A DNA stretch of 64,000 nt, taken from positions 1-64,000 of the forward strand of contig NZ_JANQDH010000076.1 in NCBI RefSeq assembly GCF_029891735.1, read 5' to 3'. Below, one piece after another: positions 1-64,000 of the stretch (position 1 is the stretch's first letter; every line of letters begins with the position of its first letter). The stretch is from Chrysosporum bergii ANA360D (GTDB lineage: Bacteria; Cyanobacteriota; Cyanobacteriia; Cyanobacteriales; Nostocaceae). The translations under genes and the position numbers were made by a program. The notes under the pieces are model-generated. The model was given only the letters and a program-made list of their open reading frames with translations. It was not told the DNA's origin and searched no databases.

Positions 1-225
1 AAGGTTTGACCCTCCCTATAAAACGCTGTAACTGTTATACAGTAAGGGTTCTAGCCTCTAATATTATTATCCCATATTTATATCAACTTGTTATAGTACT
101 TATGTACGTATTACACAAAATTACTTTACGTAGTATGTTGACACGGGTTAAATTTGGGTTAAAGTAGGTTTTATAGAGTTTGGGTTAAACCCATAAATTT
201 CCTAGAAGTCTTATATAGTATCAAA
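1..225. other. Intergenic sequence with short GGGTTAAA repeats
   Basis: AT-rich sequence with no convincing gene. The octamer GGGTTAAA occurs at about 145 and 155, and a palindromic version (GGGTTAAACCC) at about 182. These may be promoter-type direct repeats or chance; I cannot assign a function. Confidence 0.3.
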
Positions 226-296
226 GCGGGTAACGCGATTCGAACGCGCGACATTCACCTTGGCAAGGTGACGCTCTACCACTGAGCTATACCCGC
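226..296 (-). tRNA. tRNA-Gly (anticodon GCC)
   Basis: The minus strand folds as a 71-nt cloverleaf. The acceptor stem is GCGGGTA/TACCCGC, the D-loop is AGTGGTA, the anticodon arm is TCACC-TTGCCAA-GGTGA with anticodon GCC, and the T-loop is TTCGAAT closed by a GCGCG/CGCGT stem. The CCA end is not encoded, as is common in cyanobacteria. It decodes GGC/GGU glycine codons. It stands alone between an AT-rich spacer and ribH. Confidence 0.95.
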
Positions 297-396
297 AACT
301 TTCATCTAAAATCTAGAATCTCAGATATATTTTAATTTGTCAACCCCTAATTTAAATTTAGTGCTGAGTGCTTGGACTCAGCACAATGCAAGGGTT

Positions 397-975
397 TCAG
401 CCTATTTCTTCTGACTCTGCGGACAAGTTGCTCAAATTTTTACCAGAAAAAGATGCTGGCAAAGACTGCCCATTGTGGGGGTATGACTCGGTGAGATTAG
501 AGCGCAATTGCCGCATCAGGGTAGCCATTTCTAGAGCGTTCATGGCGTAGTCCCAGCCATGATTAGCTTTAATCCCGGCTCGTTCTAAGGCTTGCTGCAT
601 AGTATCCACTGTTAAAATGCCAAAAATCACCGGCACACCAGTTTGAAAGCTAGCAGCAGCAATGCCCTTAGCAACTTCAGAAGATACATAATCAAAATGA
701 GGTGTTTGTCCCCTGATCACAGCACCCAAACAAATTACAGCATCATAACGATGGGAAAGTGCTAGTTGTCTGGCTACCACAGGTACTTCAAAACTCCCAG
801 GAACCCAAACATAGTCAACCTGACTCCCGTAGGGATCTGGGTCTACACCGTGGCGTTTCAAGCAATCTTGACAACCCTCCAGCAACTTCCCGGTAACGAG
901 GTCGTTGAATCGACCAATAACCACTGCTAACCGCAACGGTTCCGTTTGAACAAAAGTTCCTTCAAAAACTGCCAT
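397..975 (-). CDS. ribH: 6,7-dimethyl-8-ribityllumazine synthase
   Basis: Penultimate enzyme of riboflavin synthesis: it condenses 5-amino-6-ribitylamino-uracil with dihydroxybutanone phosphate, normally as a cytosolic 60-mer or pentamer. The 192-residue product shows the family signatures GRFND near the N-terminus, the [14 protein letters not shown] active-site segment including the catalytic His, and [17 protein letters not shown] chose the ATG at 973-975 (MAVFEGTF) because an upstream in-frame ATG at 1047 would add 24 residues without family resemblance. The C-terminus extends about 25 polar residues beyond the core fold. It lies downstream of psbZ on the same strand, separated by a hairpin. 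Confidence 0.93.
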
Positions 976-1060
976 GACTGCCTCTTCATCAACTATACAG
1001 TAGCCAATATACATTTCGTTTTTAAACGCCGAAGAGCAGGAGAGCACATTTAAGTTAATA

Positions 1061-1087
1061 GAACAAGAAAACCGGAAAATCTTGTTC
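1061..1087 (-). terminator. Hairpin downstream of psbZ
   Basis: An 8-bp perfect inverted repeat (GAACAAGA/TCTTGTTC) with an 11-nt loop lies between psbZ and ribH. The T-rich stretch expected of a classical intrinsic terminator is weak, so it may be a terminator or an mRNA-processing hairpin. Confidence 0.4.
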
Positions 1088-1143
1088 TTGGCTCTTCTGC
1101 TCCTGTAGTTCCTATGCTGTTTTCAAGGGATACCAGCGATCGC

Positions 1144-1332
1144 TTAAACTACAAAAAAGTTCAATATACCCACTAGAAGCACTAAAGCAATCCAAACTCC
1201 AGAACCAAGCCACAGCAATTTTTTCGATTCCACCCAATTTTGCGGTGTAGCATAGGCAACAGGAACGCCGATCACCAATACAAAAGATGCCACAACTAAA
1301 GATATCAAAGCGAATTGAAATATTATGGTCAT
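1144..1332 (-). CDS. psbZ: Photosystem II protein PsbZ (Ycf9)
   Basis: Small thylakoid membrane subunit of photosystem II, near the CP43 side, that helps stabilise PSII supercomplexes. The product has 62 residues, the usual family length, with two hydrophobic segments (about residues 4-27 and 40-60) joined by the polar loop [11 protein letters not shown], which is typical of PsbZ. The ATG at 1330-1332 follows an AAGGAAAA-type ribosome-binding sequence. It is probably monocistronic, since a hairpin follows and ribH lies 168 bp away. Confidence 0.95.
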
Positions 1333-1853
1333 TTTCCTTCTCTCAAACTAGCACAAATAATTCTCAATTTGACACCTCCCCTGGTTGAAACACAGGGGAT
1401 TTTAAACTGATGTTGCTACGCGGTCATCAGACAAGCTACGCAACGTTCACCATATGATTTAATAAATCATATTCTCCTGGGAGTGTCAAAGCTCCCCTAC
1501 TCACCTTGACTAAGATTATACTTAGCTGTGTGACTAATTGAGTTGGCATCTTATGGGTTTTTCACCAATTTGTGGATGCTTTTTTTATTTTAACTGAACA
1601 CAAATGCTTCGTAAATACTCATCGCTTTTTGTTAGGGATACGACAGGATAAATCCTGTTGAGCCGCGTTTCATCTCATGGGCTTTAGCCTAGGGGTTCTC
1701 ACGCTCCCACTATGTTTTGATAGAATATCCTAAAGGGCGAAACTTAAATTTCTTACTTACTTGTTAAGCTAGCGGAAATTGCCTCACCAGAGTAACTCAA
1801 TTTTAGTTGGTAGTGAGGGTTTGAGTCTTGCTCAGTCACGCTTGTTAATAACT
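1333..1853. other. 520-bp gap between psbZ and the DHH fusion gene
   Basis: Holds the divergent upstream regions of psbZ (minus) and the DHH-CBS-nucleotidyltransferase gene (plus), plus the IS605-like fragment listed separately. No open reading frame in it looks like a real gene. Confidence 0.5.
1365..1560 (-). mobile_element. Possible IS200/IS605 right-end remnant
   Basis: A GACACCTCCCCT motif followed by a CCCCTG...CAGGGG hairpin resembles the right end of IS605-type elements, and a second GGAGTGTCAAAGCTCCCC motif lies 100 bp away. On the minus strand the last codons before a stop at about 1363 read SPVFQPGEVSN, resembling the C-terminal tail of some cyanobacterial TnpB proteins, but stops interrupt the frame just upstream. 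An imperfect palindrome (ATATGATTTAATAAATCATAT) lies at about 1452. It would be a decayed fragment only. Confidence 0.35.
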
Positions 1854-4553
1854 ATGGACTTAATTCTTTGTCACACAACCGCCGATTTTGATACACTAGC
1901 GGCTGCGGTGGGGCTTACCTGCCTGTTACCAGGCAGTAAGATTGTACTAAGCGGAGGCGCACATCCACCCGTCAGAGACTTTTTAGCACTGCACCGGAAT
2001 GAGTATTCCCTGATTGAAAGACGCGCGGTTAATCCTGACAATATTCGTTCTATAAGAGTTGTAGACACACAACAGCGCCATCGTCTGGGTAAGGCTGCTG
2101 AATGGTTAGAATTACCCCATGTTAAAGAAATAATAGTTTATGACCATCATTTAAGTCAACATATAAACATCCCGGCCACAGAATCTCACATTGAACCCGT
2201 GGGGGCCTGTACAACTTTAATAGTCGAACAATTGCAGCAACAGCAAATTTCCCTGACTTTATCTCAAGCCACAGTCATGGCTTTAGGGATTCACGTGGAT
2301 ACAGGTTCATTAACATTTGACAATGCCACCCCTAGAGATGCCCTCGCCTTAGCTTGGTTAATGCAGCAAGGAGTCAGTTCATCAGTAATTTCCACCTATC
2401 TTGACCGGGGTTTATCCCCTCAACTACAGCAGCTATTAACCACAGCACTGGAAAAATTAGAATATTTTTGCTTACGCGGATATACTCTTGGCTGGGTAAC
2501 ACTGCAAACAGATGATTTTGTGCCGGGGTTATCAGGTTTAGCTTCGCAACTGATAGAATTAACGGAAATAGATGCCTTACTACTGGCAAACCAATACACT
2601 AATAAACCAGGTGACTTGCGTTCAACAATCATCGGACGCAGCCAAATTCCCGGTGTCAATCTCCATCTTTTATTCCAAATCTTTGGCGGTGGTGGACACT
2701 CTCAAGCTGCATCATTAAGTTTACGCCAAGTAGACACACAGCAAATATTACAACAACTTCTAGACAGCATCAAAGCCTCAATTCCTCATCCGCCCACCGC
2801 GAGGGACTTAATGTCCTCCCCTGTCCGCACCATTCGCCCCGACACCACAATTTCCCAGGCACAAAGCATATTATTACGCTATGGACACTCTGGTTTATCT
2901 GTAGTTGAAAGTCAGGGAGAATTAGTGGGAATTATTTCCCGACGGGATATTGATATTGCCCTACACCACGGATTTAGTCATGCACCTGTCAAAGGCTACA
3001 TGACCACTAAAGTTAAAACAATTACACCAGATACCATCCTGCCGGAAATTGAAGCCCTGATGGTAACTTATGATATAGGACGCTTACCAGTATTGGAGAA
3101 AAATCATTTAGTAGGAATTGTCACCCGTACTGATGTATTGCGGGAATTACATCAAGCCCACCCAGAAAATAAATACACAATACAAAATACACAACACCAA
3201 ATCAACTTTAATACTGAGTTACAAAGTCGCCTAGCCCCCCAACTATGGCAACTACTCACCGTAGCATCCCAAGCAGCCCAAAAACGAGGTTGGCATCTTT
3301 ATCTGGTAGGCGGTGCTGTGCGAGATTTGCTGTTAGCTGAATCAGCCGCAGGAACATTAATGATTACAGATATAGACCTTGTAGTTGACGGCTTTCACCA
3401 AGCAGCAGATGTTGGTGCGGGAGTAGAACTAGCAAAAGCACTCCAGGAAATTTATTCAGGGGCGCGGTTAGAAATTCATGGTGCTTTTCAAACTGCTGCT
3501 TTACTATGGCACAAAGACCCTGAATTAAACTCATTATGGATGGATATTGCCACCGCTAGAACAGAATTTTATCCTTACCCAGCTGCAAATCCTGAAGTTG
3601 AAGCTAGTTCCATTCGTCAAGACCTATATCGCCGGGACTTTACCATCAACGCCCTAGCCATCCGCCTCACGTCTCCCCGTCCAGGAGAATTACTCGATTT
3701 CTTCGGCGGTTTACTAGATATACAAGCCAAGCAAATTCGGGTTTTACACCCCAATAGCTTTATTGAAGACCCTACCCGCATTTATCGGGGTGTACGGTTC
3801 GCTGTACGCTTTGGATTTGAGATTGAATCACAAACAAAAGAATTTATCCACTATGCCATTAACAGTGGCGTTTACCATCGCACCACCGAAACAAACATCA
3901 AAACCCCAGCCCTACAAACTCGACTCAAAGCAGAATTAAAATACATCCTCCAAGCCCCTTATTGGCAATCAGCCTTAGAACTACTCAATCAATTAGGGGC
4001 GTTGCAGTGTATTCATCCCCAACTCAACCTAGATAAATCACTTTTACGACAGTTGCGACTGTTAGAAGGTTGTTTACGAAGATTTGACCACCAACAAGCC
4101 CTGACACAATGGGAAATGCGCCTAGAAGCCTTAATTGCCCACTTAGAACCACAATATCGCGGGAAAGTAGCCCAGAATCTCCATCTACAAGAAAATGCTA
4201 TTAAACGCCTGCAAAACTTAGATCAAGCCCAAACTAAGGTGATGGAATTATTACCAACTTGTCAGCATCCCAGTCAAGTAGTGCAATCACTACAACAGTA
4301 TGACTTACCCATGCTGATTTTAATTGCTTTGCCGAGTCCGCGATCGCTAAGACAGCAGATATGGCATTATTTAAGAGTTTTAGCCAATGTACAGCCCATA
4401 CTCAATGGTCATGATTTAAAGCAATTAGGCTACAAACCAAGCCCACAATATCGGCAAATCTTAGATCATTTACTCGCTGCCACCTTAGATGGAATAATTA
4501 AGGATAGAACTGGGGCTGAAGAGTTTTTAATCAAGCACTACCCTAATCACTGA
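1854..4553 (+). CDS. DHH phosphoesterase-CBS-CBS-tRNA nucleotidyltransferase fusion
   Basis: An 899-residue fusion. Residues 1-310 form a DHH/DHHA1 phosphoesterase with motifs DFDTLAAAVG, VYDHH, GIHVDTGS and the DHHA1 glycine motif GGGGHSQAAS. Residues about 315-435 are two CBS domains (DLMSSPV..., YMTTKVKTI...), usual adenylate-nucleotide sensors. From about 478 a class II poly(A)/CCA nucleotidyltransferase head begins (LYLVGGAVRDLLL, then the catalytic carboxylates in TDIDLVVDG), followed by the RRDFTINALA and DPTRIYRGVRFAVRFGF motifs. Related fusions act as A-adding enzymes of tRNA 3'-end maturation in bacteria with split CC- and A-adding activities; I infer the same here. I chose ATG 1854 over 1779 because the DHH fold starts at once. 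Confidence 0.9.
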   Translation: MDLILCHTTADFDTLAAAVGLTCLLPGSKIVLSGGAHPPVRDFLALHRNEYSLIERRAVNPDNIRSIRVVDTQQRHRLGKAAEWLELPHVKEIIVYDHHLSQHINIPATESHIEPVGACTTLIVEQLQQQQISLTLSQATVMALGIHVDTGSLTFDNATPRDALALAWLMQQGVSSSVISTYLDRGLSPQLQQLLTTALEKLEYFCLRGYTLGWVTLQTDDFVPGLSGLASQLIELTEIDALLLANQYTNKPGDLRSTIIGRSQIPGVNLHLLFQIFGGGGHSQAASLSLRQVDTQQILQQLLDSIKASIPHPPTARDLMSSPVRTIRPDTTISQAQSILLRYGHSGLSVVESQGELVGIISRRDIDIALHHGFSHAPVKGYMTTKVKTITPDTILPEIEALMVTYDIGRLPVLEKNHLVGIVTRTDVLRELHQAHPENKYTIQNTQHQINFNTELQSRLAPQLWQLLTVASQAAQKRGWHLYLVGGAVRDLLLAESAAGTLMITDIDLVVDGFHQAADVGAGVELAKALQEIYSGARLEIHGAFQTAALLWHKDPELNSLWMDIATARTEFYPYPAANPEVEASSIRQDLYRRDFTINALAIRLTSPRPGELLDFFGGLLDIQAKQIRVLHPNSFIEDPTRIYRGVRFAVRFGFEIESQTKEFIHYAINSGVYHRTTETNIKTPALQTRLKAELKYILQAPYWQSALELLNQLGALQCIHPQLNLDKSLLRQLRLLEGCLRRFDHQQALTQWEMRLEALIAHLEPQYRGKVAQNLHLQENAIKRLQNLDQAQTKVMELLPTCQHPSQVVQSLQQYDLPMLILIALPSPRSLRQQIWHYLRVLANVQPILNGHDLKQLGYKPSPQYRQILDHLLAATLDGIIKDRTGAEEFLIKHYPNH

Positions 4554-4556
4554 TCT

Positions 4557-5279
4557 CTAAACTGTATCAGGGTCAATATCTAACTCTCGCAGTTTGGCCG
4601 CCAAACGCTCGGCTTTTTGTGCCGCAAGTTCGGCTTTTTGTACCGCAAGTTCGGCTTTTTGTGCCGCAAGTTCGGCTGTCTCTTCCGGTGTCGGCACTAA
4701 TTCCCCATCATGGGTAAAAAATCTTACCATTTCTTCATAAACTCCCAGATATAACCCTAGCTGGTGACTCCACAAATGTCCTTGTTCATTTGCTTCTAGC
4801 GGTTGATATTCTCCATCTACTAAATGAAATCCTGCCAACTCTAATGTGTATGGGTCATACCAAAAGTAATCAGGTGTGCGGAAAGTATCTTGATAAATTT
4901 GCTTCTTTAATTCTTTGTCTGTCTTGGCTGTGGAATTAGAAATAATTTCCACAATCACATGGGGATATTTACCGTCTTCTTCCCATACCACCCAGCTTTT
5001 GCGAGTTTTGCGTTCTGTTCCCAACACCACAAAAAAGTCCGGACCGCGAAAGTCTTGTGATTTGCGTTGATGGGGGCTGTAGTAAATAGTCAGGTTTCCC
5101 GCCGCGTAAAAATCATTTCTCTCTCGCCACAGCCATTTTAAGCATTTCAGCAAGAGCATCATTTGTTCTAAATGTAGTTCAGTTTCCAAGGGGGGTTCAT
5201 CACTATATAAATCACCAGAGGGAAAGATCACATCATTACAGATGCCTGTTTGAGATTCTAATTCAACAGCAAGAGTCAT
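4557..5279 (-). CDS. Uma2-family (DUF820) PD-(D/E)XK protein with coiled-coil tail
   Basis: A 240-residue member of the Uma2/DUF820 family, abundant in cyanobacteria and predicted to have a restriction-endonuclease-like fold; the biological role is unknown. Visible core elements are RGPDFFVVLG (acidic residue on the first core strand), HVIVEIISNST (E of the PD-(D/E)XK core) and a following Lys-rich helix. Residues about 205-235 are three near-perfect heptads (AAQKAEL) forming a predicted coiled coil encoded by a 21-bp tandem DNA repeat. It is convergent with the DHH fusion gene, with only 3 bp between stops. Three Uma2 genes or fragments occur in the window. Confidence 0.85.
   Translation of the reverse strand: MTLAVELESQTGICNDVIFPSGDLYSDEPPLETELHLEQMMLLLKCLKWLWRERNDFYAAGNLTIYYSPHQRKSQDFRGPDFFVVLGTERKTRKSWVVWEEDGKYPHVIVEIISNSTAKTDKELKKQIYQDTFRTPDYFWYDPYTLELAGFHLVDGEYQPLEANEQGHLWSHQLGLYLGVYEEMVRFFTHDGELVPTPEETAELAAQKAELAVQKAELAAQKAERLAAKLRELDIDPDTV
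4608..4676 (-). repeat. 21-bp tandem repeat encoding AAQKAEL heptads
   Basis: About three copies of a 21-bp unit (core GCCGCAAGTTCGGCTTTTTGT on the plus strand) lie inside the Uma2 gene. The period is a multiple of three, so copy-number change would lengthen or shorten the coiled coil by whole heptads without a frameshift. Confidence 0.8.
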
Positions 5280-5529
5280 AGAATGAGTCCGGCATCATAC
5301 ATTTATGGTTTGATTGTAGCAGGGTAATGGTGAGGGATGGACTGGCGTTAGCTGGTGGTAATCCCAGATGCGATTGGCCACACATCAATCAGATTCACTT
5401 TATCTAACAAGATGTATAAAATATATATGTTAAAAAAATTGGGAATTTATGATCTCTAGTTTTCCAGCAGAAGTCGCAAAGCGGTCAGGCAAGTTATAAT
5501 TCTCTTGCGGAGCAACGTAACAAAAATTT

Positions 5530-5856
5530 ATGAATAAACCTCTTTTACAAGCCTTTTTTGTGGGCAGAGCTGTGGCAGAAGTAATTAATGAGCGCTTAGA
5601 GGTGGCTATTACAGACGCTTTAAGCGATTTAGGCAAATTTGACGCCGAAGTTAGAGAGCAAATGCACCAGTTCACACAAGAAGTCCTGGAACGGGCAGAG
5701 CGAGCAGCAGAAGCTGCTAATGCTGGTGAAACCGCTTCTAGGGGCGGTCACTCCAGTTCTGATTCTGTTGACTTACAAGCAACCATAGATGAACTAAGGG
5801 CAGAAATTGCCCTCTTGCGAAATGAATTACAACGTTATCGCAGCAGTTCTGTATAA
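5530..5856 (+). CDS. Small cyanobacterial protein, DUF6825-like
   Basis: A 108-residue soluble, acidic protein. It starts MNKPLLQAFFVGRAVAEVI, has a helical middle rich in E, A and R (about residues 20-65), a polar Gly/Ser linker (about 65-80) and a short C-terminal predicted coiled coil (about 80-103). It resembles a conserved cyanobacterial family of unknown function that I believe is DUF6825. It is followed after 82 bp by the ABC1-type kinase on the same strand, so co-transcription is plausible. The ATG at 5530 is preceded by a GGAG at about 5510, somewhat far. No function is assigned. Confidence 0.75.
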   Translation: MNKPLLQAFFVGRAVAEVINERLEVAITDALSDLGKFDAEVREQMHQFTQEVLERAERAAEAANAGETASRGGHSSSDSVDLQATIDELRAEIALLRNELQRYRSSSV

Positions 5857-5938
5857 AGTTGTTTGTTTAGTCAGTACACATGACGCTGTGTTTTTTCATC
5901 CAACTGATTTGGTTAAAAACCAACGGTACAAAAAAAAT

Positions 5939-7624
5939 ATGGAAACAGGTTATTCAGATCAAGCATACCGTTGGAATCGGGAAAACTACTCTAGCAGACG
6001 GCGGTTTGTGGACATTTGGTCATTTGTCTTGACCTTAATGTTCAAGCTTTGGCGTTACAACAAATCTTGGAGTTACCCTGGTGGTGTCACTGAGACCAAA
6101 CAAGTTGAACGACGCAAAGCCCAAGCCGTCTGGATTCGTAACACACTACTGGACTTGGGACCAACTTTTATTAAAATCGGGCAGTTGTTTTCTACCCGTG
6201 CTGACATATTCCCCGGCGAATATGTGGAAGAGTTGGCCAAGTTACAGGATAAAGTGCCTGCCTTTAGTTATGAGCAAGTAGAAACGATAATTGAGCAAGA
6301 GCTAGGCAAGAAAATTCCCGAATTATTCCAGAGTTTTGAACCTATACCCCTGGCGGCTGCTAGTTTGGGACAAGTACACAAAGCAGTACTACACACTGGC
6401 GAAGCAGTTGTAGTCAAAGTACAGCGTCCTGGACTCAAGAAGCTCTTTGAAATCGATTTACAGATTCTCAAAGGCATTACCCGTTACTTTCAAAACCATC
6501 CTAAATGGGGACGGGGGCGAGATTGGCTGGGGATTTATGAAGAGTGTTGCCGTATTCTCTGGGAAGAAATTGATTATCTCAATGAAGGTCGTAACGCTGA
6601 TACATTCCGCCGTAACTTTCGCGGCTATGAATGGGTAAAAGTCCCTAGGGTTTATTGGCGTTACGCTTCACCTAAAGTATTAACTTTAGAATATCTCCCC
6701 GGAATTAAAATTAGTCAATACGAAGCTTTAGAAGCCGCTGGTTTAGACCGCAAAGTCCTGGCACGTCAAGGCGCTCAGGCTTACTTGTTGCAGTTGCTAA
6801 ATAACGGCTTTTTCCATGCTGACCCCCATCCAGGCAATATTGCTGTTGGACCTACTGGGGATTTAATCTTCTACGACTTCGGTATGATGGGGCGAATTAA
6901 ATCCGATGTGCGTGAAGGGCTAATGGAAACACTCTTTGGCATTGCTCAAAAAGATGGCGATCGCGTTGTCCAATCTCTGATCAATCTAGGCGCTATCGCA
7001 CCTACAGAAGATATGGGACCTGTGCGCCGTTCTATCCAGTATATGCTGGACAATTTCATGGATCAGCCTTTTGAAAATCAATCTGTGGCCGCTATCAGTG
7101 ACGATCTGTATGAATTAGCTTATAATCAGCCATTTAGATTTCCCGCCACCTTCACTTTTGTGATGCGGGCTTTTTCCACCCTGGAGGGGGTGGGCAAAGG
7201 CTTAGATCCGGAATTTAACTTTATGGAAGTTGCCCAACCATATGCAATGGAACTAATAACAAATATGAATGGTGCTGATAACAATAGCTTTATCAATGAG
7301 TTAAGTCGCCAGGCAGTCCAAGTTACTACAACTGCTTTTGGGCTGCCCCGGAGACTAGAGGATACACTAGAAAAATTAGAACGTGGAGATGTGCGGGTGC
7401 GTGTCCGTTCCATAGAAGCCGAACGCCTACTACGTAGGCAAAGTAATATCCAACTGGGCACAAGTTACGCTTTAATAATTAGTGGATTTACTCTTTCTGC
7501 CACAATTTTATTGGTTAATCGTTATGTATGGTTGGCCGTGCTAGCTGGTTTAATTGCCGCCGCAGTTTCCTTTATGCTAATTCGCTTGCTATCACGCCTC
7601 GACCGTTATGACCGAACCTATTAA
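5939..7624 (+). CDS. AarF/ABC1/UbiB-family atypical kinase
   Basis: A 561-residue member of the ABC1 (UbiB/ADCK) family, linked in plastids and cyanobacteria to prenyl-quinone and other isoprenoid-lipid metabolism. Family hallmarks are the KxGQ motif (FIKIGQLFSTRADIFP), the Ala-rich loop AAASLGQVHKA, the lysine in VVKVQRPG, the catalytic FHADPHPGN and the metal-binding YDFGMMG. Two hydrophobic segments at the C-terminus (about 500-545) suggest membrane anchoring. I chose the ATG at 5939 (METGYSDQ); an upstream in-frame start at 5807 would overlap the previous gene. The PP2C gene starts inside its 3' end, suggesting translational coupling. Confidence 0.92.
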   Translation: METGYSDQAYRWNRENYSSRRRFVDIWSFVLTLMFKLWRYNKSWSYPGGVTETKQVERRKAQAVWIRNTLLDLGPTFIKIGQLFSTRADIFPGEYVEELAKLQDKVPAFSYEQVETIIEQELGKKIPELFQSFEPIPLAAASLGQVHKAVLHTGEAVVVKVQRPGLKKLFEIDLQILKGITRYFQNHPKWGRGRDWLGIYEECCRILWEEIDYLNEGRNADTFRRNFRGYEWVKVPRVYWRYASPKVLTLEYLPGIKISQYEALEAAGLDRKVLARQGAQAYLLQLLNNGFFHADPHPGNIAVGPTGDLIFYDFGMMGRIKSDVREGLMETLFGIAQKDGDRVVQSLINLGAIAPTEDMGPVRRSIQYMLDNFMDQPFENQSVAAISDDLYELAYNQPFRFPATFTFVMRAFSTLEGVGKGLDPEFNFMEVAQPYAMELITNMNGADNNSFINELSRQAVQVTTTAFGLPRRLEDTLEKLERGDVRVRVRSIEAERLLRRQSNIQLGTSYALIISGFTLSATILLVNRYVWLAVLAGLIAAAVSFMLIRLLSRLDRYDRTY

Positions 7625-8384
7625 TGAATCGTTGTCAAAAATTATGAAACTTAACTTTACGGGTTCCACTGATCCGGGGCTTGTTCGTTCTAGTAACCAG
7701 GATGCTTATCATATCGATCCCAATGGGCGATTTTTTATTGTTGCTGATGGTATGGGTGGTCATGCAGGAGGCGAACAAGCAAGTCGCATCGCCACGGAGG
7801 AAATTAAAGAGTTTTTGCTCTCCCACTGGGATGCACCAGACCCCACTCCTACATTACTAGAAAACGCCCTCAAAAAAGCCAATCAAGCTATCATAGAAGA
7901 CCAGCAACAGCACCCAGAACGATCTGATATGGGTACTACTGTGGTGGCTGTGATTTTTCGCTCTCCAGATTCTCCTTGGTGCGCTCATGTTGGTGACTCT
8001 AGGTTATATCGGTTTCGGGAATCTCAATTACAACAGGTCACAGAAGATCATACCTGGGTGGCTAGAGCAATCAAACTGGGTGAAATTACTGAAGAAGAAG
8101 CCCGAAATCACCCATACCGTCATGTACTGTCCCGTTGTTTGGGAAGGAAAGAGTTACATCAAGTTGAACTGCAACCTCTAGATATTAAACTAGGCGATCG
8201 CCTAATTCTATGTAGTGACGGTTTAACCGAAGAACTGAACAATCAGAATATTGCTGAACAGCTCCGCAATTCCCCAGTTTTGGAAAAAGCCTCCCTTGCC
8301 CTCATCGAAGCCGCCAAAGAAAAAGGGGGTCATGATAACATCACAATTGTGATGGTTTCACTATCAGAAAACCCTCCCCAATAG
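7608..8384 (+). CDS. PP2C-family (PPM) Ser/Thr protein phosphatase
   Basis: A 258-residue bacterial PP2C of the Stp1/PppA type, a metal-dependent phosphatase that removes phosphate from Ser/Thr in proteins. All core motifs are present: TDPGLVRSSNQD, the Asp of VADGMGGHAGGE, MGTTVV, HVGDSRLYRF, CSDGLTEEL and GGHDNITIVMV. There is no membrane segment, so it is cytosolic. The start at 7608 overlaps the kinase gene by 17 bp; a second ATG at 7644 (MKLNFTG) begins right at the domain and is an equally plausible start. A Ser/Thr kinase lies 1 kb downstream on the other strand, but no functional pairing is proven. Confidence 0.92.
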   Translation: MTEPINESLSKIMKLNFTGSTDPGLVRSSNQDAYHIDPNGRFFIVADGMGGHAGGEQASRIATEEIKEFLLSHWDAPDPTPTLLENALKKANQAIIEDQQQHPERSDMGTTVVAVIFRSPDSPWCAHVGDSRLYRFRESQLQQVTEDHTWVARAIKLGEITEEEARNHPYRHVLSRCLGRKELHQVELQPLDIKLGDRLILCSDGLTEELNNQNIAEQLRNSPVLEKASLALIEAAKEKGGHDNITIVMVSLSENPPQ

Positions 8385-8878
8385 TGAACCTGTGCAATTT
8401 TGGATTTTTACCACCCAAAAGCGGATCAGGATAATTGATGTTTAATCCGTTTCTATGAAAACATAGTGGGAATTGAAAATCCAAAATTGCTAATTTGCTA
8501 ACTTATATTTTTTGGTACATATACTTAACAATTTGTTCAGCCTGAGCATTTTTTTTATTTACAACCTGATAAAAATACTTTCAACCGACAACTTTATACA
8601 CTGGAGGCTAACACTGCACAATTTAACTAGTTATACCGGCTAAGAATGATTTTTGCCCAAACCTCATTATAGCAAACCCTGGTTATACATCAATTGGTTG
8701 AAGTGCAAAATATCAAAGCCGGAATTTTACCCATAAGGATGTGGGCAATTGGCCAAACAATTGTTATCTTTCTTAATATAAAGATGCAACTGTATCCAAC
8801 ACATTGTCCATCTTATTATACCTTTGCTAATTCCGTAATAAATCTAAATTTCCCGCGTTGTTTTTCTCGGAGTATCTT
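8385..8878 (+). promoter_or_regulatory. Long upstream region of nblA
   Basis: About 490 bp separate the PP2C gene from nblA. It contains the palindromic element at 8394-8490 and otherwise AT-rich sequence. I looked for an NtcA-type GTA-N8-TAC site and did not find a good match. A GGAG at about 8869 sits about 7 nt before the nblA ATG and is the likely ribosome-binding site. Confidence 0.4.
8394..8490. repeat. 97-bp palindromic element with 15-bp perfect inverted repeats
   Basis: The arms at 8394-8408 (GCAATTTTGGATTTT) and 8476-8490 are perfect reverse complements. Inner pairs such as CGGAT/ATCCG extend the pairing, so the whole segment can form a long hairpin. It starts 10 bp after the PP2C stop codon and could act as a transcription end, or it may be a small non-autonomous mobile repeat. 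Confidence 0.6.
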
Positions 8879-9076
8879 ATGAACCAACCAATCCAACTGT
8901 CTTTAGAACAGCAATTTAGTATCCGCTCCTTTGCTAACCAAGTACAGCACATGAGCAGCGAACAAGCTAAGGAATTTTTGGTCAAGCTTTACGAACAGAT
9001 GATGGTCCGGGAAGCAACTTATCAAGAGTTGCTCAAGCACCAGTGGGGCTTAGATTCAGGTTCCACTATGGCATAG
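8879..9076 (+). CDS. nblA: Phycobilisome degradation protein NblA
   Basis: A 65-residue helical protein of the NblA family, the small adaptor that targets phycobilisomes for degradation by Clp protease under nitrogen or other starvation. The LSLEQQFSIRSFANQV segment, the AKEFLVKLYEQMMVRE helix and the downstream LLKHQWG are characteristic, and the length is normal. I chose the ATG at 8879 (MNQPIQ) because it has a GGAG ribosome-binding site and matches family starts; an in-frame ATG 21 bp upstream adds only seven non-family residues. Confidence 0.95.
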   Translation: MNQPIQLSLEQQFSIRSFANQVQHMSSEQAKEFLVKLYEQMMVREATYQELLKHQWGLDSGSTMA

Positions 9077-9077
9077 A

Positions 9078-9227
9078 TTACTTTGGTTTGTGTGTCGCAG
9101 TGGGCGACCTCCTTCTCTTGCTCAGTTCCAAGGAGGAAAGGAGCCAGGGTTGCTGGGGCGTCAACTCACCTAGATAATCAAATACCAACCATGCCAAAGC
9201 TAAAGGCGTAATTTCCCATCCACTCAT
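9078..9227 (-). CDS. Possible small protein, 49 residues
   Basis: A minus-strand frame opens with ATG at 9225-9227 and encodes a Trp/Leu-rich N-terminus (MSGWEITPLALAWLVFDYLG), possibly one membrane helix, then a basic tail. It has no obvious ribosome-binding site and ends two bases after the nblA stop. I do not recognise a family. It is listed because the amphipathic start looks protein-like, but it may be chance. Confidence 0.25.
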   Translation of the reverse strand: MSGWEITPLALAWLVFDYLGELTPQQPWLLSSLELSKRRRSPTATHKPK

Positions 9228-9366
9228 AATTATATTTTTTATAAATCAAGCTTACAACTAGATACACATTTTGCTTAACAAAATTTAACATCTAGCAAGT
9301 GTGAAACTGAGATGCAGCATTACTGGTTGAAATTGCCAGATTTGCCCGCCTATGTGATGCATTGTT

Positions 9367-10866
9367 TCACTTAGCCGATAAATCCCTGGCAATTGTTTCC
9401 AACCTAGCCAGAATTTTAGGTTTAATTTTTTCGTACTCACTTTTAAGTAAATCTTTACTCATTGTGGCATTGGCAGTTACTTCAGAACCTTTACTCATTG
9501 CTACCCACTGTTGCAATCGTTGGGGCTGGGCTGGGTCAATACCGGATTCTAAAACCTGAAAACAGCGTTGTGGTGCTTGCTTGGCAAAGAATAACAAATA
9601 ATAAGAACCTGCTTGTGCTATTAGGGAAGCAATATCTTGACCAAGACTAGTTTTCATATCTAGGTAATAAGGTAACCATTTAGCACCATTTTGGCGATTG
9701 TAAATCACAGTAATCCAGAGCAGCATAGGATAGGGAGTAGCAATAAACAAAAATTGATTATAAACATGACAAATTAGGCGTTTAACAATTTCTTCCTGTG
9801 GTAGCATCACCCAGAGGGCTGGCAGCATCTTCCCATTGAACCGAATAGATTTCGGGAAAACAATATCAGCAATTGGTTTATTAGCAGGCCAACAAGCAGA
9901 GTTAACAATATCAAACTCATCCTTGGCTTTTTTCTTCGGCTCCAGCGCACAGCTATACAGTGAAGTGGTGTGCAGGCGAGCATCATATTCTAAAGACTCT
10001 AAAATCTGGAGAATATCACCGATGCTTTGGGGGCGATCGCTTGGTAATTTAGCCAAACAACTCATCACTAAACTTTGGGCTGGTTCGGGAATTTCCAGGT
10101 TAGGAGCAGCCTCAGCAAAGGAGAGTGGTTGTTGATGGTGATGTGTTTTATACCATGCACTAAACGACTTAGTTGATGGTGATAAAGGCATTTTGCCTGT
10201 CAGCATTTCAAACATCATCACCCCCAAACTGTAAATATCAGTGCGTTGGTCTAATTCCTGACCGTCCATTTGTTCAGGAGAGGAATAAGCCATGGTTCCT
10301 AAATAGTATTTACTCTGGTCGCTATCAGCCTGTAGTAACTTAGCAACCCCAAAATCTAGAATCTTGATTAATTCACCAAAACTAGGATCTTGAATGACTA
10401 AAACATTGCTGGGTTTGATATCACGATGAATAATGGGGTAAACCATACCATCAACCGGGATACCATCATGAGCGCTCTGCAACCCCAAGCAGATTTGACG
10501 CACCATATTCAAAAATCTGGGGAAAGATAGACTTTTTTGGTAGATAATGTGAGTGAGGCTATCTCCTTCTAAGTATTCCATCACATAGAAAGGAGTGTTA
10601 TTTTCATCTAAACCGTAGTCCATAACTCGGACAATGTGGATGCTTTTTTGTCCCAATAAAGCACAGGTTTTCGCTTCTTGCTCAAAGCGCTTTCGGAACT
10701 GGATCTTTTGATTTTCTATGGACAGGGATAAAAACTTGACCGCTACAGGTACGCCACCCAACAAAATATCCTGAGCAAGATAAACCTTACCCATAGAACC
10801 ACTACCAATTAACTTTTGAAGCTGGTAGCGTTGACTAAGTAAGCGACCAATGTTGGGGTCTGACAT
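9367..10866 (-). CDS. Serine/threonine protein kinase (PknB/Hanks type)
   Basis: A 499-residue protein with an N-terminal Hanks-type kinase domain (about 13-290): glycine loop GSGSMGKVYLAQD, catalytic lysine in VAVKFLS, HRDIKPSNVLV at about 147, DFGVAKL at about 170 and the activation-loop SPEQM. The C-terminal 200 residues (about 295-499) are a separate region I do not recognise; it has no clear membrane helix and ends in a charged helix. It should phosphorylate proteins on Ser/Thr in the cytosol, with unknown targets. It probably has its own promoter, with 103 bp separating it from anmK upstream. Confidence 0.92.
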   Translation of the reverse strand: MSDPNIGRLLSQRYQLQKLIGSGSMGKVYLAQDILLGGVPVAVKFLSLSIENQKIQFRKRFEQEAKTCALLGQKSIHIVRVMDYGLDENNTPFYVMEYLEGDSLTHIIYQKSLSFPRFLNMVRQICLGLQSAHDGIPVDGMVYPIIHRDIKPSNVLVIQDPSFGELIKILDFGVAKLLQADSDQSKYYLGTMAYSSPEQMDGQELDQRTDIYSLGVMMFEMLTGKMPLSPSTKSFSAWYKTHHHQQPLSFAEAAPNLEIPEPAQSLVMSCLAKLPSDRPQSIGDILQILESLEYDARLHTTSLYSCALEPKKKAKDEFDIVNSACWPANKPIADIVFPKSIRFNGKMLPALWVMLPQEEIVKRLICHVYNQFLFIATPYPMLLWITVIYNRQNGAKWLPYYLDMKTSLGQDIASLIAQAGSYYLLFFAKQAPQRCFQVLESGIDPAQPQRLQQWVAMSKGSEVTANATMSKDLLKSEYEKIKPKILARLETIARDLSAK

Positions 10867-10969
10867 GGGGGAATTAAGACTTATATACTTCTAGTTTGCC
10901 TAATTTTCACTGAGTAAATATCGCCTGTCAAGGAAACACAAACAGTAAAGAACGATAGTTGATATTTTT

Positions 10970-12175
10970 CTAACTCGTTCTTGATAAGTGAACTTCTCCC
11001 AAAAGTATTTCACCAGGTGCGCCAGTGACAGCAGGTAAATTACCGGGAAGCCCCAGTTGTCGCCAGTGGGCTAAAACAGCAAAGGCGATGGCTTCTTTAA
11101 AATCCCCATTCAATCCTAGTTCATCTGTAGTCAAAACTGGTGCTGATGGCAGCAATAACTGTAACCTTTGCTTCAAATAAAGATTACGACTTCCTCCACC
11201 GCATAATAACACCTGCTGGGGCATTTGGGGTAAAAAGGTATGATAACTATGAGCAATAGAAGCGACTGTCAGTTCTGTGAGTGTAGCCAGTAGGTCAGCA
11301 GGGTTGAGTTGGTACGGCGCAGCATCTTGTAAACAGTGATGTAGGTAAGCCACACCGAATAATTCACGACCTGTAGATTTAGGGGGGGGTAGATGAAAAT
11401 AATCTTGTTTCAGCCATTCTTCTATTAATGAATAGCAAGGAACACCATTAGCTGCCCAGTTACCATTTTCATCATAGGACTTAGCACCATTAGTTAAATG
11501 TTGTACTGCCAAATCCAGTAAACTATTTCCGGGTCCAGTATCCCAACCGCGAATTTTTCTCAGCCAGTCATCACTACGAGGCGGAATGTAAGTAACATTG
11601 CCAATTCCACCAATATTTTGAACACAACGCCCATGAAGAGAATCACTTAATAAAAAAGCGTCTACTCTCGGTACAAGGGGCGCACCATGACCACCGATAT
11701 TTATATCGCCAACACGAAAATTACTCACAGTAGTAATTCCTGTCAGATGGGCAATTAAAGCACCGCGACCTAATTGTAAGCTATAACCTAGAGCGTGGGG
11801 AGAATTAAAATCCAAGACATTTTGAACTTCCTGTACGGCTGGTCGATGGTAAACAGTTTGACCGTGGGAACCGATCAAAGTTGCTGGCTGATGACCGACT
11901 TGGATATTTTCAGCAGCTTGAGCAAAGGCAAAGGCGATGGCATCATCTAATGCTGCCAATTCTGCCATGTCTATGGCAGCACCAGCGCCAAGGGCTAAAA
12001 TTTTTCCTCTTAATTCAGGATTGTAGGGATAGGTTTCCCCTGCTAATAAAGAAACCTTCAAATCCACATCACTACCAGTAATCTCTACCAAAGCAGCATC
12101 TATACCATCTACGGAAGTACCGCTAATTAAACCGATAACACGAACAGGTACGGTAACTTTGATGATTTTGTCCAT
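10970..12175 (-). CDS. anmK: Anhydro-N-acetylmuramic acid kinase
   Basis: A 401-residue ASKHA-fold kinase that phosphorylates and opens 1,6-anhydro-MurNAc, releasing MurNAc-6-phosphate in cell-wall recycling. Signatures are the N-terminal [29 protein letters not shown], the [20 protein letters not shown] segment, [19 protein letters not shown] and LLCGGGSRN. Length fits the family. It starts at the ATG 12173-12175 and reads away from selO, sharing a short (107-bp) divergent upstream region with it. Confidence 0.94.
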
Positions 12176-12282
12176 TGCAATAGTATACTCAATTTATATT
12201 ACCGTTGTTTGCCAAATATTCAGTTCACACTGCCTACTGCCAAGAGTAGGATGGAAGGAAGAATCAATTAGCTTTCCTCGTC

Positions 12283-13740
12283 ATGAATCAGGCTGAAACT
12301 TCCAACAACGAAAATACTCACAATCCCCTTCTCACCCTTAACTATGAACCAGCTTTGGCATCTTTGGGTGATGATTACTACGACGAGGTAATGGCGGCAG
12401 ATTTTCCCCAAACCATACTACGCTGGCGTAATGATGCACTGCTACCTCTGTTAGGACTACACCCGCAAACAGTTACAGATCAAGATTTTATCCACGCCTT
12501 TGGTAAATTCCAGGGACGCAAACCATTTTTAGCATTGCGTTACCACGGTTATCAGTTTGGGGAATATAATCCTCACTTGGGTGATGGTAGAGGCTTTCTC
12601 TATGGACAAGTACGCGGTACTAATGGCGAATTGTACGACTTTGGTACAAAAGGTTCGGGGAAAACACCCTACTCTCGTGGGGGTGATGGAATGCTCACAC
12701 TTAAAGGCGGAGTGCGAGAAGTGTTAGCAGCAGAAGCACTACATCAATTAGGAGTACGCACTTCACGCTGTTTAACAATGATTGAAACTGGTTTATCTCT
12801 ATGGCGCGGTGATGAACCTTCACCTACTCGCTCATCTGTCATGGTGAGGCTGAATAGTTCTCATATACGTTTTGGCACTTTTGAGCGCTTGCATTATTTA
12901 CAGCGACCAGATTTAACTACAAAACTCCTCGATCATGTAATTCAGTATTATTACTCTCATTTACTGAGGGAAAAAAATCAATATGTTTTATTTTATGCTG
13001 AATTAGTTAAACGGGTGGCAGAACTAGCAGCTCAGTGGATGGCTTCTGGTTTTTGTCATGCAGTTCTAAATACTGACAATATGTCAATTACAGGGGAAAG
13101 CTTTGATTATGGACCCTATGCGTTTATTCCCACCTATGACCCCTACTTTACTGCTGCTTATTTTGACTACTATAGACGCTACTGTTATAGTCATCAACCA
13201 AGCATTTGTCAGTTGAATTTAGAAATGCTCCAGGAAGCATTAAAGGCAATTATTGATCAAGCTGAAATGGAGTCAGCATTAGCAAAATTTAATGAGTATT
13301 ACCAAAATCAATACCGCTTGTTAATGTGGAAAAAGTTAGGCTTTGAGCAGTTACAGTTACCAGCAGCAAATGAACTGTTAAATTTAACTATTCAGTTTTT
13401 ACAAGATAGCCAAGTTGGTTATCATCATTTTTTCTCGGAAATAGCCCTTACCTTTGCTTCTCCATGGCGAGATGACCCAGCTTTAGTACTGAAGGGTTCC
13501 GATATTATACCAACCTCAGAAGTTTCAAATATTTTTGAGAATTGGTGTGTACTGTATCATAAAATTCTCAATTCTTTTGCACCGGAACACATGGATGTAA
13601 TTGCCCAAACTCTGGCTGAGAACAACCCACAAACGGTGTTATTAAGACCAATTATCGAATCAGTTTGGGAACCTATCGCCCAAGAGGATAATTGGCAACC
13701 GTTTAATGATTTAGTACAGAAAATTCAGTCTAAAAGTTAG
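12283..13740 (+). CDS. selO: Protein adenylyltransferase SelO (YdiU/UPF0061)
   Basis: A 485-residue SelO-family pseudokinase-fold enzyme. Characterised members transfer AMP from ATP to Ser/Thr/Tyr of target proteins and are linked to redox stress. Visible family features are the N-terminal [33 protein letters not shown], the nucleotide-binding region [54 protein letters not shown] and FIPTYDP. No selenocysteine is apparent: it ends in an ordinary serine-rich C-terminus. The ATG at 12283 follows a weak upstream purine stretch. It is convergent with the glycerate kinase gene (35-bp gap). Confidence 0.93.
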
Positions 13741-13775
13741 TAACGCTGGGCTGTTAAATAATTTCCAGTTTTGCA

Positions 13776-14693
13776 TTAAAAGATGCTCATACTGTGGTCA
13801 GGATTAATTGAAACTACTAAATCAATCCCTAAGCGCGATTTTACCAACGGTGTAATGAATAATTCCGGGTGCAGCGATCGCCAAAAATAGTTGACAAATT
13901 CCTCAACTTGTGCATCAGACATTCCCGATTTACCAGCAGCGATCATTTGTTGTTCTGCTTGTTTACGCCATACCATGGAGTAATGGTAGTCAGTGGGATG
14001 TAACACTATTAAACTGTCTAATCGTTTCCACAGTGGCAGATAATCATTTAGTCGCCGATTCATATCACGAGCAAATCTCTGATCTTCATCTGTGGAAATT
14101 GGCGGCGGTGCATGATTAAATACATCATCGTTAATCGGTTGCACCCCCACAAACCAACCTTCAAACAAGACAATATCAATGTTTTTGACAATTTCTGGAT
14201 TAGTGCGATCGCCTGCACCGTTGTATATAGATTTATCGAACCGGGGAACAGTAACTAAACTTTGACCCTGACGAATTTGATCCAATACTTGTAAACCTAA
14301 ATCTATATCATGGGTTCCTGGTGGACCACGCCAAATCAACCTGGGGTCTTGTTGAGTTAAAACCAGGCGATCGCCATAAGTTTTATACAAGTCATCTAAA
14401 GATAGACTCAGAGTATTATATCCTAACTGTTGGAGAATCAAACCCAGAACCCGGCACATTGTGGTTTTACCAGTACCTTGTCCACCTAAAATTCCCTGAA
14501 TTAGCGGTCGTCCCAATCCTTGACGATGTGATGCTATTTTTATACTCAATGGTAGCCATAAGTCCCACAACACCCCCAACATTTCTTCTGGTGGTTTATC
14601 TAGATGAGTGTGGCAAAATTGGTTAAAAGTTGGCAAGATAGAATTTAGTAAACCTGCCTTTGTAGTCTCTGTATCACTAGCCCAAAAATTCAT
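13776..14693 (-). CDS. glyK: D-glycerate 3-kinase (plant/cyanobacterial type)
   Basis: A 305-residue P-loop kinase that converts glycerate to 3-phosphoglycerate, the last step of the photorespiratory cycle. The Walker A motif GGQGTGKTT appears at about 70-78, followed by SLDDLYKTYGDR and the substrate/ATP region PGTHDIDLG, and DIVLFEGWFVG as the Walker B-like segment, all typical of the GLYK family shared with plants. Two bases separate it from the ycf20 gene upstream on the same strand, suggesting one transcript. Confidence 0.88.
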   Translation of the reverse strand: MNFWASDTETTKAGLLNSILPTFNQFCHTHLDKPPEEMLGVLWDLWLPLSIKIASHRQGLGRPLIQGILGGQGTGKTTMCRVLGLILQQLGYNTLSLSLDDLYKTYGDRLVLTQQDPRLIWRGPPGTHDIDLGLQVLDQIRQGQSLVTVPRFDKSIYNGAGDRTNPEIVKNIDIVLFEGWFVGVQPINDDVFNHAPPPISTDEDQRFARDMNRRLNDYLPLWKRLDSLIVLHPTDYHYSMVWRKQAEQQMIAAGKSGMSDAQVEEFVNYFWRSLHPELFITPLVKSRLGIDLVVSINPDHSMSIF

Positions 14694-14695
14694 AA

Positions 14696-15028
14696 TTATG
14701 AACCAAGTTTAAATGACTCGACAAACATACTATAAATAAAACCCACCTTGAGAACATTTAGTGATTCAATCAAGAGTAATCGCTGAGACAAAAACCCAGG
14801 GCTGTAAAATATTCTACTAGTTACCTCTGTTAATACCACCAAAATACCAGCTATCACAATATCTAATAAACCTCTTTGTCCAGCTATAGTAGAAATTGCC
14901 GTTCCCAGAAAAAAACCAAAAAAGAAACTAATCAAGAGTAAAGACAAACGTCGCCAAGGATTTAAAAACCATTGCCCCAAACGCCTAGCAATGGAATCGA
15001 ATAAATTAGTTAGACGAGTATTTTGCAT
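14696..15028 (-). CDS. ycf20: Ycf20-like membrane protein (DUF565)
   Basis: A 110-residue protein with the Ycf20/DUF565 pattern: N-terminal TRLTNLFDS, the conserved LNPWRRLSLLLISFFFGFFLG membrane segment, a second hydrophobic stretch (DIVIAGILVVLTEV) and a C-terminal helix. Ycf20 homologues in plants affect non-photochemical quenching; the cyanobacterial role is unclear. The ATG at 15026-15028 gives the family N-terminus, and a further in-frame ATG at 15049 adds seven residues. Likely co-transcribed with glycerate kinase. Confidence 0.85.
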   Translation of the reverse strand: MQNTRLTNLFDSIARRLGQWFLNPWRRLSLLLISFFFGFFLGTAISTIAGQRGLLDIVIAGILVVLTEVTSRIFYSPGFLSQRLLLIESLNVLKVGFIYSMFVESFKLGS

Positions 15029-15244
15029 AAAACTGTAACAATTTTCCAATTCTCATCTTAACAAGAGTAGGTAGGGAATCGAAGCAGTTGTATTGTTAAC
15101 AATTCCAGAATTATATGGTGAAAATGAGATTTTTTATATACTACATATACTCAGCATCCCAGAGGATAACCTCAATTACCGATCCAGATCATAGGTTAAT
15201 ATTTGCTTAACCCTAGAAAAAGACTATTGCTAATAATTATCAAT

Positions 15245-15823
15245 ATGAGACTTACAGTATATCGTAACGCTATTATTGTAGCTTGTGCTTTGGGCTTGCT
15301 TGGGTTCATGGTGGGATGTTGGGAAATAAGTGTTTCTTTTGAAACCCTAGATTCTCATAAATCTTCTGCCGTTTCAGAAGATACAGAAAACCAGGATGTA
15401 ATTACCTTAAATGCCAAAACTAACCAAACCAACAAAATTAAACTCAAAGACACTCACATTTTGACAGATCGTCAACACCCAACTGCTGATGATCAAAATC
15501 AGGGGAGTTTACGCATGAGTAATCAAACAGATCAGCCAGTGCGCCTGGCCTTACTAGCTCAACAATCCCGGAGAAAAAAATCTGGTGAGCAAAGTAACTA
15601 TGATGTTCCCGCCCATTGGGATTTTGATCCCCAAGAAGGTAGTGAACAAGGATTGATTCTATCCTTACCTGATGAGGAACTAAAATTAGAAAAAGGAGAT
15701 ATTATAGTCGCCTTCGCACAAGATGGTTCTCGGCGTTACTGGGGTCCCTATGTTGTTGGGGAAACGTCTTTGCCTCAATGGAACACGGAAAAGCGAGAAT
15801 GGTTATTGGTACTAAGTCCTTGA
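15245..15823 (+). CDS. Putative lipoprotein of unknown function
   Basis: A 192-residue protein starting MRLTVYRNA with a hydrophobic signal segment ending GLLGFMVGC, a plausible though non-optimal lipobox. The mature part is polar (about 30-110, low complexity, rich in N, K, D, Q and T), followed by a compact C-terminal region with several Trp and Gly (about 120-190). I do not recognise a domain. The frame is also open to 15203, but that start gives an extra basic segment before the signal. It precedes the ArnT-type gene on the same strand. Confidence 0.6.
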   Translation: MRLTVYRNAIIVACALGLLGFMVGCWEISVSFETLDSHKSSAVSEDTENQDVITLNAKTNQTNKIKLKDTHILTDRQHPTADDQNQGSLRMSNQTDQPVRLALLAQQSRRKKSGEQSNYDVPAHWDFDPQEGSEQGLILSLPDEELKLEKGDIIVAFAQDGSRRYWGPYVVGETSLPQWNTEKREWLLVLSP

Positions 15824-15895
15824 CAAAAGGCGCGATCGCTCACTTCCCCGTTTTTTATGGAAGAACAAAAAACAGCTAGTCAACGACTTAAGACC

Positions 15896-15928
15896 ATGAC
15901 CAATGACCAATGACTAATGACCAATGAG
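15896..15928 (+). repeat. Heptamer tandem repeat (ATGACCA) at a start codon
   Basis: Four consecutive 7-bp units (ATGACCA, ATGACCA, ATGACTA, ATGACCA) run from 15896 to 15923 and a fifth truncated unit begins at 15924, supplying the ATG of the next gene. This matches the short tandemly repeated heptamers known from filamentous cyanobacteria. Confidence 0.85.
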
Positions 15929-17789
15929 AATAAAACTGAGTGTTCCGGGTACTGTTAACGAGTGTTACCACAATCTAATCAAAAGTCCAATCTTTGCGGT
16001 AACTATACTAATTCTGCTAACTTGGCTGGCTTATGGGTGGAACTTAGGCAGTGTAGGTTTAATTGATGAAACAGAACCATTATTTGCTGAAGCTTCCCGT
16101 CAAATGTTAGTTACAGGTGATTGGATCACTCCAGTTTTTAATGGACAAACTCGTTTTGATAAACCAGCCTTAATATACTGGTGTCAAGCCATGGCCTACT
16201 CAATTATGGGAGTTAACGAATGGTCTGTGCGCCTACCTTCAGCCATTGCAGCTGTTGGAGTCATCGCCTTAACCTTCTACACCGTACATTGGTATTTATC
16301 CACCAAAGACCAAATACAAAAAAAATTACACCCCACTCAGCCCAACTTAACAGCCTTGATTGCAGGTGCTATGCTGGCACTCAATCCAGAGATGATTGTC
16401 TGGGGAAGAACGGGTGTATCTGATATGATGCTCACCGGTTGCATAGCATCAGCATTATTATGTTTTTTTCTAGGGTATGGGGGTAAGCATGAGCAAAAGC
16501 CGGGATCTTTTTCAGCCCTATTCCCCAACAAGTGGTATTTGGCTTGTTACGTGCTAATTGCTGGAGGGATTTTAACTAAAGGTCCAGTGGGGTTTGTTCT
16601 CCCCGCATTGATCATTGGCGCATTTATTGTATATGTTGGCAAGGTTAGAGAAGTATTAACAGAAATGCGGATTCTTATGGGTATGCTGATTATTTTCTGT
16701 TTGTCAGCCCCCTGGTATGTTCTAGTCGCTTGGCGTAATGGTTGGGATTATATAAATTCTTTTTTTGGCTATCACAATATAGAACGTTTCACAGAAGTGG
16801 TGAATGGTCACTCAGCACCTTTGTATTTCTATTTTGCAGTGGTTTTAGTCGGTTTTGCGCCCTACTCTGTGTATTTACCCCTGGCAATAGCTAAACAGAA
16901 GTTTTGGCAGCGATCGCATTGGTTATCTCAACAACGCTCTCAACAATTTGGTTTATTTGCCTGCATCTGGTTTATTACTATTTTTGTTTTTTTTACCATC
17001 GCAGTTACCAAGCTTCCCAGCTATGTATTACCTTTAATGCCAGCAGTAGCTATTTTAATAGCCCTGTTATGGAGCGACCTTAACCAAGATCCGCCCTCCG
17101 TTTCCTTTTCTCTCAAACTCAGCGCCTGGATTAACATTATCTTCATCACAGCACTAGCAGCAGTACTCTTTCACATCAACTATGTCATCAATGATAATTC
17201 CGTTGCTCCCGGTTTCCTCACACTGATTCAAAAAGCAAATTTACCAACACTGGGGGGAATGATTTGGTTGCTTGGTGCCATAATAATTGCCGCTTTGACC
17301 ATCCATCACCATTGGTACAAAATTATTAAAGTTAACTTACTCCTGTTTACGATGTTTTTAATTACTGTCCTCATGCCGGCTTTACTTTTGATGGATCAGC
17401 AGCGTCAACAACCCTTAAGAGAGTTATCTGCTTTCATAGTCCAAGAAAAACAACCACAGGAAGAATTAGTCATAGTTGGTATCAACAAAACAAGTGTAGT
17501 ATTCTACACACAACAACAAGTAAATTATATTAAACTCACTCAGGATGCTGTAGAGCATATTAAAAATCGCACCTCTCAACCGGCACAACCACCTTCAATG
17601 CTCCTCCTCGCCAAACCTAAAGCTCTTGTGAAAATGGACTTACAACCAGATACTTATGATATTTTACACACCACAGATAGTTATCAGTTAATTCGAGTTA
17701 ACTGGAAAAAAATCAACAAATTGGTTACAAACAAACAATATTCATCCACTCTTACCGGTCAAATGGCTCATTTTAAACCTAAAGCTTGA
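15924..17789 (+). CDS. ArnT-like GT39/GT83-family membrane glycosyltransferase
   Basis: A 621-residue polytopic protein (about 11-12 membrane helices) of the ArnT/PMT-type GT-C fold, which transfers sugars from polyprenyl-phosphate donors to lipids or proteins on the outer face of the inner membrane. The first large loop has the hallmark DETEPLFAEASRQML (catalytic Asp-Glu) and GDWITPVFNGQTRFDKP; ILTKGPVGF follows. The C-terminal 130 residues are soluble. The start codon lies inside a heptamer repeat, and the next in-frame Met is about 60 residues on, past the catalytic loop, so 15924 is favoured. It overlaps the hybrid kinase gene by 22 bp, tail to tail. Confidence 0.85.
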   Translation: MRIKLSVPGTVNECYHNLIKSPIFAVTILILLTWLAYGWNLGSVGLIDETEPLFAEASRQMLVTGDWITPVFNGQTRFDKPALIYWCQAMAYSIMGVNEWSVRLPSAIAAVGVIALTFYTVHWYLSTKDQIQKKLHPTQPNLTALIAGAMLALNPEMIVWGRTGVSDMMLTGCIASALLCFFLGYGGKHEQKPGSFSALFPNKWYLACYVLIAGGILTKGPVGFVLPALIIGAFIVYVGKVREVLTEMRILMGMLIIFCLSAPWYVLVAWRNGWDYINSFFGYHNIERFTEVVNGHSAPLYFYFAVVLVGFAPYSVYLPLAIAKQKFWQRSHWLSQQRSQQFGLFACIWFITIFVFFTIAVTKLPSYVLPLMPAVAILIALLWSDLNQDPPSVSFSLKLSAWINIIFITALAAVLFHINYVINDNSVAPGFLTLIQKANLPTLGGMIWLLGAIIIAALTIHHHWYKIIKVNLLLFTMFLITVLMPALLLMDQQRQQPLRELSAFIVQEKQPQEELVIVGINKTSVVFYTQQQVNYIKLTQDAVEHIKNRTSQPAQPPSMLLLAKPKALVKMDLQPDTYDILHTTDSYQLIRVNWKKINKLVTNKQYSSTLTGQMAHFKPKA

Positions 17790-20700
17790 TTAATCTGAGT
17801 TAATAAATCCTCCATTGAGATAGAACGGGGCAAAATCTGAGCGGTGGTCTCTTCTTTGCTCCTCACCGAGACACCACCTGGTAAGCGCTGGTTCCGCGAG
17901 GCTTGATGTGACCCTATACTAACTACAAAGTCCGCCAACTCACTCATGAAATTTTCTGGTGGAGAAATATGCCCCTGAGAACGTGTCACAGTGTGATTTA
18001 ACCCTTCATCAATGATTAAAATCGGTGGTAAATCCCCTGGTAAATCCCCCAAAGTCTTTAATTTTGCCAGTAAATCCTGATCTACAGAAGAATCGCCCCA
18101 ACAAATTAGCAGCAAATCAACACTTTGGTGAAGAATTTGTTGTAACACCTCGGTCCAAGAACGCCCCATAGCAGCCTTAAAACCGGCAGTCTGTAAATAC
18201 TGAATTAAAGCCTGGAACCATTCAGCCCCCCGTTCGCTAGCCTCATGATTGAGTGAGGATTTTTTCACCTTTTTACCGCTAACGTCTTTACCGCGCATTT
18301 GTGGTGCATCATCTAGCATGGTTAAATCTACCACCAGAATACTGGGTGGACAACAAACACCAGAAGCAATTTGCAACACAGATAACAAAGGGTCTGGGGC
18401 GACACTCAAATTATTTTCATCTCCAGATGATGATATCAAACAAGGAAACACCGACAAACCAGGTATTTGTGAAGCAGCTAGAGTAGTAGCCACATCGCAA
18501 GTCACTAGGGGAATCTCAGCCAATATGGGATGTTGAATTAACCGTTCTAGATAACCTTCAGCCACAGAACCTGACGCATCCAGTAAAATTACATCAAACT
18601 TCCAAACCCTTGCCAAAAGTTCAGCTTGATCCAAATCATCAACCTCTATCACCCGGTGGTCTCCCAACGCAGGACGGGAGTCAACTGATTCTAAATTTGG
18701 TTCTACCAACCTCAAAATTCGCAGTGGAGTTATAGTTGGCGTGACTTGCTCATTGTCGAACCCCGAATACCCAACCGGTTGGGTGACTAAGTTTTCTAAA
18801 AGTGGTACTAAGTCCTGGTGCTTAACTGGTAAGTTGAGAAAACCATCGGAACCATTAGCAAAAGCTTGGTCTTTTTCCGCCCCGGTCGCCGTCACTATCA
18901 CAGGAATGTATCTAGTTGCAGCATCTGATTTTAATAAAGTCAACACATCCCAACCGGAAAGTAAAGGTAATAAGGGATTTAAAAATATGGCTTTTGGTTG
19001 CAAGCGACGGGCTTTTTCCACTGCTTCGGTTCCTGAACGAGCAATTACCACCCGATAACCTAAACTTTTGAGTTGCTCAGTCAAATCTTCGATATATCTA
19101 GCCACAGCCTCCACTACCAGCACTAAGCGTTGTGAGCTTGTGGACTGATGTTGGGCAATTTTCCCCACGCGCTCACGTGGTACATTTGTATTTTCTCTGG
19201 TTTCAGACACTGGGATTTTACTATGTTCTCTAATTCCCATATCAGGACTTGTTAAACCCGTAGGTGGTGGACTGGGTGGGAGGAGTAAAGTAAATTGGCT
19301 ACCCTTGCCTTCACGAGATAAAAAGCTGACATCACCCCCGTGGAGACGAGCTAAAGCCCTAGTTAAAACTAACCCCAAACCAGTCCCTTCAAATTGGCGA
19401 GTCAAAGGATTTTCTAGTTGTTGGAACTTTTGAAAAATTAAATGTTGCTGGTGTTCAGGAATACCAATACCCGTATCCCAGACTGTAAAAGCCACCCAAC
19501 CTTCCCAACGACTTACCCGCAAACCAATTTCACCCGAGTTTTCTGTGAACTTAAAGGCATTAGAAAGTAAGTGTACCAACATCTGACGCAGGCGCAACTC
19601 ATCCGCCACCATTTCTTCTAAGCCTGGTTCCAGGTCAAGGGCAAATTCAGGAATGGAACTTGTGCTTGGGGTTGGGGAGGCGTTGGCCTTAGTAGTTTGA
19701 GTGTGGATTGCTTTTGCTTCAGCGAGGGCGCGATCGCACACGGCCCGAATTTTTACAGGTACGAAGGCCAAATCCATCTGTCCTGTTTCCATGCGGGTTA
19801 AATCTAAAATATCATTGACCACACTCATTAAATGCCGTCCGCTTTGATGAATCAATCCCGCATAACGGGCTTGGCGCTCATTCAGTTCACCCAACTGCTG
19901 ATCCACCAGCAACCGTGATAGTCCTAAAACAGCAGTTAGGGGGGTTTTTAGTTCATGACTAATACAAGCTAAAAATTCATCTTTTAAGCGATTTAGTTGA
20001 ATTAAATCAGCATTTTTGGCTGCTAGTTCTTTACATATCTGCTGCTGTTCAGTGACATCAGTGGCCAATACTAACCATAGGTCATTAACTGGCAAAGTCC
20101 CCGCGGTTTGTTTCAAAGTAAACTCCCCAGCCAACATTTCTCGGAATAGCAGTTCTGATTTCTGACTATCTAAGGAAATCTTGGCAAACTGCCAAATCCG
20201 TTCCTGGCCACTTTGTACTTCCACAATACAAGTACAAGTACCCATGTGAGTATCCAAAAAGCAGCGATTGGATGTGTTCTTTGTGGCTTTTTGATCTGGT
20301 GGCGGAGGGATTTGAGACTGTAGTGATATTGATTGTTTTTTTGCGCCATGATTATTCCCCATGTCATGGGGAATAAATCTGGTTACTGGTTGACTGGCGT
20401 ACTCTGTGGTTCCCTTAGCCAAAGCCGGGGCTAATATTGCTTCCACTTGTTGTCGGATGGTTTCTGGATCTTTTAATGCTCCTAATTGCTGCCACCAAGC
20501 CGGGTTTTTGGCTACTACTTCACCACTTCCGGTTTGCAGCATTAACGGCCAAGGTAGTAATTCTAATAATTGAACCAGTGATTTCTGTACTGGTTGACTT
20601 TGGTTTGTTGTTGGACTTGGGCCTTTGCTCCTACCAGCTGAAATCCCCATCCCTGACCACTGTGTTTCCTCCTGAGTTTTTGCTGTTGTGTTAGAGGTGT

Positions 20701-21286
20701 GAGGATGGTTTGAGGAAATATTGCGGGACTTTCTCTGGAAAACAGAAGTATATCTATTTTTCTTGCCATTGACTGCTAACTTTTCCTTAGCCAAGGCTCT
20801 TAAAAGACCTGCACTATTCAACAACCCTAGAAATTTGCCATCTGCATCAATCAGCGCCCAATCTAAGAGGGTGTGTGTTTGGGGCTGACCTCCCGTTAGG
20901 CTTAATTCCAGTTGGTAACGTAAAACCTGCTCAAACTGCTCCACACAATAACTTGCTGGTAATATCTTGATTGGTTCCATCAGGCTTTGATCCCAGGTTA
21001 ACAGTGGCTGCTCCCAGTCCAAAACTTGATTTTCACTCGATGCTACCAATAATTTTTCTGTTAAGCGAGCAGATTGCACCAATCCCAAGGGGCAATGTTG
21101 CTGATTTACTACTACCAAGCGATCGCATTGCTCTTGCTCAAATATCTCCAGCACGATAGCTAGGGTACTTGTTTCTACGCACTTGGGTACGGTTGCGAGA
21201 AAGTCATAAAGCGGGTACTGTAGCATTGACATAAGGAATCTATTAGGCTCATTCTTCTTTGTGAAAGCTGGCTGCTTTACCATCAC
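17768..21286 (-). CDS. Hybrid histidine kinase: CBS-type N-terminus, HisKA, HATPase, degenerate receivers
   Basis: A 1172-residue protein. Residues about 25-165 look like a CBS-domain pair, and about 230-415 is a PAS-like region interrupted by low-complexity sequence. HisKA has CISHELKTPL (His at about 444), and HATPase_c has NAFKF, DTGIGIP and GTGLGLVL (about 575-670). The first receiver (about 720-830) has Asn at about 770 where phospho-Asp is expected (IFLNPLLP) and lacks the acidic pair, so it is a pseudo-receiver. A second receiver-like region (about 855-950) keeps LLDASG, and a third (about 980-1172) is weak. It is divergent from kaiA, an arrangement I recall from Anabaena. Later in-frame Mets (about 19, 21) are alternative starts. 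Confidence 0.88.
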   Translation of the reverse strand: MMVKQPAFTKKNEPNRFLMSMLQYPLYDFLATVPKCVETSTLAIVLEIFEQEQCDRLVVVNQQHCPLGLVQSARLTEKLLVASSENQVLDWEQPLLTWDQSLMEPIKILPASYCVEQFEQVLRYQLELSLTGGQPQTHTLLDWALIDADGKFLGLLNSAGLLRALAKEKLAVNGKKNRYTSVFQRKSRNISSNHPHTSNTTAKTQEETQWSGMGISAGRSKGPSPTTNQSQPVQKSLVQLLELLPWPLMLQTGSGEVVAKNPAWWQQLGALKDPETIRQQVEAILAPALAKGTTEYASQPVTRFIPHDMGNNHGAKKQSISLQSQIPPPPDQKATKNTSNRCFLDTHMGTCTCIVEVQSGQERIWQFAKISLDSQKSELLFREMLAGEFTLKQTAGTLPVNDLWLVLATDVTEQQQICKELAAKNADLIQLNRLKDEFLACISHELKTPLTAVLGLSRLLVDQQLGELNERQARYAGLIHQSGRHLMSVVNDILDLTRMETGQMDLAFVPVKIRAVCDRALAEAKAIHTQTTKANASPTPSTSSIPEFALDLEPGLEEMVADELRLRQMLVHLLSNAFKFTENSGEIGLRVSRWEGWVAFTVWDTGIGIPEHQQHLIFQKFQQLENPLTRQFEGTGLGLVLTRALARLHGGDVSFLSREGKGSQFTLLLPPSPPPTGLTSPDMGIREHSKIPVSETRENTNVPRERVGKIAQHQSTSSQRLVLVVEAVARYIEDLTEQLKSLGYRVVIARSGTEAVEKARRLQPKAIFLNPLLPLLSGWDVLTLLKSDAATRYIPVIVTATGAEKDQAFANGSDGFLNLPVKHQDLVPLLENLVTQPVGYSGFDNEQVTPTITPLRILRLVEPNLESVDSRPALGDHRVIEVDDLDQAELLARVWKFDVILLDASGSVAEGYLERLIQHPILAEIPLVTCDVATTLAASQIPGLSVFPCLISSSGDENNLSVAPDPLLSVLQIASGVCCPPSILVVDLTMLDDAPQMRGKDVSGKKVKKSSLNHEASERGAEWFQALIQYLQTAGFKAAMGRSWTEVLQQILHQSVDLLLICWGDSSVDQDLLAKLKTLGDLPGDLPPILIIDEGLNHTVTRSQGHISPPENFMSELADFVVSIGSHQASRNQRLPGGVSVRSKEETTAQILPRSISMEDLLTQINQALGLK

Positions 21287-22168
21287 CAGTTGGTTAAATA
21301 TTGTTCAAGCAGCAAACCAATATTCTTTCAGAAGACTCATTTCAGCGATTCTGGTTACAGTTTCAACGCCATGCAAACAATGAGCGAAATTCTTAACAGA
21401 CAAGACTTATGGCGTTTACTCTTTGCCTGTGTCAGTGGTAATTTTGGGGTAATGAATATCCTTGTCAGTCCCTGACTGGTGTGGGAGTTCCTTTTTGAGC
21501 GTGACAACTACAACAATTATGGGGTCAAAGATTCGCTAATAAACCTTGAGCAATTATAATGATTTACAATGCGAAGATACTTTAAGTTAGTTTAAGTATC
21601 TGTGACAAGCAGTAAAATCAAAGGATCTATATCTGGAGAAACATACATAGGTGAATCATCAATTAAAAAATGTATTTTCATTAACAACACACGCTGAGGC
21701 AACATCCCACTAAGTTCTAGGACCCATGCCATTATACCTGGTTGTTTAACAGCCGCACCAGTAGAGCGTTTTGACGTGAGGCGTTATTTGTTTAATACAC
21801 TGCTACACATCAACCTTAGAAGTGGATAACACTCCTAATATACATATTCCATCAATATGGGTCAGGGTGATTAATTAAGATATATAAGTACACATATGTT
21901 CATATGTTATGACTCATATTGATTTTTGTACCTGTTGCAATTAAGATCCTCCGGCTCACTAGCCACCAATCTGAGATTGATCAGGCGGGTACGGTGTTAC
22001 CCTCATTACACCACCGATTAATTAAGCTGAAGATTGACCGCTACCATCATTGCTAAAATTTACTACCTACTGAAGTAGTGGCAACAATATCTTAATAAAA
22101 ATTTCATTAGTCAATATTTTTCTGTATTTCCATGAGTACCCCAACCACCAAAGCAGTTCTTTCAGCAG
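21287..22168. other. 882-bp divergent region between the hybrid kinase and kaiA
   Basis: No convincing gene. A plus-strand frame from 21290 to 21475 lies head to head with the kinase gene and has no family features. Near the end, an ATG at 22132 opens a 16-codon frame that ends by overlapping the kaiA start in another frame. The region should hold the kaiA and kinase promoters; I could not identify sigma or NtcA sites with confidence. Confidence 0.45.
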
Positions 22169-22474
22169 ATGACTCAAGTTGATCGGCAGGCATTGTTACA
22201 AAAGCTTAAAGCAGATTATCGGCGGATTCTTATAAATTACTTTACAGCAGACAAAACTCTGAAAGATGAAATTGATAAATTTATCAACGCCCTATTTTAT
22301 GCTAATATTCCTGTGCCACAAATTATAGAATTTCACATGGAACTCATCGAAGACTTTTCCATACAACTAAGATTAGAAGGTAGGAGTGATGAAGCATTGC
22401 TTGATTACCGCCTAGCACTCATAGATATCCTAGCCCACTTGTGTGAACTCTATAGGTGTTCAATTCATAAATAA
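22169..22474 (+). CDS. kaiA: Circadian clock protein KaiA (short form)
   Basis: A 101-residue protein corresponding only to the C-terminal KaiC-binding, dimerising four-helix domain of KaiA (DYRRILINYF, IDKFINALFYANIPVPQIIEFHMELI, GRSDEALLDYRLALIDILAHLCE). The N-terminal pseudo-receiver found in unicellular KaiA (about 280 residues) is absent, as in Anabaena and Nostoc. KaiA stimulates KaiC autophosphorylation by holding the KaiC C-terminal tail. No in-frame extension continues upstream of the ATG. kaiB follows after 15 bp, so the genes are probably co-transcribed. Confidence 0.95.
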   Translation: MTQVDRQALLQKLKADYRRILINYFTADKTLKDEIDKFINALFYANIPVPQIIEFHMELIEDFSIQLRLEGRSDEALLDYRLALIDILAHLCELYRCSIHK

Positions 22475-22489
22475 ACGAAGTTCATAATA

Positions 22490-22804
22490 ATGACTCAATC
22501 CAGAAAAACTTATGTCCTCAAGCTATATGTAGCCGGAAATACACCTAATTCCGTAAGAGCATTAAAAACACTTAAAAATATTTTAGAACAGGAATTTCAA
22601 GGGGTTTATGCTTTGAAAGTCATTGACGTGCTGAAAAATCCACAGTTAGCCGAAGAAGATAAAATCTTAGCGACACCAACATTATCTAAAATTTTGCCTC
22701 CACCAGTACGCAAAATAATTGGTGATCTATCAGACAGAGAAAGAGTTTTAATTGGATTAGACTTACTGTATGAAGAACTGAGTGAGGAATATTGGGAAGA
22801 ATAA
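22490..22804 (+). CDS. kaiB: Circadian clock protein KaiB
   Basis: A 104-residue thioredoxin-like clock protein that binds phosphorylated KaiC, sequesters KaiA and recruits output kinases after a fold switch. It has the [19 protein letters not shown] segment, [26 protein letters not shown] and the acidic C-terminal tail ELSEEYWEE. Length matches the family. It lies 15 bp after kaiA and 181 bp before kaiC; a mobile repeat fills most of the spacer to kaiC. Confidence 0.97.
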
Positions 22805-22813
22805 AAAAATCCT

Positions 22814-22920
22814 TAGTGATGTACATCCATAGCAGGCAAGATGTATTAAGCAGCAAATAGGATGCTCGCATTACAAGACGATCATTTACATTTGTATCTC
22901 ACGTGTTTAAGAAATGCTAT
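22814..22920 (+). repeat. Dispersed ~100-bp repeat, copy 1 (kaiB-kaiC spacer)
   Basis: The right part (AGGATGCTCGC, ACAAGACGATCATTTACAT, TTTGTATCTCACGTG, TTTAAGAAATGCTAT) is nearly identical to copies at 46910 and 54793. The left part (GTGATGTACAT) is diverged. No protein is encoded. It occupies most of the kaiB-kaiC intergenic region. Confidence 0.85.
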
Positions 22921-22985
22921 AACAAACTACCAATTTTAGTTTATTCATCTAAAAACAGGGTTCAACACCCATTTGTTAACAAGCA

Positions 22986-24545
22986 ATGAGCGAAAAAGAC
23001 CAAGCAGCACCAAACAACACCCTAATTACTGGGGTAGAAAAAATTCGCACGATGATAGAAGGCTTTGATGACATTAGCCACGGAGGTTTGCCCATTGGCA
23101 GAACTACATTACTGAGTGGTACATCTGGCACTGGCAAAACCTTATTATCACTGCAATTTATCTATAACGGGATCACCCGCTTTGATGAAGCAGGTGTATT
23201 TGTTACCTTTGAAGAATCCCCCAGCGACATTATTAAAAATGCCCAAATTTTTGGCTGGAATTTACAAAACCTAATTGAGGAAGGAAAATTATTCATTCTT
23301 GATGCTTCACCAGATCCGGAAGGTCAAGATATTGTTGGTAACTTTGATTTGTCGGCCTTGATTGAACGTTTGCAATATGCCATTCGTAAATATAAAGCCC
23401 AAAGAGTATCCATTGATTCAATTACCGCAGTTTTTCAGCAGTATGAAGCCATGGGGGTAGTCCGGCGAGAGATTTTCCGCCTTGTCGCCCGTCTCAAGCA
23501 CCTGCACGTCACAACTATCATTACCACTGAACGCAGCGAAGAATACGGGGCTGTTGCTTCCTTTGGAGTGGAGGAATTTGTTTCTGATAATGTGGTAATT
23601 GTCCGTAATGTTTTAGAAGGAGAACGTCGCCGGCGCACAATTGAAATTCTGAAACTGCGTGGTACAACTCACATGAAAGGGGAGTATCCTTTCACAATCA
23701 CCAATGAAGGAGTCAACATTTTCCCCTTGGGAGCAATGCGCTTAACCCAACGCTCCTCCAATGTCAGAGTATCATCTGGAGTCAAAACCCTCGATGAAAT
23801 GTGCGGGGGTGGTTTCTTTAAAGATTCTATTATTTTGGCAACAGGAGCCACCGGCACTGGTAAAACTTTACTAGTCAGTAAATTTTTGCAAGACGGGTGC
23901 ATAAATGGTGAACAAGCAATATTATTTGCCTATGAGGAATCCCGGGCTCAACTGTCTCGCAATGCCTATTCTTGGGGAATTGATTTTGAGGACTTAGAAC
24001 GTCAAGGGCTATTGAAAATAATTTGTACTTATCCTGAATCAACAGGTTTAGAAGACCACTTACAAATTATTAAATCAGAAATTGCCATCTTTAAGCCAGC
24101 CCGCATTGCCATTGACTCCCTTTCAGCATTAGCCAGAGGTGTGAGCAATAATGCCTTCCGCCAATTTGTCATCGGTGTTACTGGTTATGCCAAACAAGAA
24201 GAAATAACCGGTTTTTTCACCAATACAACTGACCAATTTATGGGATCACACTCCATTACTGACTCCCATATTTCCACAATTACTGATACTATTTTAATGT
24301 TACAGTATGTAGAAATTCGCGGCGAAATGTCACGGGCAATCAATGTATTTAAAATGCGTGGTTCATGGCATGACAAAGGTATCCGTGAGTATAACATTAC
24401 AGCTGATGGTCCAGAAATTAAAGATTCCTTCCGTCACTACGAAGGAATTATTAGTGGTTCCCCTACTCGGGTTAACGTCGATGAAAAAGCGGAACTCTCT
24501 CGCATAGTTCAACGTTTTGACAAAAAATCAAGTTCTGATTCTTAG
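22986..24545 (+). CDS. kaiC: Circadian clock ATPase/kinase KaiC
   Basis: A 519-residue double RecA-type ATPase, the hexameric core of the clock. The CI domain has Walker A GTSGTGKT at 45-52 and the catalytic EE in TFEESPSD; the CII domain has GATGTGKT at about 285 and FAYEESRAQ. The autophosphorylation pair in SHISTITD is Ser at about 430 and Thr at about 431. The C-terminal tail has KaiA-binding A-loop character. The ATG at 22986 follows an AAGCA purine stretch. Downstream, hgdD lies on the same strand, as I recall for Anabaena. Confidence 0.98.
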   Translation: MSEKDQAAPNNTLITGVEKIRTMIEGFDDISHGGLPIGRTTLLSGTSGTGKTLLSLQFIYNGITRFDEAGVFVTFEESPSDIIKNAQIFGWNLQNLIEEGKLFILDASPDPEGQDIVGNFDLSALIERLQYAIRKYKAQRVSIDSITAVFQQYEAMGVVRREIFRLVARLKHLHVTTIITTERSEEYGAVASFGVEEFVSDNVVIVRNVLEGERRRRTIEILKLRGTTHMKGEYPFTITNEGVNIFPLGAMRLTQRSSNVRVSSGVKTLDEMCGGGFFKDSIILATGATGTGKTLLVSKFLQDGCINGEQAILFAYEESRAQLSRNAYSWGIDFEDLERQGLLKIICTYPESTGLEDHLQIIKSEIAIFKPARIAIDSLSALARGVSNNAFRQFVIGVTGYAKQEEITGFFTNTTDQFMGSHSITDSHISTITDTILMLQYVEIRGEMSRAINVFKMRGSWHDKGIREYNITADGPEIKDSFRHYEGIISGSPTRVNVDEKAELSRIVQRFDKKSSSDS

Positions 24546-24649
24546 ATTGAGTGTCATGGTATATTCATTTTAAATTGATGCTCGTGCTATATTCTGTGAA
24601 TAAGACAGGTTTTCTGCCGCTATTATTGATTTTTGTGTGAGGAGATGCG

Positions 24650-26515
24650 GTGAAAGGACAATACTTATTCTATAGTTTACTACCTAGTGTCACAGCAGCA
24701 GTATTAACGAGCCAGCCTGGATTGGCTCAAACGGTAAGTGGCGTAACACTTGCGTCTTCTCCTAGTGTCTTGACTTACACCGATGGTCGAACCTGGGTTA
24801 CAGACAATATTTATAGTCAACTGCCTAATACTAAGACACAAATTTTTCCAGATATATTACCCCAATCTGGTTTAACTACATTTGATTTACAGTCTTCATT
24901 TAGTAAGAGTAACCCAGTTATCTTGACAAGAAGTACTGTTATACCCAATGAAGGTAAATTTTCCAGTTTCAGACATTGGTTAAATTCTGCCCCACAGCAG
25001 CCTCAAACACCAAGTCTCATTGCTAGTTCCCATCCAGAATTGAAAAAAACTGGTGTGGACACTTTTACCTTCCGCACAACCTCGGCTTTGGGAAAGATGG
25101 GTGGAGATTCAACTACTTTGCCAGTTGAAACCCAGTATGTTGTACCTGCTAGCACTGGTCAAATTCCCACACCACCACCAACTGTGGAAATTCCAGATTA
25201 CCTAATTCCCAGTGCTAATCCTCTGCAATTTCCTACCAAACCAGAGGAAGTGACAGTAAAAGGCAATCAGCCGATTACACTAGAACAGGCGTTAGAACTA
25301 GCAAAGCGGAACAATCGTGAGTTGCAGGTGTCTTTACTGGAGCTAGAACGCTCTCAAGCGGCCCTGCGTCAGGCTCAAGCCGCTTTGTTGCCTAATGTTG
25401 GTCTAACTGCTGATCTTACTCGCAGCCGATCTGCCGCAGAACAGCTACAGCTAGAACGACAATTTGGTTCATCAGCACCAGTTGCAGAACCCACAACAGC
25501 CTTTACAGGTCAAGCTCAACTAACATATGAACTGTTCACCTCTGGCAGACGACAATCTACCATAAGACAGGCAGAGGAAGAGGTACGGTTTAATGAGTTA
25601 GCAGTGGAAGCACAATCTGAGCAAATTCGCCTCAATGTGTCCACAGAATACTATGACTTGCAACAAGCAGACGAACGAGTACGCATTGCCCGATCTGCTG
25701 TGGAAAATGCCCGGGCTAGTTTACGAGATGCTGAAGCTTTAGAAAGGGCGGGAGTTGGTACGCGATTTGATGTCCTGCAATCCCAAGTTAACTTGGCTAA
25801 TTCTCAGCAAGAACTGACAAATGCTCTCTCTCGACAAGAAATCGCCCGTCGCACTTTATCGACCCGGTTAAATTTACCACAATCGGTAAATATTACCGCA
25901 GCCGACCCTGTGCAGTTAGCCGGTTTATGGGAGGAAGACCTAGAGAGTAGCATTATTTTAGCGTTCCAAAATCGCCCGGAACTACAACAGCAATTGGCAA
26001 GACGTAACATTAGTGAACAGCAGCGCCGACAAGCACTGTCTGCTCTTGGACCTCAAGTGAGTTTGATTGCTAGTTACAACCTGCTAGATCAATTTGACGA
26101 CACTGTGAGTGTCACTGATGGCTACTCCGTGGGAGTCCGGGCTACTTTGAACTTGTACGATGGTGGAGCCGCCAAAGCCAGCGCTGCCCAAGCAAAAACT
26201 AATGTAGCCATCGCAGAAACGCAATTTACTGAACAGCGCAACCAAATTCGCTTTCAGGTAGAACAGGCTTTTGCCATCCAGAAGGCTAATTTGGAAAATG
26301 TCCAAACTGCCAATACCGCTTTAGAACAGGCTAGGGAAGCTCTGCGTTTAGCTCGCTTGCGATTCCAAGCCGGTGTAGGTACTCAAACTGATGTGATTAA
26401 CTCCGAGAATGACTTAACCAGAGCCGAAGGTAATCGAGTTACAGCTATATTAGAATACAATCGCGCTTTGGCTCAGTTACAACGGGCTATCACTTCTAGG
26501 GCATTAGTTAAGTAA
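24650..26515 (+). CDS. hgdD: TolC-like outer-membrane efflux protein (HgdD-type)
   Basis: A 621-residue outer-membrane factor. A signal peptide (about 1-26, ending GLAQ) is followed by a long Pro/Thr/Ser-rich N-terminal extension (to about 205) and two OEP/TolC repeats starting with ITLEQALELAKRNNRELQ. Alternating coiled-coil segments such as RQAEEEVRFNELAVEA would form the periplasmic tunnel. In Anabaena the gene after kaiC encodes HgdD (TolC), which exports heterocyst glycolipids and other substrates with ABC and RND pumps; I assign the symbol by similarity and position. The start is GTG at 24650, preceded by a good GAGGAG site. Confidence 0.85.
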   Translation: MKGQYLFYSLLPSVTAAVLTSQPGLAQTVSGVTLASSPSVLTYTDGRTWVTDNIYSQLPNTKTQIFPDILPQSGLTTFDLQSSFSKSNPVILTRSTVIPNEGKFSSFRHWLNSAPQQPQTPSLIASSHPELKKTGVDTFTFRTTSALGKMGGDSTTLPVETQYVVPASTGQIPTPPPTVEIPDYLIPSANPLQFPTKPEEVTVKGNQPITLEQALELAKRNNRELQVSLLELERSQAALRQAQAALLPNVGLTADLTRSRSAAEQLQLERQFGSSAPVAEPTTAFTGQAQLTYELFTSGRRQSTIRQAEEEVRFNELAVEAQSEQIRLNVSTEYYDLQQADERVRIARSAVENARASLRDAEALERAGVGTRFDVLQSQVNLANSQQELTNALSRQEIARRTLSTRLNLPQSVNITAADPVQLAGLWEEDLESSIILAFQNRPELQQQLARRNISEQQRRQALSALGPQVSLIASYNLLDQFDDTVSVTDGYSVGVRATLNLYDGGAAKASAAQAKTNVAIAETQFTEQRNQIRFQVEQAFAIQKANLENVQTANTALEQAREALRLARLRFQAGVGTQTDVINSENDLTRAEGNRVTAILEYNRALAQLQRAITSRALVK

Positions 26516-26548
26516 ATTTTCCCAACAACTCATTATATCTTGGTTGCC

Positions 26549-26580
26549 AGCCCCCAGATTTATCTGTGGGGCTTTAAATT
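26549..26580 (+). terminator. Intrinsic terminator after hgdD
   Basis: A strong hairpin (AGCCCC-CAGAT / ATCTG-TGGGGCT, 2-nt loop, one bulged T) is followed by TTTAAATT. It sits 33 bp after the hgdD stop and fits a rho-independent terminator closing the kai-hgdD region. Confidence 0.75.
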
Positions 26581-26683
26581 GATCAAATTGACAGAAGCTG
26601 CTGTTTGCTGTACACTTATTTGGTATGATTGCCAGTGATTGGGCTTTAAGTTTTACACAGTTTTATAGTAAAGGTATTCAACA

Positions 26684-27124
26684 GTGAGACAGATTTTTTT
26701 ATCCTGGGTTCTGTGTGCTGTTTTGACTAGTGGTTTACTAATCGGCTCTGCCCATTCTCCTGCATTAGTTGTAACTCATGACAAAAGCGATTATACAATT
26801 GATAATCGGGGCTTTGGCAGTTTTCATCATGTAACTCAACCCCCTAATCAACTTCCCTGGAAGGAAAAAGATGTAGTTACAGATTCTTTACCTCCAGGAT
26901 ACGCAACAAGCAACCCTGAGCAATCCCTACTTTTCTTTGAGGAGGATGCCTATTCTGATAATATTAGTATTTGGATGAGACTTTTGTCCATTCCGGCAGG
27001 ATATTATGATTTTGTTGTGTATGTTCTTTCCTCGGTTCTCGTTGTGGTTTATTTCTGCTATAACAAGCGTAAAAAATCAAAAATAACTATTAAAAAACAT
27101 AGAAGGAGGAAGAAAAGAATCTGA
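26684..27124 (+). CDS. Hypothetical single-pass membrane protein
   Basis: A 146-residue protein with a GTG start at 26684. It has an N-terminal signal peptide (about 1-24, ending GSAHSPA), a polar, Pro- and aromatic-rich extracytoplasmic region, one membrane helix near the C-terminus (about 108-128) and a strongly basic tail with many Lys/Arg (about 129-146). No family is recognised. The topology suggests a periplasm-facing domain anchored in a membrane with a positively charged cytosolic end. It lies between hgdD and rppB, convergent with the latter. Confidence 0.6.
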   Translation: MRQIFLSWVLCAVLTSGLLIGSAHSPALVVTHDKSDYTIDNRGFGSFHHVTQPPNQLPWKEKDVVTDSLPPGYATSNPEQSLLFFEEDAYSDNISIWMRLLSIPAGYYDFVVYVLSSVLVVVYFCYNKRKKSKITIKKHRRRKKRI

Positions 27125-27195
27125 CAGTAAAACTGAAAAAAAATCGACCTTAGATTTTCATGCAAGTGTAAATTATTTAATTGGATAATGTTGAT

Positions 27196-28557
27196 TCAGA
27201 GACTCGATGAATGCATTGCTAACTTGTGAGGTAACTTAATAGTAAAAATACTACCTTTACCTAATTTACTCTGTAGATTTATACTACCGTAGTGTGCTTG
27301 CACAATTGCCTGAACGATCGCTAGTCCTAATCCAGAACCGCCAGTGCTACGAGCGCGATCGCTATTCACTCGATAAAAGCGATCAAAAATCCGCGACAAT
27401 TCTGACTGAGGAATACCAATACCTGTATCTTCAATTTGCATTACGGCATAGTGTTCACTACGCTCTAAACTAACTGTTACTTCACCACCAGATGGTGTGT
27501 ATTGAATAGCATTGATAATTAAATTAGAAATCAAACGATAAAGCTGGTCTTGATTAGCGATAATATTGACAGGAGTGGACACCAGAATCTGAGATTTTAG
27601 GGTGATATTTGTTGAAATTGCTAATGCTGCAAACTCCTCTATTAAGTCACTAATAATATCATTTAAACAACAAATATCATAACTGATTGGCACAGGTTGA
27701 CGGTCTAAGCGAGACAGTAATAATAAATCAGCCACAAGATTAGTTAGGCGTTGATTTTGACGTTGGATAGTTTGTAAAACTTCTCGCGCTTCTAATTCAT
27801 CCAATTGTGATATCAAAAGTGCTGATTCTACAGTTGCTTGAGTTGCTGCTAAAGGTGTGCGTAACTCATGGGCTGCATCGGCTGTAAATTGCTGAATTTG
27901 TCTGTATGATTTATAAATTGGTTGCATTGCTAAACCTGCTAACCACCAACTAGTAAAACCAACTACACTAATCACAATTGGCGAACCAAAGGCTAAAATG
28001 AATTTAACCGCATCTAAATAGTTACGGAAATCTTCAATACTCCGCCCGACTTGAAGATAACCCCAATCTTGATTATCTTGGGTATGCAATGTCCTAGAAA
28101 TTTGGTGATAAATCTTCCCTTGACTATCTTTAAGAGTTTGCCATAATTCAGGATTAAATTTTGAGGATATTCCTTCTGGATAAGCTCCGGCTATGGCAAA
28201 TAAACTTCCAGAAGTATCATAAAAACGCACATAATAATGCTCTTTGTGAATAACGCTGAGGGTGTGACGATGGTAAGTTATTGGTTCAGAAAGACAACTC
28301 TTTCTTACTATGCAAATTTTGGGTAAAAGTCCATAGATGACTGGTTCTAATTGACCGGGTTGTTGTAACTTTAATTCAATACTATCATGTAGCGATCCGG
28401 CTACTGATTCTATTTCCTGGTCTAATGTCATCCAATGAGCGTGAGAAACAGCTTTATAAATACCAATTCCACATAAACTTAAAATCAGAGCCATAACTAG
28501 GGCATACCACACCGCCAAACGTAAACGGGTGCGCTGAAATAATCTATTTTGCTTCAT
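27196..28557 (-). CDS. rppB: Sensor histidine kinase, RppB-like
   Basis: A 453-residue membrane sensor: a helix at about 12-32, an extracytoplasmic sensor region (about 33-170) with two Cys (ICIVRKSC), a second helix (about 180-205), HisKA with DAAHELRTPLAAT, and HATPase_c with NLIINAIQY, DTGIGIP and GSGLGLAI. The N-terminus (KQNRLFQRTR) and overall layout resemble RppB/NrsS-type kinases of cyanobacteria, reported to respond to redox state or nickel. The gene overlaps rppA by 14 bp, so the pair is translated from one message. Confidence 0.8.
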   Translation of the reverse strand: MKQNRLFQRTRLRLAVWYALVMALILSLCGIGIYKAVSHAHWMTLDQEIESVAGSLHDSIELKLQQPGQLEPVIYGLLPKICIVRKSCLSEPITYHRHTLSVIHKEHYYVRFYDTSGSLFAIAGAYPEGISSKFNPELWQTLKDSQGKIYHQISRTLHTQDNQDWGYLQVGRSIEDFRNYLDAVKFILAFGSPIVISVVGFTSWWLAGLAMQPIYKSYRQIQQFTADAAHELRTPLAATQATVESALLISQLDELEAREVLQTIQRQNQRLTNLVADLLLLSRLDRQPVPISYDICCLNDIISDLIEEFAALAISTNITLKSQILVSTPVNIIANQDQLYRLISNLIINAIQYTPSGGEVTVSLERSEHYAVMQIEDTGIGIPQSELSRIFDRFYRVNSDRARSTGGSGLGLAIVQAIVQAHYGSINLQSKLGKGSIFTIKLPHKLAMHSSSL

Positions 28558-29248
28558 CAGTGAGATTTAACCTATACCCCATACCATGTAATGTTTCAAT
28601 CATATGTTCACAGCCACTATTAGCCAACTTACGACGTAGTAACCTCACTTGTGCTGCAACCACATTACTTATAGGTTCGGAATTTACTTCCCAAAGTTGA
28701 TAGCGGAGTTGTTCAGAAGTGACTATGTGATTTTGGTGTTTCATGAAATATTCTAGTAGTTGAAACTCCTTCTTAGTTAAGGTAATTTCCTGTTGATTTC
28801 CTGCCGGATTTCTACTGAATACTTTACTCTTACCATAATCTAAGGTGAGATTTCCTACAGTTAATTCCTGGGGCTGAAATTGAGGCGATCGCCTTTGTAA
28901 AGCCCGCAGTCTTGCTAATAATTCTGCCATCCCAAAAGGTTTGACTAAATAATCATCAGCACCCGCATCTAATCCAGTAACTTTATCTGCCATACTGTCT
29001 TTAGCTGTCAGCATTAACACAGGCAGGGGATTACGCCGATAACGCAATTTTTTGCATAATTCTAAACCGGAAATACCGGGTATCATCCAATCAAAAATAC
29101 ATAATGTGTACTGAGTCCAACTATTTTCTAAATATGCCCATGCCTCATCACCATTCATTACCCAATCAACCAAATATTTATGTTGGGCAAGAGTTCGCTT
29201 AATAGCAGTACCTAAATCTGGTTCATCTTCCACTAATAACACTCGCAT
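28544..29248 (-). CDS. rppA: OmpR-family response regulator, RppA-like
   Basis: A 234-residue regulator. The receiver (about 1-118) has LLVEDEPDLG, phospho-Asp in IFDWMIPG (about 51), the Thr in MLTAKD and Lys in LVKPFGM. The winged-helix DNA-binding domain (about 130-228) has LTLDYGKSKV, LTKKEFQLLEYFM and VVAAQVRLLRRKL. It is paired with the overlapping sensor gene. It lies 105 bp downstream of the MOP-type transporter gene on the same strand, so it could be part of that transcription unit or have its own promoter in the gap. Confidence 0.82.
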   Translation of the reverse strand: MRVLLVEDEPDLGTAIKRTLAQHKYLVDWVMNGDEAWAYLENSWTQYTLCIFDWMIPGISGLELCKKLRYRRNPLPVLMLTAKDSMADKVTGLDAGADDYLVKPFGMAELLARLRALQRRSPQFQPQELTVGNLTLDYGKSKVFSRNPAGNQQEITLTKKEFQLLEYFMKHQNHIVTSEQLRYQLWEVNSEPISNVVAAQVRLLRRKLANSGCEHMIETLHGMGYRLNLTDEAK

Positions 29249-29353
29249 AAAATTAATCTCTTCTGATCTACTAATAACTTTTATTAAATTTTTTATAGTT
29301 CAGTTAAGGCTACAATTAATTTGTGAAGTTCTTAATAAGGACTAAAGTACTGA

Positions 29354-30697
29354 CTACAAACGTGGGTATGAACAGCGTTTTAATGCGAAACCTAGCACGA
29401 TGATTTCACTAATCACACCCGCAATCATTCCACAAGCTGCGGAAGTCGCTCCGCCATGTTTGGTAAAAATCAGACTGGCACATACGAATAATGTAAAACT
29501 TGCAGCAACTACTGTTGCTATATTGATGAACCAGTTATTACCTTTGTGAATAAGTAAGCCTTGACAAGTATTTTGCAAAGCTACGAGTAGAGGAAAGCAT
29601 GAGAGTATTTGTATAACTGGACGAGATGCTTCTACAAGCAAGGAATTATTTCCCAAAAACTGACGCAGTAAAAATAATCCTTGATTTGTAAACCCCAGAA
29701 AAAACGGTATCAAAGTAAAACTTAACCCGACAATCATCACAAAAATAATAAGTGTTCGCTTCTTGGTTTCTTCATAAGCAGAAATTACCACTTGTTGAAT
29801 CATGCGTGTACCATTGGCAATTGAAAGCATTAACCCCCAAGCCGCAGGCCATACAGCCAGGGCAATACTACCATCCAACGAACGAGCAATCAGACTTAAA
29901 AGTATAGCTCTTGCACCCCAAACTAAAAGCATGGTTGAGGCTAAAGGAAGATAGTAAAAGGTTACTCCGGCAAAGGTTTGAGGTAATTTCTGAGTTAGTG
30001 AATGTACTTGTTGGTCAAGAATAGAAATTGCCCTAAGACGCAAACACAACCATGTCACTAGTACCGCCTCAATGAGTATTGCCCCCATCATGGTGATACC
30101 TGCTAAAAATGCGCCATCTAACCTCAAGCTTACTCCCACAGTCAACGCCATAAATACCCAAATCAATCGTGCTACACTTGCCCAACCTACAGCTATACTT
30201 TTTTTAGCGCGGATGAGTAAACCTTGAAAAAATCGCCGCCAAGCAATGACGAAGGGCCAGAGAAACATTAATAAAAAAGTAGTTCTCCCTCGTGCAGCAA
30301 TTGATGAGCTTACGCCAAAGACATTGAGTAGTAGCCAGTCATATAAAGGTTCCCAAGTGAGTAAAAGAAAGACAGCGCTGAGAGTGAGTCCAGCTGTGAG
30401 TGTAAACTGCCAAAGTGCGCGGCGAGATTTGGCTTGCGCTCCCAGTGCTGTGGAAGCATGAAGAATCATGATGATGGGGCTTTCCAGAAATACCGCTACC
30501 CCTTTGACGACCCCGACTCCGGCTAATGTTCCTTCGGGAAAGGTTAAGCGACTGAGTGCTGATGTTTGAAGTGGATCTCCCAGAGTCATTGCTACATCAG
30601 ACAGGGAAAGTGGAATAAACTGTGTGAGTAGCGTGAGAAGCGATCGCCCGGAATTTATTTTACGGCCTTCCTGTTGTTGCTGGGGTGAGGTGTTCAT
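29354..30697 (-). CDS. MOP-superfamily (MATE/ANKH-like) membrane transporter
   Basis: A 447-residue protein with about 12 predicted membrane helices and no soluble domain. The N-terminal pattern (FIPLSLSDVAMTLGDPLQ, then GVVKGVAVFLESP) recalls the MOP superfamily of MATE/flippase-type transporters, and within it the ANKH (progressive ankylosis) family, whose human member exports ATP, citrate and related anions. The assignment is by overall pattern, so substrate is unknown. The gene starts 9 bp after the stop codon of the SbnA-like enzyme, implying one operon and a probable export role for its product. Confidence 0.65.
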   Translation of the reverse strand: MNTSPQQQQEGRKINSGRSLLTLLTQFIPLSLSDVAMTLGDPLQTSALSRLTFPEGTLAGVGVVKGVAVFLESPIIMILHASTALGAQAKSRRALWQFTLTAGLTLSAVFLLLTWEPLYDWLLLNVFGVSSSIAARGRTTFLLMFLWPFVIAWRRFFQGLLIRAKKSIAVGWASVARLIWVFMALTVGVSLRLDGAFLAGITMMGAILIEAVLVTWLCLRLRAISILDQQVHSLTQKLPQTFAGVTFYYLPLASTMLLVWGARAILLSLIARSLDGSIALAVWPAAWGLMLSIANGTRMIQQVVISAYEETKKRTLIIFVMIVGLSFTLIPFFLGFTNQGLFLLRQFLGNNSLLVEASRPVIQILSCFPLLVALQNTCQGLLIHKGNNWFINIATVVAASFTLFVCASLIFTKHGGATSAACGMIAGVISEIIVLGFALKRCSYPRL

Positions 30698-30706
30698 GAT
30701 ATTCTT

Positions 30707-31816
30707 TTAGCACTGCTCAAAATACACTGGAGTTAGGGAACTAATAGCATTATCAAGATGTTCCCCTTGCTTGAGGGTAAATCCATGACGCTCAAGCCAG
30801 TCGGAATCATACACTGTCTCAAGGTATCTATCCCCTCTATCGGGATTAATCATTAAAATCCGCGCACCTGCCCCCAGTTCACGTGCCAGATGTAACCCAC
30901 CTGCTACAATCGCTCCTGTGGATGCACCTAGAAGCAAACCCTCACGACGCGCCAGAATGTGACAAACTGAGTAAGCTAAATCTTCGGGAACAACATAAGC
31001 CCTATCAAGCAGTGACAAATCCAAATTTGGAGGAAAGAAAGATAAGCCGATACCCGTCATTGTGTATGGTTTGGCTGGTTTTCCCATAATTACTGAACCC
31101 AGCACATCAACACCAACAATGGGTATTTTGGGGAATTGCGAACGCAAATAACGAGCTATCCCCATTATCTGTCCGGCAGTGCTCACACCAACCACCACAG
31201 CATCAAGATCAGAACCAAAATGGGCTGCAATCTCGCGAGCCGTATAATGTGAATGTGCTTCCGTATTCAAAGGATTAAGGTGTTGACAAGGATACCACGC
31301 ATGAGGTATAATTGCTGCCAATTCCTGGGCTTTTTTCATTCGTGCCTTTTGCATAGAACCTGACTCATCAGCCTCATGTAGTGGTACATCCACCAGTTCA
31401 GCACCATAAGCTTTCAGCATTCGTCTAAACGGTGGCGGAGTTTTAGCATCAACAACAATCATTACTCGATAACCTCGAACAGCTCCCACCATCGCCAGCC
31501 CAACGCCAAAATTTCCTGAGCTTGACTCTATAATCGTACCACCAGGTACAAGTAACCCTTCCTCCTCCGCCCGTGTCACCAGGTAAACTGCATTTTTCTC
31601 TTTAATAGAACCACCGGGATTACAACTTTCCAGCTTTAATAAGCATTCCGAGACACGACATACAGGGGAAATATTTTTGAGTTTGACAATTGGTACATTT
31701 CCTATCGCCTCGGTAACATCAGCAGCAGTAGTTTTTTGCCATTGACTATGATTTGCACCGGGAAAAATATTCTCTAAGGGTGATTCTAAGGGTGAATATT
31801 TTGTCAGTTGTTTCAT
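30707..31816 (-). CDS. SbnA-like PLP-dependent enzyme (cysteine synthase superfamily)
   Basis: A 369-residue fold-type II PLP enzyme. The PLP lysine lies in NPGGSIKEKN (about 72), the substrate loop is ESSSGNFGVG, and GVSTAGQIMG is the phosphate-binding loop. Several segments (VDVLGSVIMG, TGIGLSFFP, GASTGAIVAG, NPDRGDRYLETVY) resemble SbnA, which joins O-phosphoserine and glutamate in 2,3-diaminopropionate synthesis, more than ordinary cysteine synthase (where SVKDR or SIKDR is usual). No SbnB partner is in the window. About 30 N-terminal residues are extra relative to SbnA. I chose ATG 31816 with AAGGTT upstream. The reaction is inferred, and a cysteine-synthase-like activity is the alternative. 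Confidence 0.75.
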   Translation of the reverse strand: MKQLTKYSPLESPLENIFPGANHSQWQKTTAADVTEAIGNVPIVKLKNISPVCRVSECLLKLESCNPGGSIKEKNAVYLVTRAEEEGLLVPGGTIIESSSGNFGVGLAMVGAVRGYRVMIVVDAKTPPPFRRMLKAYGAELVDVPLHEADESGSMQKARMKKAQELAAIIPHAWYPCQHLNPLNTEAHSHYTAREIAAHFGSDLDAVVVGVSTAGQIMGIARYLRSQFPKIPIVGVDVLGSVIMGKPAKPYTMTGIGLSFFPPNLDLSLLDRAYVVPEDLAYSVCHILARREGLLLGASTGAIVAGGLHLARELGAGARILMINPDRGDRYLETVYDSDWLERHGFTLKQGEHLDNAISSLTPVYFEQC

Positions 31817-32357
31817 ATTAACCTTGTGAAAACAAAAAAAACGAAGAGTCAATCTATGTTTTATGTTGAAGTCTAAAAATGAAATTAAGATGAATTTTTA
31901 AAATTTATTTTGCATATTTTTCAAAAATTATAGCTTTTCCCAGTCTAATGAATTACAATAGCAAAGATAAAGCTGTGGATATACTCAAAGGTAAAAATGA
32001 AAGCCTATTCCCTAGACTTTCGCTAAAAAAAAATATTTGATACATACTCGGAATGTGGAATATAGCATTCCTTAAACACGTAAAATACAAATGTAAATGA
32101 TCGTCTTGTAGTGCGAGCATCCTGTTTGCTAATGATGTACCTCACTTTGGCAAAATTCGCTACGTATAATCATGTATTTTCTTGATTGTGTTTTTGAATC
32201 ATCCATAAATATGATTTGTGGCATTTTTGTATTTAATTGTACTTTGCTAATGGTAGTGTAATGTAAAAATACGGATTAATGAGTTTACGTGTAACTTGAT
32301 GTGTTTTTTTATATATGATATAGTGATTTCAAGTTGGTAACATATCTTAAGAATTAC
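31817..32357. other. 540-bp divergent region with a mobile repeat
   Basis: Lies between the SbnA-like gene and the HEAT-repeat gene, which read away from each other. It contains repeat copy 2 (32062-32162). A TATGATATAG box at about 32315 may be part of the HEAT-gene promoter. No gene is seen. Confidence 0.5.
32062..32162 (-). repeat. Dispersed ~100-bp repeat, copy 2
   Basis: A full-length copy in reverse orientation, from ATAGCATTCCTTAAAC to GGCAAAATTCGCTA, with the internal hairpin region GCGAGCATCCTGTTTGC. The length is 101 bp, and the ends are short imperfect inverted repeats (ATAGC.../...CGCTA). Confidence 0.85.
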
Positions 32358-33026
32358 ATGAATTCTCTATCTTTACAAACAATCTCGGCTCAATTAGAAA
32401 GTCCCAATTTACGCGATCGCATGGTGGCTCTTGCCAGTTTGCGTGATATATCCCCAGAAGAGGCTGTTCCTTTAATTAAAAAGGTATTGAATGATGAATC
32501 GCTGCAACTGCGCTCAATGGCAATATTTGCCCTGGGAGTGAAGGCAACAACAGAATCTTATGACATTTTGGTGAGAATTTTGGAAAGTGACTCAGATTAC
32601 GGCATTCGTGCCGATGCTGCTGGAGCTTTGGGATATTTAGGCGATGCTAGAGCCTTTGAGGCGCTGTCACGGGCATTTTATGAAGATACTGATTGGTTAG
32701 TACGCTTTAGTGCTGCCGTATCACTGGGTAATATTAAAGACCCACGCGCCCGTGATGTTTTAATTCAGGCATTGGATAGCAGCGAAACAGTTTTGCAAGA
32801 AGCAGCCATTTCTGCACTAGGGGAAATACAAGATATTGATTCTGTAGATAGTATTCTCCGCTTTGCCCAGTCTGATGATTGGTTAGTGCGCCAACGCCTG
32901 GCAGAAGCTTTGGGAAATCTTCCCACCAATAAGAGTGTTTCGGCTCTAAAATACTTAGAAAAAGATCACCATGCCAATGTTGCCGAAGCGGCGAGGATTT
33001 CTCTCAAAAGGCTGGAAGAAAAATGA
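32358..33026 (+). CDS. HEAT-repeat (PBS-lyase-like) protein
   Basis: A 222-residue all-helical protein made of about six HEAT/PBS-lyase repeats (LRSMAIFALG, IRADAAGALGYLGD, VRFSAAVSLGNIKD, LQEAAISALGEIQD, VRQRLAEALGNL). Such proteins in cyanobacteria include CpcE/F-type lyase subunits and NblB, which helps remove bilins during phycobilisome breakdown. It lies 22 bp before a CpcS-type lyase gene and probably shares its transcript, which supports a phycobiliprotein role. I chose the ATG at 32358; a TTG at 32334 in frame is weaker. Its exact function is not determined. Confidence 0.8.
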   Translation: MNSLSLQTISAQLESPNLRDRMVALASLRDISPEEAVPLIKKVLNDESLQLRSMAIFALGVKATTESYDILVRILESDSDYGIRADAAGALGYLGDARAFEALSRAFYEDTDWLVRFSAAVSLGNIKDPRARDVLIQALDSSETVLQEAAISALGEIQDIDSVDSILRFAQSDDWLVRQRLAEALGNLPTNKSVSALKYLEKDHHANVAEAARISLKRLEEK

Positions 33027-33048
33027 AAACTAGGATGTTTAACACTTT

Positions 33049-33615
33049 ATGAATATTGAAGAATTTTTTGAGTTAAGTGCTGGTAAATGGTTTTCCCATC
33101 GTACCAGCCACCATTTGGCTTTTAAACAATCTGAAGATGGCAAGTCAAACCTGGTGATTGAGAGTCTAGCAGCAGACCATCCAGAGGTCATCAAACTTTG
33201 TCAACAATACAATATTCCTCCCAGTGCTGCTTCTTCCGGTGCTAGAGTCACCTGGAATGGGACAATGGAATGGGACGAAGAAAAACACACTGGCTCTACT
33301 GTGTTAGTTGCCGTACCGGATGCAATGAATCCCCAGGAAGGAAAGTTACTGCGGGAAATGGGTTATGCGGAGAAAACTCCTGTTGCTGGCAGTTACAAAA
33401 TGAGTAATGATGGCGCTTTGTCCCTATTTACAGAATACGAAACCATGTCTAGTGAAGAGCGCTTGTGGTTTGCTAGTCCCAACTTACGGATGCGGGTCAG
33501 TATCCTGAAGCGTTTTGGCGGCTTTAGTATGGCTTCCTTCACGTCGGAAATACGCCTGGGTGTCACTTCACCAGATGGGAAACCAACAGAGAATGCTAAT
33601 TCAAAATCTAGTTAG
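33049..33615 (+). CDS. cpcS: CpcS/CpeS-family phycobiliprotein lyase
   Basis: A 188-residue lipocalin-like bilin lyase that attaches phycocyanobilin to a conserved cysteine of phycocyanin-beta and allophycocyanins. Family features are the start [43 protein letters not shown] and the [15 protein letters not shown] segment. I recall the homologous HEAT-lyase gene pair in Anabaena. Subfamily (CpcS or CpeS) cannot be settled without alignment. No ribosome-binding site is strong, and coupling to the upstream gene is likely. Confidence 0.87.
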
Positions 33616-33645
33616 GGTTGGCTGAAAAAGTTATTTGTAAGGGTA

Positions 33646-33683
33646 GGGAACAGGATTTTGAGGATTTCTCAAGTCTTATTCCC
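33646..33683. terminator. Hairpin between convergent genes
   Basis: GGGAA...TTGAG pairs with CTCAA...TTCCC across a 5-nt loop (imperfect 16-bp stem). It lies between cpcS and the convergent site-2 protease gene and may terminate one or both. There is no clear T-run. Confidence 0.4.
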
Positions 33684-33790
33684 TGCACCTTTTAACTTCT
33701 CAGATACAATAACCTTTGATTTCGCCGGACCTAACTAATAATTGTTGGTGGGGGGGTGAAAAACCCCACCCTGATAGGAAAGGATGTAGT

Positions 33791-35242
33791 TTATATTTGT
33801 AAGAGGTTGGCGATCGCCTGGGGTAGTGGCAAGATAATCATGATCAACAAAGTCATTGCCATCAATCCCAAAATGTCACGTCCATTATCTAGGTCTGTGA
33901 CATCATTCAAGGCTGGTTCATCAATCAAGGGGATAAATAATAAAACAATTGACCATAACAAAAACCCTGGCTGCACTAAAGAAAGTAGCAACAGTAAAAA
34001 GCGGGAAACTTGACCAATGATTATTGCGGTTTTTTGTCCAAACATGGCATGGACAATGTGACCCCCATCTAGTTGTCCCACAGGCATTAGATTCAAAGCT
34101 GTAACAATGATTCCCAGAAACCCAGCTATGGCTAGAGGGTGAAGATTAATAGCTGATGTTGCTGTTAAATTGCTGCCTAATGCTAACTTAGAAAGCAATG
34201 CCAATAAAATTGAAGATTTGGGATTTAAAGCCGCGGGGTTTAAAGGTCCGGTTGTGTCAGTAACGGGAACCACCTCCGAATGAACTAAACCCCAGATGAG
34301 TATAGGTAAAGTAATCACAAAACCTGCCAGTGGTCCAGCAATGCTGACATCAAATAAAGCCTTGCGGTGAGGAACTGGACTACGCATTTGAATAAATGCG
34401 CCAAAAGTCCCTAAAAAGAGGGGTAGAGGAATAAAGTAAGGCAGAGTAGCCCGGATTTTGTAGTGTCGGGCTGTCAGATAGTGACCTAGTTCGTGGATGC
34501 CTAAAATAGTCATTAGCCCCAAAGCATAGGGCAATCCTTGATACCAAACACTAGGATCAGATGCCAATAGTTTAGCATCAGCACCGGCAATGTTCGCTCC
34601 CACCAAAGTAGTAGTTACTAAAGTAGCCAATACTAACAATAAAGCTAATCCTGGACGCGTGATCTGTTCTGGATTGGTATTTTTAGCAGCTTGGGTATTG
34701 GGGACAAGTACAAAGAAAGGTTTACCGTTGAAACCTTCTTGAAAAATCAGCAAAAAGCGATCGCCAAATTCTGCTTCAATATTTGCCTTAATCTGCTGAT
34801 AAGCTTGAGTGGGTGTTGTTCTGATCTGACCGCGACAGATTACAGCCTGGGGTCTGTACTCAATGTTGTGGATATAGTACACAGACCAGGGAAAACAATT
34901 TCTTAGTTGGGTTTCTTCCATTGGTTCTATGGGACGCACTGGTGATGGTTCTGCGGTAGTATGGGTAGCCTGGGGCTGGGTTTGTGTATCTCCTGGTGTT
35001 CTCCGACCCAATTGAAACAACAGCCAGTATAACAGAAGGCAGATAATTGATGGCCAAATGATCAAAGACGATGGCGGGGGTTGTTTTGTTCCGTACATCA
35101 ACGTCCATCCGGTCAATATCAAAGCTGGAGTCATTAATACCAGCCACAGCAACCAAATCGGTGTTTGGGTGATATTAGCGACGCTGCGCTGCACTATAAG
35201 ATAAGTAGCTAGTCCCAGTAGGAGGAGAAACCAAAATGTCAT
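33791..35242 (-). CDS. Site-2 protease family (M50) membrane metalloprotease
   Basis: A 483-residue polytopic protein. Two helices open the N-terminus (about 1-55), a soluble linker (about 75-170) follows, then a membrane core with the zinc motif GIHELGHYLTARH and a later LNLMPVGQLDGGH carrying the third metal ligand. It belongs to the large S2P/EGY-like group of cyanobacteria and plastids; EGY proteins affect thylakoid development and regulated intramembrane proteolysis. I chose the start at 35242 (MTFWFLLLL), because an ATG at 35311 only adds a polar leader. The substrate is unknown. Confidence 0.88.
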   Translation of the reverse strand: MTFWFLLLLGLATYLIVQRSVANITQTPIWLLWLVLMTPALILTGWTLMYGTKQPPPSSLIIWPSIICLLLYWLLFQLGRRTPGDTQTQPQATHTTAEPSPVRPIEPMEETQLRNCFPWSVYYIHNIEYRPQAVICRGQIRTTPTQAYQQIKANIEAEFGDRFLLIFQEGFNGKPFFVLVPNTQAAKNTNPEQITRPGLALLLVLATLVTTTLVGANIAGADAKLLASDPSVWYQGLPYALGLMTILGIHELGHYLTARHYKIRATLPYFIPLPLFLGTFGAFIQMRSPVPHRKALFDVSIAGPLAGFVITLPILIWGLVHSEVVPVTDTTGPLNPAALNPKSSILLALLSKLALGSNLTATSAINLHPLAIAGFLGIIVTALNLMPVGQLDGGHIVHAMFGQKTAIIIGQVSRFLLLLLSLVQPGFLLWSIVLLFIPLIDEPALNDVTDLDNGRDILGLMAMTLLIMIILPLPQAIANLLQI

Positions 35243-35452
35243 TTGCTTTTTAGTAATTTTGCCAAAATATCTAACTACAGTGTCGGTACCACAAACCACA
35301 CTGCTAGACAAACTCCAAACCCCGACTTCATAATAGTTAACAGAACTGATGACCTCTTAAGTTTAAATTCTTAAGCAGTTACACTCTGTAACCCAGTTCT
35401 TACCACCCTTCTACTTCGACTACGCTCAGTACAAGAGTTTCGGTTTTTGTTC

Positions 35453-36106
35453 ATGTGTCCCCTACCTCAACAGCCAAGTAAAACAGCTAAACAACCACGT
35501 CCGGTGTTAGATACCGTCTTTGCCTTTCCACCAAATCGGGACACATTAGGGGGAACCTCTTATCTTATTGTAGGAAAAGAAGGCAACATTCTCATAGATT
35601 GTCCTGCCGACGACCCAACAAATCAAGATTTTTTGCGATCGCACGGAGGGGTACGTTGGTTATTTATCACTCATCGAGGTGCCATTGGTAAAACAGCCAA
35701 CATTCAGGAAACCTTTAGCTGTGAAGTTCTAATTCAAGAACAAGAAGCTTATTTATTACCGGGATTAACCCTCACCACTTTTACCCAAGAATTGACCATC
35801 AATTCCACATCTGGGGTAATTTGGACACCCGGACATTCTCCTGGTTCATCCTGCCTGTACTACAGTGATTTAGGGGGGGTCTTATTTTCCGGCCGCCATT
35901 TACTCCCCAACCAAAGCGGCGAACCAGTACTTTTTCGGACAGCTAAAACCTTTCACTGGGGTAGACAAATTAAAAGTCTTCAGTTATTACTACAACGTTT
36001 CCAACCAGAAACACTCCAGTATATTTGTCCCGGTGCTAACACAGGCTTTCTCCGGGGTAAAGGTGTAATAGACAATGCCTATCAGCGTTTGGCGAGTGCT
36101 GAGTGA
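35453..36106 (+). CDS. MBL-fold protein with degenerate metal motif
   Basis: A 217-residue metallo-beta-lactamase-fold protein (GGTSYLIVGKEGNILIDCPAD, WTPGHSPGSSCLYY, VLFSGRHLLP). The usual HxHxDH metal motif is replaced by ITHRGAIGK, keeping only the first His, and the usual Asp of the later GD motif appears as SGRHLL. The Asp-Cys in LIDCPAD is also unusual. It may bind one metal, another metal, or none; homologues in related cyanobacteria seem to share this pattern, from memory. Hydrolase activity is therefore uncertain. It is convergent with ctpA. Confidence 0.8.
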   Translation: MCPLPQQPSKTAKQPRPVLDTVFAFPPNRDTLGGTSYLIVGKEGNILIDCPADDPTNQDFLRSHGGVRWLFITHRGAIGKTANIQETFSCEVLIQEQEAYLLPGLTLTTFTQELTINSTSGVIWTPGHSPGSSCLYYSDLGGVLFSGRHLLPNQSGEPVLFRTAKTFHWGRQIKSLQLLLQRFQPETLQYICPGANTGFLRGKGVIDNAYQRLASAE

Positions 36107-36115
36107 AAAGTTAAC

Positions 36116-36140
36116 TGGGTAGAAATTTATCCTCTACCCA
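36116..36140. terminator. Hairpin between convergent MBL-fold and ctpA genes
   Basis: A perfect 7-bp stem (TGGGTAG/CTACCCA) with an 11-nt loop lies in the 41-bp gap between two converging genes, followed by TTTACC. It is placed as a bidirectional terminator would be. Confidence 0.5.
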
Positions 36141-36147
36141 TTTACCA

Positions 36148-37398
36148 TTACTTAGAACCCACTTCCGCCAACACTGAATTGGTTTTTATTAGCTCCACTG
36201 CGGCTTGATATTGCAAATCAGCCTCTGTGGCAATTTGTGTGCGGGTAATTGATTCTTGGGAAATTACCACATCTGGCTTAATTCCCAATTTATTAATATC
36301 CCGATGTGATGGGGTTTCATACTTAGCAATTGTCACCGCCAAGCCGGAACCGTCAGATAATTCAAACAAAGACTGAATTAAACCTTTACCAAAGGTGGTT
36401 TCTCCCACTAAAGTAGCACGATGGTTGTCTTGCAGCGCTCCGGCGAGAATTTCACTGGCGCTGGCGGTTCCTTGATTGACTAAGATCACTAAAGGATCAT
36501 CTGTCAAAGCAGGTCCAGATGATTCAAAGCTGCCCTGAATACCCTGGCGATTTACTGTGTAAACTATAGTACCAGAATTTAACCACAAACGGGCAATTTC
36601 AATTCCTGACTGCAATAGCCCACCAGGATTGTTTCTTAAGTCTAAAATATAAGCAGCAGCCCCTTTTTTCTCCAGACTAGAAATAGCGTGTGCTAATTCC
36701 GTGTCGGCATTGGCGTTGAACTGAGTCAAGCGCAGATAGCCAATGGGCATACCTTGGGGAGAAAAACGCAGGTCAGCCACCACGGGATTAAGAGTAATGC
36801 GATCGCGCACTATTGTCACTTCTTTTTTGCCTACTCCATCCCGTTCAATCAACAGTGTGACCGAACTACCAATAGGTCCGCGCATCTTAGCTGCTGCTTG
36901 GTCAAGAGTCAAATTTTTTGTGGAAAGTCCTTCAATTTTGAGAATGCGATCGCGAGGTTTAATCCCAGCCATATCAGCTGGGGAATCTATGATGGGGCTG
37001 ACTACTTCTAGCTTTCCTGTTTCTGGATTGAGAGCAATTTGTAAGCCTACCCCAGTTAACTCCCCAGAAGTATTGACCTGCAAGCTGCGGTACTGCTGGG
37101 GGTCTAGAAACCGTGTGAAAGGATCACCCAGAGTGTTGAGCATTTTTTCAATGGCTGCATAAGCTGCTTCACGGTTTTTTAGCGGCTTCTCCAGGGCTTT
37201 TTTCCTCGCTTGCGACCAATTTTGATGATTAAATGTCTCATCCAGATAAGCGCGATTGACAATGCGCCAAACTTCGGAAACGAGTCTTTGCTCCCCTGTT
37301 AAAGCTGCTGCTGAAGGAATGAAAGCGCCTATGGCTAACCAAAACGCCATTATTAAGGAAAATCCTAGCTTAAGAATTTGTTTCTGCATGAAAACCAT
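36148..37398 (-). CDS. ctpA: C-terminal processing protease CtpA (S41 family)
   Basis: A 416-residue periplasmic/lumenal serine protease that cleaves the C-terminal extension of precursor D1 in photosystem II. It has a signal peptide (about 1-30, ending SAAAL), a PDZ domain (TGVGLQIALN to GSSVTLLIERD) and the S41 catalytic core with YLRLTQFNANAD, LDLRNNPGGLL, the nucleophile Ser in GTASASEILAGAL and Lys in TTFGKGLIQ. It is divergent from petB, an arrangement seen in other cyanobacteria. The start is uncertain: ATG at 37443, 37398 or 37389 all precede the signal peptide. Confidence 0.9.
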   Translation of the reverse strand: MVFMQKQILKLGFSLIMAFWLAIGAFIPSAAALTGEQRLVSEVWRIVNRAYLDETFNHQNWSQARKKALEKPLKNREAAYAAIEKMLNTLGDPFTRFLDPQQYRSLQVNTSGELTGVGLQIALNPETGKLEVVSPIIDSPADMAGIKPRDRILKIEGLSTKNLTLDQAAAKMRGPIGSSVTLLIERDGVGKKEVTIVRDRITLNPVVADLRFSPQGMPIGYLRLTQFNANADTELAHAISSLEKKGAAAYILDLRNNPGGLLQSGIEIARLWLNSGTIVYTVNRQGIQGSFESSGPALTDDPLVILVNQGTASASEILAGALQDNHRATLVGETTFGKGLIQSLFELSDGSGLAVTIAKYETPSHRDINKLGIKPDVVISQESITRTQIATEADLQYQAAVELIKTNSVLAEVGSK

Positions 37399-37775
37399 CT
37401 CTAAATTCCACATAGTGCCAAATTGCTGAAAAATGCTGCCCAAAAATGCCTATTTACCTTTTTGTTGATGAAAACTATATCTCAACTATGTTACTTTTTT
37501 TATAGAAGTGATGCGTTTCTCTCATCAAGTTGTTGACAAACTGATGAGGCGCATTCCACTCAACAAACGATAAAATCTACTTGGTAACTAGCATTTTTGG
37601 TGCTGGGTTGCCAAGAGAAGGCAATATATTCCATATTTACAGAGTGTTAAGAAAATGAAAATTCTCATCACTCTGGTAACTCAAAGCCAAAGGAACAAAA
37701 ACCCTTTGAGAAAATCCCAAAATTTTTAATTGGGAGATTGATCAACCGCAACCAATTTTAGGAAGTTGAGATTGT
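37399..37775. promoter_or_regulatory. Divergent ctpA / petB promoter region
   Basis: The 377-bp gap holds the upstream regions of both genes. A short GAAGTTGAGATTG purine stretch precedes the petB ATG. No ORF is present, and I could not define exact promoter boxes. Confidence 0.4.
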
Positions 37776-38423
37776 ATGGCCAACGTTTACGACTGGTTTG
37801 AAGAACGCCTAGAAATAGAGGCGCTCGCGGAGGACGTAACCAGCAAGTATGTCCCCCCCCATGTAAATATCTTTTACTGCTTGGGCGGTATTACCCTCAC
37901 TTGCTTTCTGATCCAGTTCGCCACTGGATTTGCTATGACCTTTTACTACAAGCCAACAGTGGCTGAAGCTTACTCTTCAGTAGAGTACATCATGAATGAA
38001 GTCAACTTTGGCTGGCTGATTCGCTCTATTCATCGCTGGTCTGCCAGCATGATGGTGTTAATGATGATTCTGCACACCTTCCGGGTGTACCTGACAGGTG
38101 GCTTCAAAAAGCCCCGGGAATTGACCTGGGTCAGTGGTGTAATCCTAGCTGTAATCACCGTTTCTTTTGGTGTGACAGGCTATTCCCTACCTTGGGATCA
38201 AGTGGGTTACTGGGCTGTAAAAATCGTTAGCGGCGTACCAGAAGCAATTCCAGTAGTGGGTGTTTTTATTTCTGATATGTTACGCGGTGGTTCTAGTGTC
38301 GGTCAAGCAACATTGACTCGCTACTACAGCGCTCACACCTTCATACTGCCTTGGTTAATCGCGGTGTTCATGTTGTTCCACTTCTTGATGATCCGCAAAC
38401 AAGGTATTTCTGGTCCTTTGTAA
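37776..38423 (+). CDS. petB: Cytochrome b6 (PetB)
   Basis: A 215-residue membrane subunit of the cytochrome b6f complex, which carries the two b hemes and the covalent c' heme in plastoquinol oxidation. Hallmarks are [21 protein letters not shown], the Cys in FYCLGG (c' heme), heme-ligating His in [21 protein letters not shown] and in [11 protein letters not shown]...[10 protein letters not shown], and [11 protein letters not shown]. Length is exactly as expected. It is followed by petD after 213 bp, probably in one transcript. Confidence 0.99.
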
Positions 38424-38636
38424 TCTGAACAACTAAGCCAAACTGGAAAAAGGCAAGGGCTTTTAGTTTCCAAATGCAAATATTTGTTTTAAACTGATGA
38501 GAAATCAACAATTAATAACTCATAAGCGACAATAAGAACAGAGATTTGTATTGGAAGCTAAAAGCTGTAGACAGCCTACATCTGACGGCTTTGACAAATG
38601 CTTTAACTGAATTTGAGCAGGAGAGCGTATTTAAAC

Positions 38637-39119
38637 ATGGCAACCCAAAAAAAACCCGATCTGAGTGATCCTCAGTTAAGAGCTAAACTGGCTAAAGGCA
38701 TGGGTCACAACTACTATGGTGAACCCGCTTGGCCTAATGACCTACTGTATGTGTTTCCAATTGTGATCATGGGTTCATTCGCTTGTGTTGTGGCTCTAGC
38801 TGTGCTAGACCCGGCAATGGTAGGTGAACCAGCAAATCCTTTTGCTACACCTTTGGAAATTTTACCAGAGTGGTATTTGTATCCTGTATTCCAAATTTTG
38901 CGATCGCTTCCTAACAAACTTTTGGGAGTGTTAGCAATGGCTTCTGTACCCCTGGGACTAATCCTGGTTCCTTTCCTGGAAAACGTCAACAAATTCCAAA
39001 ATCCCTTCCGTCGCCCAGTGGCAACTACAGTGTTCCTATTTGGAACTCTTGTTACCCTGTGGTTAGGTATTGGTGCTGCTTTACCATTAGATAAATCTTT
39101 CACATTGGGATTATTCTAA
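38637..39119 (+). CDS. petD: Cytochrome b6f complex subunit IV (PetD)
   Basis: A 160-residue three-helix subunit completing the quinol-oxidation site of the b6f complex. It has [30 protein letters not shown], the conserved PEWY motif in [14 protein letters not shown] and [12 protein letters not shown]. The ATG at 38637 gives the family N-terminus, with GCAGGAGAG about 15 nt upstream as the ribosome-binding site. An in-frame start 24 bp upstream is not supported by the family. Confidence 0.98.
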
Positions 39120-39323
39120 ACTAAGCAGCAAATAGCCTTTGACACCTGTAGTTTCAAGAGCATCTCCCCAAATTGCCGCAGCAATCAACAGTAAAGTATA
39201 CTGGGAAGGCTAGTATTCCTTTTGGCAGATGTAATTTTGATACCTACAGGTGTCAATTTTGGTGAGCATCTAGTACAACTAGTACAGAAATTATTGACAA
39301 ATTGTATATTTCGGTCAAGGTCA

Positions 39324-39761
39324 ATGCTTAGTATATTGGAGCAAGACCATCTGACGGTGAAGAGCGAACTAGAGCGCCTCAACTACGTACAACAATGGTT
39401 TGAGCAATTCTATCTTAAATATTTGGCTCAATTTGGCTGGTCTAAACACCAACTTTATCGCCTCCACCTAGCATTAGCAGAGGGTTTTACCAACGCAGTT
39501 CGTCACGCCCATAGTACCTTACCACCAGAAACCACCATAGAAATTGAAGTCAGTCTGTGGATTGACAGACTAGAAATCAGAATTTGGGATCAGGGACAAC
39601 CTTTCAATCCTGATGCTATCTCAGAGCCACAGCCCGGTACTCTGCAAGTGGGGGGATATGGATGGTTTCTACTGCGACGCTTGGCTGACCATGTTGTTTA
39701 TGAACGCAGTGCAGATGGTAAAAATTGTTTACTGATGGTTAAATATAACAATCCCATTTAG
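39324..39761 (+). CDS. Anti-sigma-factor-type ATP-binding protein (RsbW-like)
   Basis: A 145-residue HATPase_c-fold protein of the RsbW/SpoIIAB group. It shows the N-box HLALAEGFTNAVRHAH, the G1-box IWDQGQPFNPD and the G2-like GGYGWFLLRRLAD, but no HisKA domain. Such proteins bind sigma factors or anti-anti-sigma factors as Ser kinases in switch cascades. No partner gene is adjacent. I chose ATG 39324 (MLSILEQD); the frame is open upstream to 39222 but without family features. It lies 16 bp before the GT4 gene. Confidence 0.83.
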   Translation: MLSILEQDHLTVKSELERLNYVQQWFEQFYLKYLAQFGWSKHQLYRLHLALAEGFTNAVRHAHSTLPPETTIEIEVSLWIDRLEIRIWDQGQPFNPDAISEPQPGTLQVGGYGWFLLRRLADHVVYERSADGKNCLLMVKYNNPI

Positions 39762-39777
39762 TTGCTGATGAGTAGAA

Positions 39778-40935
39778 GTGGAGAAAAAACCAAAACATAA
39801 AACTAACAACCAAACTGATCATGTGTTCGTGTTCTTGGAAATTTTTGCTCGCGAAGGTGGGATTCAATCCTATGTCCAAGATATTATCCGTGCTTATGGG
39901 GGATTGAGTGCTGGTTGTAGAGCGGAAGTTTTTTTGTTGCGCGATGGCCTTGACCAGTCAAATCTTTGGGAATACGATAATTTAAAATTTCATTACTTTA
40001 AAAATAAGTCGCCCAAAATGGGAAGGCTAAAAATGATACTTGCTCTGGTGATGTGTCTGTGGCAAAAACGCCCCCAGCAGGTTTTTTGTGGTCATATTAA
40101 TTTAGCTGTATTGATTAAAACTATTTGTCAACCCTTGGGTATTCCCTACACAGTCCTCACCTACGGTAAAGAAGTTTGGGAACCACTAAACAACAGTGAA
40201 AAAAAAGCTTTAGCATCAGCAAATGCTATTTGGACAATTAGCCGCTACAGCCGCGATCGCGCTTGTGCTACTAATAATCTAGACCCGACCAAAATCAAGA
40301 TGCTACCTTGTGCTATAGATGGGAATAAATTTACACCTGGTGCTAAACAGCCAGAATTATTAGAAAAATATGGCTTAAGTGGTGCTAAAGTGTTAATGAC
40401 TGTGGCGCGACTATGGTCAGGAGACATTTACAAAGGTGTAGATGTAACTATCCGCGCACTACCCCACATCGCCGCGGTTTTCCCAGAAGTAAAATATTTA
40501 ATTGTTGGTCGCGGTGATGACCAACCACGACTAGCCCAGCTAGCAGAAAGTTTAGGCGTGAGCGATCGCGTAGTTTTTGCCGGTTTTGTACCCACAGAAC
40601 AGTTAATACCACACTATCGCCTCGCTGATGCTTATATTATGCCCTCTCAAGAAGGCTTTGGTATTGTTTATTTAGAAGCTATGACCTGCGGTGTACCAGT
40701 GTTATCTGGTGATGATGATGGCTCTGCTGACCCCTTACAAGATGGTAAACTCGGATGGCGAGTACCCCATCGTGACTCAGCAGCAGTGGCAACAGCTTGT
40801 ATAGAAATTTTACAAGGAAACGATCAGCGCTGTAATGGAGAATGGTTACGAGAACAGGCGATCGCTTTATTTGGCCTATATCCCTTTCAACAGCGTTTAC
40901 AACAACTGGTTTTATCCCCGGTCATAAGCCCATAG
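39778..40935 (+). CDS. GT4-family glycosyltransferase
   Basis: A 385-residue GT-B fold enzyme. The C-terminal half has the donor-site features VARLWSGDIYKGVDVTIRAL, FAGFVPTEQLIPHYRLADAYIMPSQEGFGIVYLEAM (E-x7-E motif) and a GVPVLSGD loop. The N-terminal half has an acceptor-binding start (FAREGGIQSYVQDI). It would transfer a sugar from a nucleotide donor for a polysaccharide or glycolipid; substrates are unknown. It starts with GTG at 39778, 16 bp after the RsbW-like gene, so the two may be co-transcribed. Confidence 0.87.
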   Translation: MEKKPKHKTNNQTDHVFVFLEIFAREGGIQSYVQDIIRAYGGLSAGCRAEVFLLRDGLDQSNLWEYDNLKFHYFKNKSPKMGRLKMILALVMCLWQKRPQQVFCGHINLAVLIKTICQPLGIPYTVLTYGKEVWEPLNNSEKKALASANAIWTISRYSRDRACATNNLDPTKIKMLPCAIDGNKFTPGAKQPELLEKYGLSGAKVLMTVARLWSGDIYKGVDVTIRALPHIAAVFPEVKYLIVGRGDDQPRLAQLAESLGVSDRVVFAGFVPTEQLIPHYRLADAYIMPSQEGFGIVYLEAMTCGVPVLSGDDDGSADPLQDGKLGWRVPHRDSAAVATACIEILQGNDQRCNGEWLREQAIALFGLYPFQQRLQQLVLSPVISP

Positions 40936-41042
40936 TTTCAGACCTAATTAATATTTCTTGACCTTTGGTAGTTGACTTGACGGCTTTTAACTCTCCGGAA
41001 AAATCGCTATCTTAGAAATAGAGCAAGACAATATTTGAAACC

Positions 41043-41420
41043 ATGAGCTTTAAATCTTTACAATTTAGTCTTGAAAATCTCCGCCCTTGGCTGACTCTGT
41101 TAGCAGTTTTCTGGTTGTTAGCATCATTAGGCTTGGGCTGGTTGGTGAATTCCTTATTAATTATCTTTGGCTTGTTCCTATTAACACCCGTTGTTGCCTT
41201 CTTGGGTTTTCGCTGGTGGCTACAACGTAATTTAGTCACTGACCAGTGTCCTGTGTGTAATTACCAATTTACAGGGTTAAATAATACTCAGTTACAATGT
41301 CCTAATTGTGGAGAGCAATTATCAGTCCAACAAGGCCATTTTCAGCGCTTCACACCAGAAGGAACAATTGACATTCAAGCAATTGAAATAACAGCCAAAT
41401 CTCTGGAAGATTCCAAGTAA
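41043..41420 (+). CDS. Small membrane protein with C-terminal zinc ribbon
   Basis: A 125-residue protein with two hydrophobic segments (about 16-36 and 38-58), then a zinc-ribbon motif (CPVC at about 70, CPNC at about 86, spacing 14) and a short acidic tail. The membrane-plus-zinc-ribbon pattern is seen in several uncharacterised cyanobacterial proteins; I cannot name a function. The ATG at 41043 has no strong ribosome-binding site. Confidence 0.7.
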   Translation: MSFKSLQFSLENLRPWLTLLAVFWLLASLGLGWLVNSLLIIFGLFLLTPVVAFLGFRWWLQRNLVTDQCPVCNYQFTGLNNTQLQCPNCGEQLSVQQGHFQRFTPEGTIDIQAIEITAKSLEDSK

Positions 41421-41437
41421 CACAGTAAGCTGTTACT

Positions 41438-41544
41438 ATAGTGAATTTTCCCCAACTGATGTACATCATTAGGGTGTAAAGCAAACAGGATGCTCGCGTT
41501 ACAAGATTTTTACATTTGTATCTTACGTGTTTCAGAAATACTAT
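41438..41544 (+). repeat. Dispersed ~100-bp repeat, copy 3
   Basis: A full-length but diverged copy from ATAGTGAATTTTCCCC to TTTCAGAAATACTAT, containing the conserved CAGGATGCTCGCGTTACAAG and TTTACATTTGTATCTTACGTG segments. It lies between the zinc-ribbon and GT1 genes. Confidence 0.82.
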
Positions 41545-41682
41545 ATAATCCCATCATGATATCATACACTCCCAGCCATGTCAGAACTTTTAAACAGAAT
41601 TAAAAACTTTTGAAATCAAACTTAATAACAACTATCCCTGTTTTATGGTAGATATCATTTTAAATTATCAGACACAGGGATC

Positions 41683-42972
41683 ATGACTCATTTTGGATTG
41701 ATATGTCCTGCCGCATCTGGTCACCTTTACCCCATGACCACCCTAGGCTATGAACTGAAATCTCGTGGTCATCGCGTCACATTATTTGGCATACTTGATG
41801 CTCAACCCAAAACACTAACAGCAGGATTAGAATTCACAGCCATTGGCCAGTCTGAGTTTCCTGCTGGAGCAATGGCTGAATTATTTACCCAGCTAGGAAA
41901 ACTCAGTGGATACGCTGCATTGCAGTATACCATCAATTTCATACAGAAAAGAGCAGACATATTCCTCCGCCAAGCCCCTACAGCCATCAAAAAAGTTGGT
42001 GTGGAAGCACTACTAGTAGATCAAGTTTCACCAGAAGGAGGAAGTATTGCCGAATTACTAGATATTCCCTTTGTTAGCGTCTGCAATGCCATGATGATTA
42101 ACGAGGATATCAGCGTTCCGCCTTTTAACACTTCTTGGAATTACAGTACTAGTGTTTGGGCACAGGTACGCTACCTAGCAGGTTATACCTTACTAAACCG
42201 TATCAGGCGACCAATCAGGGAATTAATCAATCAGTATCGCCAAGAGTGGAACTTACCACCACACTTTAATTCCAACGATTACTACTCTCAACTAGCTCAG
42301 ATCAGCCAACAACCTCAAGAGTTGGAATTTCCCAGGAAGCATTTACCCGCTTCCTTTCATTTCACAGGACCATACCACAACCCACAAACTCGCCAATCAA
42401 TTCCTTTTCCATTTGAAAAACTAAGCGAGAAGCCGTTAATTTATGCTTCCCTGGGAACAATACAAAATCGCTTATTATCAATTTTTCAGCATATTGCCGA
42501 AGCCTGTCATGGTTTGGATGCTCAACTGGTAATTTCTCTTGGTGGTTCTGCTAATCCAGAGGTTTTGCAAGGTTTACCAGGAAACCCCTTAGTAGTTGGT
42601 TATGCACCCCAACTGGAATTACTGCAACAAGCCTCTCTGACAATTACCCATGCAGGAATGAATACCACCTTGGAATCTTTGAGCAATGCAGTCCCAATGG
42701 TTGCTATCCCCATTACTAATGATCAGCCTGGTGTAGCGGCGCGTATAGCTTGGGCGGGATGTGGTGAAGTTGTCTCCCTGAGACGGGTAAATGTGACTAG
42801 ATTACGAACTGCTATCCAAAAAGTTTTAACACAAGATTCTTATCAAAAAAACGCTTTGAGATTACAACAAGCAATTAAGCAATCTGGAGGAGTGACCAAA
42901 GCAGCAGATATTATTGAGCAGGTAGTATCTACAAGGAAACCAGTATTGGTAGAAAAAATACCCAAAAGTTAG
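41683..42972 (+). CDS. GT1-family glycosyltransferase (MGT/CrtX-like)
   Basis: A 429-residue GT-B enzyme of the UDP-glycosyltransferase superfamily. It starts with FGLICPAASGHLYPMTTLGYEL (acceptor domain) and ends with the signature region GYAPQLELLQQASLTITHAGMNTTLESLSNAVPMVAIPITNDQPGVAARI, including the catalytic-domain HAGMNT and the donor-binding Asp-Gln. It resembles carotenoid glycosyltransferases (CrtX) and macrolide-type MGT enzymes, so it may glycosylate a carotenoid or another lipophilic compound; the substrate is not proven. It is flanked by repeat copy 3 upstream and the convergent dnaE gene downstream. Confidence 0.85.
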   Translation: MTHFGLICPAASGHLYPMTTLGYELKSRGHRVTLFGILDAQPKTLTAGLEFTAIGQSEFPAGAMAELFTQLGKLSGYAALQYTINFIQKRADIFLRQAPTAIKKVGVEALLVDQVSPEGGSIAELLDIPFVSVCNAMMINEDISVPPFNTSWNYSTSVWAQVRYLAGYTLLNRIRRPIRELINQYRQEWNLPPHFNSNDYYSQLAQISQQPQELEFPRKHLPASFHFTGPYHNPQTRQSIPFPFEKLSEKPLIYASLGTIQNRLLSIFQHIAEACHGLDAQLVISLGGSANPEVLQGLPGNPLVVGYAPQLELLQQASLTITHAGMNTTLESLSNAVPMVAIPITNDQPGVAARIAWAGCGEVVSLRRVNVTRLRTAIQKVLTQDSYQKNALRLQQAIKQSGGVTKAADIIEQVVSTRKPVLVEKIPKS

Positions 42973-43006
42973 CATATTAGTATGGTAGGTCAGACTAAAT
43001 TCCTGA

Positions 43007-45637
43007 CTACGAACCCGCCAGAGTTATAGACATTAAATCCAATTGGCGAGCAAAAATTTCATCAATTGGTAACATCTCTCCGTCAGTAGTCATAAATTTA
43101 TGGTCTTTTGTTGCTCGAATAATTGAACCATCTTCTAAAGTATATTCAAATACATCTTGTTCACCGCGATTATGCCATTGTGCTATGGGTTGAGTGTAAA
43201 TGTTACCATGACTATCAACGCTGTACACATGACACTCAATGGCTTTTTCTACAATCTCCCCAATGGGTATCAAGCCATATTCTACTGTTAAAATCTCAGT
43301 ATCAGCACTTAAACAATATTCAGCAAATTTTAACATTTGCTCGAATAACTCTTCTGCTACTTGTTTTTTAACCCCATTCTTAGCCGCACCATCTACAAAT
43401 TTTTCTCGCTGCTTTTGCATTTCAGCCACTTTCTTTTTACCCATCGCCCGGCGCAGCAAGTCCGCTTGTCCTAGGGAATATCCAGCCATATCTTGAGCAA
43501 TTTTCATGATTTGCTCTTGATAAACCATAATTCCATAGGTTTCATTCAGTACCGGTTCCAGTATGGCGCTTTGATATTCTATTGTTTCTTTTCCATGTTT
43601 ACGGTTAATAAACTTAGGAATGAGTCCCGCATCTAGGGGTCCAGGTCGGTATAGTGCCAAAATAGAAGAAATATCTTCAATATTAGAAGGCTTTAAATCT
43701 CGGACTATCTGACGCATCCCGGAAGATTCTAATTGAAATATTCCCTCTAATTCCCCAGCTTCTAACAGTTCATAGGATTTTCTCACATCTTGGGGTAATG
43801 TGGTATGTTCCCCTTTAGCCAAAATTTTCTGGGCTTTTCTTTCCTGACCTGTGATCTCATCTGGGTCAATTTGAAAGCCACGGTTTTGTGCAATTAAATC
43901 AATGGTTTTTTGAATCAGGGTCAGATTACGTAAACCTAAAAAATCCATTTTTAACAAACCCATTGATTCCAAATCTTCCATAAAATACTGGGTAATCACA
44001 GAGCCGTCATTATTCTTTTGAAGGGGTACAATTTCATCTAAAGGTTCAGCCGAAATCACTACACCTGCTGCATGAACACCAAAAGTTTTGTTAGTTCCTT
44101 CAATTCGCATGGCCATATCAACCCAGTGGCGAACCTTGGGGTCATGATCATATTTTTCTTTAAATTCTGGTGCTGGGGTTGCATCGGAAATCATCACTTT
44201 CAATTTAGTGGGTTTACCGCGCACTACAGGAATTAATTTAGCCATTTTATCCGCTTCCCCATAGGGAATATTTAATACTCTGGCTACATCTTTTAAAACT
44301 GCTTTGGAAGTTAAGCGGTTAAAAGTAATAATTTGAGCAACTCTATCTTTACCGTATTTTTCTGTTACATATTCAATTACTTTATCCCGCTTTTCAATAC
44401 AGAAATCTGTATCAATATCAGGCATAGATTTACGTTCTGGGTTTAAGAATCGCTCAAATAGTAACCCATGATGTACCGGGTCAATGTTGGTAATTCGCAT
44501 GGCGTAAGCCACCAAAGAACCAGCAGCAGAACCACGACCAGGACCCACGGGGATGTTATTATCTCTAGCAAATTTGATATAATCCCAAACCACTAAAAAA
44601 TAGGTAGAAAAACCCATCTTTTGTAACATTTTTAATTCATATTCCAATCTTTCCTTATAGACTGGATCAACCTCATGACGGGATTTGCGATTTAACCTTT
44701 CTAAAAGTCCTTGCCAAGCTACTTCTTCCGCGTAAGTATCAGCGGTGTGACCAGAAGGAATGGCGGGTGTGGGGATTTTAGGATCCCCCATAATATCATA
44801 TAATCCCACTTTATCCGCCACTTCTTCAGTGGTGGCTATGGCTTCAGCAATGACATCATCTGGTAAATGATCCCGGAATAGTTGCTTCATTTCTGCGGCG
44901 GATTTAAGATATTCTGTGCCGCTATAACGCATTCTTTTATCTTCACTAATTAGCTGGCCAGTTTGAATACATAACAAAGCGTCGTGTGCTTCCACATCAA
45001 AACAAGATATAAAATGGGAATCATTAGTAGCCACAAATTTAATTTCTAATTCCCTGGCAATTTTGATAATTTCCACATTAACAATGCGGTCTTCTGGCGA
45101 ACCGTGGTCTTGAATTTCTAAATAATAATCATCACCAAATACTTGTTTATACCACTTGGCAACTTTACGGGCTGCATCTGGTCTACTACTGAGAATGGCT
45201 TGGGGTATTTCTCCACCTAAACAAGCACTGGTGACAATTAAGCCTTCACTGTATTGTTTAAGTAAGTCTTTGTTAATACAAGGACGGGCAAAAATTCCTT
45301 TACCTTGCACTCCTTGCAGGTGGGAAATAGTGGTAAGTTTAACTAAATTTTTGTAACCTTGGGTATTTTTAGCTAAAACAACTTGATGATATTTCGGGCG
45401 ACGTTCTTGTTTTTCAATGTCGCCATTAATAATATACATTTCGTTGCCGATAATTGGCTTAATACTTTTACCTCGGCAGATTTTAATTAATTCTATAGCA
45501 CCATACATGACACCATGATCAGTGAGGGCGATGGCTTTCATGTCTAATGCGATCGCCTGATCTATTAATTCCGGTAGCTGGCTAGCTCCATCAAGTAAAC
45601 TGTAGTCACTGTGAATATGTAATGGCACAAAAGACAT
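43007..45637 (-). CDS. dnaE: DNA polymerase III alpha subunit, N-terminal part, with split-intein N-half
   Basis: An 876-residue protein. Residues 1-774 are the N-extein: PHP domain ([11 protein letters not shown]), the palm with [15 protein letters not shown] and catalytic PDIDTDF, and part of the fingers, ending at KFAEY. The junction codon is a TGT at 43313-43315, beginning the 102-residue intein N-half (43010-43315), with [10 protein letters not shown] and the TKDH block B. The C-half gene must be elsewhere; trans-splicing would rebuild full DnaE. I set the start at ATG 45637 because the upstream in-frame sequence is a mobile repeat. Confidence 0.97.
43010..43315 (-). other. Split intein N-terminal half (DnaE-N intein)
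   Basis: 102 residues at the C-terminus of the dnaE product. It starts with Cys1, continues [14 protein letters not shown] and [19 protein letters not shown], and has block B (ATKDHKFM) and [10 protein letters not shown]. It closely resembles the Nostoc punctiforme DnaE intein N-half. Splicing needs the separate C-half carrying the terminal His-Asn. Confidence 0.97.
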
Positions 45638-45639
45638 AT

Positions 45640-45792
45640 AGTGATATACAAATGTAAATGATCGTCTTGTAACACAAGCATCCTGCTTGTTAATATCGTC
45701 TTGTAACACAAGCATCCTGCTTGTTAATATCGTCTTGTAACACAAGCATCCTGCTGGTTAATCATGTACCTCATTTGAGGAAAATTCGCCAT
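45640..45792 (-). repeat. Dispersed repeat, copy 4, with internal 34-bp triplication
   Basis: Fills the whole gap between the dnaE start codon and the DUF2237 stop codon. The unit beginning ATCGTCTTGTAACACAAGCA occurs at 45661, 45695 and 45729 (period 34), the third with one G change near its end. Each unit holds a perfect hairpin, ACAAGCA-TCC-TGCTTGT. The left end is shortened (ATAGTGATATACAAATG). Confidence 0.88.
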
Positions 45793-45793
45793 A

Positions 45794-46156
45794 TCATAAA
45801 GCGTGTTTTTGCAAATCTCCCAGGGAACATACTTCTAAGGCTCTAGCATGGGTAGCCGAAAGCACAACTGGGGGAGCAACACCAGCATTTAACGCCTCTT
45901 GCCAACGAGCAGCACATAAACACCAGCGATCGCCAGGTCGCAGTCCAGGGAAATTAAATTGGGGAACAGGTGTACTCAGGTCATTACCCTGCAACTTAGT
46001 AAACTCTAGAAATTCTGTTGTTACTTGGGCGCAAACAACGTGCATACCAAAATCCTGACCCCCGGTATAACAAAACCCGTCCCGATAATAGCCAGTCATG
46101 GGAGATGTGCAACAACTTTCTAATTCTGTTCCTAGTACATTTTTTGCTTCTACCAT
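45794..46156 (-). CDS. DUF2237 family protein
   Basis: A 120-residue protein of the conserved DUF2237 family. The pattern is ELESCCTSPMTGYYRDGFC, DFGMHVVCAQVTTEFLEFTK, NDLSTP and PGLRPGDRWCLCAARWQEALNAG, with several conserved Cys. The function is not known. I chose the ATG at 46156; a TTG two codons earlier is also in frame. It is followed on the same strand by the repeat and then dnaE, and lies downstream of the NblR-like gene with a 27-bp gap, so it may be co-transcribed with that gene. Confidence 0.88.
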   Translation of the reverse strand: MVEAKNVLGTELESCCTSPMTGYYRDGFCYTGGQDFGMHVVCAQVTTEFLEFTKLQGNDLSTPVPQFNFPGLRPGDRWCLCAARWQEALNAGVAPPVVLSATHARALEVCSLGDLQKHAL

Positions 46157-46183
46157 AGTCAATTCCTAATTCTTGCCATCAAG

Positions 46184-46876
46184 TTAAGATTCTCGTAACA
46201 CATATCCCACTCCTCGCACTGTTTGAATGAGACGTTTGTGATTTTCATTTTCGATTTTTAGGCGTAAATAGCGGATGTAAACTTCTATTACATTAGATTC
46301 CCCCATAAAATCGTAACCCCAGACATTTTCCAAAATTTGTTCCCTCGTTAAAACTTCGCGGGGGTGTTCCATTAAGTACCTTAACAGTTCAAATTCCTTC
46401 ATGGTTAATTCAATTGAGCGTCCGTTTTGTATAACGCGACGAGTGGCCGTATCTAAAACCAGATCCCCAAAACGTAACTCTTCTGTACTCTCAACATCAG
46501 GTTTTAAATAAAGGCGAATCAACTTTAAAAAATCTTCTGAGCGATAAGGCTTGAGGACGTAATCATCAGCCCCGGCTTCTAAACAAGCTACCCGGTCATC
46601 CACTGTATCTCTGGCCATGAGTACCAAAACAGGGGCGCACATCCCAGCACTTCTAATATTCTTACATAATGATAGACCAGATTCTCCTGAGAGCATCCGG
46701 TCTATAACAATCAAAGCAGGTTGGCGATGGCGGCAATATTGTAAACCGCTTGCGGTGTCGTGAGCTAAAATTGCTTCATAACCCGCTTCTCGCAAATCAA
46801 AGCAAAGCTGATTTGCCAGACTTTCGTCGGTTTCAATCACCAAAACACAGGGACGACTTTGAGCTATTGTGGTCAT
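46184..46876 (-). CDS. nblR: OmpR-family response regulator, NblR-like
   Basis: A 230-residue regulator. The receiver (about 5-120) has phospho-Asp in VIDRMLSGESG and Lys in LKPYRS, but the usual acidic pair reads IETDESL, so an acidic residue is replaced by Thr. The winged-helix domain (about 130-228) is canonical (LTMKEFELLRYLM, NVIEVYIRYLRLKIE, VRGVGYVLRES). It resembles the cyanobacterial NblR group that controls phycobilisome bleaching and general stress; NblR is known to work without canonical phosphorylation. The symbol is given by resemblance. The start is ATG 46876; a longer frame to 46927 reads partly through a repeat. Confidence 0.65.
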   Translation of the reverse strand: MTTIAQSRPCVLVIETDESLANQLCFDLREAGYEAILAHDTASGLQYCRHRQPALIVIDRMLSGESGLSLCKNIRSAGMCAPVLVLMARDTVDDRVACLEAGADDYVLKPYRSEDFLKLIRLYLKPDVESTEELRFGDLVLDTATRRVIQNGRSIELTMKEFELLRYLMEHPREVLTREQILENVWGYDFMGESNVIEVYIRYLRLKIENENHKRLIQTVRGVGYVLRES

Positions 46877-46909
46877 GATTAAAGGGAATTTTGCATTAAT
46901 TTTGCACCG

Positions 46910-47009
46910 ATAGCGAATTTTGCCCAAGTGAGGTACATCATGAGCAAGCAGGACTTGCGTTACAAGACGATCATTTACATTTGTATCTCACCTGTTTAAG
47001 AAATGCTAT
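46910..47009 (+). repeat. Dispersed ~100-bp repeat, copy 5
   Basis: A well-preserved 100-bp copy from ATAGCGAATTTTGCCCAAG to TTTAAGAAATGCTAT, with GAGGTACATCATGAGCAAGC and ACAAGACGATCATTTACAT inside. It lies between nadK and the NblR-like gene. Confidence 0.9.
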
Positions 47010-47029
47010 TCCTTCTCTTTGGGTGGTTA

Positions 47030-47947
47030 CTAGGGTAACTCAACTGATGTAGGTTTAGCCGCATGTGGTAAACCCCAACCAAGTTTTTCTCGCAAAATCC
47101 GGAAAAATTCCCGCCGTTGTAGGCGAATAAATCGGATACTGTAGGGCGATCGCTCCAAATGTACCCGATCTTCTGGAAAAACATAACATCCGCCATTACC
47201 ATCTACCACCATCACCAAGCGAGGAATATTGACCGGGTAAATATTCACCGTTTCCGTATCTGGAAATACCAAAGCCCTAGAGGCTAGGGAGTGGGGGCAA
47301 ATAGGTACTAACTGCAACACAGGTACACCAGGAGTGATCACCGGACCACCAGCGCTCAACGAATAAGCAGTTGAACCTGTGGGGGTAGAAACTATCACCC
47401 CATCGGCAGCAATATCTACTGGTGCGTGTCGCCCCACAGCAATTTCAAAATGGCACATAGACGTTAATGGTTCTCTATGTAACACCATTTCATTTAAGCA
47501 CAGAGCTTCCCAAAGTACAGTTTGTTGACGAAACACCTTAACAGTGAGCATGGACTGTTCTTCAATTTCATACTCACCCGCCATGGCTTGTTCTATTGCT
47601 TGGGGTAGTCGATTGACATATGTTTCCGTCAAAAAACCCATGTGACCAGTATTCACCGTTAACAGTGGAATACCAGCAGGAGCCACTTGACGAGACGCTG
47701 CCAAAACCGTACCATCTCCCCCCAAAACCACGGCAAACTGCATTTCTGAGTCAAAACCAGGGGGAGTTAGTCCTTCAATTGGGGTGTGGCATACAGGACT
47801 TTCTGGGTTAGAGTAGCCCAATATGCCACCGATACTAGTGGTGACAATTACATTCCAACCGGCTGCGGTTAGCTTGTCTTTTAGTTCGATGGCGATGCGA
47901 GCCGCTATCGGTTTAACGTCGTTGTAAATAATGCCTGCTTTCGGCAC
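47030..47947 (-). CDS. nadK: NAD kinase
   Basis: A 305-residue NAD/NADP kinase (PpnK) that phosphorylates NAD+ to NADP+ using ATP or polyphosphate. Signatures are the glycine motif [14 protein letters not shown] (about 69-82), [10 protein letters not shown], the NE motif LNEMVLHRE and [14 protein letters not shown]. Cyanobacteria usually have two NadK paralogues, and which one this is cannot be told by eye. It is cytosolic. It is followed on the same strand by the NblR-like gene with the repeat copy 5 in between. Confidence 0.94.
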
Positions 47948-48188
47948 ACTTAAATATCCAAGTTTTAGCGATGCTTACTACTTATGTGATCCTGACATAT
48001 TTTGGAGAAACTAGTCATATACTCTTTTGTTAACTAATGGTAACAAATACATAACTGGAGATTGTCTCTCAACCAAGGCTTATCAACCAATGCACGAAGA
48101 TAAATTCCTCGCGCACCATTTTTTCTGATTGGTATGTATGCCATGAGGAAAGTATAGCATTAGTTGATAAACTTTAGCACATGATTAA

Positions 48189-49190
48189 CTAGCTAACTTC
48201 CTTAGAAGATTGTTTAAAAGGGGTCTTTTTGGGTTTCTCTTTTTTCTTTCTAGACTTGTTTTTCTCATAGTCTAACTCTTTGAGCTTTCTCATAATCCGA
48301 CTGAAATATTCTTCCAGGTAGCTTTCCAGAGTTGTGGTTTCTCCCTTGTCCAAGCCAAAGACTTGGTATACCTCATCCATGGGCGCGTTCAAGGGTCTAC
48401 CACTAGCCAAGACTTCTGTAAACTCCAGTCTGTCCGCAACATTCCATCCCCACTGAAAAAAGCGGATCATACCACGTATAGCACGCAATAAGTTAATGGG
48501 CATTCGCGTAATTTTGGCTTCTTTTCCAGATAACCGCTCACACAGACTGATGATTTCCTCAGCAGTCCAAGGGCGAGTACCCACCACGGGGAAAGCTTTG
48601 TTCTTTGTTTCTGGCACACTCAAACTGCGAATAGCAAACTTAGCGATGTCCTGTGTATCCATGTAAGCCACTGGCGAGGAACTACCAGTTACCCAAACTG
48701 GTTGACTTTCCAAAATGGGGATACCATATTGACCAATTAAGCCCTGCATAAAGCCAGCCAGGCGTAAAATTGTGTAATTTAGCCCAGAATCAGCTAAAAA
48801 AGCTTCGGTGCAGCGCTTAATTTCCATCAGTGGCACTTGTGGATACTTATCCGCATCAAGAATAGAAAAGAATATAAAACGTTCTACACCCGCGCTTTTT
48901 GCTGCTTGAATTAATGCTACCTGTCCATCCCAATCAACTTGTTTAATGGTGAGGGATTCCGTAGCACGAGATGTAGCAGCATCAATAACCGCGGTGATAC
49001 CTTCCATGGCCGCCGTCAGGCTTTCCGGGTTGCACAAATCTCCCCATACCAATTCAGCACCCCATTCTTTGAGAAATGCGGCTTTTTTCTGACTCCGTAC
49101 CAGACAGCGTACTTTATGCCCCTCATCGATAGCACGACGAGCCACTTGTCTTCCTAGGGTGCCAGTGGCACCGACGATTAATAAATTCAT
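48189..49190 (-). CDS. ycf39: Ycf39-like NAD(P)-binding protein, PSII assembly
   Basis: A 333-residue atypical short-chain dehydrogenase/NmrA-like protein. It has the Rossmann motif GATGTLGRQV, WGDLCNPESLTAAM, IFFSILDADKY and LRLAGFMQGLIGQYG. Ycf39 binds chlorophyll-delivery Hlip proteins and newly made D1 during photosystem II assembly. The C-terminal 25 residues are strongly basic (KSRKKKEKPKKTPFK). It is a conserved cyanobacterial gene, and petM lies 189 bp upstream on the same strand, consistent with a photosynthesis cluster. Confidence 0.9.
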   Translation of the reverse strand: MNLLIVGATGTLGRQVARRAIDEGHKVRCLVRSQKKAAFLKEWGAELVWGDLCNPESLTAAMEGITAVIDAATSRATESLTIKQVDWDGQVALIQAAKSAGVERFIFFSILDADKYPQVPLMEIKRCTEAFLADSGLNYTILRLAGFMQGLIGQYGIPILESQPVWVTGSSSPVAYMDTQDIAKFAIRSLSVPETKNKAFPVVGTRPWTAEEIISLCERLSGKEAKITRMPINLLRAIRGMIRFFQWGWNVADRLEFTEVLASGRPLNAPMDEVYQVFGLDKGETTTLESYLEEYFSRIMRKLKELDYEKNKSRKKKEKPKKTPFKQSSKEVS

Positions 49191-49305
49191 GAGGGTAGTA
49201 ATAACTTTTTTAACTTTTATTAAAAGAATCTTAACAGAATTAGTTGTCTAAACAAAAGTTTACATTAATTTAATCAAGTTATGGCATACAGAGACCATCA
49301 CCAGT

Positions 49306-49355
49306 CTGGGAAACAGGAAGGAAGATCACTTGAATGTCTCCCTCCCAGTTCCCAG
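49306..49355 (-). terminator. Possible hairpin after petM
   Basis: CTGGGAA at 49306 pairs with TTCCCAG at 49349 across a long loop. Placed between petM and ycf39 on the minus strand, it may be a weak processing or termination structure. Confidence 0.3.
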
Positions 49356-49379
49356 TCCTTTGTTTTCAGCCTCTAAGGA

Positions 49380-49484
49380 TTATTCTTCTGCGCCCTGAAT
49401 TTTCAGTAACAAAGCACCTAAAGCCCAACCCACGAAAATTAAACCGAAAGACAATAGCGCTGCATTTAGAATTTCGCCGCCCAT
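49380..49484 (-). CDS. petM: Cytochrome b6f complex subunit 7 (PetM)
   Basis: A 34-residue single-helix subunit of the b6f complex ([29 protein letters not shown], ending GAEE), of standard length. It begins at ATG 49482-49484 with an AAGGAGAAT ribosome-binding site. It was read directly from the minus strand. The Gly-Trp-Ala-Leu-Gly pattern in the helix is typical. Confidence 0.95.
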
Positions 49485-49597
49485 TAGTGTGATTCTCCTT
49501 TGCAATTAGCAGTGATTCTCAAGGTTTCCCTAGAGATGTTCTGTTGTTTGGGTTGTTTGGTTAGATTGGAGTGATGACTCTAATCTGATTTTCACCA

Positions 49598-49800
49598 TTG
49601 ACACTCCCCCCGCCTAAATGCGGGGGATTCTGTACTCCACCTTGCCACTGGCTCTAATAGACTTTCGCCTAAAAGAGTAGAGGTCGCAAGTCCTACAGCG
49701 TTACTTTGGAACTGCCCGCCCCTAGCTTGCCTAGCAAGATTTAAAATATTAATTGCTGCATTTTTTCACAATGCGCCCACAATTACTGCATTGTTCACTT
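49598..49800 (-). pseudogene. IS200/IS605 tnpB C-terminal remnant with right-end hairpin
   Basis: On the minus strand a zinc-finger-like piece CSNCGRIV is followed after a frameshift by AAINILNLARQ and, further on, STLLGESLLEPVARW and SPAFRRGECQ, closely matching C-terminal TnpB features (zinc ribbon, NAAINI motif). A CCCCCGC...GCGGGGG hairpin (about 49606-49626) marks the element's right end. The rest of the transposase is missing. The end of IS605 genes often overlaps a guide (omega) RNA, which would be broken here. Confidence 0.65.
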
Positions 49801-49852
49801 GTGTAATGTTGCGATACAGCAACATCTATTTTACCAAATTTACCAGCAAAAT

Positions 49853-49876
49853 ACTCACTTCGGCAAAGTTCGCTAT
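49853..49876 (-). repeat. Dispersed repeat, copy 6 (end fragment)
   Basis: CTCACTTCGGCAAAGTTCGCTAT is the terminal part of the dispersed repeat (compare CTCACTTTGGCAAAATTCGC in copy 2). Only this end is present, 20 bp before the pdxA start. Confidence 0.6.
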
Positions 49877-49896
49877 AAGCAAAAAAAATAGTAAAT

Positions 49897-50949
49897 ATGA
49901 CAAGAGAAAATACTCCGCGTTTAGCGCTGACACTAGGAGACCCGGCTGGTATTGGACCAGAAGTGATTTTAAAAGCTTTGGCAGACCCTCAGTTTAGTCA
50001 TAAATGCGACTTGACAGTAATAGGTAGTAAAAACTTGCTCCTAGAGGTTTATCAACAGTTAAATTCTACTGATTTAGCCAATCCCAACCAATTACAAGTT
50101 CTAGATGTACCATTAAAACCGGAAATTACCCAGGAAATTATGATGGGTAGGGGTAATGCTGCTAGTGGTGCGGCAAGTTTTGCTTATTTGGAATATGCGA
50201 TCGCCCGCACCCTGTCCGGTGAATTTGATGGTATTGTTACAGCCCCCATTGCCAAATCTGCCTGGCAGTTAGCAGGTTACAACTATCCAGGACAAACAGA
50301 ACTGTTAGCAGAAAAATCAGGTGTTGATCGCTTCGGGATGTTATTTGTCGCGCGATCGCCTCACACTGGTTGGACTCTCCGCACCTTATTGGCTACCACA
50401 CATATTCCCCTATGTCAAGTAGCCCAAACATTAACACCAGAGTTATTGACGAAGAAATTAAATTTATTAGTAGATTGTTTAGTACAAAACTTTGGCATAA
50501 AAAATGGCAAAATTGCGATCGCTGGCTTAAATCCCCACAGTGGCGAACAGGGACAACTAGGAAATGAAGAACAAGATTGGTTAATTCCCTGGTTAGAACA
50601 ACAAAAAATAAATCATCCCAACTTTCTACTCCAAGGACCCATACCACCAGATACAATGTGGGTTAAGCCTGGTCAAGCTTGGTATGGTAATTCTTCAGTT
50701 CACAATGTCGCCGATGCTTACCTAGCCCTGTACCACGACCAAGGTTTAATTCCCGTCAAGTTGATGGCTTTTGACCGTGCGGTTAACACTTCTATTGGTT
50801 TACCTTTTGCGCGTACTTCACCAGACCACGGTACAGCATTTGACATTGCCGGTCAAGGAATCGCTGACGCTACAAGTATGAAAGCAGCCATCGAGTTGGC
50901 GACCGAGTTAATCAGTCAAAAATTAATGGTGGGTAGTGTAGATTCATGA
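49897..50949 (+). CDS. pdxA: 4-hydroxythreonine-4-phosphate dehydrogenase
   Basis: A 350-residue NAD-dependent enzyme of vitamin B6 synthesis (the DXP-dependent route). It has [18 protein letters not shown], the [16 protein letters not shown] region, TAPIAKSAW, metal-binding His in [11 protein letters not shown] and [10 protein letters not shown], and the [23 protein letters not shown] signature. Length fits the family. ATG 49897 is preceded by an A-rich stretch. It probably has its own promoter in the IS-remnant region upstream. Confidence 0.95.
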
Positions 50950-51021
50950 GTATTTCCTCTTCCTACTTCCCAGTCAAATACCCTCCTTACATTCAGCCTC
51001 AAACCAGATCAAACATCACCT

Positions 51022-51252
51022 ATGACCTACACCCCTTCTAAACTACTTTCCTTTGAGAAATTTATTGCCCAATATGCTGACAATACCCGCTACGAATTAA
51101 TCGACGGAGAACTAAGAGACATGGAAACTACAGGTGATCATGAAGTTGTAGCTGGTAGCATTGCGGGTAGGATCTATGTAGAAATTTTTAATTCTAATTT
51201 TAACTGGTTAATTCCCAAAACTTGCTTGATCAAACCACTTCCAACTGAATAA
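51022..51252 (+). pseudogene. Truncated Uma2-family gene
   Basis: A 76-residue N-terminal piece of a Uma2 (DUF820) protein (KLLSFEKFIAQYADN, RYELIDGELRDM, HEVVAGSIAGRIYVEI). A full-length relative is about 190 residues; this one lacks the whole catalytic core. The frame stops three codons into the transition to a dispersed repeat copy, so insertion or an adjacent deletion probably cut the gene. Confidence 0.75.
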
Positions 51253-51345
51253 TAATGATCGTCTTGTAGTGTGAGCATACCTGCACTATACTTAGACTAC
51301 GCTCAGTACTAAGCGATCAGTACAAGTCCTGCTTGCTGCTGATCA
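51253..51345 (-). repeat. Dispersed repeat, copy 7 (degenerate, with internal insertion)
   Basis: ATGATCGTCTTGTAGTGTGA and GTCCTGCTTGCTGCT are parts of the repeat, separated by about 45 bp of unrelated sequence that includes GACTACGCTCAGTAC, a motif also seen at about 35418. It is partial and diverged. Confidence 0.65.
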
Positions 51346-51390
51346 AACCCTTCTTTACTTAATACAGTCCCCCAAGGATGTATCTGTATT

Positions 51391-51957
51391 CTAGCTCTCC
51401 TCACCAAAAACAGGAGGCCATAATTCAGCAATAGGTAACTCCCAATCCGGAAACAGTTCCGGTAAGGTCAAAGTATCACCCGTAGTTAAAACTATAGGTT
51501 CATTTTTACGCCCGTAAACCGTGACTGTTTCTGTGTCAGGATCAATTAAGATACCAATTACCGCGCCTAAGTGAATTAAATTGACAATTTTATCAACTAA
51601 AGGCTTAATTCTATCACTTTGGGATTTAATTTCTACTACTAAATCTGGAACAATTTCCCCAAAATAACGCGGGCTTTGGCGCAGGCGTGCAGCACGAACA
51701 AAGGAAACATCCGGGGCGGTGAGATTGCTATCAGGTAAAATAAAACCCCCAGCAGAATCAAATACCCTCCCCAACCGACGCGGATTAATCCAAGCAAACA
51801 GAAAAGCAATTAAGCGACTGCTAATTTCACTAGAAACAATATCTGATGGACCCACAACAGAAATTTTGCCATTTTGCAATTCAACATCGTAATCTAAGCC
51901 GGCTTGACTCAAAGCCATTTGGACTCGTTCGACATCTTTGATTGTCAGCATTGGCAT
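51391..51957 (-). CDS. Uma2-family (DUF820) PD-(D/E)XK protein
   Basis: A complete 188-residue Uma2 protein. It has the core Asp in LTAPDVSFVR, the second carboxylate in DLVVEIKSQSD followed by Lys-containing KPLVDKIVNL, and GAVIGILIDPDTETVTVY. The fold is endonuclease-like, but activity is unproven for the family. It lies 9 bp downstream of the RNase D-like gene on the same strand, suggesting co-transcription. Confidence 0.88.
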   Translation of the reverse strand: MPMLTIKDVERVQMALSQAGLDYDVELQNGKISVVGPSDIVSSEISSRLIAFLFAWINPRRLGRVFDSAGGFILPDSNLTAPDVSFVRAARLRQSPRYFGEIVPDLVVEIKSQSDRIKPLVDKIVNLIHLGAVIGILIDPDTETVTVYGRKNEPIVLTTGDTLTLPELFPDWELPIAELWPPVFGEES

Positions 51958-51966
51958 ACAAATTAT

Positions 51967-52596
51967 TTAATGTTCAAATAAATCTTTAAATTGCAACAAA
52001 TCTAAAGTGACTAAAGTCGGTAAAACTTGGAAGCATTCTTGAGCAATTTCCCAGCGATCTTCTCGTTTGAGCATAGCCATGAGCTTTTGTTGTACGCCGA
52101 GTAAGTAGCGGACATCATTAGCAGCATAATTCAGTTGGACTTCAGATAAATTAGCAGCATTACCCCAATCGGAACTTTGGGCGCTTTTATCTAACTCTAT
52201 CTGTTCCAACTCCAGAACCACATCTTTTAGTCCGTGACGATTGGTGTAGGTACGAGCCAGCTTACTAGCAATTTTTGTACAAAAAACAGGTTTGACTTGA
52301 ATTCCCAGGTTATGGCGCAAAGTAGCCAAATCGAAACGAGCGAAGTGAAAAACCTTCAGCACATTCTCAGATTCCAAAAGTGTTTTTAAATTTGGGGCTG
52401 CGGTTTGACCCCTGGCTATGCGAATAGCTGTTACTTGACCCTCGATATTGCATAACTGTACCAAACACAAGCGATCGCGCTGGGGTAATAATCCCATAGT
52501 TTCCGTATCTACAGCGATGGTATGGGATTTTAAATACTCAGCCAGAACAGCTGCGCTCAAGTCGCCATCGCCTACGTGAAAATCTTGTAATGTCAT
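51967..52596 (-). CDS. RNase D-like 3'-5' exonuclease
   Basis: A 209-residue DEDDy exonuclease domain. It shows Exo I AVDTETMGL, Exo II FHFARFDLATL and Exo III in NYAANDVRYLLGV (Tyr and Asp). The HRDC domains of full RNase D are absent, as is typical for the short cyanobacterial form. It probably trims structured RNA 3' ends; substrates are unknown. It is transcribed with the Uma2 gene downstream. Confidence 0.9.
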   Translation of the reverse strand: MTLQDFHVGDGDLSAAVLAEYLKSHTIAVDTETMGLLPQRDRLCLVQLCNIEGQVTAIRIARGQTAAPNLKTLLESENVLKVFHFARFDLATLRHNLGIQVKPVFCTKIASKLARTYTNRHGLKDVVLELEQIELDKSAQSSDWGNAANLSEVQLNYAANDVRYLLGVQQKLMAMLKREDRWEIAQECFQVLPTLVTLDLLQFKDLFEH

Positions 52597-52685
52597 GACT
52601 CAATAATAAATACAGTGTTTGTTAAAAAACAATACCATGAGACACCACCTTATTTGTGTAAAAATTCAGCACCTACTATTTAGTA

Positions 52686-53234
52686 CTAATTAGTACTCAG
52701 GAAAATTTGGGTCAAGTAAACTTCTCCTTGCTGATTAGTAGCCACACCAATCCCCGTGAGGTCGTAATTACCTCGAATATTCTGCAAATGTCCGGGACTT
52801 TCCAACCAGCCAGCAACAGCTTGACTAGCTGGGTTGTTGTATCCCTGATTAACCGCGACATTCTCAGACGCACTTTTGTAGCGAATGGGAATAGCAGAAA
52901 CTCGCTGTTCAAACCCCTGATGGCTAAAAGGTACTTTACCATTAGCCATGTTTTGGCTGTGAATTCGTGCTTGTTGAGTAATATGTGCATTTAAAATCAA
53001 CTTTGGCAACTTATGAGAAACTCGATATCGGTTGATATCGTCAAAAACTGATTTTTCTAGAGCATTAGTTTCCAAAGTATTAGTTAATGTAGCTGCTTGA
53101 CTGAAAGAAATTAATAACGGTTGATTAGGAGGGGTTTGTTGTCTAGAAGTTTTACCTGTGATGGTAAAGTTCATTAATCCACTCGTAAGGACAAGCGTAC
53201 TGAAAGCGATGCCAAAAGCAGGTTGTCTGAACAT
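52686..53234 (-). CDS. CAP-domain (SCP/PR-1) secreted protein
   Basis: A 182-residue protein with an N-terminal hydrophobic signal or anchor (about 7-25), a polar linker and a CAP domain (about 60-182). Conserved elements are VFDDINRYRVSHKLPKL, HSQNMANGKVPFSHQGF, the SENVA motif and AVAGWLESPGHLQNIRGNYDLTGIGV. The usual cavity His are present in FSH and GHLQN. CAP proteins are extracytoplasmic, and the role in cyanobacteria is unknown. Confidence 0.9.
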   Translation of the reverse strand: MFRQPAFGIAFSTLVLTSGLMNFTITGKTSRQQTPPNQPLLISFSQAATLTNTLETNALEKSVFDDINRYRVSHKLPKLILNAHITQQARIHSQNMANGKVPFSHQGFEQRVSAIPIRYKSASENVAVNQGYNNPASQAVAGWLESPGHLQNIRGNYDLTGIGVATNQQGEVYLTQIFLSTN

Positions 53235-53595
53235 GGACAGTGGCGTGATGTTTTTACTTGTTAGACTTATACTCTAATTTCTTGTTCTCATAACATATAA
53301 CAGGATACTATTTATAACTGCTCTAACCCAGTCATTTTGGCAAATACCTTACAGAAAAAATTAGTGAGCCATTTTTTTGATCAATATTTAAGCAACTCAC
53401 CCTCAAGTAGGAGGCTATCATGGCGATTCCTTATTTTTCATTATTTTTCATTAAGTTTTTAACCGATGAAGGCGATATTAGGCCCATTTACACGTTCCAA
53501 TACAACCGAGTTTGTAGCTGAAACTTGGCAAAGAACGGCGATGGATTGCTTTTGAAATGAATGAGGACTATATTAAGTTGAAATGTAAGATTTGC
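53235..53595. other. Intergenic region with short broken frames
   Basis: A 361-bp stretch with no gene I can name. Two overlapping plus-strand frames, from 53420 (36 codons to TGA) and 53467 (29 codons), look protein-like in places (LTDEGDIRPIY; GPFTRSNTTEF) but stop early and could be a gene fragment. Confidence 0.35.
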
Positions 53596-53808
53596 TTAAA
53601 TCTCGCCATTCACCTGCATTTGATGAACTTGGTCGGCTAACTCTTGGCGGGCTTGGTCATCTAGCCTATCAATAGCTAACATTCCCATTAGAATAACCTC
53701 TTTTAAGGTTAGACGTGTCGAATGTGCCTGTTTTTGCACAATATCCTTGATAATTGGACTGACACCAATTGCTGTACTAGCTCTAGCCACAGAATAACAA
53801 AGAAACAT
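53596..53808 (-). CDS. Small hypothetical protein
   Basis: A 70-residue frame with a hydrophobic start and a helical, Gln/Asp/Arg-containing second half (LKEVILMGMLAIDRLDDQA, then HQMQVNGEI). No family is recognised, and a helical antitoxin-like nature is possible but unsupported. It has no partner gene and a weak start context. Confidence 0.4.
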   Translation of the reverse strand: MFLCYSVARASTAIGVSPIIKDIVQKQAHSTRLTLKEVILMGMLAIDRLDDQARQELADQVHQMQVNGEI

Positions 53809-53865
53809 TGATTACTTAGCCTAAATCTTAGCACTTCCTTTAGTCTTTTCACGGGCATTTTTTCT

Positions 53866-54693
53866 TTAGCCACCGGTAATCATGGGTGAGTGGTTGAGAA
53901 TTTGATTTAACTTACCACTGCGATAACCTTCTAAGTCAAGGGTGACGTAGATAAATCCTAAATCCTGAAAAGCAGACACTAGTACCTGTAAATCAGTATT
54001 TAAAACAAAATCCTTGATATCTGCTGGTAACAATTCAATCCGGGCTGTATCTCCTTGAGAACGCACCCGCAAATTCTGCCAACCCAGCTTACGTAAATAA
54101 ATTTCTGCTCTCCCCACCCTTTGCAACTTGGCGATGGTAATTTCTTCACCATAGGGAAAACGAGAACTAAGACAAGGTTGGGCTGGTTTATCCCACCAAG
54201 GTAAACCGAGTTGTTGTGACAGTAGGCGGACTTCAGCTTTGGTTACACCCACCTCTGCTAAAGGCGATCGCGCTCCTCTTTCTTGGGCTGCTTGAATTCC
54301 TGGGCGATAATCATGTAAATCATCAGCATTAACCCCATCCACCACATAGGGATAACCCAACTGCAACGCTAGGGGTTTGAGAGTATCATGCAGTTCACTT
54401 TTGCAAAAATAACAACGGTTGACCGGGTTAGAAGTGTAATTGAGATTGTCCATTTCATGAGTTTGAACAACTTTATGGGCAATTCCCATGGTTGCGGCTT
54501 GGATTTTAGCATCTTCTAACTCTTCTGGTAAAAGAGAGGGTGAAACAGCAGTCACAGCTAAAGCGCCATCGCCCAATACATCATAAGCAATCTTGGCAAC
54601 CAAAGTACTATCAATACCTCCTGAGTAGGCAATCAAAGCCTGCTCCATTTCGCGAAATAAAACTTTTAATTGCTCAAGTTTTTCTGTTAACAT
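53866..54693 (-). CDS. larE: Sacrificial sulfur transferase LarE
   Basis: A 275-residue PP-loop ATP pyrophosphatase-type enzyme with SGGIDSTLVAK, the CxxC-type RCYFCKSELHD, and DVNADDLHD-like VVDGVNADDLHDYRPG. PAQPCLSSRFPYG carries the cysteine that, in Lactobacillus LarE, is consumed as the sulfur donor for the nickel-pincer cofactor of lactate racemase. The larB, larC and larA genes are not nearby. I chose ATG 54693 because the frame upstream to 54741 lacks family features. Some LarE homologues have a [4Fe-4S] variant, which I cannot tell here. Confidence 0.9.
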   Translation of the reverse strand: MLTEKLEQLKVLFREMEQALIAYSGGIDSTLVAKIAYDVLGDGALAVTAVSPSLLPEELEDAKIQAATMGIAHKVVQTHEMDNLNYTSNPVNRCYFCKSELHDTLKPLALQLGYPYVVDGVNADDLHDYRPGIQAAQERGARSPLAEVGVTKAEVRLLSQQLGLPWWDKPAQPCLSSRFPYGEEITIAKLQRVGRAEIYLRKLGWQNLRVRSQGDTARIELLPADIKDFVLNTDLQVLVSAFQDLGFIYVTLDLEGYRSGKLNQILNHSPMITGG

Positions 54694-54792
54694 AATTCCC
54701 CGATGTGGGCAAAACTTCATACCACTATCCAATTCTATCAAAAATAGAAATTGAATTTCTTGATGGCTTCAAGGCTTTAATTTACCCGGTTT

Positions 54793-54892
54793 ATAGCGAA
54801 TTTTGCCCAATTCAGGCACATCATGAGCAAGCAAGACTTGTGCTACAAGACGATCATTTACATTTGTATCTCACGTTTTTAATAAATCCTAT
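54793..54892 (+). repeat. Dispersed ~100-bp repeat, copy 8
   Basis: A complete 100-bp copy from ATAGCGAATTTTGCCC to AATAAATCCTAT, including TCATGAGCAAGCAAGACTTG and ACAAGACGATCATTTACAT. Its right end overlaps the stop codon of the downstream-facing hybrid kinase gene. Confidence 0.9.
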
Positions 54893-56670
54893 ATACTCAT
54901 TGCTTTGCAATACTTAGCTACTAAGTTAGCTAAAAGAGATAAATCAATGGGTTTAGAAATATAATCATCCACTCCAGCCGCTAAACAAGTTTCGCGATCG
55001 CCCTTCATTGCCATTGCTGTTTGCACAATTACCGGAATCTTCTGATACTTCGCTTCTTCTCGTAGCTGCTGCACCAGTTGTAAACCATTTCCATCTGGTA
55101 GACGAATATCCATTAAAATCACCATTGGGTTTACCTGTGTCAGGGCTGACCACATTTCCGCAGCATTTTTTACCCAAGTCACTGTATATCCTAATGTACC
55201 GAGATAAATGCGGATTAGCTCGCCGTTGGCTAAATCATTTTCTACCAACAAAATATCTAGATAAGTTTGTGCTTTCTCATCCTCCTGATATACCTCCTGG
55301 TCAACAGGCCTGATCTGGTCTACATCTTCCTGATATTTCCCTGCTTCTCCCGCAGGTTTCATAGGGAGGATAATAGTAAAACGAGAACCCTGATCCACTT
55401 GTGATTCCACTTGCAGCCAACCACCATGAATTTCCGCCAACTTCTGAGTTACCGTTAACCCCAAACCACTACCTTCACTCCGGTGAGCCACAGGATTAGC
55501 AATTTGAAAAAATGGTTCAAATAGTCGCCTTTGGTTTTCTGGGGAAATCCCAATACCAGTATCCCAAACTATAAAATGTATAAATTCATCTTTAGGCAAA
55601 ACTTCTAAACCCACAGTACCCGTGTTGGTAAACTTAAAGGCATTGGATAGCAAATTCCACAGCATTTGTTTAACTCGGAGGGGATCTGCCGCTAAAGTTG
55701 TGACATCAGGGTGCAATATTAGCTGTAGTTTCAAGCCCTTGTTAGCGGCCTTCTCTTTGACTAGTGATAAAACATTGCGACATAGTTCTGGTACATTGAT
55801 ACTTTCCCATTCCACTTCCAGCTGATTGGCTTCAATTTTAGAGAGGTCTAGGATATCGTTGATCAGCGTTATTAAATGTTTACCGCTAGACTCAATGATT
55901 TTTAAATACTCTTGGTGGTTTTCTCTACTGGAGTCGTAGCCTTGGGCTAAGATTAATTGGCTGAAACCAATGATAGAACTTAGGGGTGTGCGAATTTCGT
56001 GACTAGTGTTGGCTAGAAACTGGTTTTTCAGTTGATTACTGCGTTCTAGCTGTTGCGCGTGTTGCTGCAAAGATTGTATTTTTCTGGTTTGTACTAGTGC
56101 AGTCACACACTGCTGAATGGCTCGCCTCAGCAATTGGGTCATCAGTGAAGATGGCCATGGTGTGAGTGATTTTCCGTGGGATTTTGACCCGGTCTGAGAG
56201 ATGATTAGCCAACCAATCACAGACCCCACATCATCAGTTAAGCTTTGGACATGATTTGGTTGTTGGCTCTCCATCTGCTGTAAATCTTGGGTGGCTATCA
56301 CTGCTTGTAATTGCCATTGCAGCTTTTGACCTTTATTCTCTATGGATATAGATTGTGGGGATGGTGGAGAAGAAACATAACAAATCTGAGCCATGTTGGT
56401 TTGTGGTTGAAGCAGAGCGATCGCCACCGTAACACTATTCAAAGCCATACCAAGCTCGTTGACCAAAGTTTGGAAAATTTCTGCTTCTGTAGTTTTAGAC
56501 TGTGAAACGTTGCTACAAAGGGAAAGTAAGCAATCGCTCAGGCGACTTTGCAACCGGTTCAAGCTGCGTTCTAGCCACAACTCGGCACGAAGTTGCTGCA
56601 TTGTTGTCAAAAGTGTTGGCGTTTCATTTGCGGATGAGTTTTGTTCTGGTAAGCTTGAATATTGCTGCAT
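54889..56670 (-). CDS. Hybrid sensor histidine kinase with C-terminal receiver
   Basis: A 593-residue soluble protein. Residues about 40-210 form a GAF-like sensor. A short coiled coil and HisKA (LANTSHEIRTPLSSI, His near 233) precede HATPase_c (NAFKFTNTG, DTGIGISPENQ, GSGLGLTV). The C-terminal receiver (about 470-593) has LVENDLANGE, phospho-Asp in ILMDIRLPDGNG and Lys in YISKPID. No membrane helix is present. The stop codon TAG comes from the end of repeat copy 8, so the final residues (SI) may be recent. The ATG at 56670 is chosen over TTG 56676. Confidence 0.9.
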   Translation of the reverse strand: MQQYSSLPEQNSSANETPTLLTTMQQLRAELWLERSLNRLQSRLSDCLLSLCSNVSQSKTTEAEIFQTLVNELGMALNSVTVAIALLQPQTNMAQICYVSSPPSPQSISIENKGQKLQWQLQAVIATQDLQQMESQQPNHVQSLTDDVGSVIGWLIISQTGSKSHGKSLTPWPSSLMTQLLRRAIQQCVTALVQTRKIQSLQQHAQQLERSNQLKNQFLANTSHEIRTPLSSIIGFSQLILAQGYDSSRENHQEYLKIIESSGKHLITLINDILDLSKIEANQLEVEWESINVPELCRNVLSLVKEKAANKGLKLQLILHPDVTTLAADPLRVKQMLWNLLSNAFKFTNTGTVGLEVLPKDEFIHFIVWDTGIGISPENQRRLFEPFFQIANPVAHRSEGSGLGLTVTQKLAEIHGGWLQVESQVDQGSRFTIILPMKPAGEAGKYQEDVDQIRPVDQEVYQEDEKAQTYLDILLVENDLANGELIRIYLGTLGYTVTWVKNAAEMWSALTQVNPMVILMDIRLPDGNGLQLVQQLREEAKYQKIPVIVQTAMAMKGDRETCLAAGVDDYISKPIDLSLLANLVAKYCKAMSI

Positions 56671-56676
56671 GGTCAA

Positions 56677-56857
56677 CTAGACCGTTGAACAAGTTTGGCG
56701 TGGCACAAAAAAGAAAACAAGATTTTATGTATATTAACTCACAATTGCCTTTTGAGTTGTAGACGATCAATTATAGTGTCAATAGTCTATAGCAAACAAA
56801 AATTGTCTGCAATCACCCTGATCACCTTTGTGAGAAGGAAATATTAAGATAAAACTA
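56677..56857. promoter_or_regulatory. Divergent upstream region of the hybrid kinase and natD
   Basis: A 181-bp AT-rich gap between genes that read apart. GAGAAGGAAAT about 20 nt before the natD ATG is a plausible though distant ribosome-binding site. No gene is seen. Confidence 0.35.
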
Positions 56858-57724
56858 ATGGATACACAAATTGCCCAACTCATCGTTAATGGTATTGCAG
56901 TAGGAAGCATTATTGCTTTAGCATCCGTGGGACTAACTCTGACCTACGGTATCTTGCGGTTATCTAATTTTGCTCACGGTGATTTTCTCACTTTAGGAGC
57001 TTACTTAACTTTATTAGTCAACGCAGGTGGCATAAATATTTGGCTATCCATGATTTTGGCAGCAGCGGGAACAATAGCAGCAATGGTGCTTTCCGAAAAA
57101 CTCTTGTGGTCAAAAATGCGCTCTATTCGTGCTACTTCTACTACGCTGATTATTATCTCTATTGGACTGGCCTTGTTCTTACGTAATAGCATTATCTTTT
57201 TCTGGGGCGGCCAGAACCAAAATTACAATTTACCTGTAACCCCGGCTTTGAATATTTTTGGCATCAGAGTACCGCAAAATCAACTACTGGTCCTGGGGTT
57301 AGCTGTGTTAGCCATTTTGGCACTGCACTATCTCCTACAAAACACCAAAATTGGTAAAGCGATGCGGGCTGTTGCTGATGATCTAGATTTAGCTAGAGTT
57401 TCTGGGATCAATGTAGAACAAGTCATCCTGTGGACTTGGATTATTGCTGGTACATTTACCTCCTTGGGTGGCAGTATGTATGGATTGATTACAGCTGTGC
57501 GCCCAAATATGGGTTGGTTTTTGATTTTACCCTTATTCGCTTCAGTGATTTTAGGCGGTATTGGTAATCCCTACGGAGCGATCGCCGCGGCTTTCATGAT
57601 TGGTATAGCCCAAGAACTCAGCACCGTCTGGATAGGTTCACAGTATAAGCAAGGTATAGCGCTGTTAATGATGATTTTGGTGCTGCTCATTCGCCCCAAA
57701 GGTTTATTTAAAGGCACGATTTGA
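56858..57724 (+). CDS. natD: Branched-chain/neutral amino-acid ABC permease (LivH/NatD type)
   Basis: A 288-residue permease with about eight membrane helices. It has the LivH-type start QLIVNGIAVGSIIALASVGLTL, the RLSNFAHGDFLTLGAYLTL signature and the EAA-like RAVADDLDLARVSGINVEQV loop, and ends in RPKGLFKG. Cyanobacteria have one NatD-type permease of the N-I neutral amino-acid transporter and the longer UrtB for urea; this length fits NatD. The partner subunits (natA, B, C, E) are not nearby, as is common in these genomes. Confidence 0.83.
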   Translation: MDTQIAQLIVNGIAVGSIIALASVGLTLTYGILRLSNFAHGDFLTLGAYLTLLVNAGGINIWLSMILAAAGTIAAMVLSEKLLWSKMRSIRATSTTLIIISIGLALFLRNSIIFFWGGQNQNYNLPVTPALNIFGIRVPQNQLLVLGLAVLAILALHYLLQNTKIGKAMRAVADDLDLARVSGINVEQVILWTWIIAGTFTSLGGSMYGLITAVRPNMGWFLILPLFASVILGGIGNPYGAIAAAFMIGIAQELSTVWIGSQYKQGIALLMMILVLLIRPKGLFKGTI

Positions 57725-57745
57725 ACAGCACCACTCCACTTTTAA

Positions 57746-57880
57746 TTATTCAATGATGTGGAAGTAATAAGCTGCGACCAAAAAGTTAACAGCTAATAAC
57801 AGCAATGCCCAAGCAGTACGAAAAGTGTACGGGGGTTTAGCTCCTGTAGCTGGAACTGGGGAATTTTGAACTCTAGCCAT
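57746..57880 (-). CDS. psaX: Photosystem I protein PsaX
   Basis: A 44-residue single-helix protein read from the minus strand (ATG 57878-57880). The segment KPPYTFRTAWALLLLAVNFL followed by VAAYYF closely matches PsaX of Thermosynechococcus photosystem I, a peripheral subunit that also binds chlorophyll. An AAGGAGAAACACTC ribosome-binding site lies upstream. It is convergent with natD with 21 bp between. PsaX is restricted to some cyanobacteria. Confidence 0.9.
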   Translation of the reverse strand: MARVQNSPVPATGAKPPYTFRTAWALLLLAVNFLVAAYYFHIIE

Positions 57881-58012
57881 GAGTGTTTCTCCTTCTTTCT
57901 CGACTTTTTAAGCAATACCAAACAGGTGTACCAAAAACCCAAATTCTTTAAAAATATTTGTGTCTTCAGGACTGGGGACTGGAAAGTGTTGCTGGGCTTT
58001 CACCCCATTTTC

Positions 58013-58918
58013 TCATTCTTCCTCACCTGCATGGTAGGAACTACGCACCAAAGGTCCAGAACGGACGTGGTTGAATCCCATTTCCCATGCTACGCGGGAG
58101 AGTGCATTAAATTCTTCTGGTGTCCAGTATTTTTTCACCGGCAAATGTTCTAAGGAAGGACGCATATACTGGCCGATCGTCAGGCGATCGCATCCCACCC
58201 CCCTTAAATCCGCCATAGCTTCTATCACTTCCTCCCTTGTTTCCCCGTGTCCTAGCATTAAGCCAGATTTGGTAGGAATAGCCGCATCAATTTCTTTTAC
58301 CATAGCCAGCACTTTTAGGGAGCGATCGTACTTTGCCCCCCGTCTGACCGGGCCAGTTAACCGGCGCACCGTCTCTATATTGTGATTAAAACAAGCCGGC
58401 TTGGCTTTGATAATTGTAGCTATCCTTTGTCGTTGACCTGATTCCCCAGCACCGACACCACCCCAAAAATCTGGTGTCAGCACTTCAATTTGACTGTCTG
58501 GATTTAAGCGGCGAATAGTATCCATAGTTTCAACAAAATGTCCCGCTCCCTGGTCTGGTAAGTCATCACGGGCGACAGAAGTTAGCACTACATAACGCAG
58601 TCCTAAAAGCTGCACAGCCTCTGCTACTTTTCGCGGCTCTTCTGAGTCAATTGGCATTGGTGCATGACCTTTATCTACTTGACAAAAAGCACAAGAGCGT
58701 GTACACACTGGACCTAATAGTAAAAAAGTTGCGGTTTTTTGTGCATAACACTCCCCTCGGTTGGGGCATCGTCCTTCTTCACAAATTGTGTGAATTTGAC
58801 GTTGCTTAATAATGCGTTGTACAGTAGAAAGCTCACTAGCTTTGCCAATGGAACGACGTAACCAGCTAGGCATGGCCGTAATTTCCGACTTGATTGGGGC
58901 TGGTTGTGGCGAAGTCAT
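58013..58918 (-). CDS. lipA: Lipoyl synthase
   Basis: A 301-residue radical-SAM enzyme that inserts two sulfurs into octanoyl groups on E2 or GcvH proteins. It has the auxiliary cluster motif [12 protein letters not shown] and the SAM-cluster motif CTRSCAFC, plus PDFWGG and the [11 protein letters not shown] segment. The start is chosen at ATG 58918 (MTSPQP); ATG at 58963 or 58924 are alternatives. Cyanobacteria often have two lipA copies, and this is one of them. It is downstream-adjacent to psaX on the same strand with a 132-bp gap. Confidence 0.9.
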
Positions 58919-59167
58919 AGACATCCAAGCAATATCCAAAAGTACTTTGGGATGAATTTCCACTTGCAGTGAAGCAAGGTTTAATCCCTAAGTATCACCA
59001 TGACATAAATTTGAATAAATATAAGCACTAGTTTTGTAAACTACTGCCATTTTTGGCATTTATAGCAAAATATACTATCCCCAAACTAACAATAAACTTG
59101 TATATAGTGATAACATTATCAAAAAAGTCGCTATTTACACTGAAAATTTCTGTTAGAGCAATCAGTC

Positions 59168-59773
59168 GTGGCAAGCAACAAAATTCTAGTTATCGATGAC
59201 ACTACCGTTGTCAGGCTAAAAGTACGACAAATGTTGCCTCCCGGCAACTTCGAGGTATTAGAAGCAAAAGACGGTCTGGAAGGATTAAATTTCATCCGCC
59301 AGGAAAAACTAAGTTTGATCATGTTGGATTTTCTGCTACCCAAAATGAGTGGCTGGGAAGTTTTTCAGCAACTTCAAGCACAGCCTGAGTTGAGGAAGAT
59401 TCCCTTGGTGATCATGTCCGGTCGTAAGGAAGAGGTGACGGAAAAACTAACAGAACCTTTTGAATATTTTGAATTTTTGAACAAGCCTTTTGACCAAAAG
59501 CAGCTAATAACTGCGATTAAAACAGCCATGGCTAAGGCTAAAAAGCCCCGTCCGGAAACAATTCCATCTGCTGTGGCTCCTAAAACTAAGAGTACTCCGG
59601 TAGTGGCTACTAATACCCCTAATAAAACCGTAGTGGCTTCTGCTCATCAGTCAGGTAACTCAGCAGACATAAATGTCCTGAATGAAAAAATTACCAAAAT
59701 GCAAGCAGAAATTGAGGGCTTAAAGAAACAGTTAGCTCAAGTAGTGACTTTTATTAAACAAAGAGTCAAGTAG
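59168..59773 (+). CDS. Response regulator with C-terminal coiled coil
   Basis: A 201-residue protein. The receiver (about 5-120) has ILVIDDTTVVR, phospho-Asp in IMLDFLLPKMSG, Ser in VIMSGRK and Lys in FLNKPFD. A Pro/Thr/Ala-rich linker (about 125-165) and a short coiled coil (about 168-198) follow. No DNA-binding domain is present, so it likely acts by protein contact. It starts with GTG at 59168. A hairpin terminator and a second receiver-kinase gene follow on the same strand. Confidence 0.85.
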   Translation: MASNKILVIDDTTVVRLKVRQMLPPGNFEVLEAKDGLEGLNFIRQEKLSLIMLDFLLPKMSGWEVFQQLQAQPELRKIPLVIMSGRKEEVTEKLTEPFEYFEFLNKPFDQKQLITAIKTAMAKAKKPRPETIPSAVAPKTKSTPVVATNTPNKTVVASAHQSGNSADINVLNEKITKMQAEIEGLKKQLAQVVTFIKQRVK

Positions 59774-59811
59774 TAACACTTATAGCCATCGTGGTCTTTA
59801 ACAACGAAATG

Positions 59812-59852
59812 CCCTTGAATCGAAACTAATCATAGGTTAGTCGGCTCAAGGG
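59812..59852 (+). terminator. Hairpin after the receiver-coiled-coil gene
   Basis: A CCCTTGA/TCAAGGG stem (7 bp) with a 27-nt loop that can pair further (ACTAA/TTAGT) is followed by a GTTTTT stretch. It is a plausible terminator between two response-regulator genes. Confidence 0.4.
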
Positions 59853-59910
59853 TGATTGGGTTTTTGTCAAATACCAATATTAGAAAATTTATTAAACCTC
59901 AGCCATAAAA

Positions 59911-61209
59911 ATGTCTAATATCCCAAAAACAGATTTAATCTTAATCGTAGATGATACAAATACAAATCTAGAAATTGTCTCCCAGACACTGATTCATTCA
60001 GGCTTTGAAGTTGCCACCGCCATTGATGGAGAAATAGCGCTCAAACAGGTTAAAAATAGACTACCTGACTTGATTTTATTAGATATAATGATGCCTAAAA
60101 TAGACGGTATTGAAACCTGTAAAAAGTTGAAAGAAAATTTACAAACCCGTGATATACCTATAATTTTTATGACAGCTATTTCCGATATATACACTAAAGT
60201 TCAATGTTTTAGTTTAGGAGCAGTAGACTATATCACGAAACCTTTTGATCAGGCAGAAATATTAGCTAGAGTTAACACTCATCTACAATTACGGCATCTT
60301 ACCAAAACCTTAGAACAAAAAGTAGCACAAAGAACAGCAGCACTTTCCCAAGCCCTCAAAGACCTACAAAAATCTCAATTACAACTGGTACAGCAAGAAA
60401 AAATGTCTGCTCTGGGTCAATTAGTAGCAGGGATTGCCCACGAAATTAATAATCCAGTGGGCTGCATTTACGGTAATCTGGGTCATACTTCCGCTTATTT
60501 CCAAGATATAATCAGGCTGATTAACCTATATCAGCAGTACTATCCTCAACCAGTGACAGAAATTGAAGAGGAAATTGCAGCCATAAACTTAGATTACCTG
60601 TGTACTGATTTACCAAAGCTGATTTCCTCCATGAAAGAGAGTGTTCAACGCATTCGCAATATTAGTAATAGTTTACGCACCTTTTCTCGCCAAGATAGCG
60701 ATGGCAAAGTTTCTTGTAACATTCATGATGGTATTGATAGTACAATCATGATTCTCCAACACCGCTTAAAAGGATCTAATGATCGTCCCGGTATTGAAAT
60801 AATTAGAGATTACGGTAATTTACCGGAAGTAAAATGTTTTAGCGGGCAGATGAATCAAGTTTTTATGAACTTATTAGCTAATGCAATTGATGCCTTAGAG
60901 GAGTCTAATATAGGGCGGAGTTATGAAGAAATTGCTGCTAATCCCAATCAAATAACAATTAAGACTCGGCTAAGTGAAGATTTAAATCATGTCTTGATAG
61001 GGATTAAAGACAATGGTGTGGGAATGTCGGCTGATGTCCAAGAGAAAATATTTGAATATTTATTCACCACTAAACCTGTAGGTAAGGGGACTGGTTTAGG
61101 ATTATCAATTGCTCATCAAATCATTGTCGAAAAACATGGGGGAACTTTAGAAGTCAATTCATTACCTGGTCAAGGTTCTGAGTTGCTCATTACTATTCCC
61201 ATTGATTAG
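59911..61209 (+). CDS. Receiver-histidine kinase fusion (REC-HisKA-HATPase)
   Basis: A 432-residue soluble hybrid. The N-terminal receiver (about 8-130) has LIVDDTNTNLEIV, phospho-Asp in LILLDIMMPKIDG and Lys in YITKPFD. A coiled-coil linker leads to a kinase core with GQLVAGIAHEINNPVGC (His at about 178) and HATPase_c (NLLANAIDAL, KDNGVGM, GTGLGLSIAHQI). This REC-first order is common in cyanobacterial signalling, where the receiver may take a phosphate from another kinase. It lies 137 bp after another response regulator, so they may belong to the same pathway. Confidence 0.9.
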   Translation: MSNIPKTDLILIVDDTNTNLEIVSQTLIHSGFEVATAIDGEIALKQVKNRLPDLILLDIMMPKIDGIETCKKLKENLQTRDIPIIFMTAISDIYTKVQCFSLGAVDYITKPFDQAEILARVNTHLQLRHLTKTLEQKVAQRTAALSQALKDLQKSQLQLVQQEKMSALGQLVAGIAHEINNPVGCIYGNLGHTSAYFQDIIRLINLYQQYYPQPVTEIEEEIAAINLDYLCTDLPKLISSMKESVQRIRNISNSLRTFSRQDSDGKVSCNIHDGIDSTIMILQHRLKGSNDRPGIEIIRDYGNLPEVKCFSGQMNQVFMNLLANAIDALEESNIGRSYEEIAANPNQITIKTRLSEDLNHVLIGIKDNGVGMSADVQEKIFEYLFTTKPVGKGTGLGLSIAHQIIVEKHGGTLEVNSLPGQGSELLITIPID

Positions 61210-61228
61210 ACGTAATTAGGGCATCAGC

Positions 61229-61252
61229 AGGGGCGCATTGCGACACGCCCCT
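61229..61252. terminator. Hairpin between convergent genes
   Basis: A perfect 7-bp GC-rich stem (AGGGGCG/CGCCCCT) with a 10-nt loop lies in the 76-bp gap between the receiver-kinase gene and the converging ndhB. Similar GTAGGGGCG...CGCCCCTAC palindromes are dispersed in many cyanobacteria. It may stop transcription from either side. Confidence 0.55.
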
Positions 61253-61285
61253 ACAAGATCAGCAATGAATTAACAAAACTACAAT

Positions 61286-62845
61286 CTACAATTCTTCTGG
61301 TTGCTGTGTAGAAACTGCACTTATTTGAGTTGTCCGAACTGTTGCTTGTAGCATTGGGGTATGAGAGATGGAATTATTAGCCAGTGTAAATAGGGGATTG
61401 GACAAAATCCCAGCGATGGAAGTGGCAATTAAAGTTACTATTAATCCCACTTGCAAAGGTCTAAATCCAGGCAAATCCCACCGTACCTCTGGATAATTCC
61501 GCACCACATCAGACATTTCCTGGGGTTCTTTGACTACCATCATTTTAACTACGCGAATGTAGTAGTAGATGGAAACTACACTGGTAACTAAGCCCAGCAA
61601 AACTAACCAGTAAAGTCCAGCTTGCCAACCAGCCCAGAACAAGTAAATCTTCCCAAAAAACCCAGCTAATGGGGGAATACCACCCAAAGAAAGCAGAGAC
61701 ACACTCAAGCCTAATGTTAGGAGTGGGTCTTTTTGATATAAACCAGAGTATTCAGCAATTTGGTCAGTTCCTGTGCGTAAAGAGAACAAAATAATGCAGG
61801 TAAACCCACACAGGTTCATAAATAGGTAGACCAAGAGGTAAAATACCATACTGGCATATCCCGCCTCAGTGCCCGCAATCATGCCAATCATCACGAATCC
61901 AGCTTGACCAATGGATGAATAAGCTAACATCCGTTTCATGCTGGTTTGTGCCAAGGCGACTACATTACCCAACACCATACTGAGAACGGCAAGGGCAGTA
62001 AAAACAAATCTCCATTCGTCAGCAACGAAGGGGAAAACTGTTGTTAGTAAGCGAATGGCTAAAGCAAACCCAGCTGCTTTAGACCCCACGGATAAAAAAG
62101 CAATTACCGGGGTGGGAGCGCCCTCATAAACGTCTGGTGTCCACTGGTGAAATGGTACGGCAGAAATTTTAAAGCCGATACCTGCAATCACGAAAATTAG
62201 AGCAATTACCAAACCTAAAGATTGACCAACATCAGCTGCGGTAATACCCTTAGCGATGGCAGTTAACTCCGTCTGTCCACCTGAGAGACCATACAGCAGG
62301 GAAACGCCATATAAAAATATGGCAGTACTGGAAGCTCCAATCAACAGGTATTTCAGCGCAGCTTCGTTAGATCGGGGGTCACGCTTAGTATAACCTGTGA
62401 GTAAGTAAGAGGAAATACTGAGAGTTTCTAGTGATATAAAAATCATTACTAACTCACTAGCACCGGATACAAACATTCCTCCTAGAGTTGCGGTTAGCAA
62501 AATAGCAATAAATTCTGCTAAAGCAGTACCACTCTGCTCAATGTAGCGAATTGACATCAAGATAGTTACAGCAGCAGACAAGGCCACAATACCGCGAAAG
62601 ACAATACTGAGGTCATCACCAACAAAGCTACCACTAAAGGAGATGGGATTAGTCGCGTCCCATTGAAGATAGAGGGCGACAACCGCAGTCAATAAACCGG
62701 CGCTGGCCAGATATCCAATCCAGCGTGAAGATGTACGTCCCAAAATCAAATCAACAATCAAAACCCCTAAGAGGGTAACAATTACAATCCCCTCTGGCAA
62801 AATCGTTCCCGCATTCAACTGGGATGTAAGATTAGCAAAATCCAT
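61286..62845 (-). CDS. ndhB: NAD(P)H-quinone oxidoreductase subunit 2 (NdhB)
   Basis: A 519-residue, about 14-helix proton-pumping subunit of the cyanobacterial NDH-1 complex in the thylakoid membrane, needed for cyclic electron flow, respiration and CO2 uptake. It shows the proton-pump family features [55 protein letters not shown] and [16 protein letters not shown]. Length is normal. The ATG at 62843-62845 is used. It is single, with no other ndh gene adjacent, as usual for ndhB in cyanobacteria. Confidence 0.97.
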
Positions 62846-63059
62846 GAGATATATAGGTTTTGACGATTAGACATTACGGCTAGCTGAGTTTATTCTATCT
62901 ATTGTTATTCACCAAAGTGGCATTTACTTGTTCAGGATTGGTAATTGGCGACTAGGCTGATGACCAATCAGCAAAATGTAAGCAGTTTAGTGAATGACCA
63001 AACTGCTGATTTTGATATATTTGATATGTTTATTATCTGGACTGGAATAAACTCAAGGC

Positions 63060-63347
63060 TCAATAGCGCTGTGAGTACCCGCCACCAGATCGGCCACCTT
63101 TATTCTCCTTTGGTCTAGCTTTATTAACTTTCAGGGAACGCCCCATCCATTCGGCACCGTCTAGAGCCTCAATGGCTGCTTGTTCTGAGGTTTCTGATTC
63201 CATTTCTACGAAACCAAAACCCCGTAGCTTTCCTGTGTCCTTATCTGTTGGCAATTGAACTCGCTTGACACTACCGTAATCCGAAAATACTGCTTTGAGA
63301 TCATCTTCTGTGACCTGGTAGGATAGGTTACCTACGTAAATTGACAT
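63060..63347 (-). CDS. RRM RNA-binding protein (Rbp type)
   Basis: A 95-residue protein with one RRM: RNP2 IYVGNLSY and RNP1 KLRGFGFVEM, plus a short Gly-rich tail (KGGRSGGGYSQRY). Cyanobacterial Rbp proteins of this form are often cold-induced and bind mRNA; some target photosynthesis transcripts to the thylakoid. The GGAGAG sequence about 10 nt upstream of the ATG is a probable ribosome-binding site. The long leader upstream may be regulatory. Confidence 0.93.
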   Translation of the reverse strand: MSIYVGNLSYQVTEDDLKAVFSDYGSVKRVQLPTDKDTGKLRGFGFVEMESETSEQAAIEALDGAEWMGRSLKVNKARPKENKGGRSGGGYSQRY

Positions 63348-63902
63348 GAAACTCTCCAGAACCCATTGATGCAGAGATGTTTATCCGGAGAGCCGCTTGT
63401 AATTATGACTAAAAACAAGAGCCTTACCGCCGAATTTAACTACTCTGGAGATATTTTAACATATCTTTGATCTAGAAACAGATGGAATTGGATCATAAAA
63501 CCAGAAATCATCTAGTTTTACATCTCCCATCTCGCCTTAACTGAACTTGAATAGCAAATGGAAAAATTACATTAGCTATTAGACAGGGAATTTACTCCCT
63601 GGCTCAATGATATAAGGACGCGAAGGAGGAGCCGAAATACAGATATCAACCTACTGTATTCGCCAATTGTACCTTAGATAAGTTAAAGATGGAAATAACT
63701 CGCCCTTAACTCTCACAGCGTTACTTCTTCTGTCCTCAAAAACAGCACAGCACTGGAAGTTAAGAGAATTTTAACCATTTTAGGGAGTTTGTGTCAGGAT
63801 AAAATCACAAGCTATCAGCGTGACGTTATATCTTGACAATACAGCGAAATTAACTCAACTCAACTTTTTAGCTTCCAAGCTACTCTTTTTCTAGAAATTT
63901 CC
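63348..63902. other. 555-bp region between the RRM gene and topA
   Basis: Divergent upstream region. The RRM-gene side should contain its leader (such genes often have a cold-shock 5' region); no match was identified. The rest is AT-rich with no gene. The topA start lies at 63903. Confidence 0.45.
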
Positions 63903-64000
63903 ATGTCAACTCTCGTCATCGTCGAATCTCCGACAAAAGCTCGTACCATTCGCGAATACCTGCCAAAAGACTATCGGGTAGAAGCGTCTATGGGTCATGT
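63903..64000 (+). CDS. topA: DNA topoisomerase I, N-terminus (partial)
   Basis: Only the first 32 complete codons are inside the window; the gene runs off the edge. The reading [20 protein letters not shown] is the start of the Toprim domain of type IA topoisomerase, including the catalytic Glu in VESPTKA. The enzyme relaxes negative supercoils. The start is ATG 63903, and the rest must be read from the adjoining sequence. Confidence 0.92.

Follow-up and report, generated by a model that had tools for sequence, protein, structure and literature searches.

Short intergenic repeats of Chrysosporum bergii ANA360D with mariner-like ends and a REP-like hairpin between them

Repeat copies in the window

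The stretch analysed here, called the window throughout, comprises the first 64,000 nucleotides of contig NZ_JANQDH010000076.1 of Chrysosporum bergii ANA360D (C76:1-64000), whose genome assembly amounts to 3.92 Mb in 120 contigs. Its genes include kaiB, kaiC, nblR, hrmK and a dnaE half with the start of an intein, a set that suggests a filamentous cyanobacterium. A first-pass annotation had described a family of non-coding repeats of about 100 bp at eight sites and had proposed a MITE or a REP-like element. The family is real: six sites were recovered concordantly by repeat finding, BLASTN and a sequence profile, and the two others, at 49853 and 51253, are recognised mainly by eye. Both proposed labels apply, since the repeats join a MITE chassis to a REP-like hairpin cargo. 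The window holds three complete copies, one altered copy with both ends, two damaged copies, one end fragment and one core without ends.

The complete copies lie at 32061-32162 (reverse strand), between divergent cysteine-synthase-like and HEAT-repeat genes; at 46910-47009 (forward), between the NAD kinase and nblR genes; and at 54792-54893 (forward), between larE and hrmK. The second of these served as the query in the DNA searches. Among the named matches listed for the NAD kinase, the best comes from the MAG Nostoc sp. RI_552 (94% identity). The stop codon of hrmK (54889-54891) falls within the right end of the third. The altered copy, at 41437-41545 (forward), has both ends present with TA outside each.

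Each of the two damaged copies has lost an end. The copy first listed at 22814 (22811-22921, forward) lacks its outer left end, so that the profile match starts at position 16, and carries an extra inserted piece. It lies in the kaiB-kaiC spacer, which is bounded by the kaiB stop at 22804 and the start of the kaiC ORF at 22986, and it takes up much of that spacer (window 22804-22986). The copy listed at 45640 (45641-45793, reverse) lacks its right end, and its 34-bp hairpin core stands in tandem in about three copies (TRF: 45653-45762); the profile matches it in pieces. It adjoins the ATG of the split dnaE N-half (45637-45635), a start inferred from reading the sequence together with the family match. 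In the relative's locus L031 the same dnaE N-half start is preceded by GGAGGG, which is absent in the window (45635-45793). Effects of these two copies on kaiB, kaiC and the dnaE N-half can be tested. A separate 21-bp tandem repeat of 3.3 copies lies at 4609-4677.

The remaining sites are partial. At 49852-49877 (reverse), upstream of pdxA, a solitary left-end fragment of about 26 nt was seen by eye, as the earlier annotation had it; the profile gives no match there at E <= 1. The supposed degenerate copy at 51253 is, by eye, a hairpin core in which a second palindrome is nested, at about 51248-51345 (reverse; far border set by eye). A weak profile match covers 51248-51284 (E 0.0039); the MITE ends are missing.

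Abundance, anatomy and target sites

The right end (30 nt, at most three mismatches) occurs 85 times in the ANA360D genome and the reversed pattern not once, and the copies are therefore not due to chance. The sequence-only profile gives at least 156 matches at E <= 0.01 in this genome, a lower bound with 150 of 2070 candidates scored, so that copies extend beyond the window. By BLASTN, 40 of 193 candidates were scored and all 40 matched. The family has thus multiplied in the ANA360D genome. An exact 16-nt end is found 31 times there and once in G137, the remaining 143 genomes having no match, and its reversed control has one match in each of seven genomes; the G137 match (L119) was dismissed as chance, as it falls within a long coding frame.

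Outside ANA360D the family is scarcely seen at the DNA level. With at most six candidates scored per genome, two of 145 family genomes gave DNA matches: ANA360D itself and G140, where the match, a 34-nt partial one, falls on a right end that belongs to a chassis MITE carrying a different cargo. The genus relative G001 (89% complete) gave none, with six candidates scored. Across 80 Nostocales loci (1.52 Mb) there was no BLASTN match at E <= 0.001 and there were three profile matches at E <= 1, the best of them in L031 of the genus relative (E 0.00016).

To describe the copies, 65 unique right ends with at most five mismatches were collected, 58 of them with at most three; these are mostly best matches, and well-kept copies are accordingly over-represented. 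A left end lies within 330 bp in 54 cases. The two-ended copies measure 94-280 bp, 43 of the 54 between 97 and 121 bp. They are short, have no room for a transposase gene, bear terminal inverted repeats and occur in many copies, as is expected of MITEs. TA precedes the left end in 44 of the 54 (three being unlocated) and follows the right end in 40. Placement is intergenic: for the 51 copies whose flanks are long enough to judge, no ORF of at least 100 aa has a copy deep in its interior and three copies overlap an ORF end, and when the flanks of 52 sites were joined, an open frame of at least 120 codons ran across one. By eye, some flanks suggest a preference for palindromic targets, and in L014 and L028 the flanks of a central copy resemble mutual inverted repeats, as if a palindrome had been inserted into. 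Three right ends for which no left end was evident (L120, L129, L145) were inspected and put aside, there being no transposase in their ORF lists by eye; the left end of L120 was located 280 bp away. Next to the solo right end in L129, at about 2000-2830, are repeated frames resembling a CRISPR array.

The first-pass annotation had considered an IS630/mariner-type mobiliser suitable and had looked to empty sites in related strains. Its reading is supported. In a search of G001 (712,768 bases) for the 54 copy sites, nine copies had a flank match, and for five the two flanks fell on a single stretch. One of the sites is a clean empty site, in which a single TA stands against TA-element-TA in ANA360D. 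Copy L027 reads ..CATCAGAA-TA-[TAGC..GCTA]-TA-ATTGTGCA, and the genus relative reads ..CATCAAAA-TA-GTTGTGCA. Among 80 named loci, four chassis MITEs were found by a loose pattern; the one in L054 (Nostoc paludosum FACHB-159) has a duplicated TA relative to the empty L053 (Nostoc sp. FACHB-973), and L083 against its relatives is compatible with TA duplication, though less clearly. Relatives could not be aligned for this comparison at the 46910 and 45640 sites. A 2-bp TA target duplication is hence demonstrated for one ANA360D copy and for one MITE of a relative. G001 has two chassis MITEs of its own in 0.71 Mb, with different ends and a similar hairpin.

The end plan and the IS630 elements that bear it

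Of 145 family genomes, 35 have the end plan TAYAGCGGTTTY..TGAGGTACA; they represent 17 of 56 genera, and ANA360D is among them (search pattern TAYAGCGGTTTYN{2,14}TGAGGTACA; the reversed control gave 0 in all genomes). Classing of 67 distinct left ends from 30 genomes besides ANA360D gave 51 that are partnered and 16 that are not. A DDE_3 search in ten genomes found a match in all ten, above the cut-off in nine, and 30 of the 99 matches were made into loci. The end plan flanks the transposase on both sides in six: L320, L330, L337 and L345 of G073, and L321 and L331 of G125. It is not present on both sides in the other 24, among them every locus read from G113 (four), G029 (four) and G086 (one). 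These three genomes and G072 are among those richest in chassis MITEs; in G072, which has 32 pattern matches, the one DDE_3 match is a fragment below the cut-off. An autonomous element suspected in G029 between inward-facing ends 1.98 kb apart was rejected, as the ends belong to separate MITEs; the frames between them are not transposase-like by eye.

Five of the flanked loci, with transposase frames between the ends, measure 1034 bp (L320, L321), 1020 bp (L331) and 1019 bp (L337, L345) from end to end. The transposase of L320 occupies a single frame, whereas L321, L331, L337 and L345 each have it in two overlapping ones. The transposases of L320 and L331, which share 43% identity over 201 aa, match IS630 (NF033545) and DDE_3 (NCBIfam, Pfam), and their last codons fall within the inverted repeat. 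The IS630 ends are similar and not identical to the MITE ends, and the ANA360D right end (GCATTTCTTAAACACGTGAGATAC) is clearly different. Judged from these likenesses, the mobiliser family is identified as IS630, and the mover is probably a relative of the elements in G073 and G125.

The search for full-length IS elements with the same ends, also proposed at the outset, thus succeeded for the end plan in these two genomes, but not in ANA360D itself. In its assembly, in which gaps are possible, no IS630 with these ends was found, and its sole DDE_3 match, L115, was rejected as parent: it lies at a contig end, has other sequence on the assembled side and shares 27% identity with the L320 transposase. 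The source of the mobiliser may have been lost or may lie in assembly gaps. A parent IS in the same genome is usual for MITEs and not strictly required.

The closest well-described system is ISY100 of Synechocystis, a cyanobacterial element of the IS630/Tc1-mariner kind. Its transposase is the only protein required, insertion duplicates TA, and mini-transposons that retain 30 bp at either end are cleaved and transposed at TA as well as the full element (PMC2170065). ISY100 and the window element are alike in their TA target and its duplication and in short imperfect inverted end repeats, with a DDE transposase in ISY100 and in the IS630 elements that share the end plan; the window element differs in that it has no gene and its exact parent was not found. 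Since the constant part of the window element is about the size of an ISY100 end, it is taken to move by means of an IS630 enzyme supplied in trans, and by analogy its 28-30 bp ends may be enough for movement.

We therefore regard the repeats as very probably MITEs of the IS630 (Tc1/mariner) kind. So read, they are passenger transposons of about 100 bp that keep only the ends of a small mariner-like IS, with a short swappable hairpin at the centre. An IS630-type DDE transposase would bind and cut at the roughly 28-30 bp of each end; the enzyme, made elsewhere, would excise the element and insert it at a TA, which would be duplicated. The middle would be dispensable for movement and would house exchangeable cargo; in this family that is a REP-like hairpin, whose loop in some cases contains a second palindrome. 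Orphan cyanobacterial MITEs would thereby gain a candidate mobiliser family. In Anabaena sp. 90, 147 complete or partial MITEs were reported, 132 of them intergenic, without similarity to the inverted repeats of the ISs in the genome (PMC3542288); they are likened to the present family by description. Nezha is likewise a cyanobacterial MITE and is compared on the same footing. Literature searches with the letters of the element, whose scope took in a minority of subscription papers, returned no paper on it. As far as these comparisons by description with Nezha, the Anabaena sp. 90 MITEs and the repeats of Nostoc punctiforme go, the element is of a known kind in a new arrangement. Very small repeats in Nostoc punctiforme, described by Elhai in 2008, are said to sit within minitransposons and within one another and to show compensatory changes.

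The hairpin between the ends

Like ends enclose different cargo, mostly REP-like hairpins. In 51 complete chassis MITEs, each typed by the first of a set of loose patterns to match, the cargo is CCCCTC..GGGG in 25 (a class that also includes CCTCACCC..GGGTGAGG elements such as L255-L257), a GTAGTG hairpin in 12, a GTAGGGGC hairpin in eight, GATGAACGC-like in four, CTAGCCTCT in one and another type in one. Among the 20 copies of G072, like ends hold two unrelated cargos in 13 and two copies, respectively, with five unpartnered. Twelve of 60 family genomes contain the hairpin GCRGGCAAGATGCCYGCACTACAAGA, among them ANA360D, where it stands in two places and where MITE copies such as L018 carry near-identical hairpins. 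The 20 loci read, classed by loose patterns, comprise six with TAAGCTG on both sides (three genomes), two with TAYAGC on both sides (G027), eight with one recognised end or mixed ends and four without a recognised end. The TAAGCTG ends belong to a different DDE_3 element (L317, L318). By eye, GTAG stands beside the hairpin in part of the ANA360D copies.

The hairpin may have entered through repeated insertion into the loop of a folded MITE, through a single capture long ago, or when hairpins recombined with each other. A tentative proposal, which has some chance of being right, is that IS630 MITEs act as a general chassis in the Nostocaceae, whose central loop has repeatedly been colonised by REP-like hairpins and whose hairpin loops have in turn been colonised by further palindromes; folded single-stranded MITE DNA would serve as the landing pad, with the IS630 transposase as vehicle. 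If so, REPs could spread without a transposase of their own. Two repeat classes usually handled apart are linked here, in that IS630-ended MITEs carry REP-like hairpins as exchangeable cargo.

This proposal would also explain a case described from Anabaena variabilis in 2013, in which dimers of the GTAG-15 REP lie inside palindromes, TATAGGAnTnnnATTTGATTnnTGAAA (PMC3733652). The arrangement is alike in that a REP hairpin is central in a palindrome; the end sequence differs, and the original description has the REPs inserted in target palindromes. The half of TATAGGAnTnnnATTTGATTnnTGAAA matches the ends of DDE_3 elements in G113 (eight ends at four loci, each with 0 or 1 mismatch and TA outside), and from this likeness the A. 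variabilis palindromes are probably IS630-type MITEs too. The published REP target palindrome would then be reinterpreted as transposon ends.

A somewhat doubtful alternative, compatible with the MITE reading but opposed to repeated exchange, is that the hairpin was captured once long ago and has varied by descent. The same hairpin type in chassis elements of ANA360D, of the genus relative (the two in 0.71 Mb) and of genus g27 fits a single capture, as does a second palindrome that, by eye, takes the same position within the hairpin loop of G113 and of ANA360D. The two unrelated cargos of G072 argue against it, as does the near-identical hairpin in MITEs with the unrelated TAAGCTG ends in three genomes.

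It is improbable that the GTAG-tagged hairpin is itself the mobile unit, moved by a RAYT in the manner of a REPIN, with the flanking ends accidental. On the opposite strand the core reads TCTTGTAGTG-stem-loop and resembles a GTAG-tagged REP, 18 of the 20 loci lack a recognised pair of TAYAGC ends around the 26-nt core (by the loose patterns), and the ANA360D genome has 18 Y1_Tnp matches. However, the TA duplication and the IS630 ends delimit the mobile unit, for which reason this explanation was set aside, and accidental ends sit poorly with the left end found near 54 of the 65 right ends. The two Y1 proteins examined of the 18 are IS200 (NF033573, above cut-off); for REP_Tyr_transpos, one scores 31.1 against a cut-off of 80 and the other has no match. 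Many of the 18 places are short frames (44-86 aa), some at contig ends, and resemble decayed IS200.

That the repeat is a fixed, immobile regulatory RNA or DNA element at conserved sites, as its intergenic placement and a hairpin with some compensatory change might suggest, is highly unlikely in view of the empty site and the lack of a DNA match in the genus relative, the single 34-bp partial match in G140 elsewhere among the 145 genomes (at most six candidates each), an Rfam scan whose only match in the window is a tRNA, and modest folds of four copies on both strands (z from +0.44 to -2.84). Some of the changes in the stem may be compensatory. When the gapped alignment A1 was folded to a consensus, the yield was very small (-1.83 kcal/mol, with one of eight pairs changed on both sides). 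An initial count of covariation (134 of 192 cells, reached by 0 of 2000 shuffles) was discarded because the arms had been chosen for pairing, and was replaced by an anchored stem pattern, which fits 30 of the 54 copies and gives 17 distinct stems. In these, some rows of which still look misaligned, 75 of 102 cells are paired against a shuffle mean of 67.4, a number reached by 16 of 5000 shuffles.
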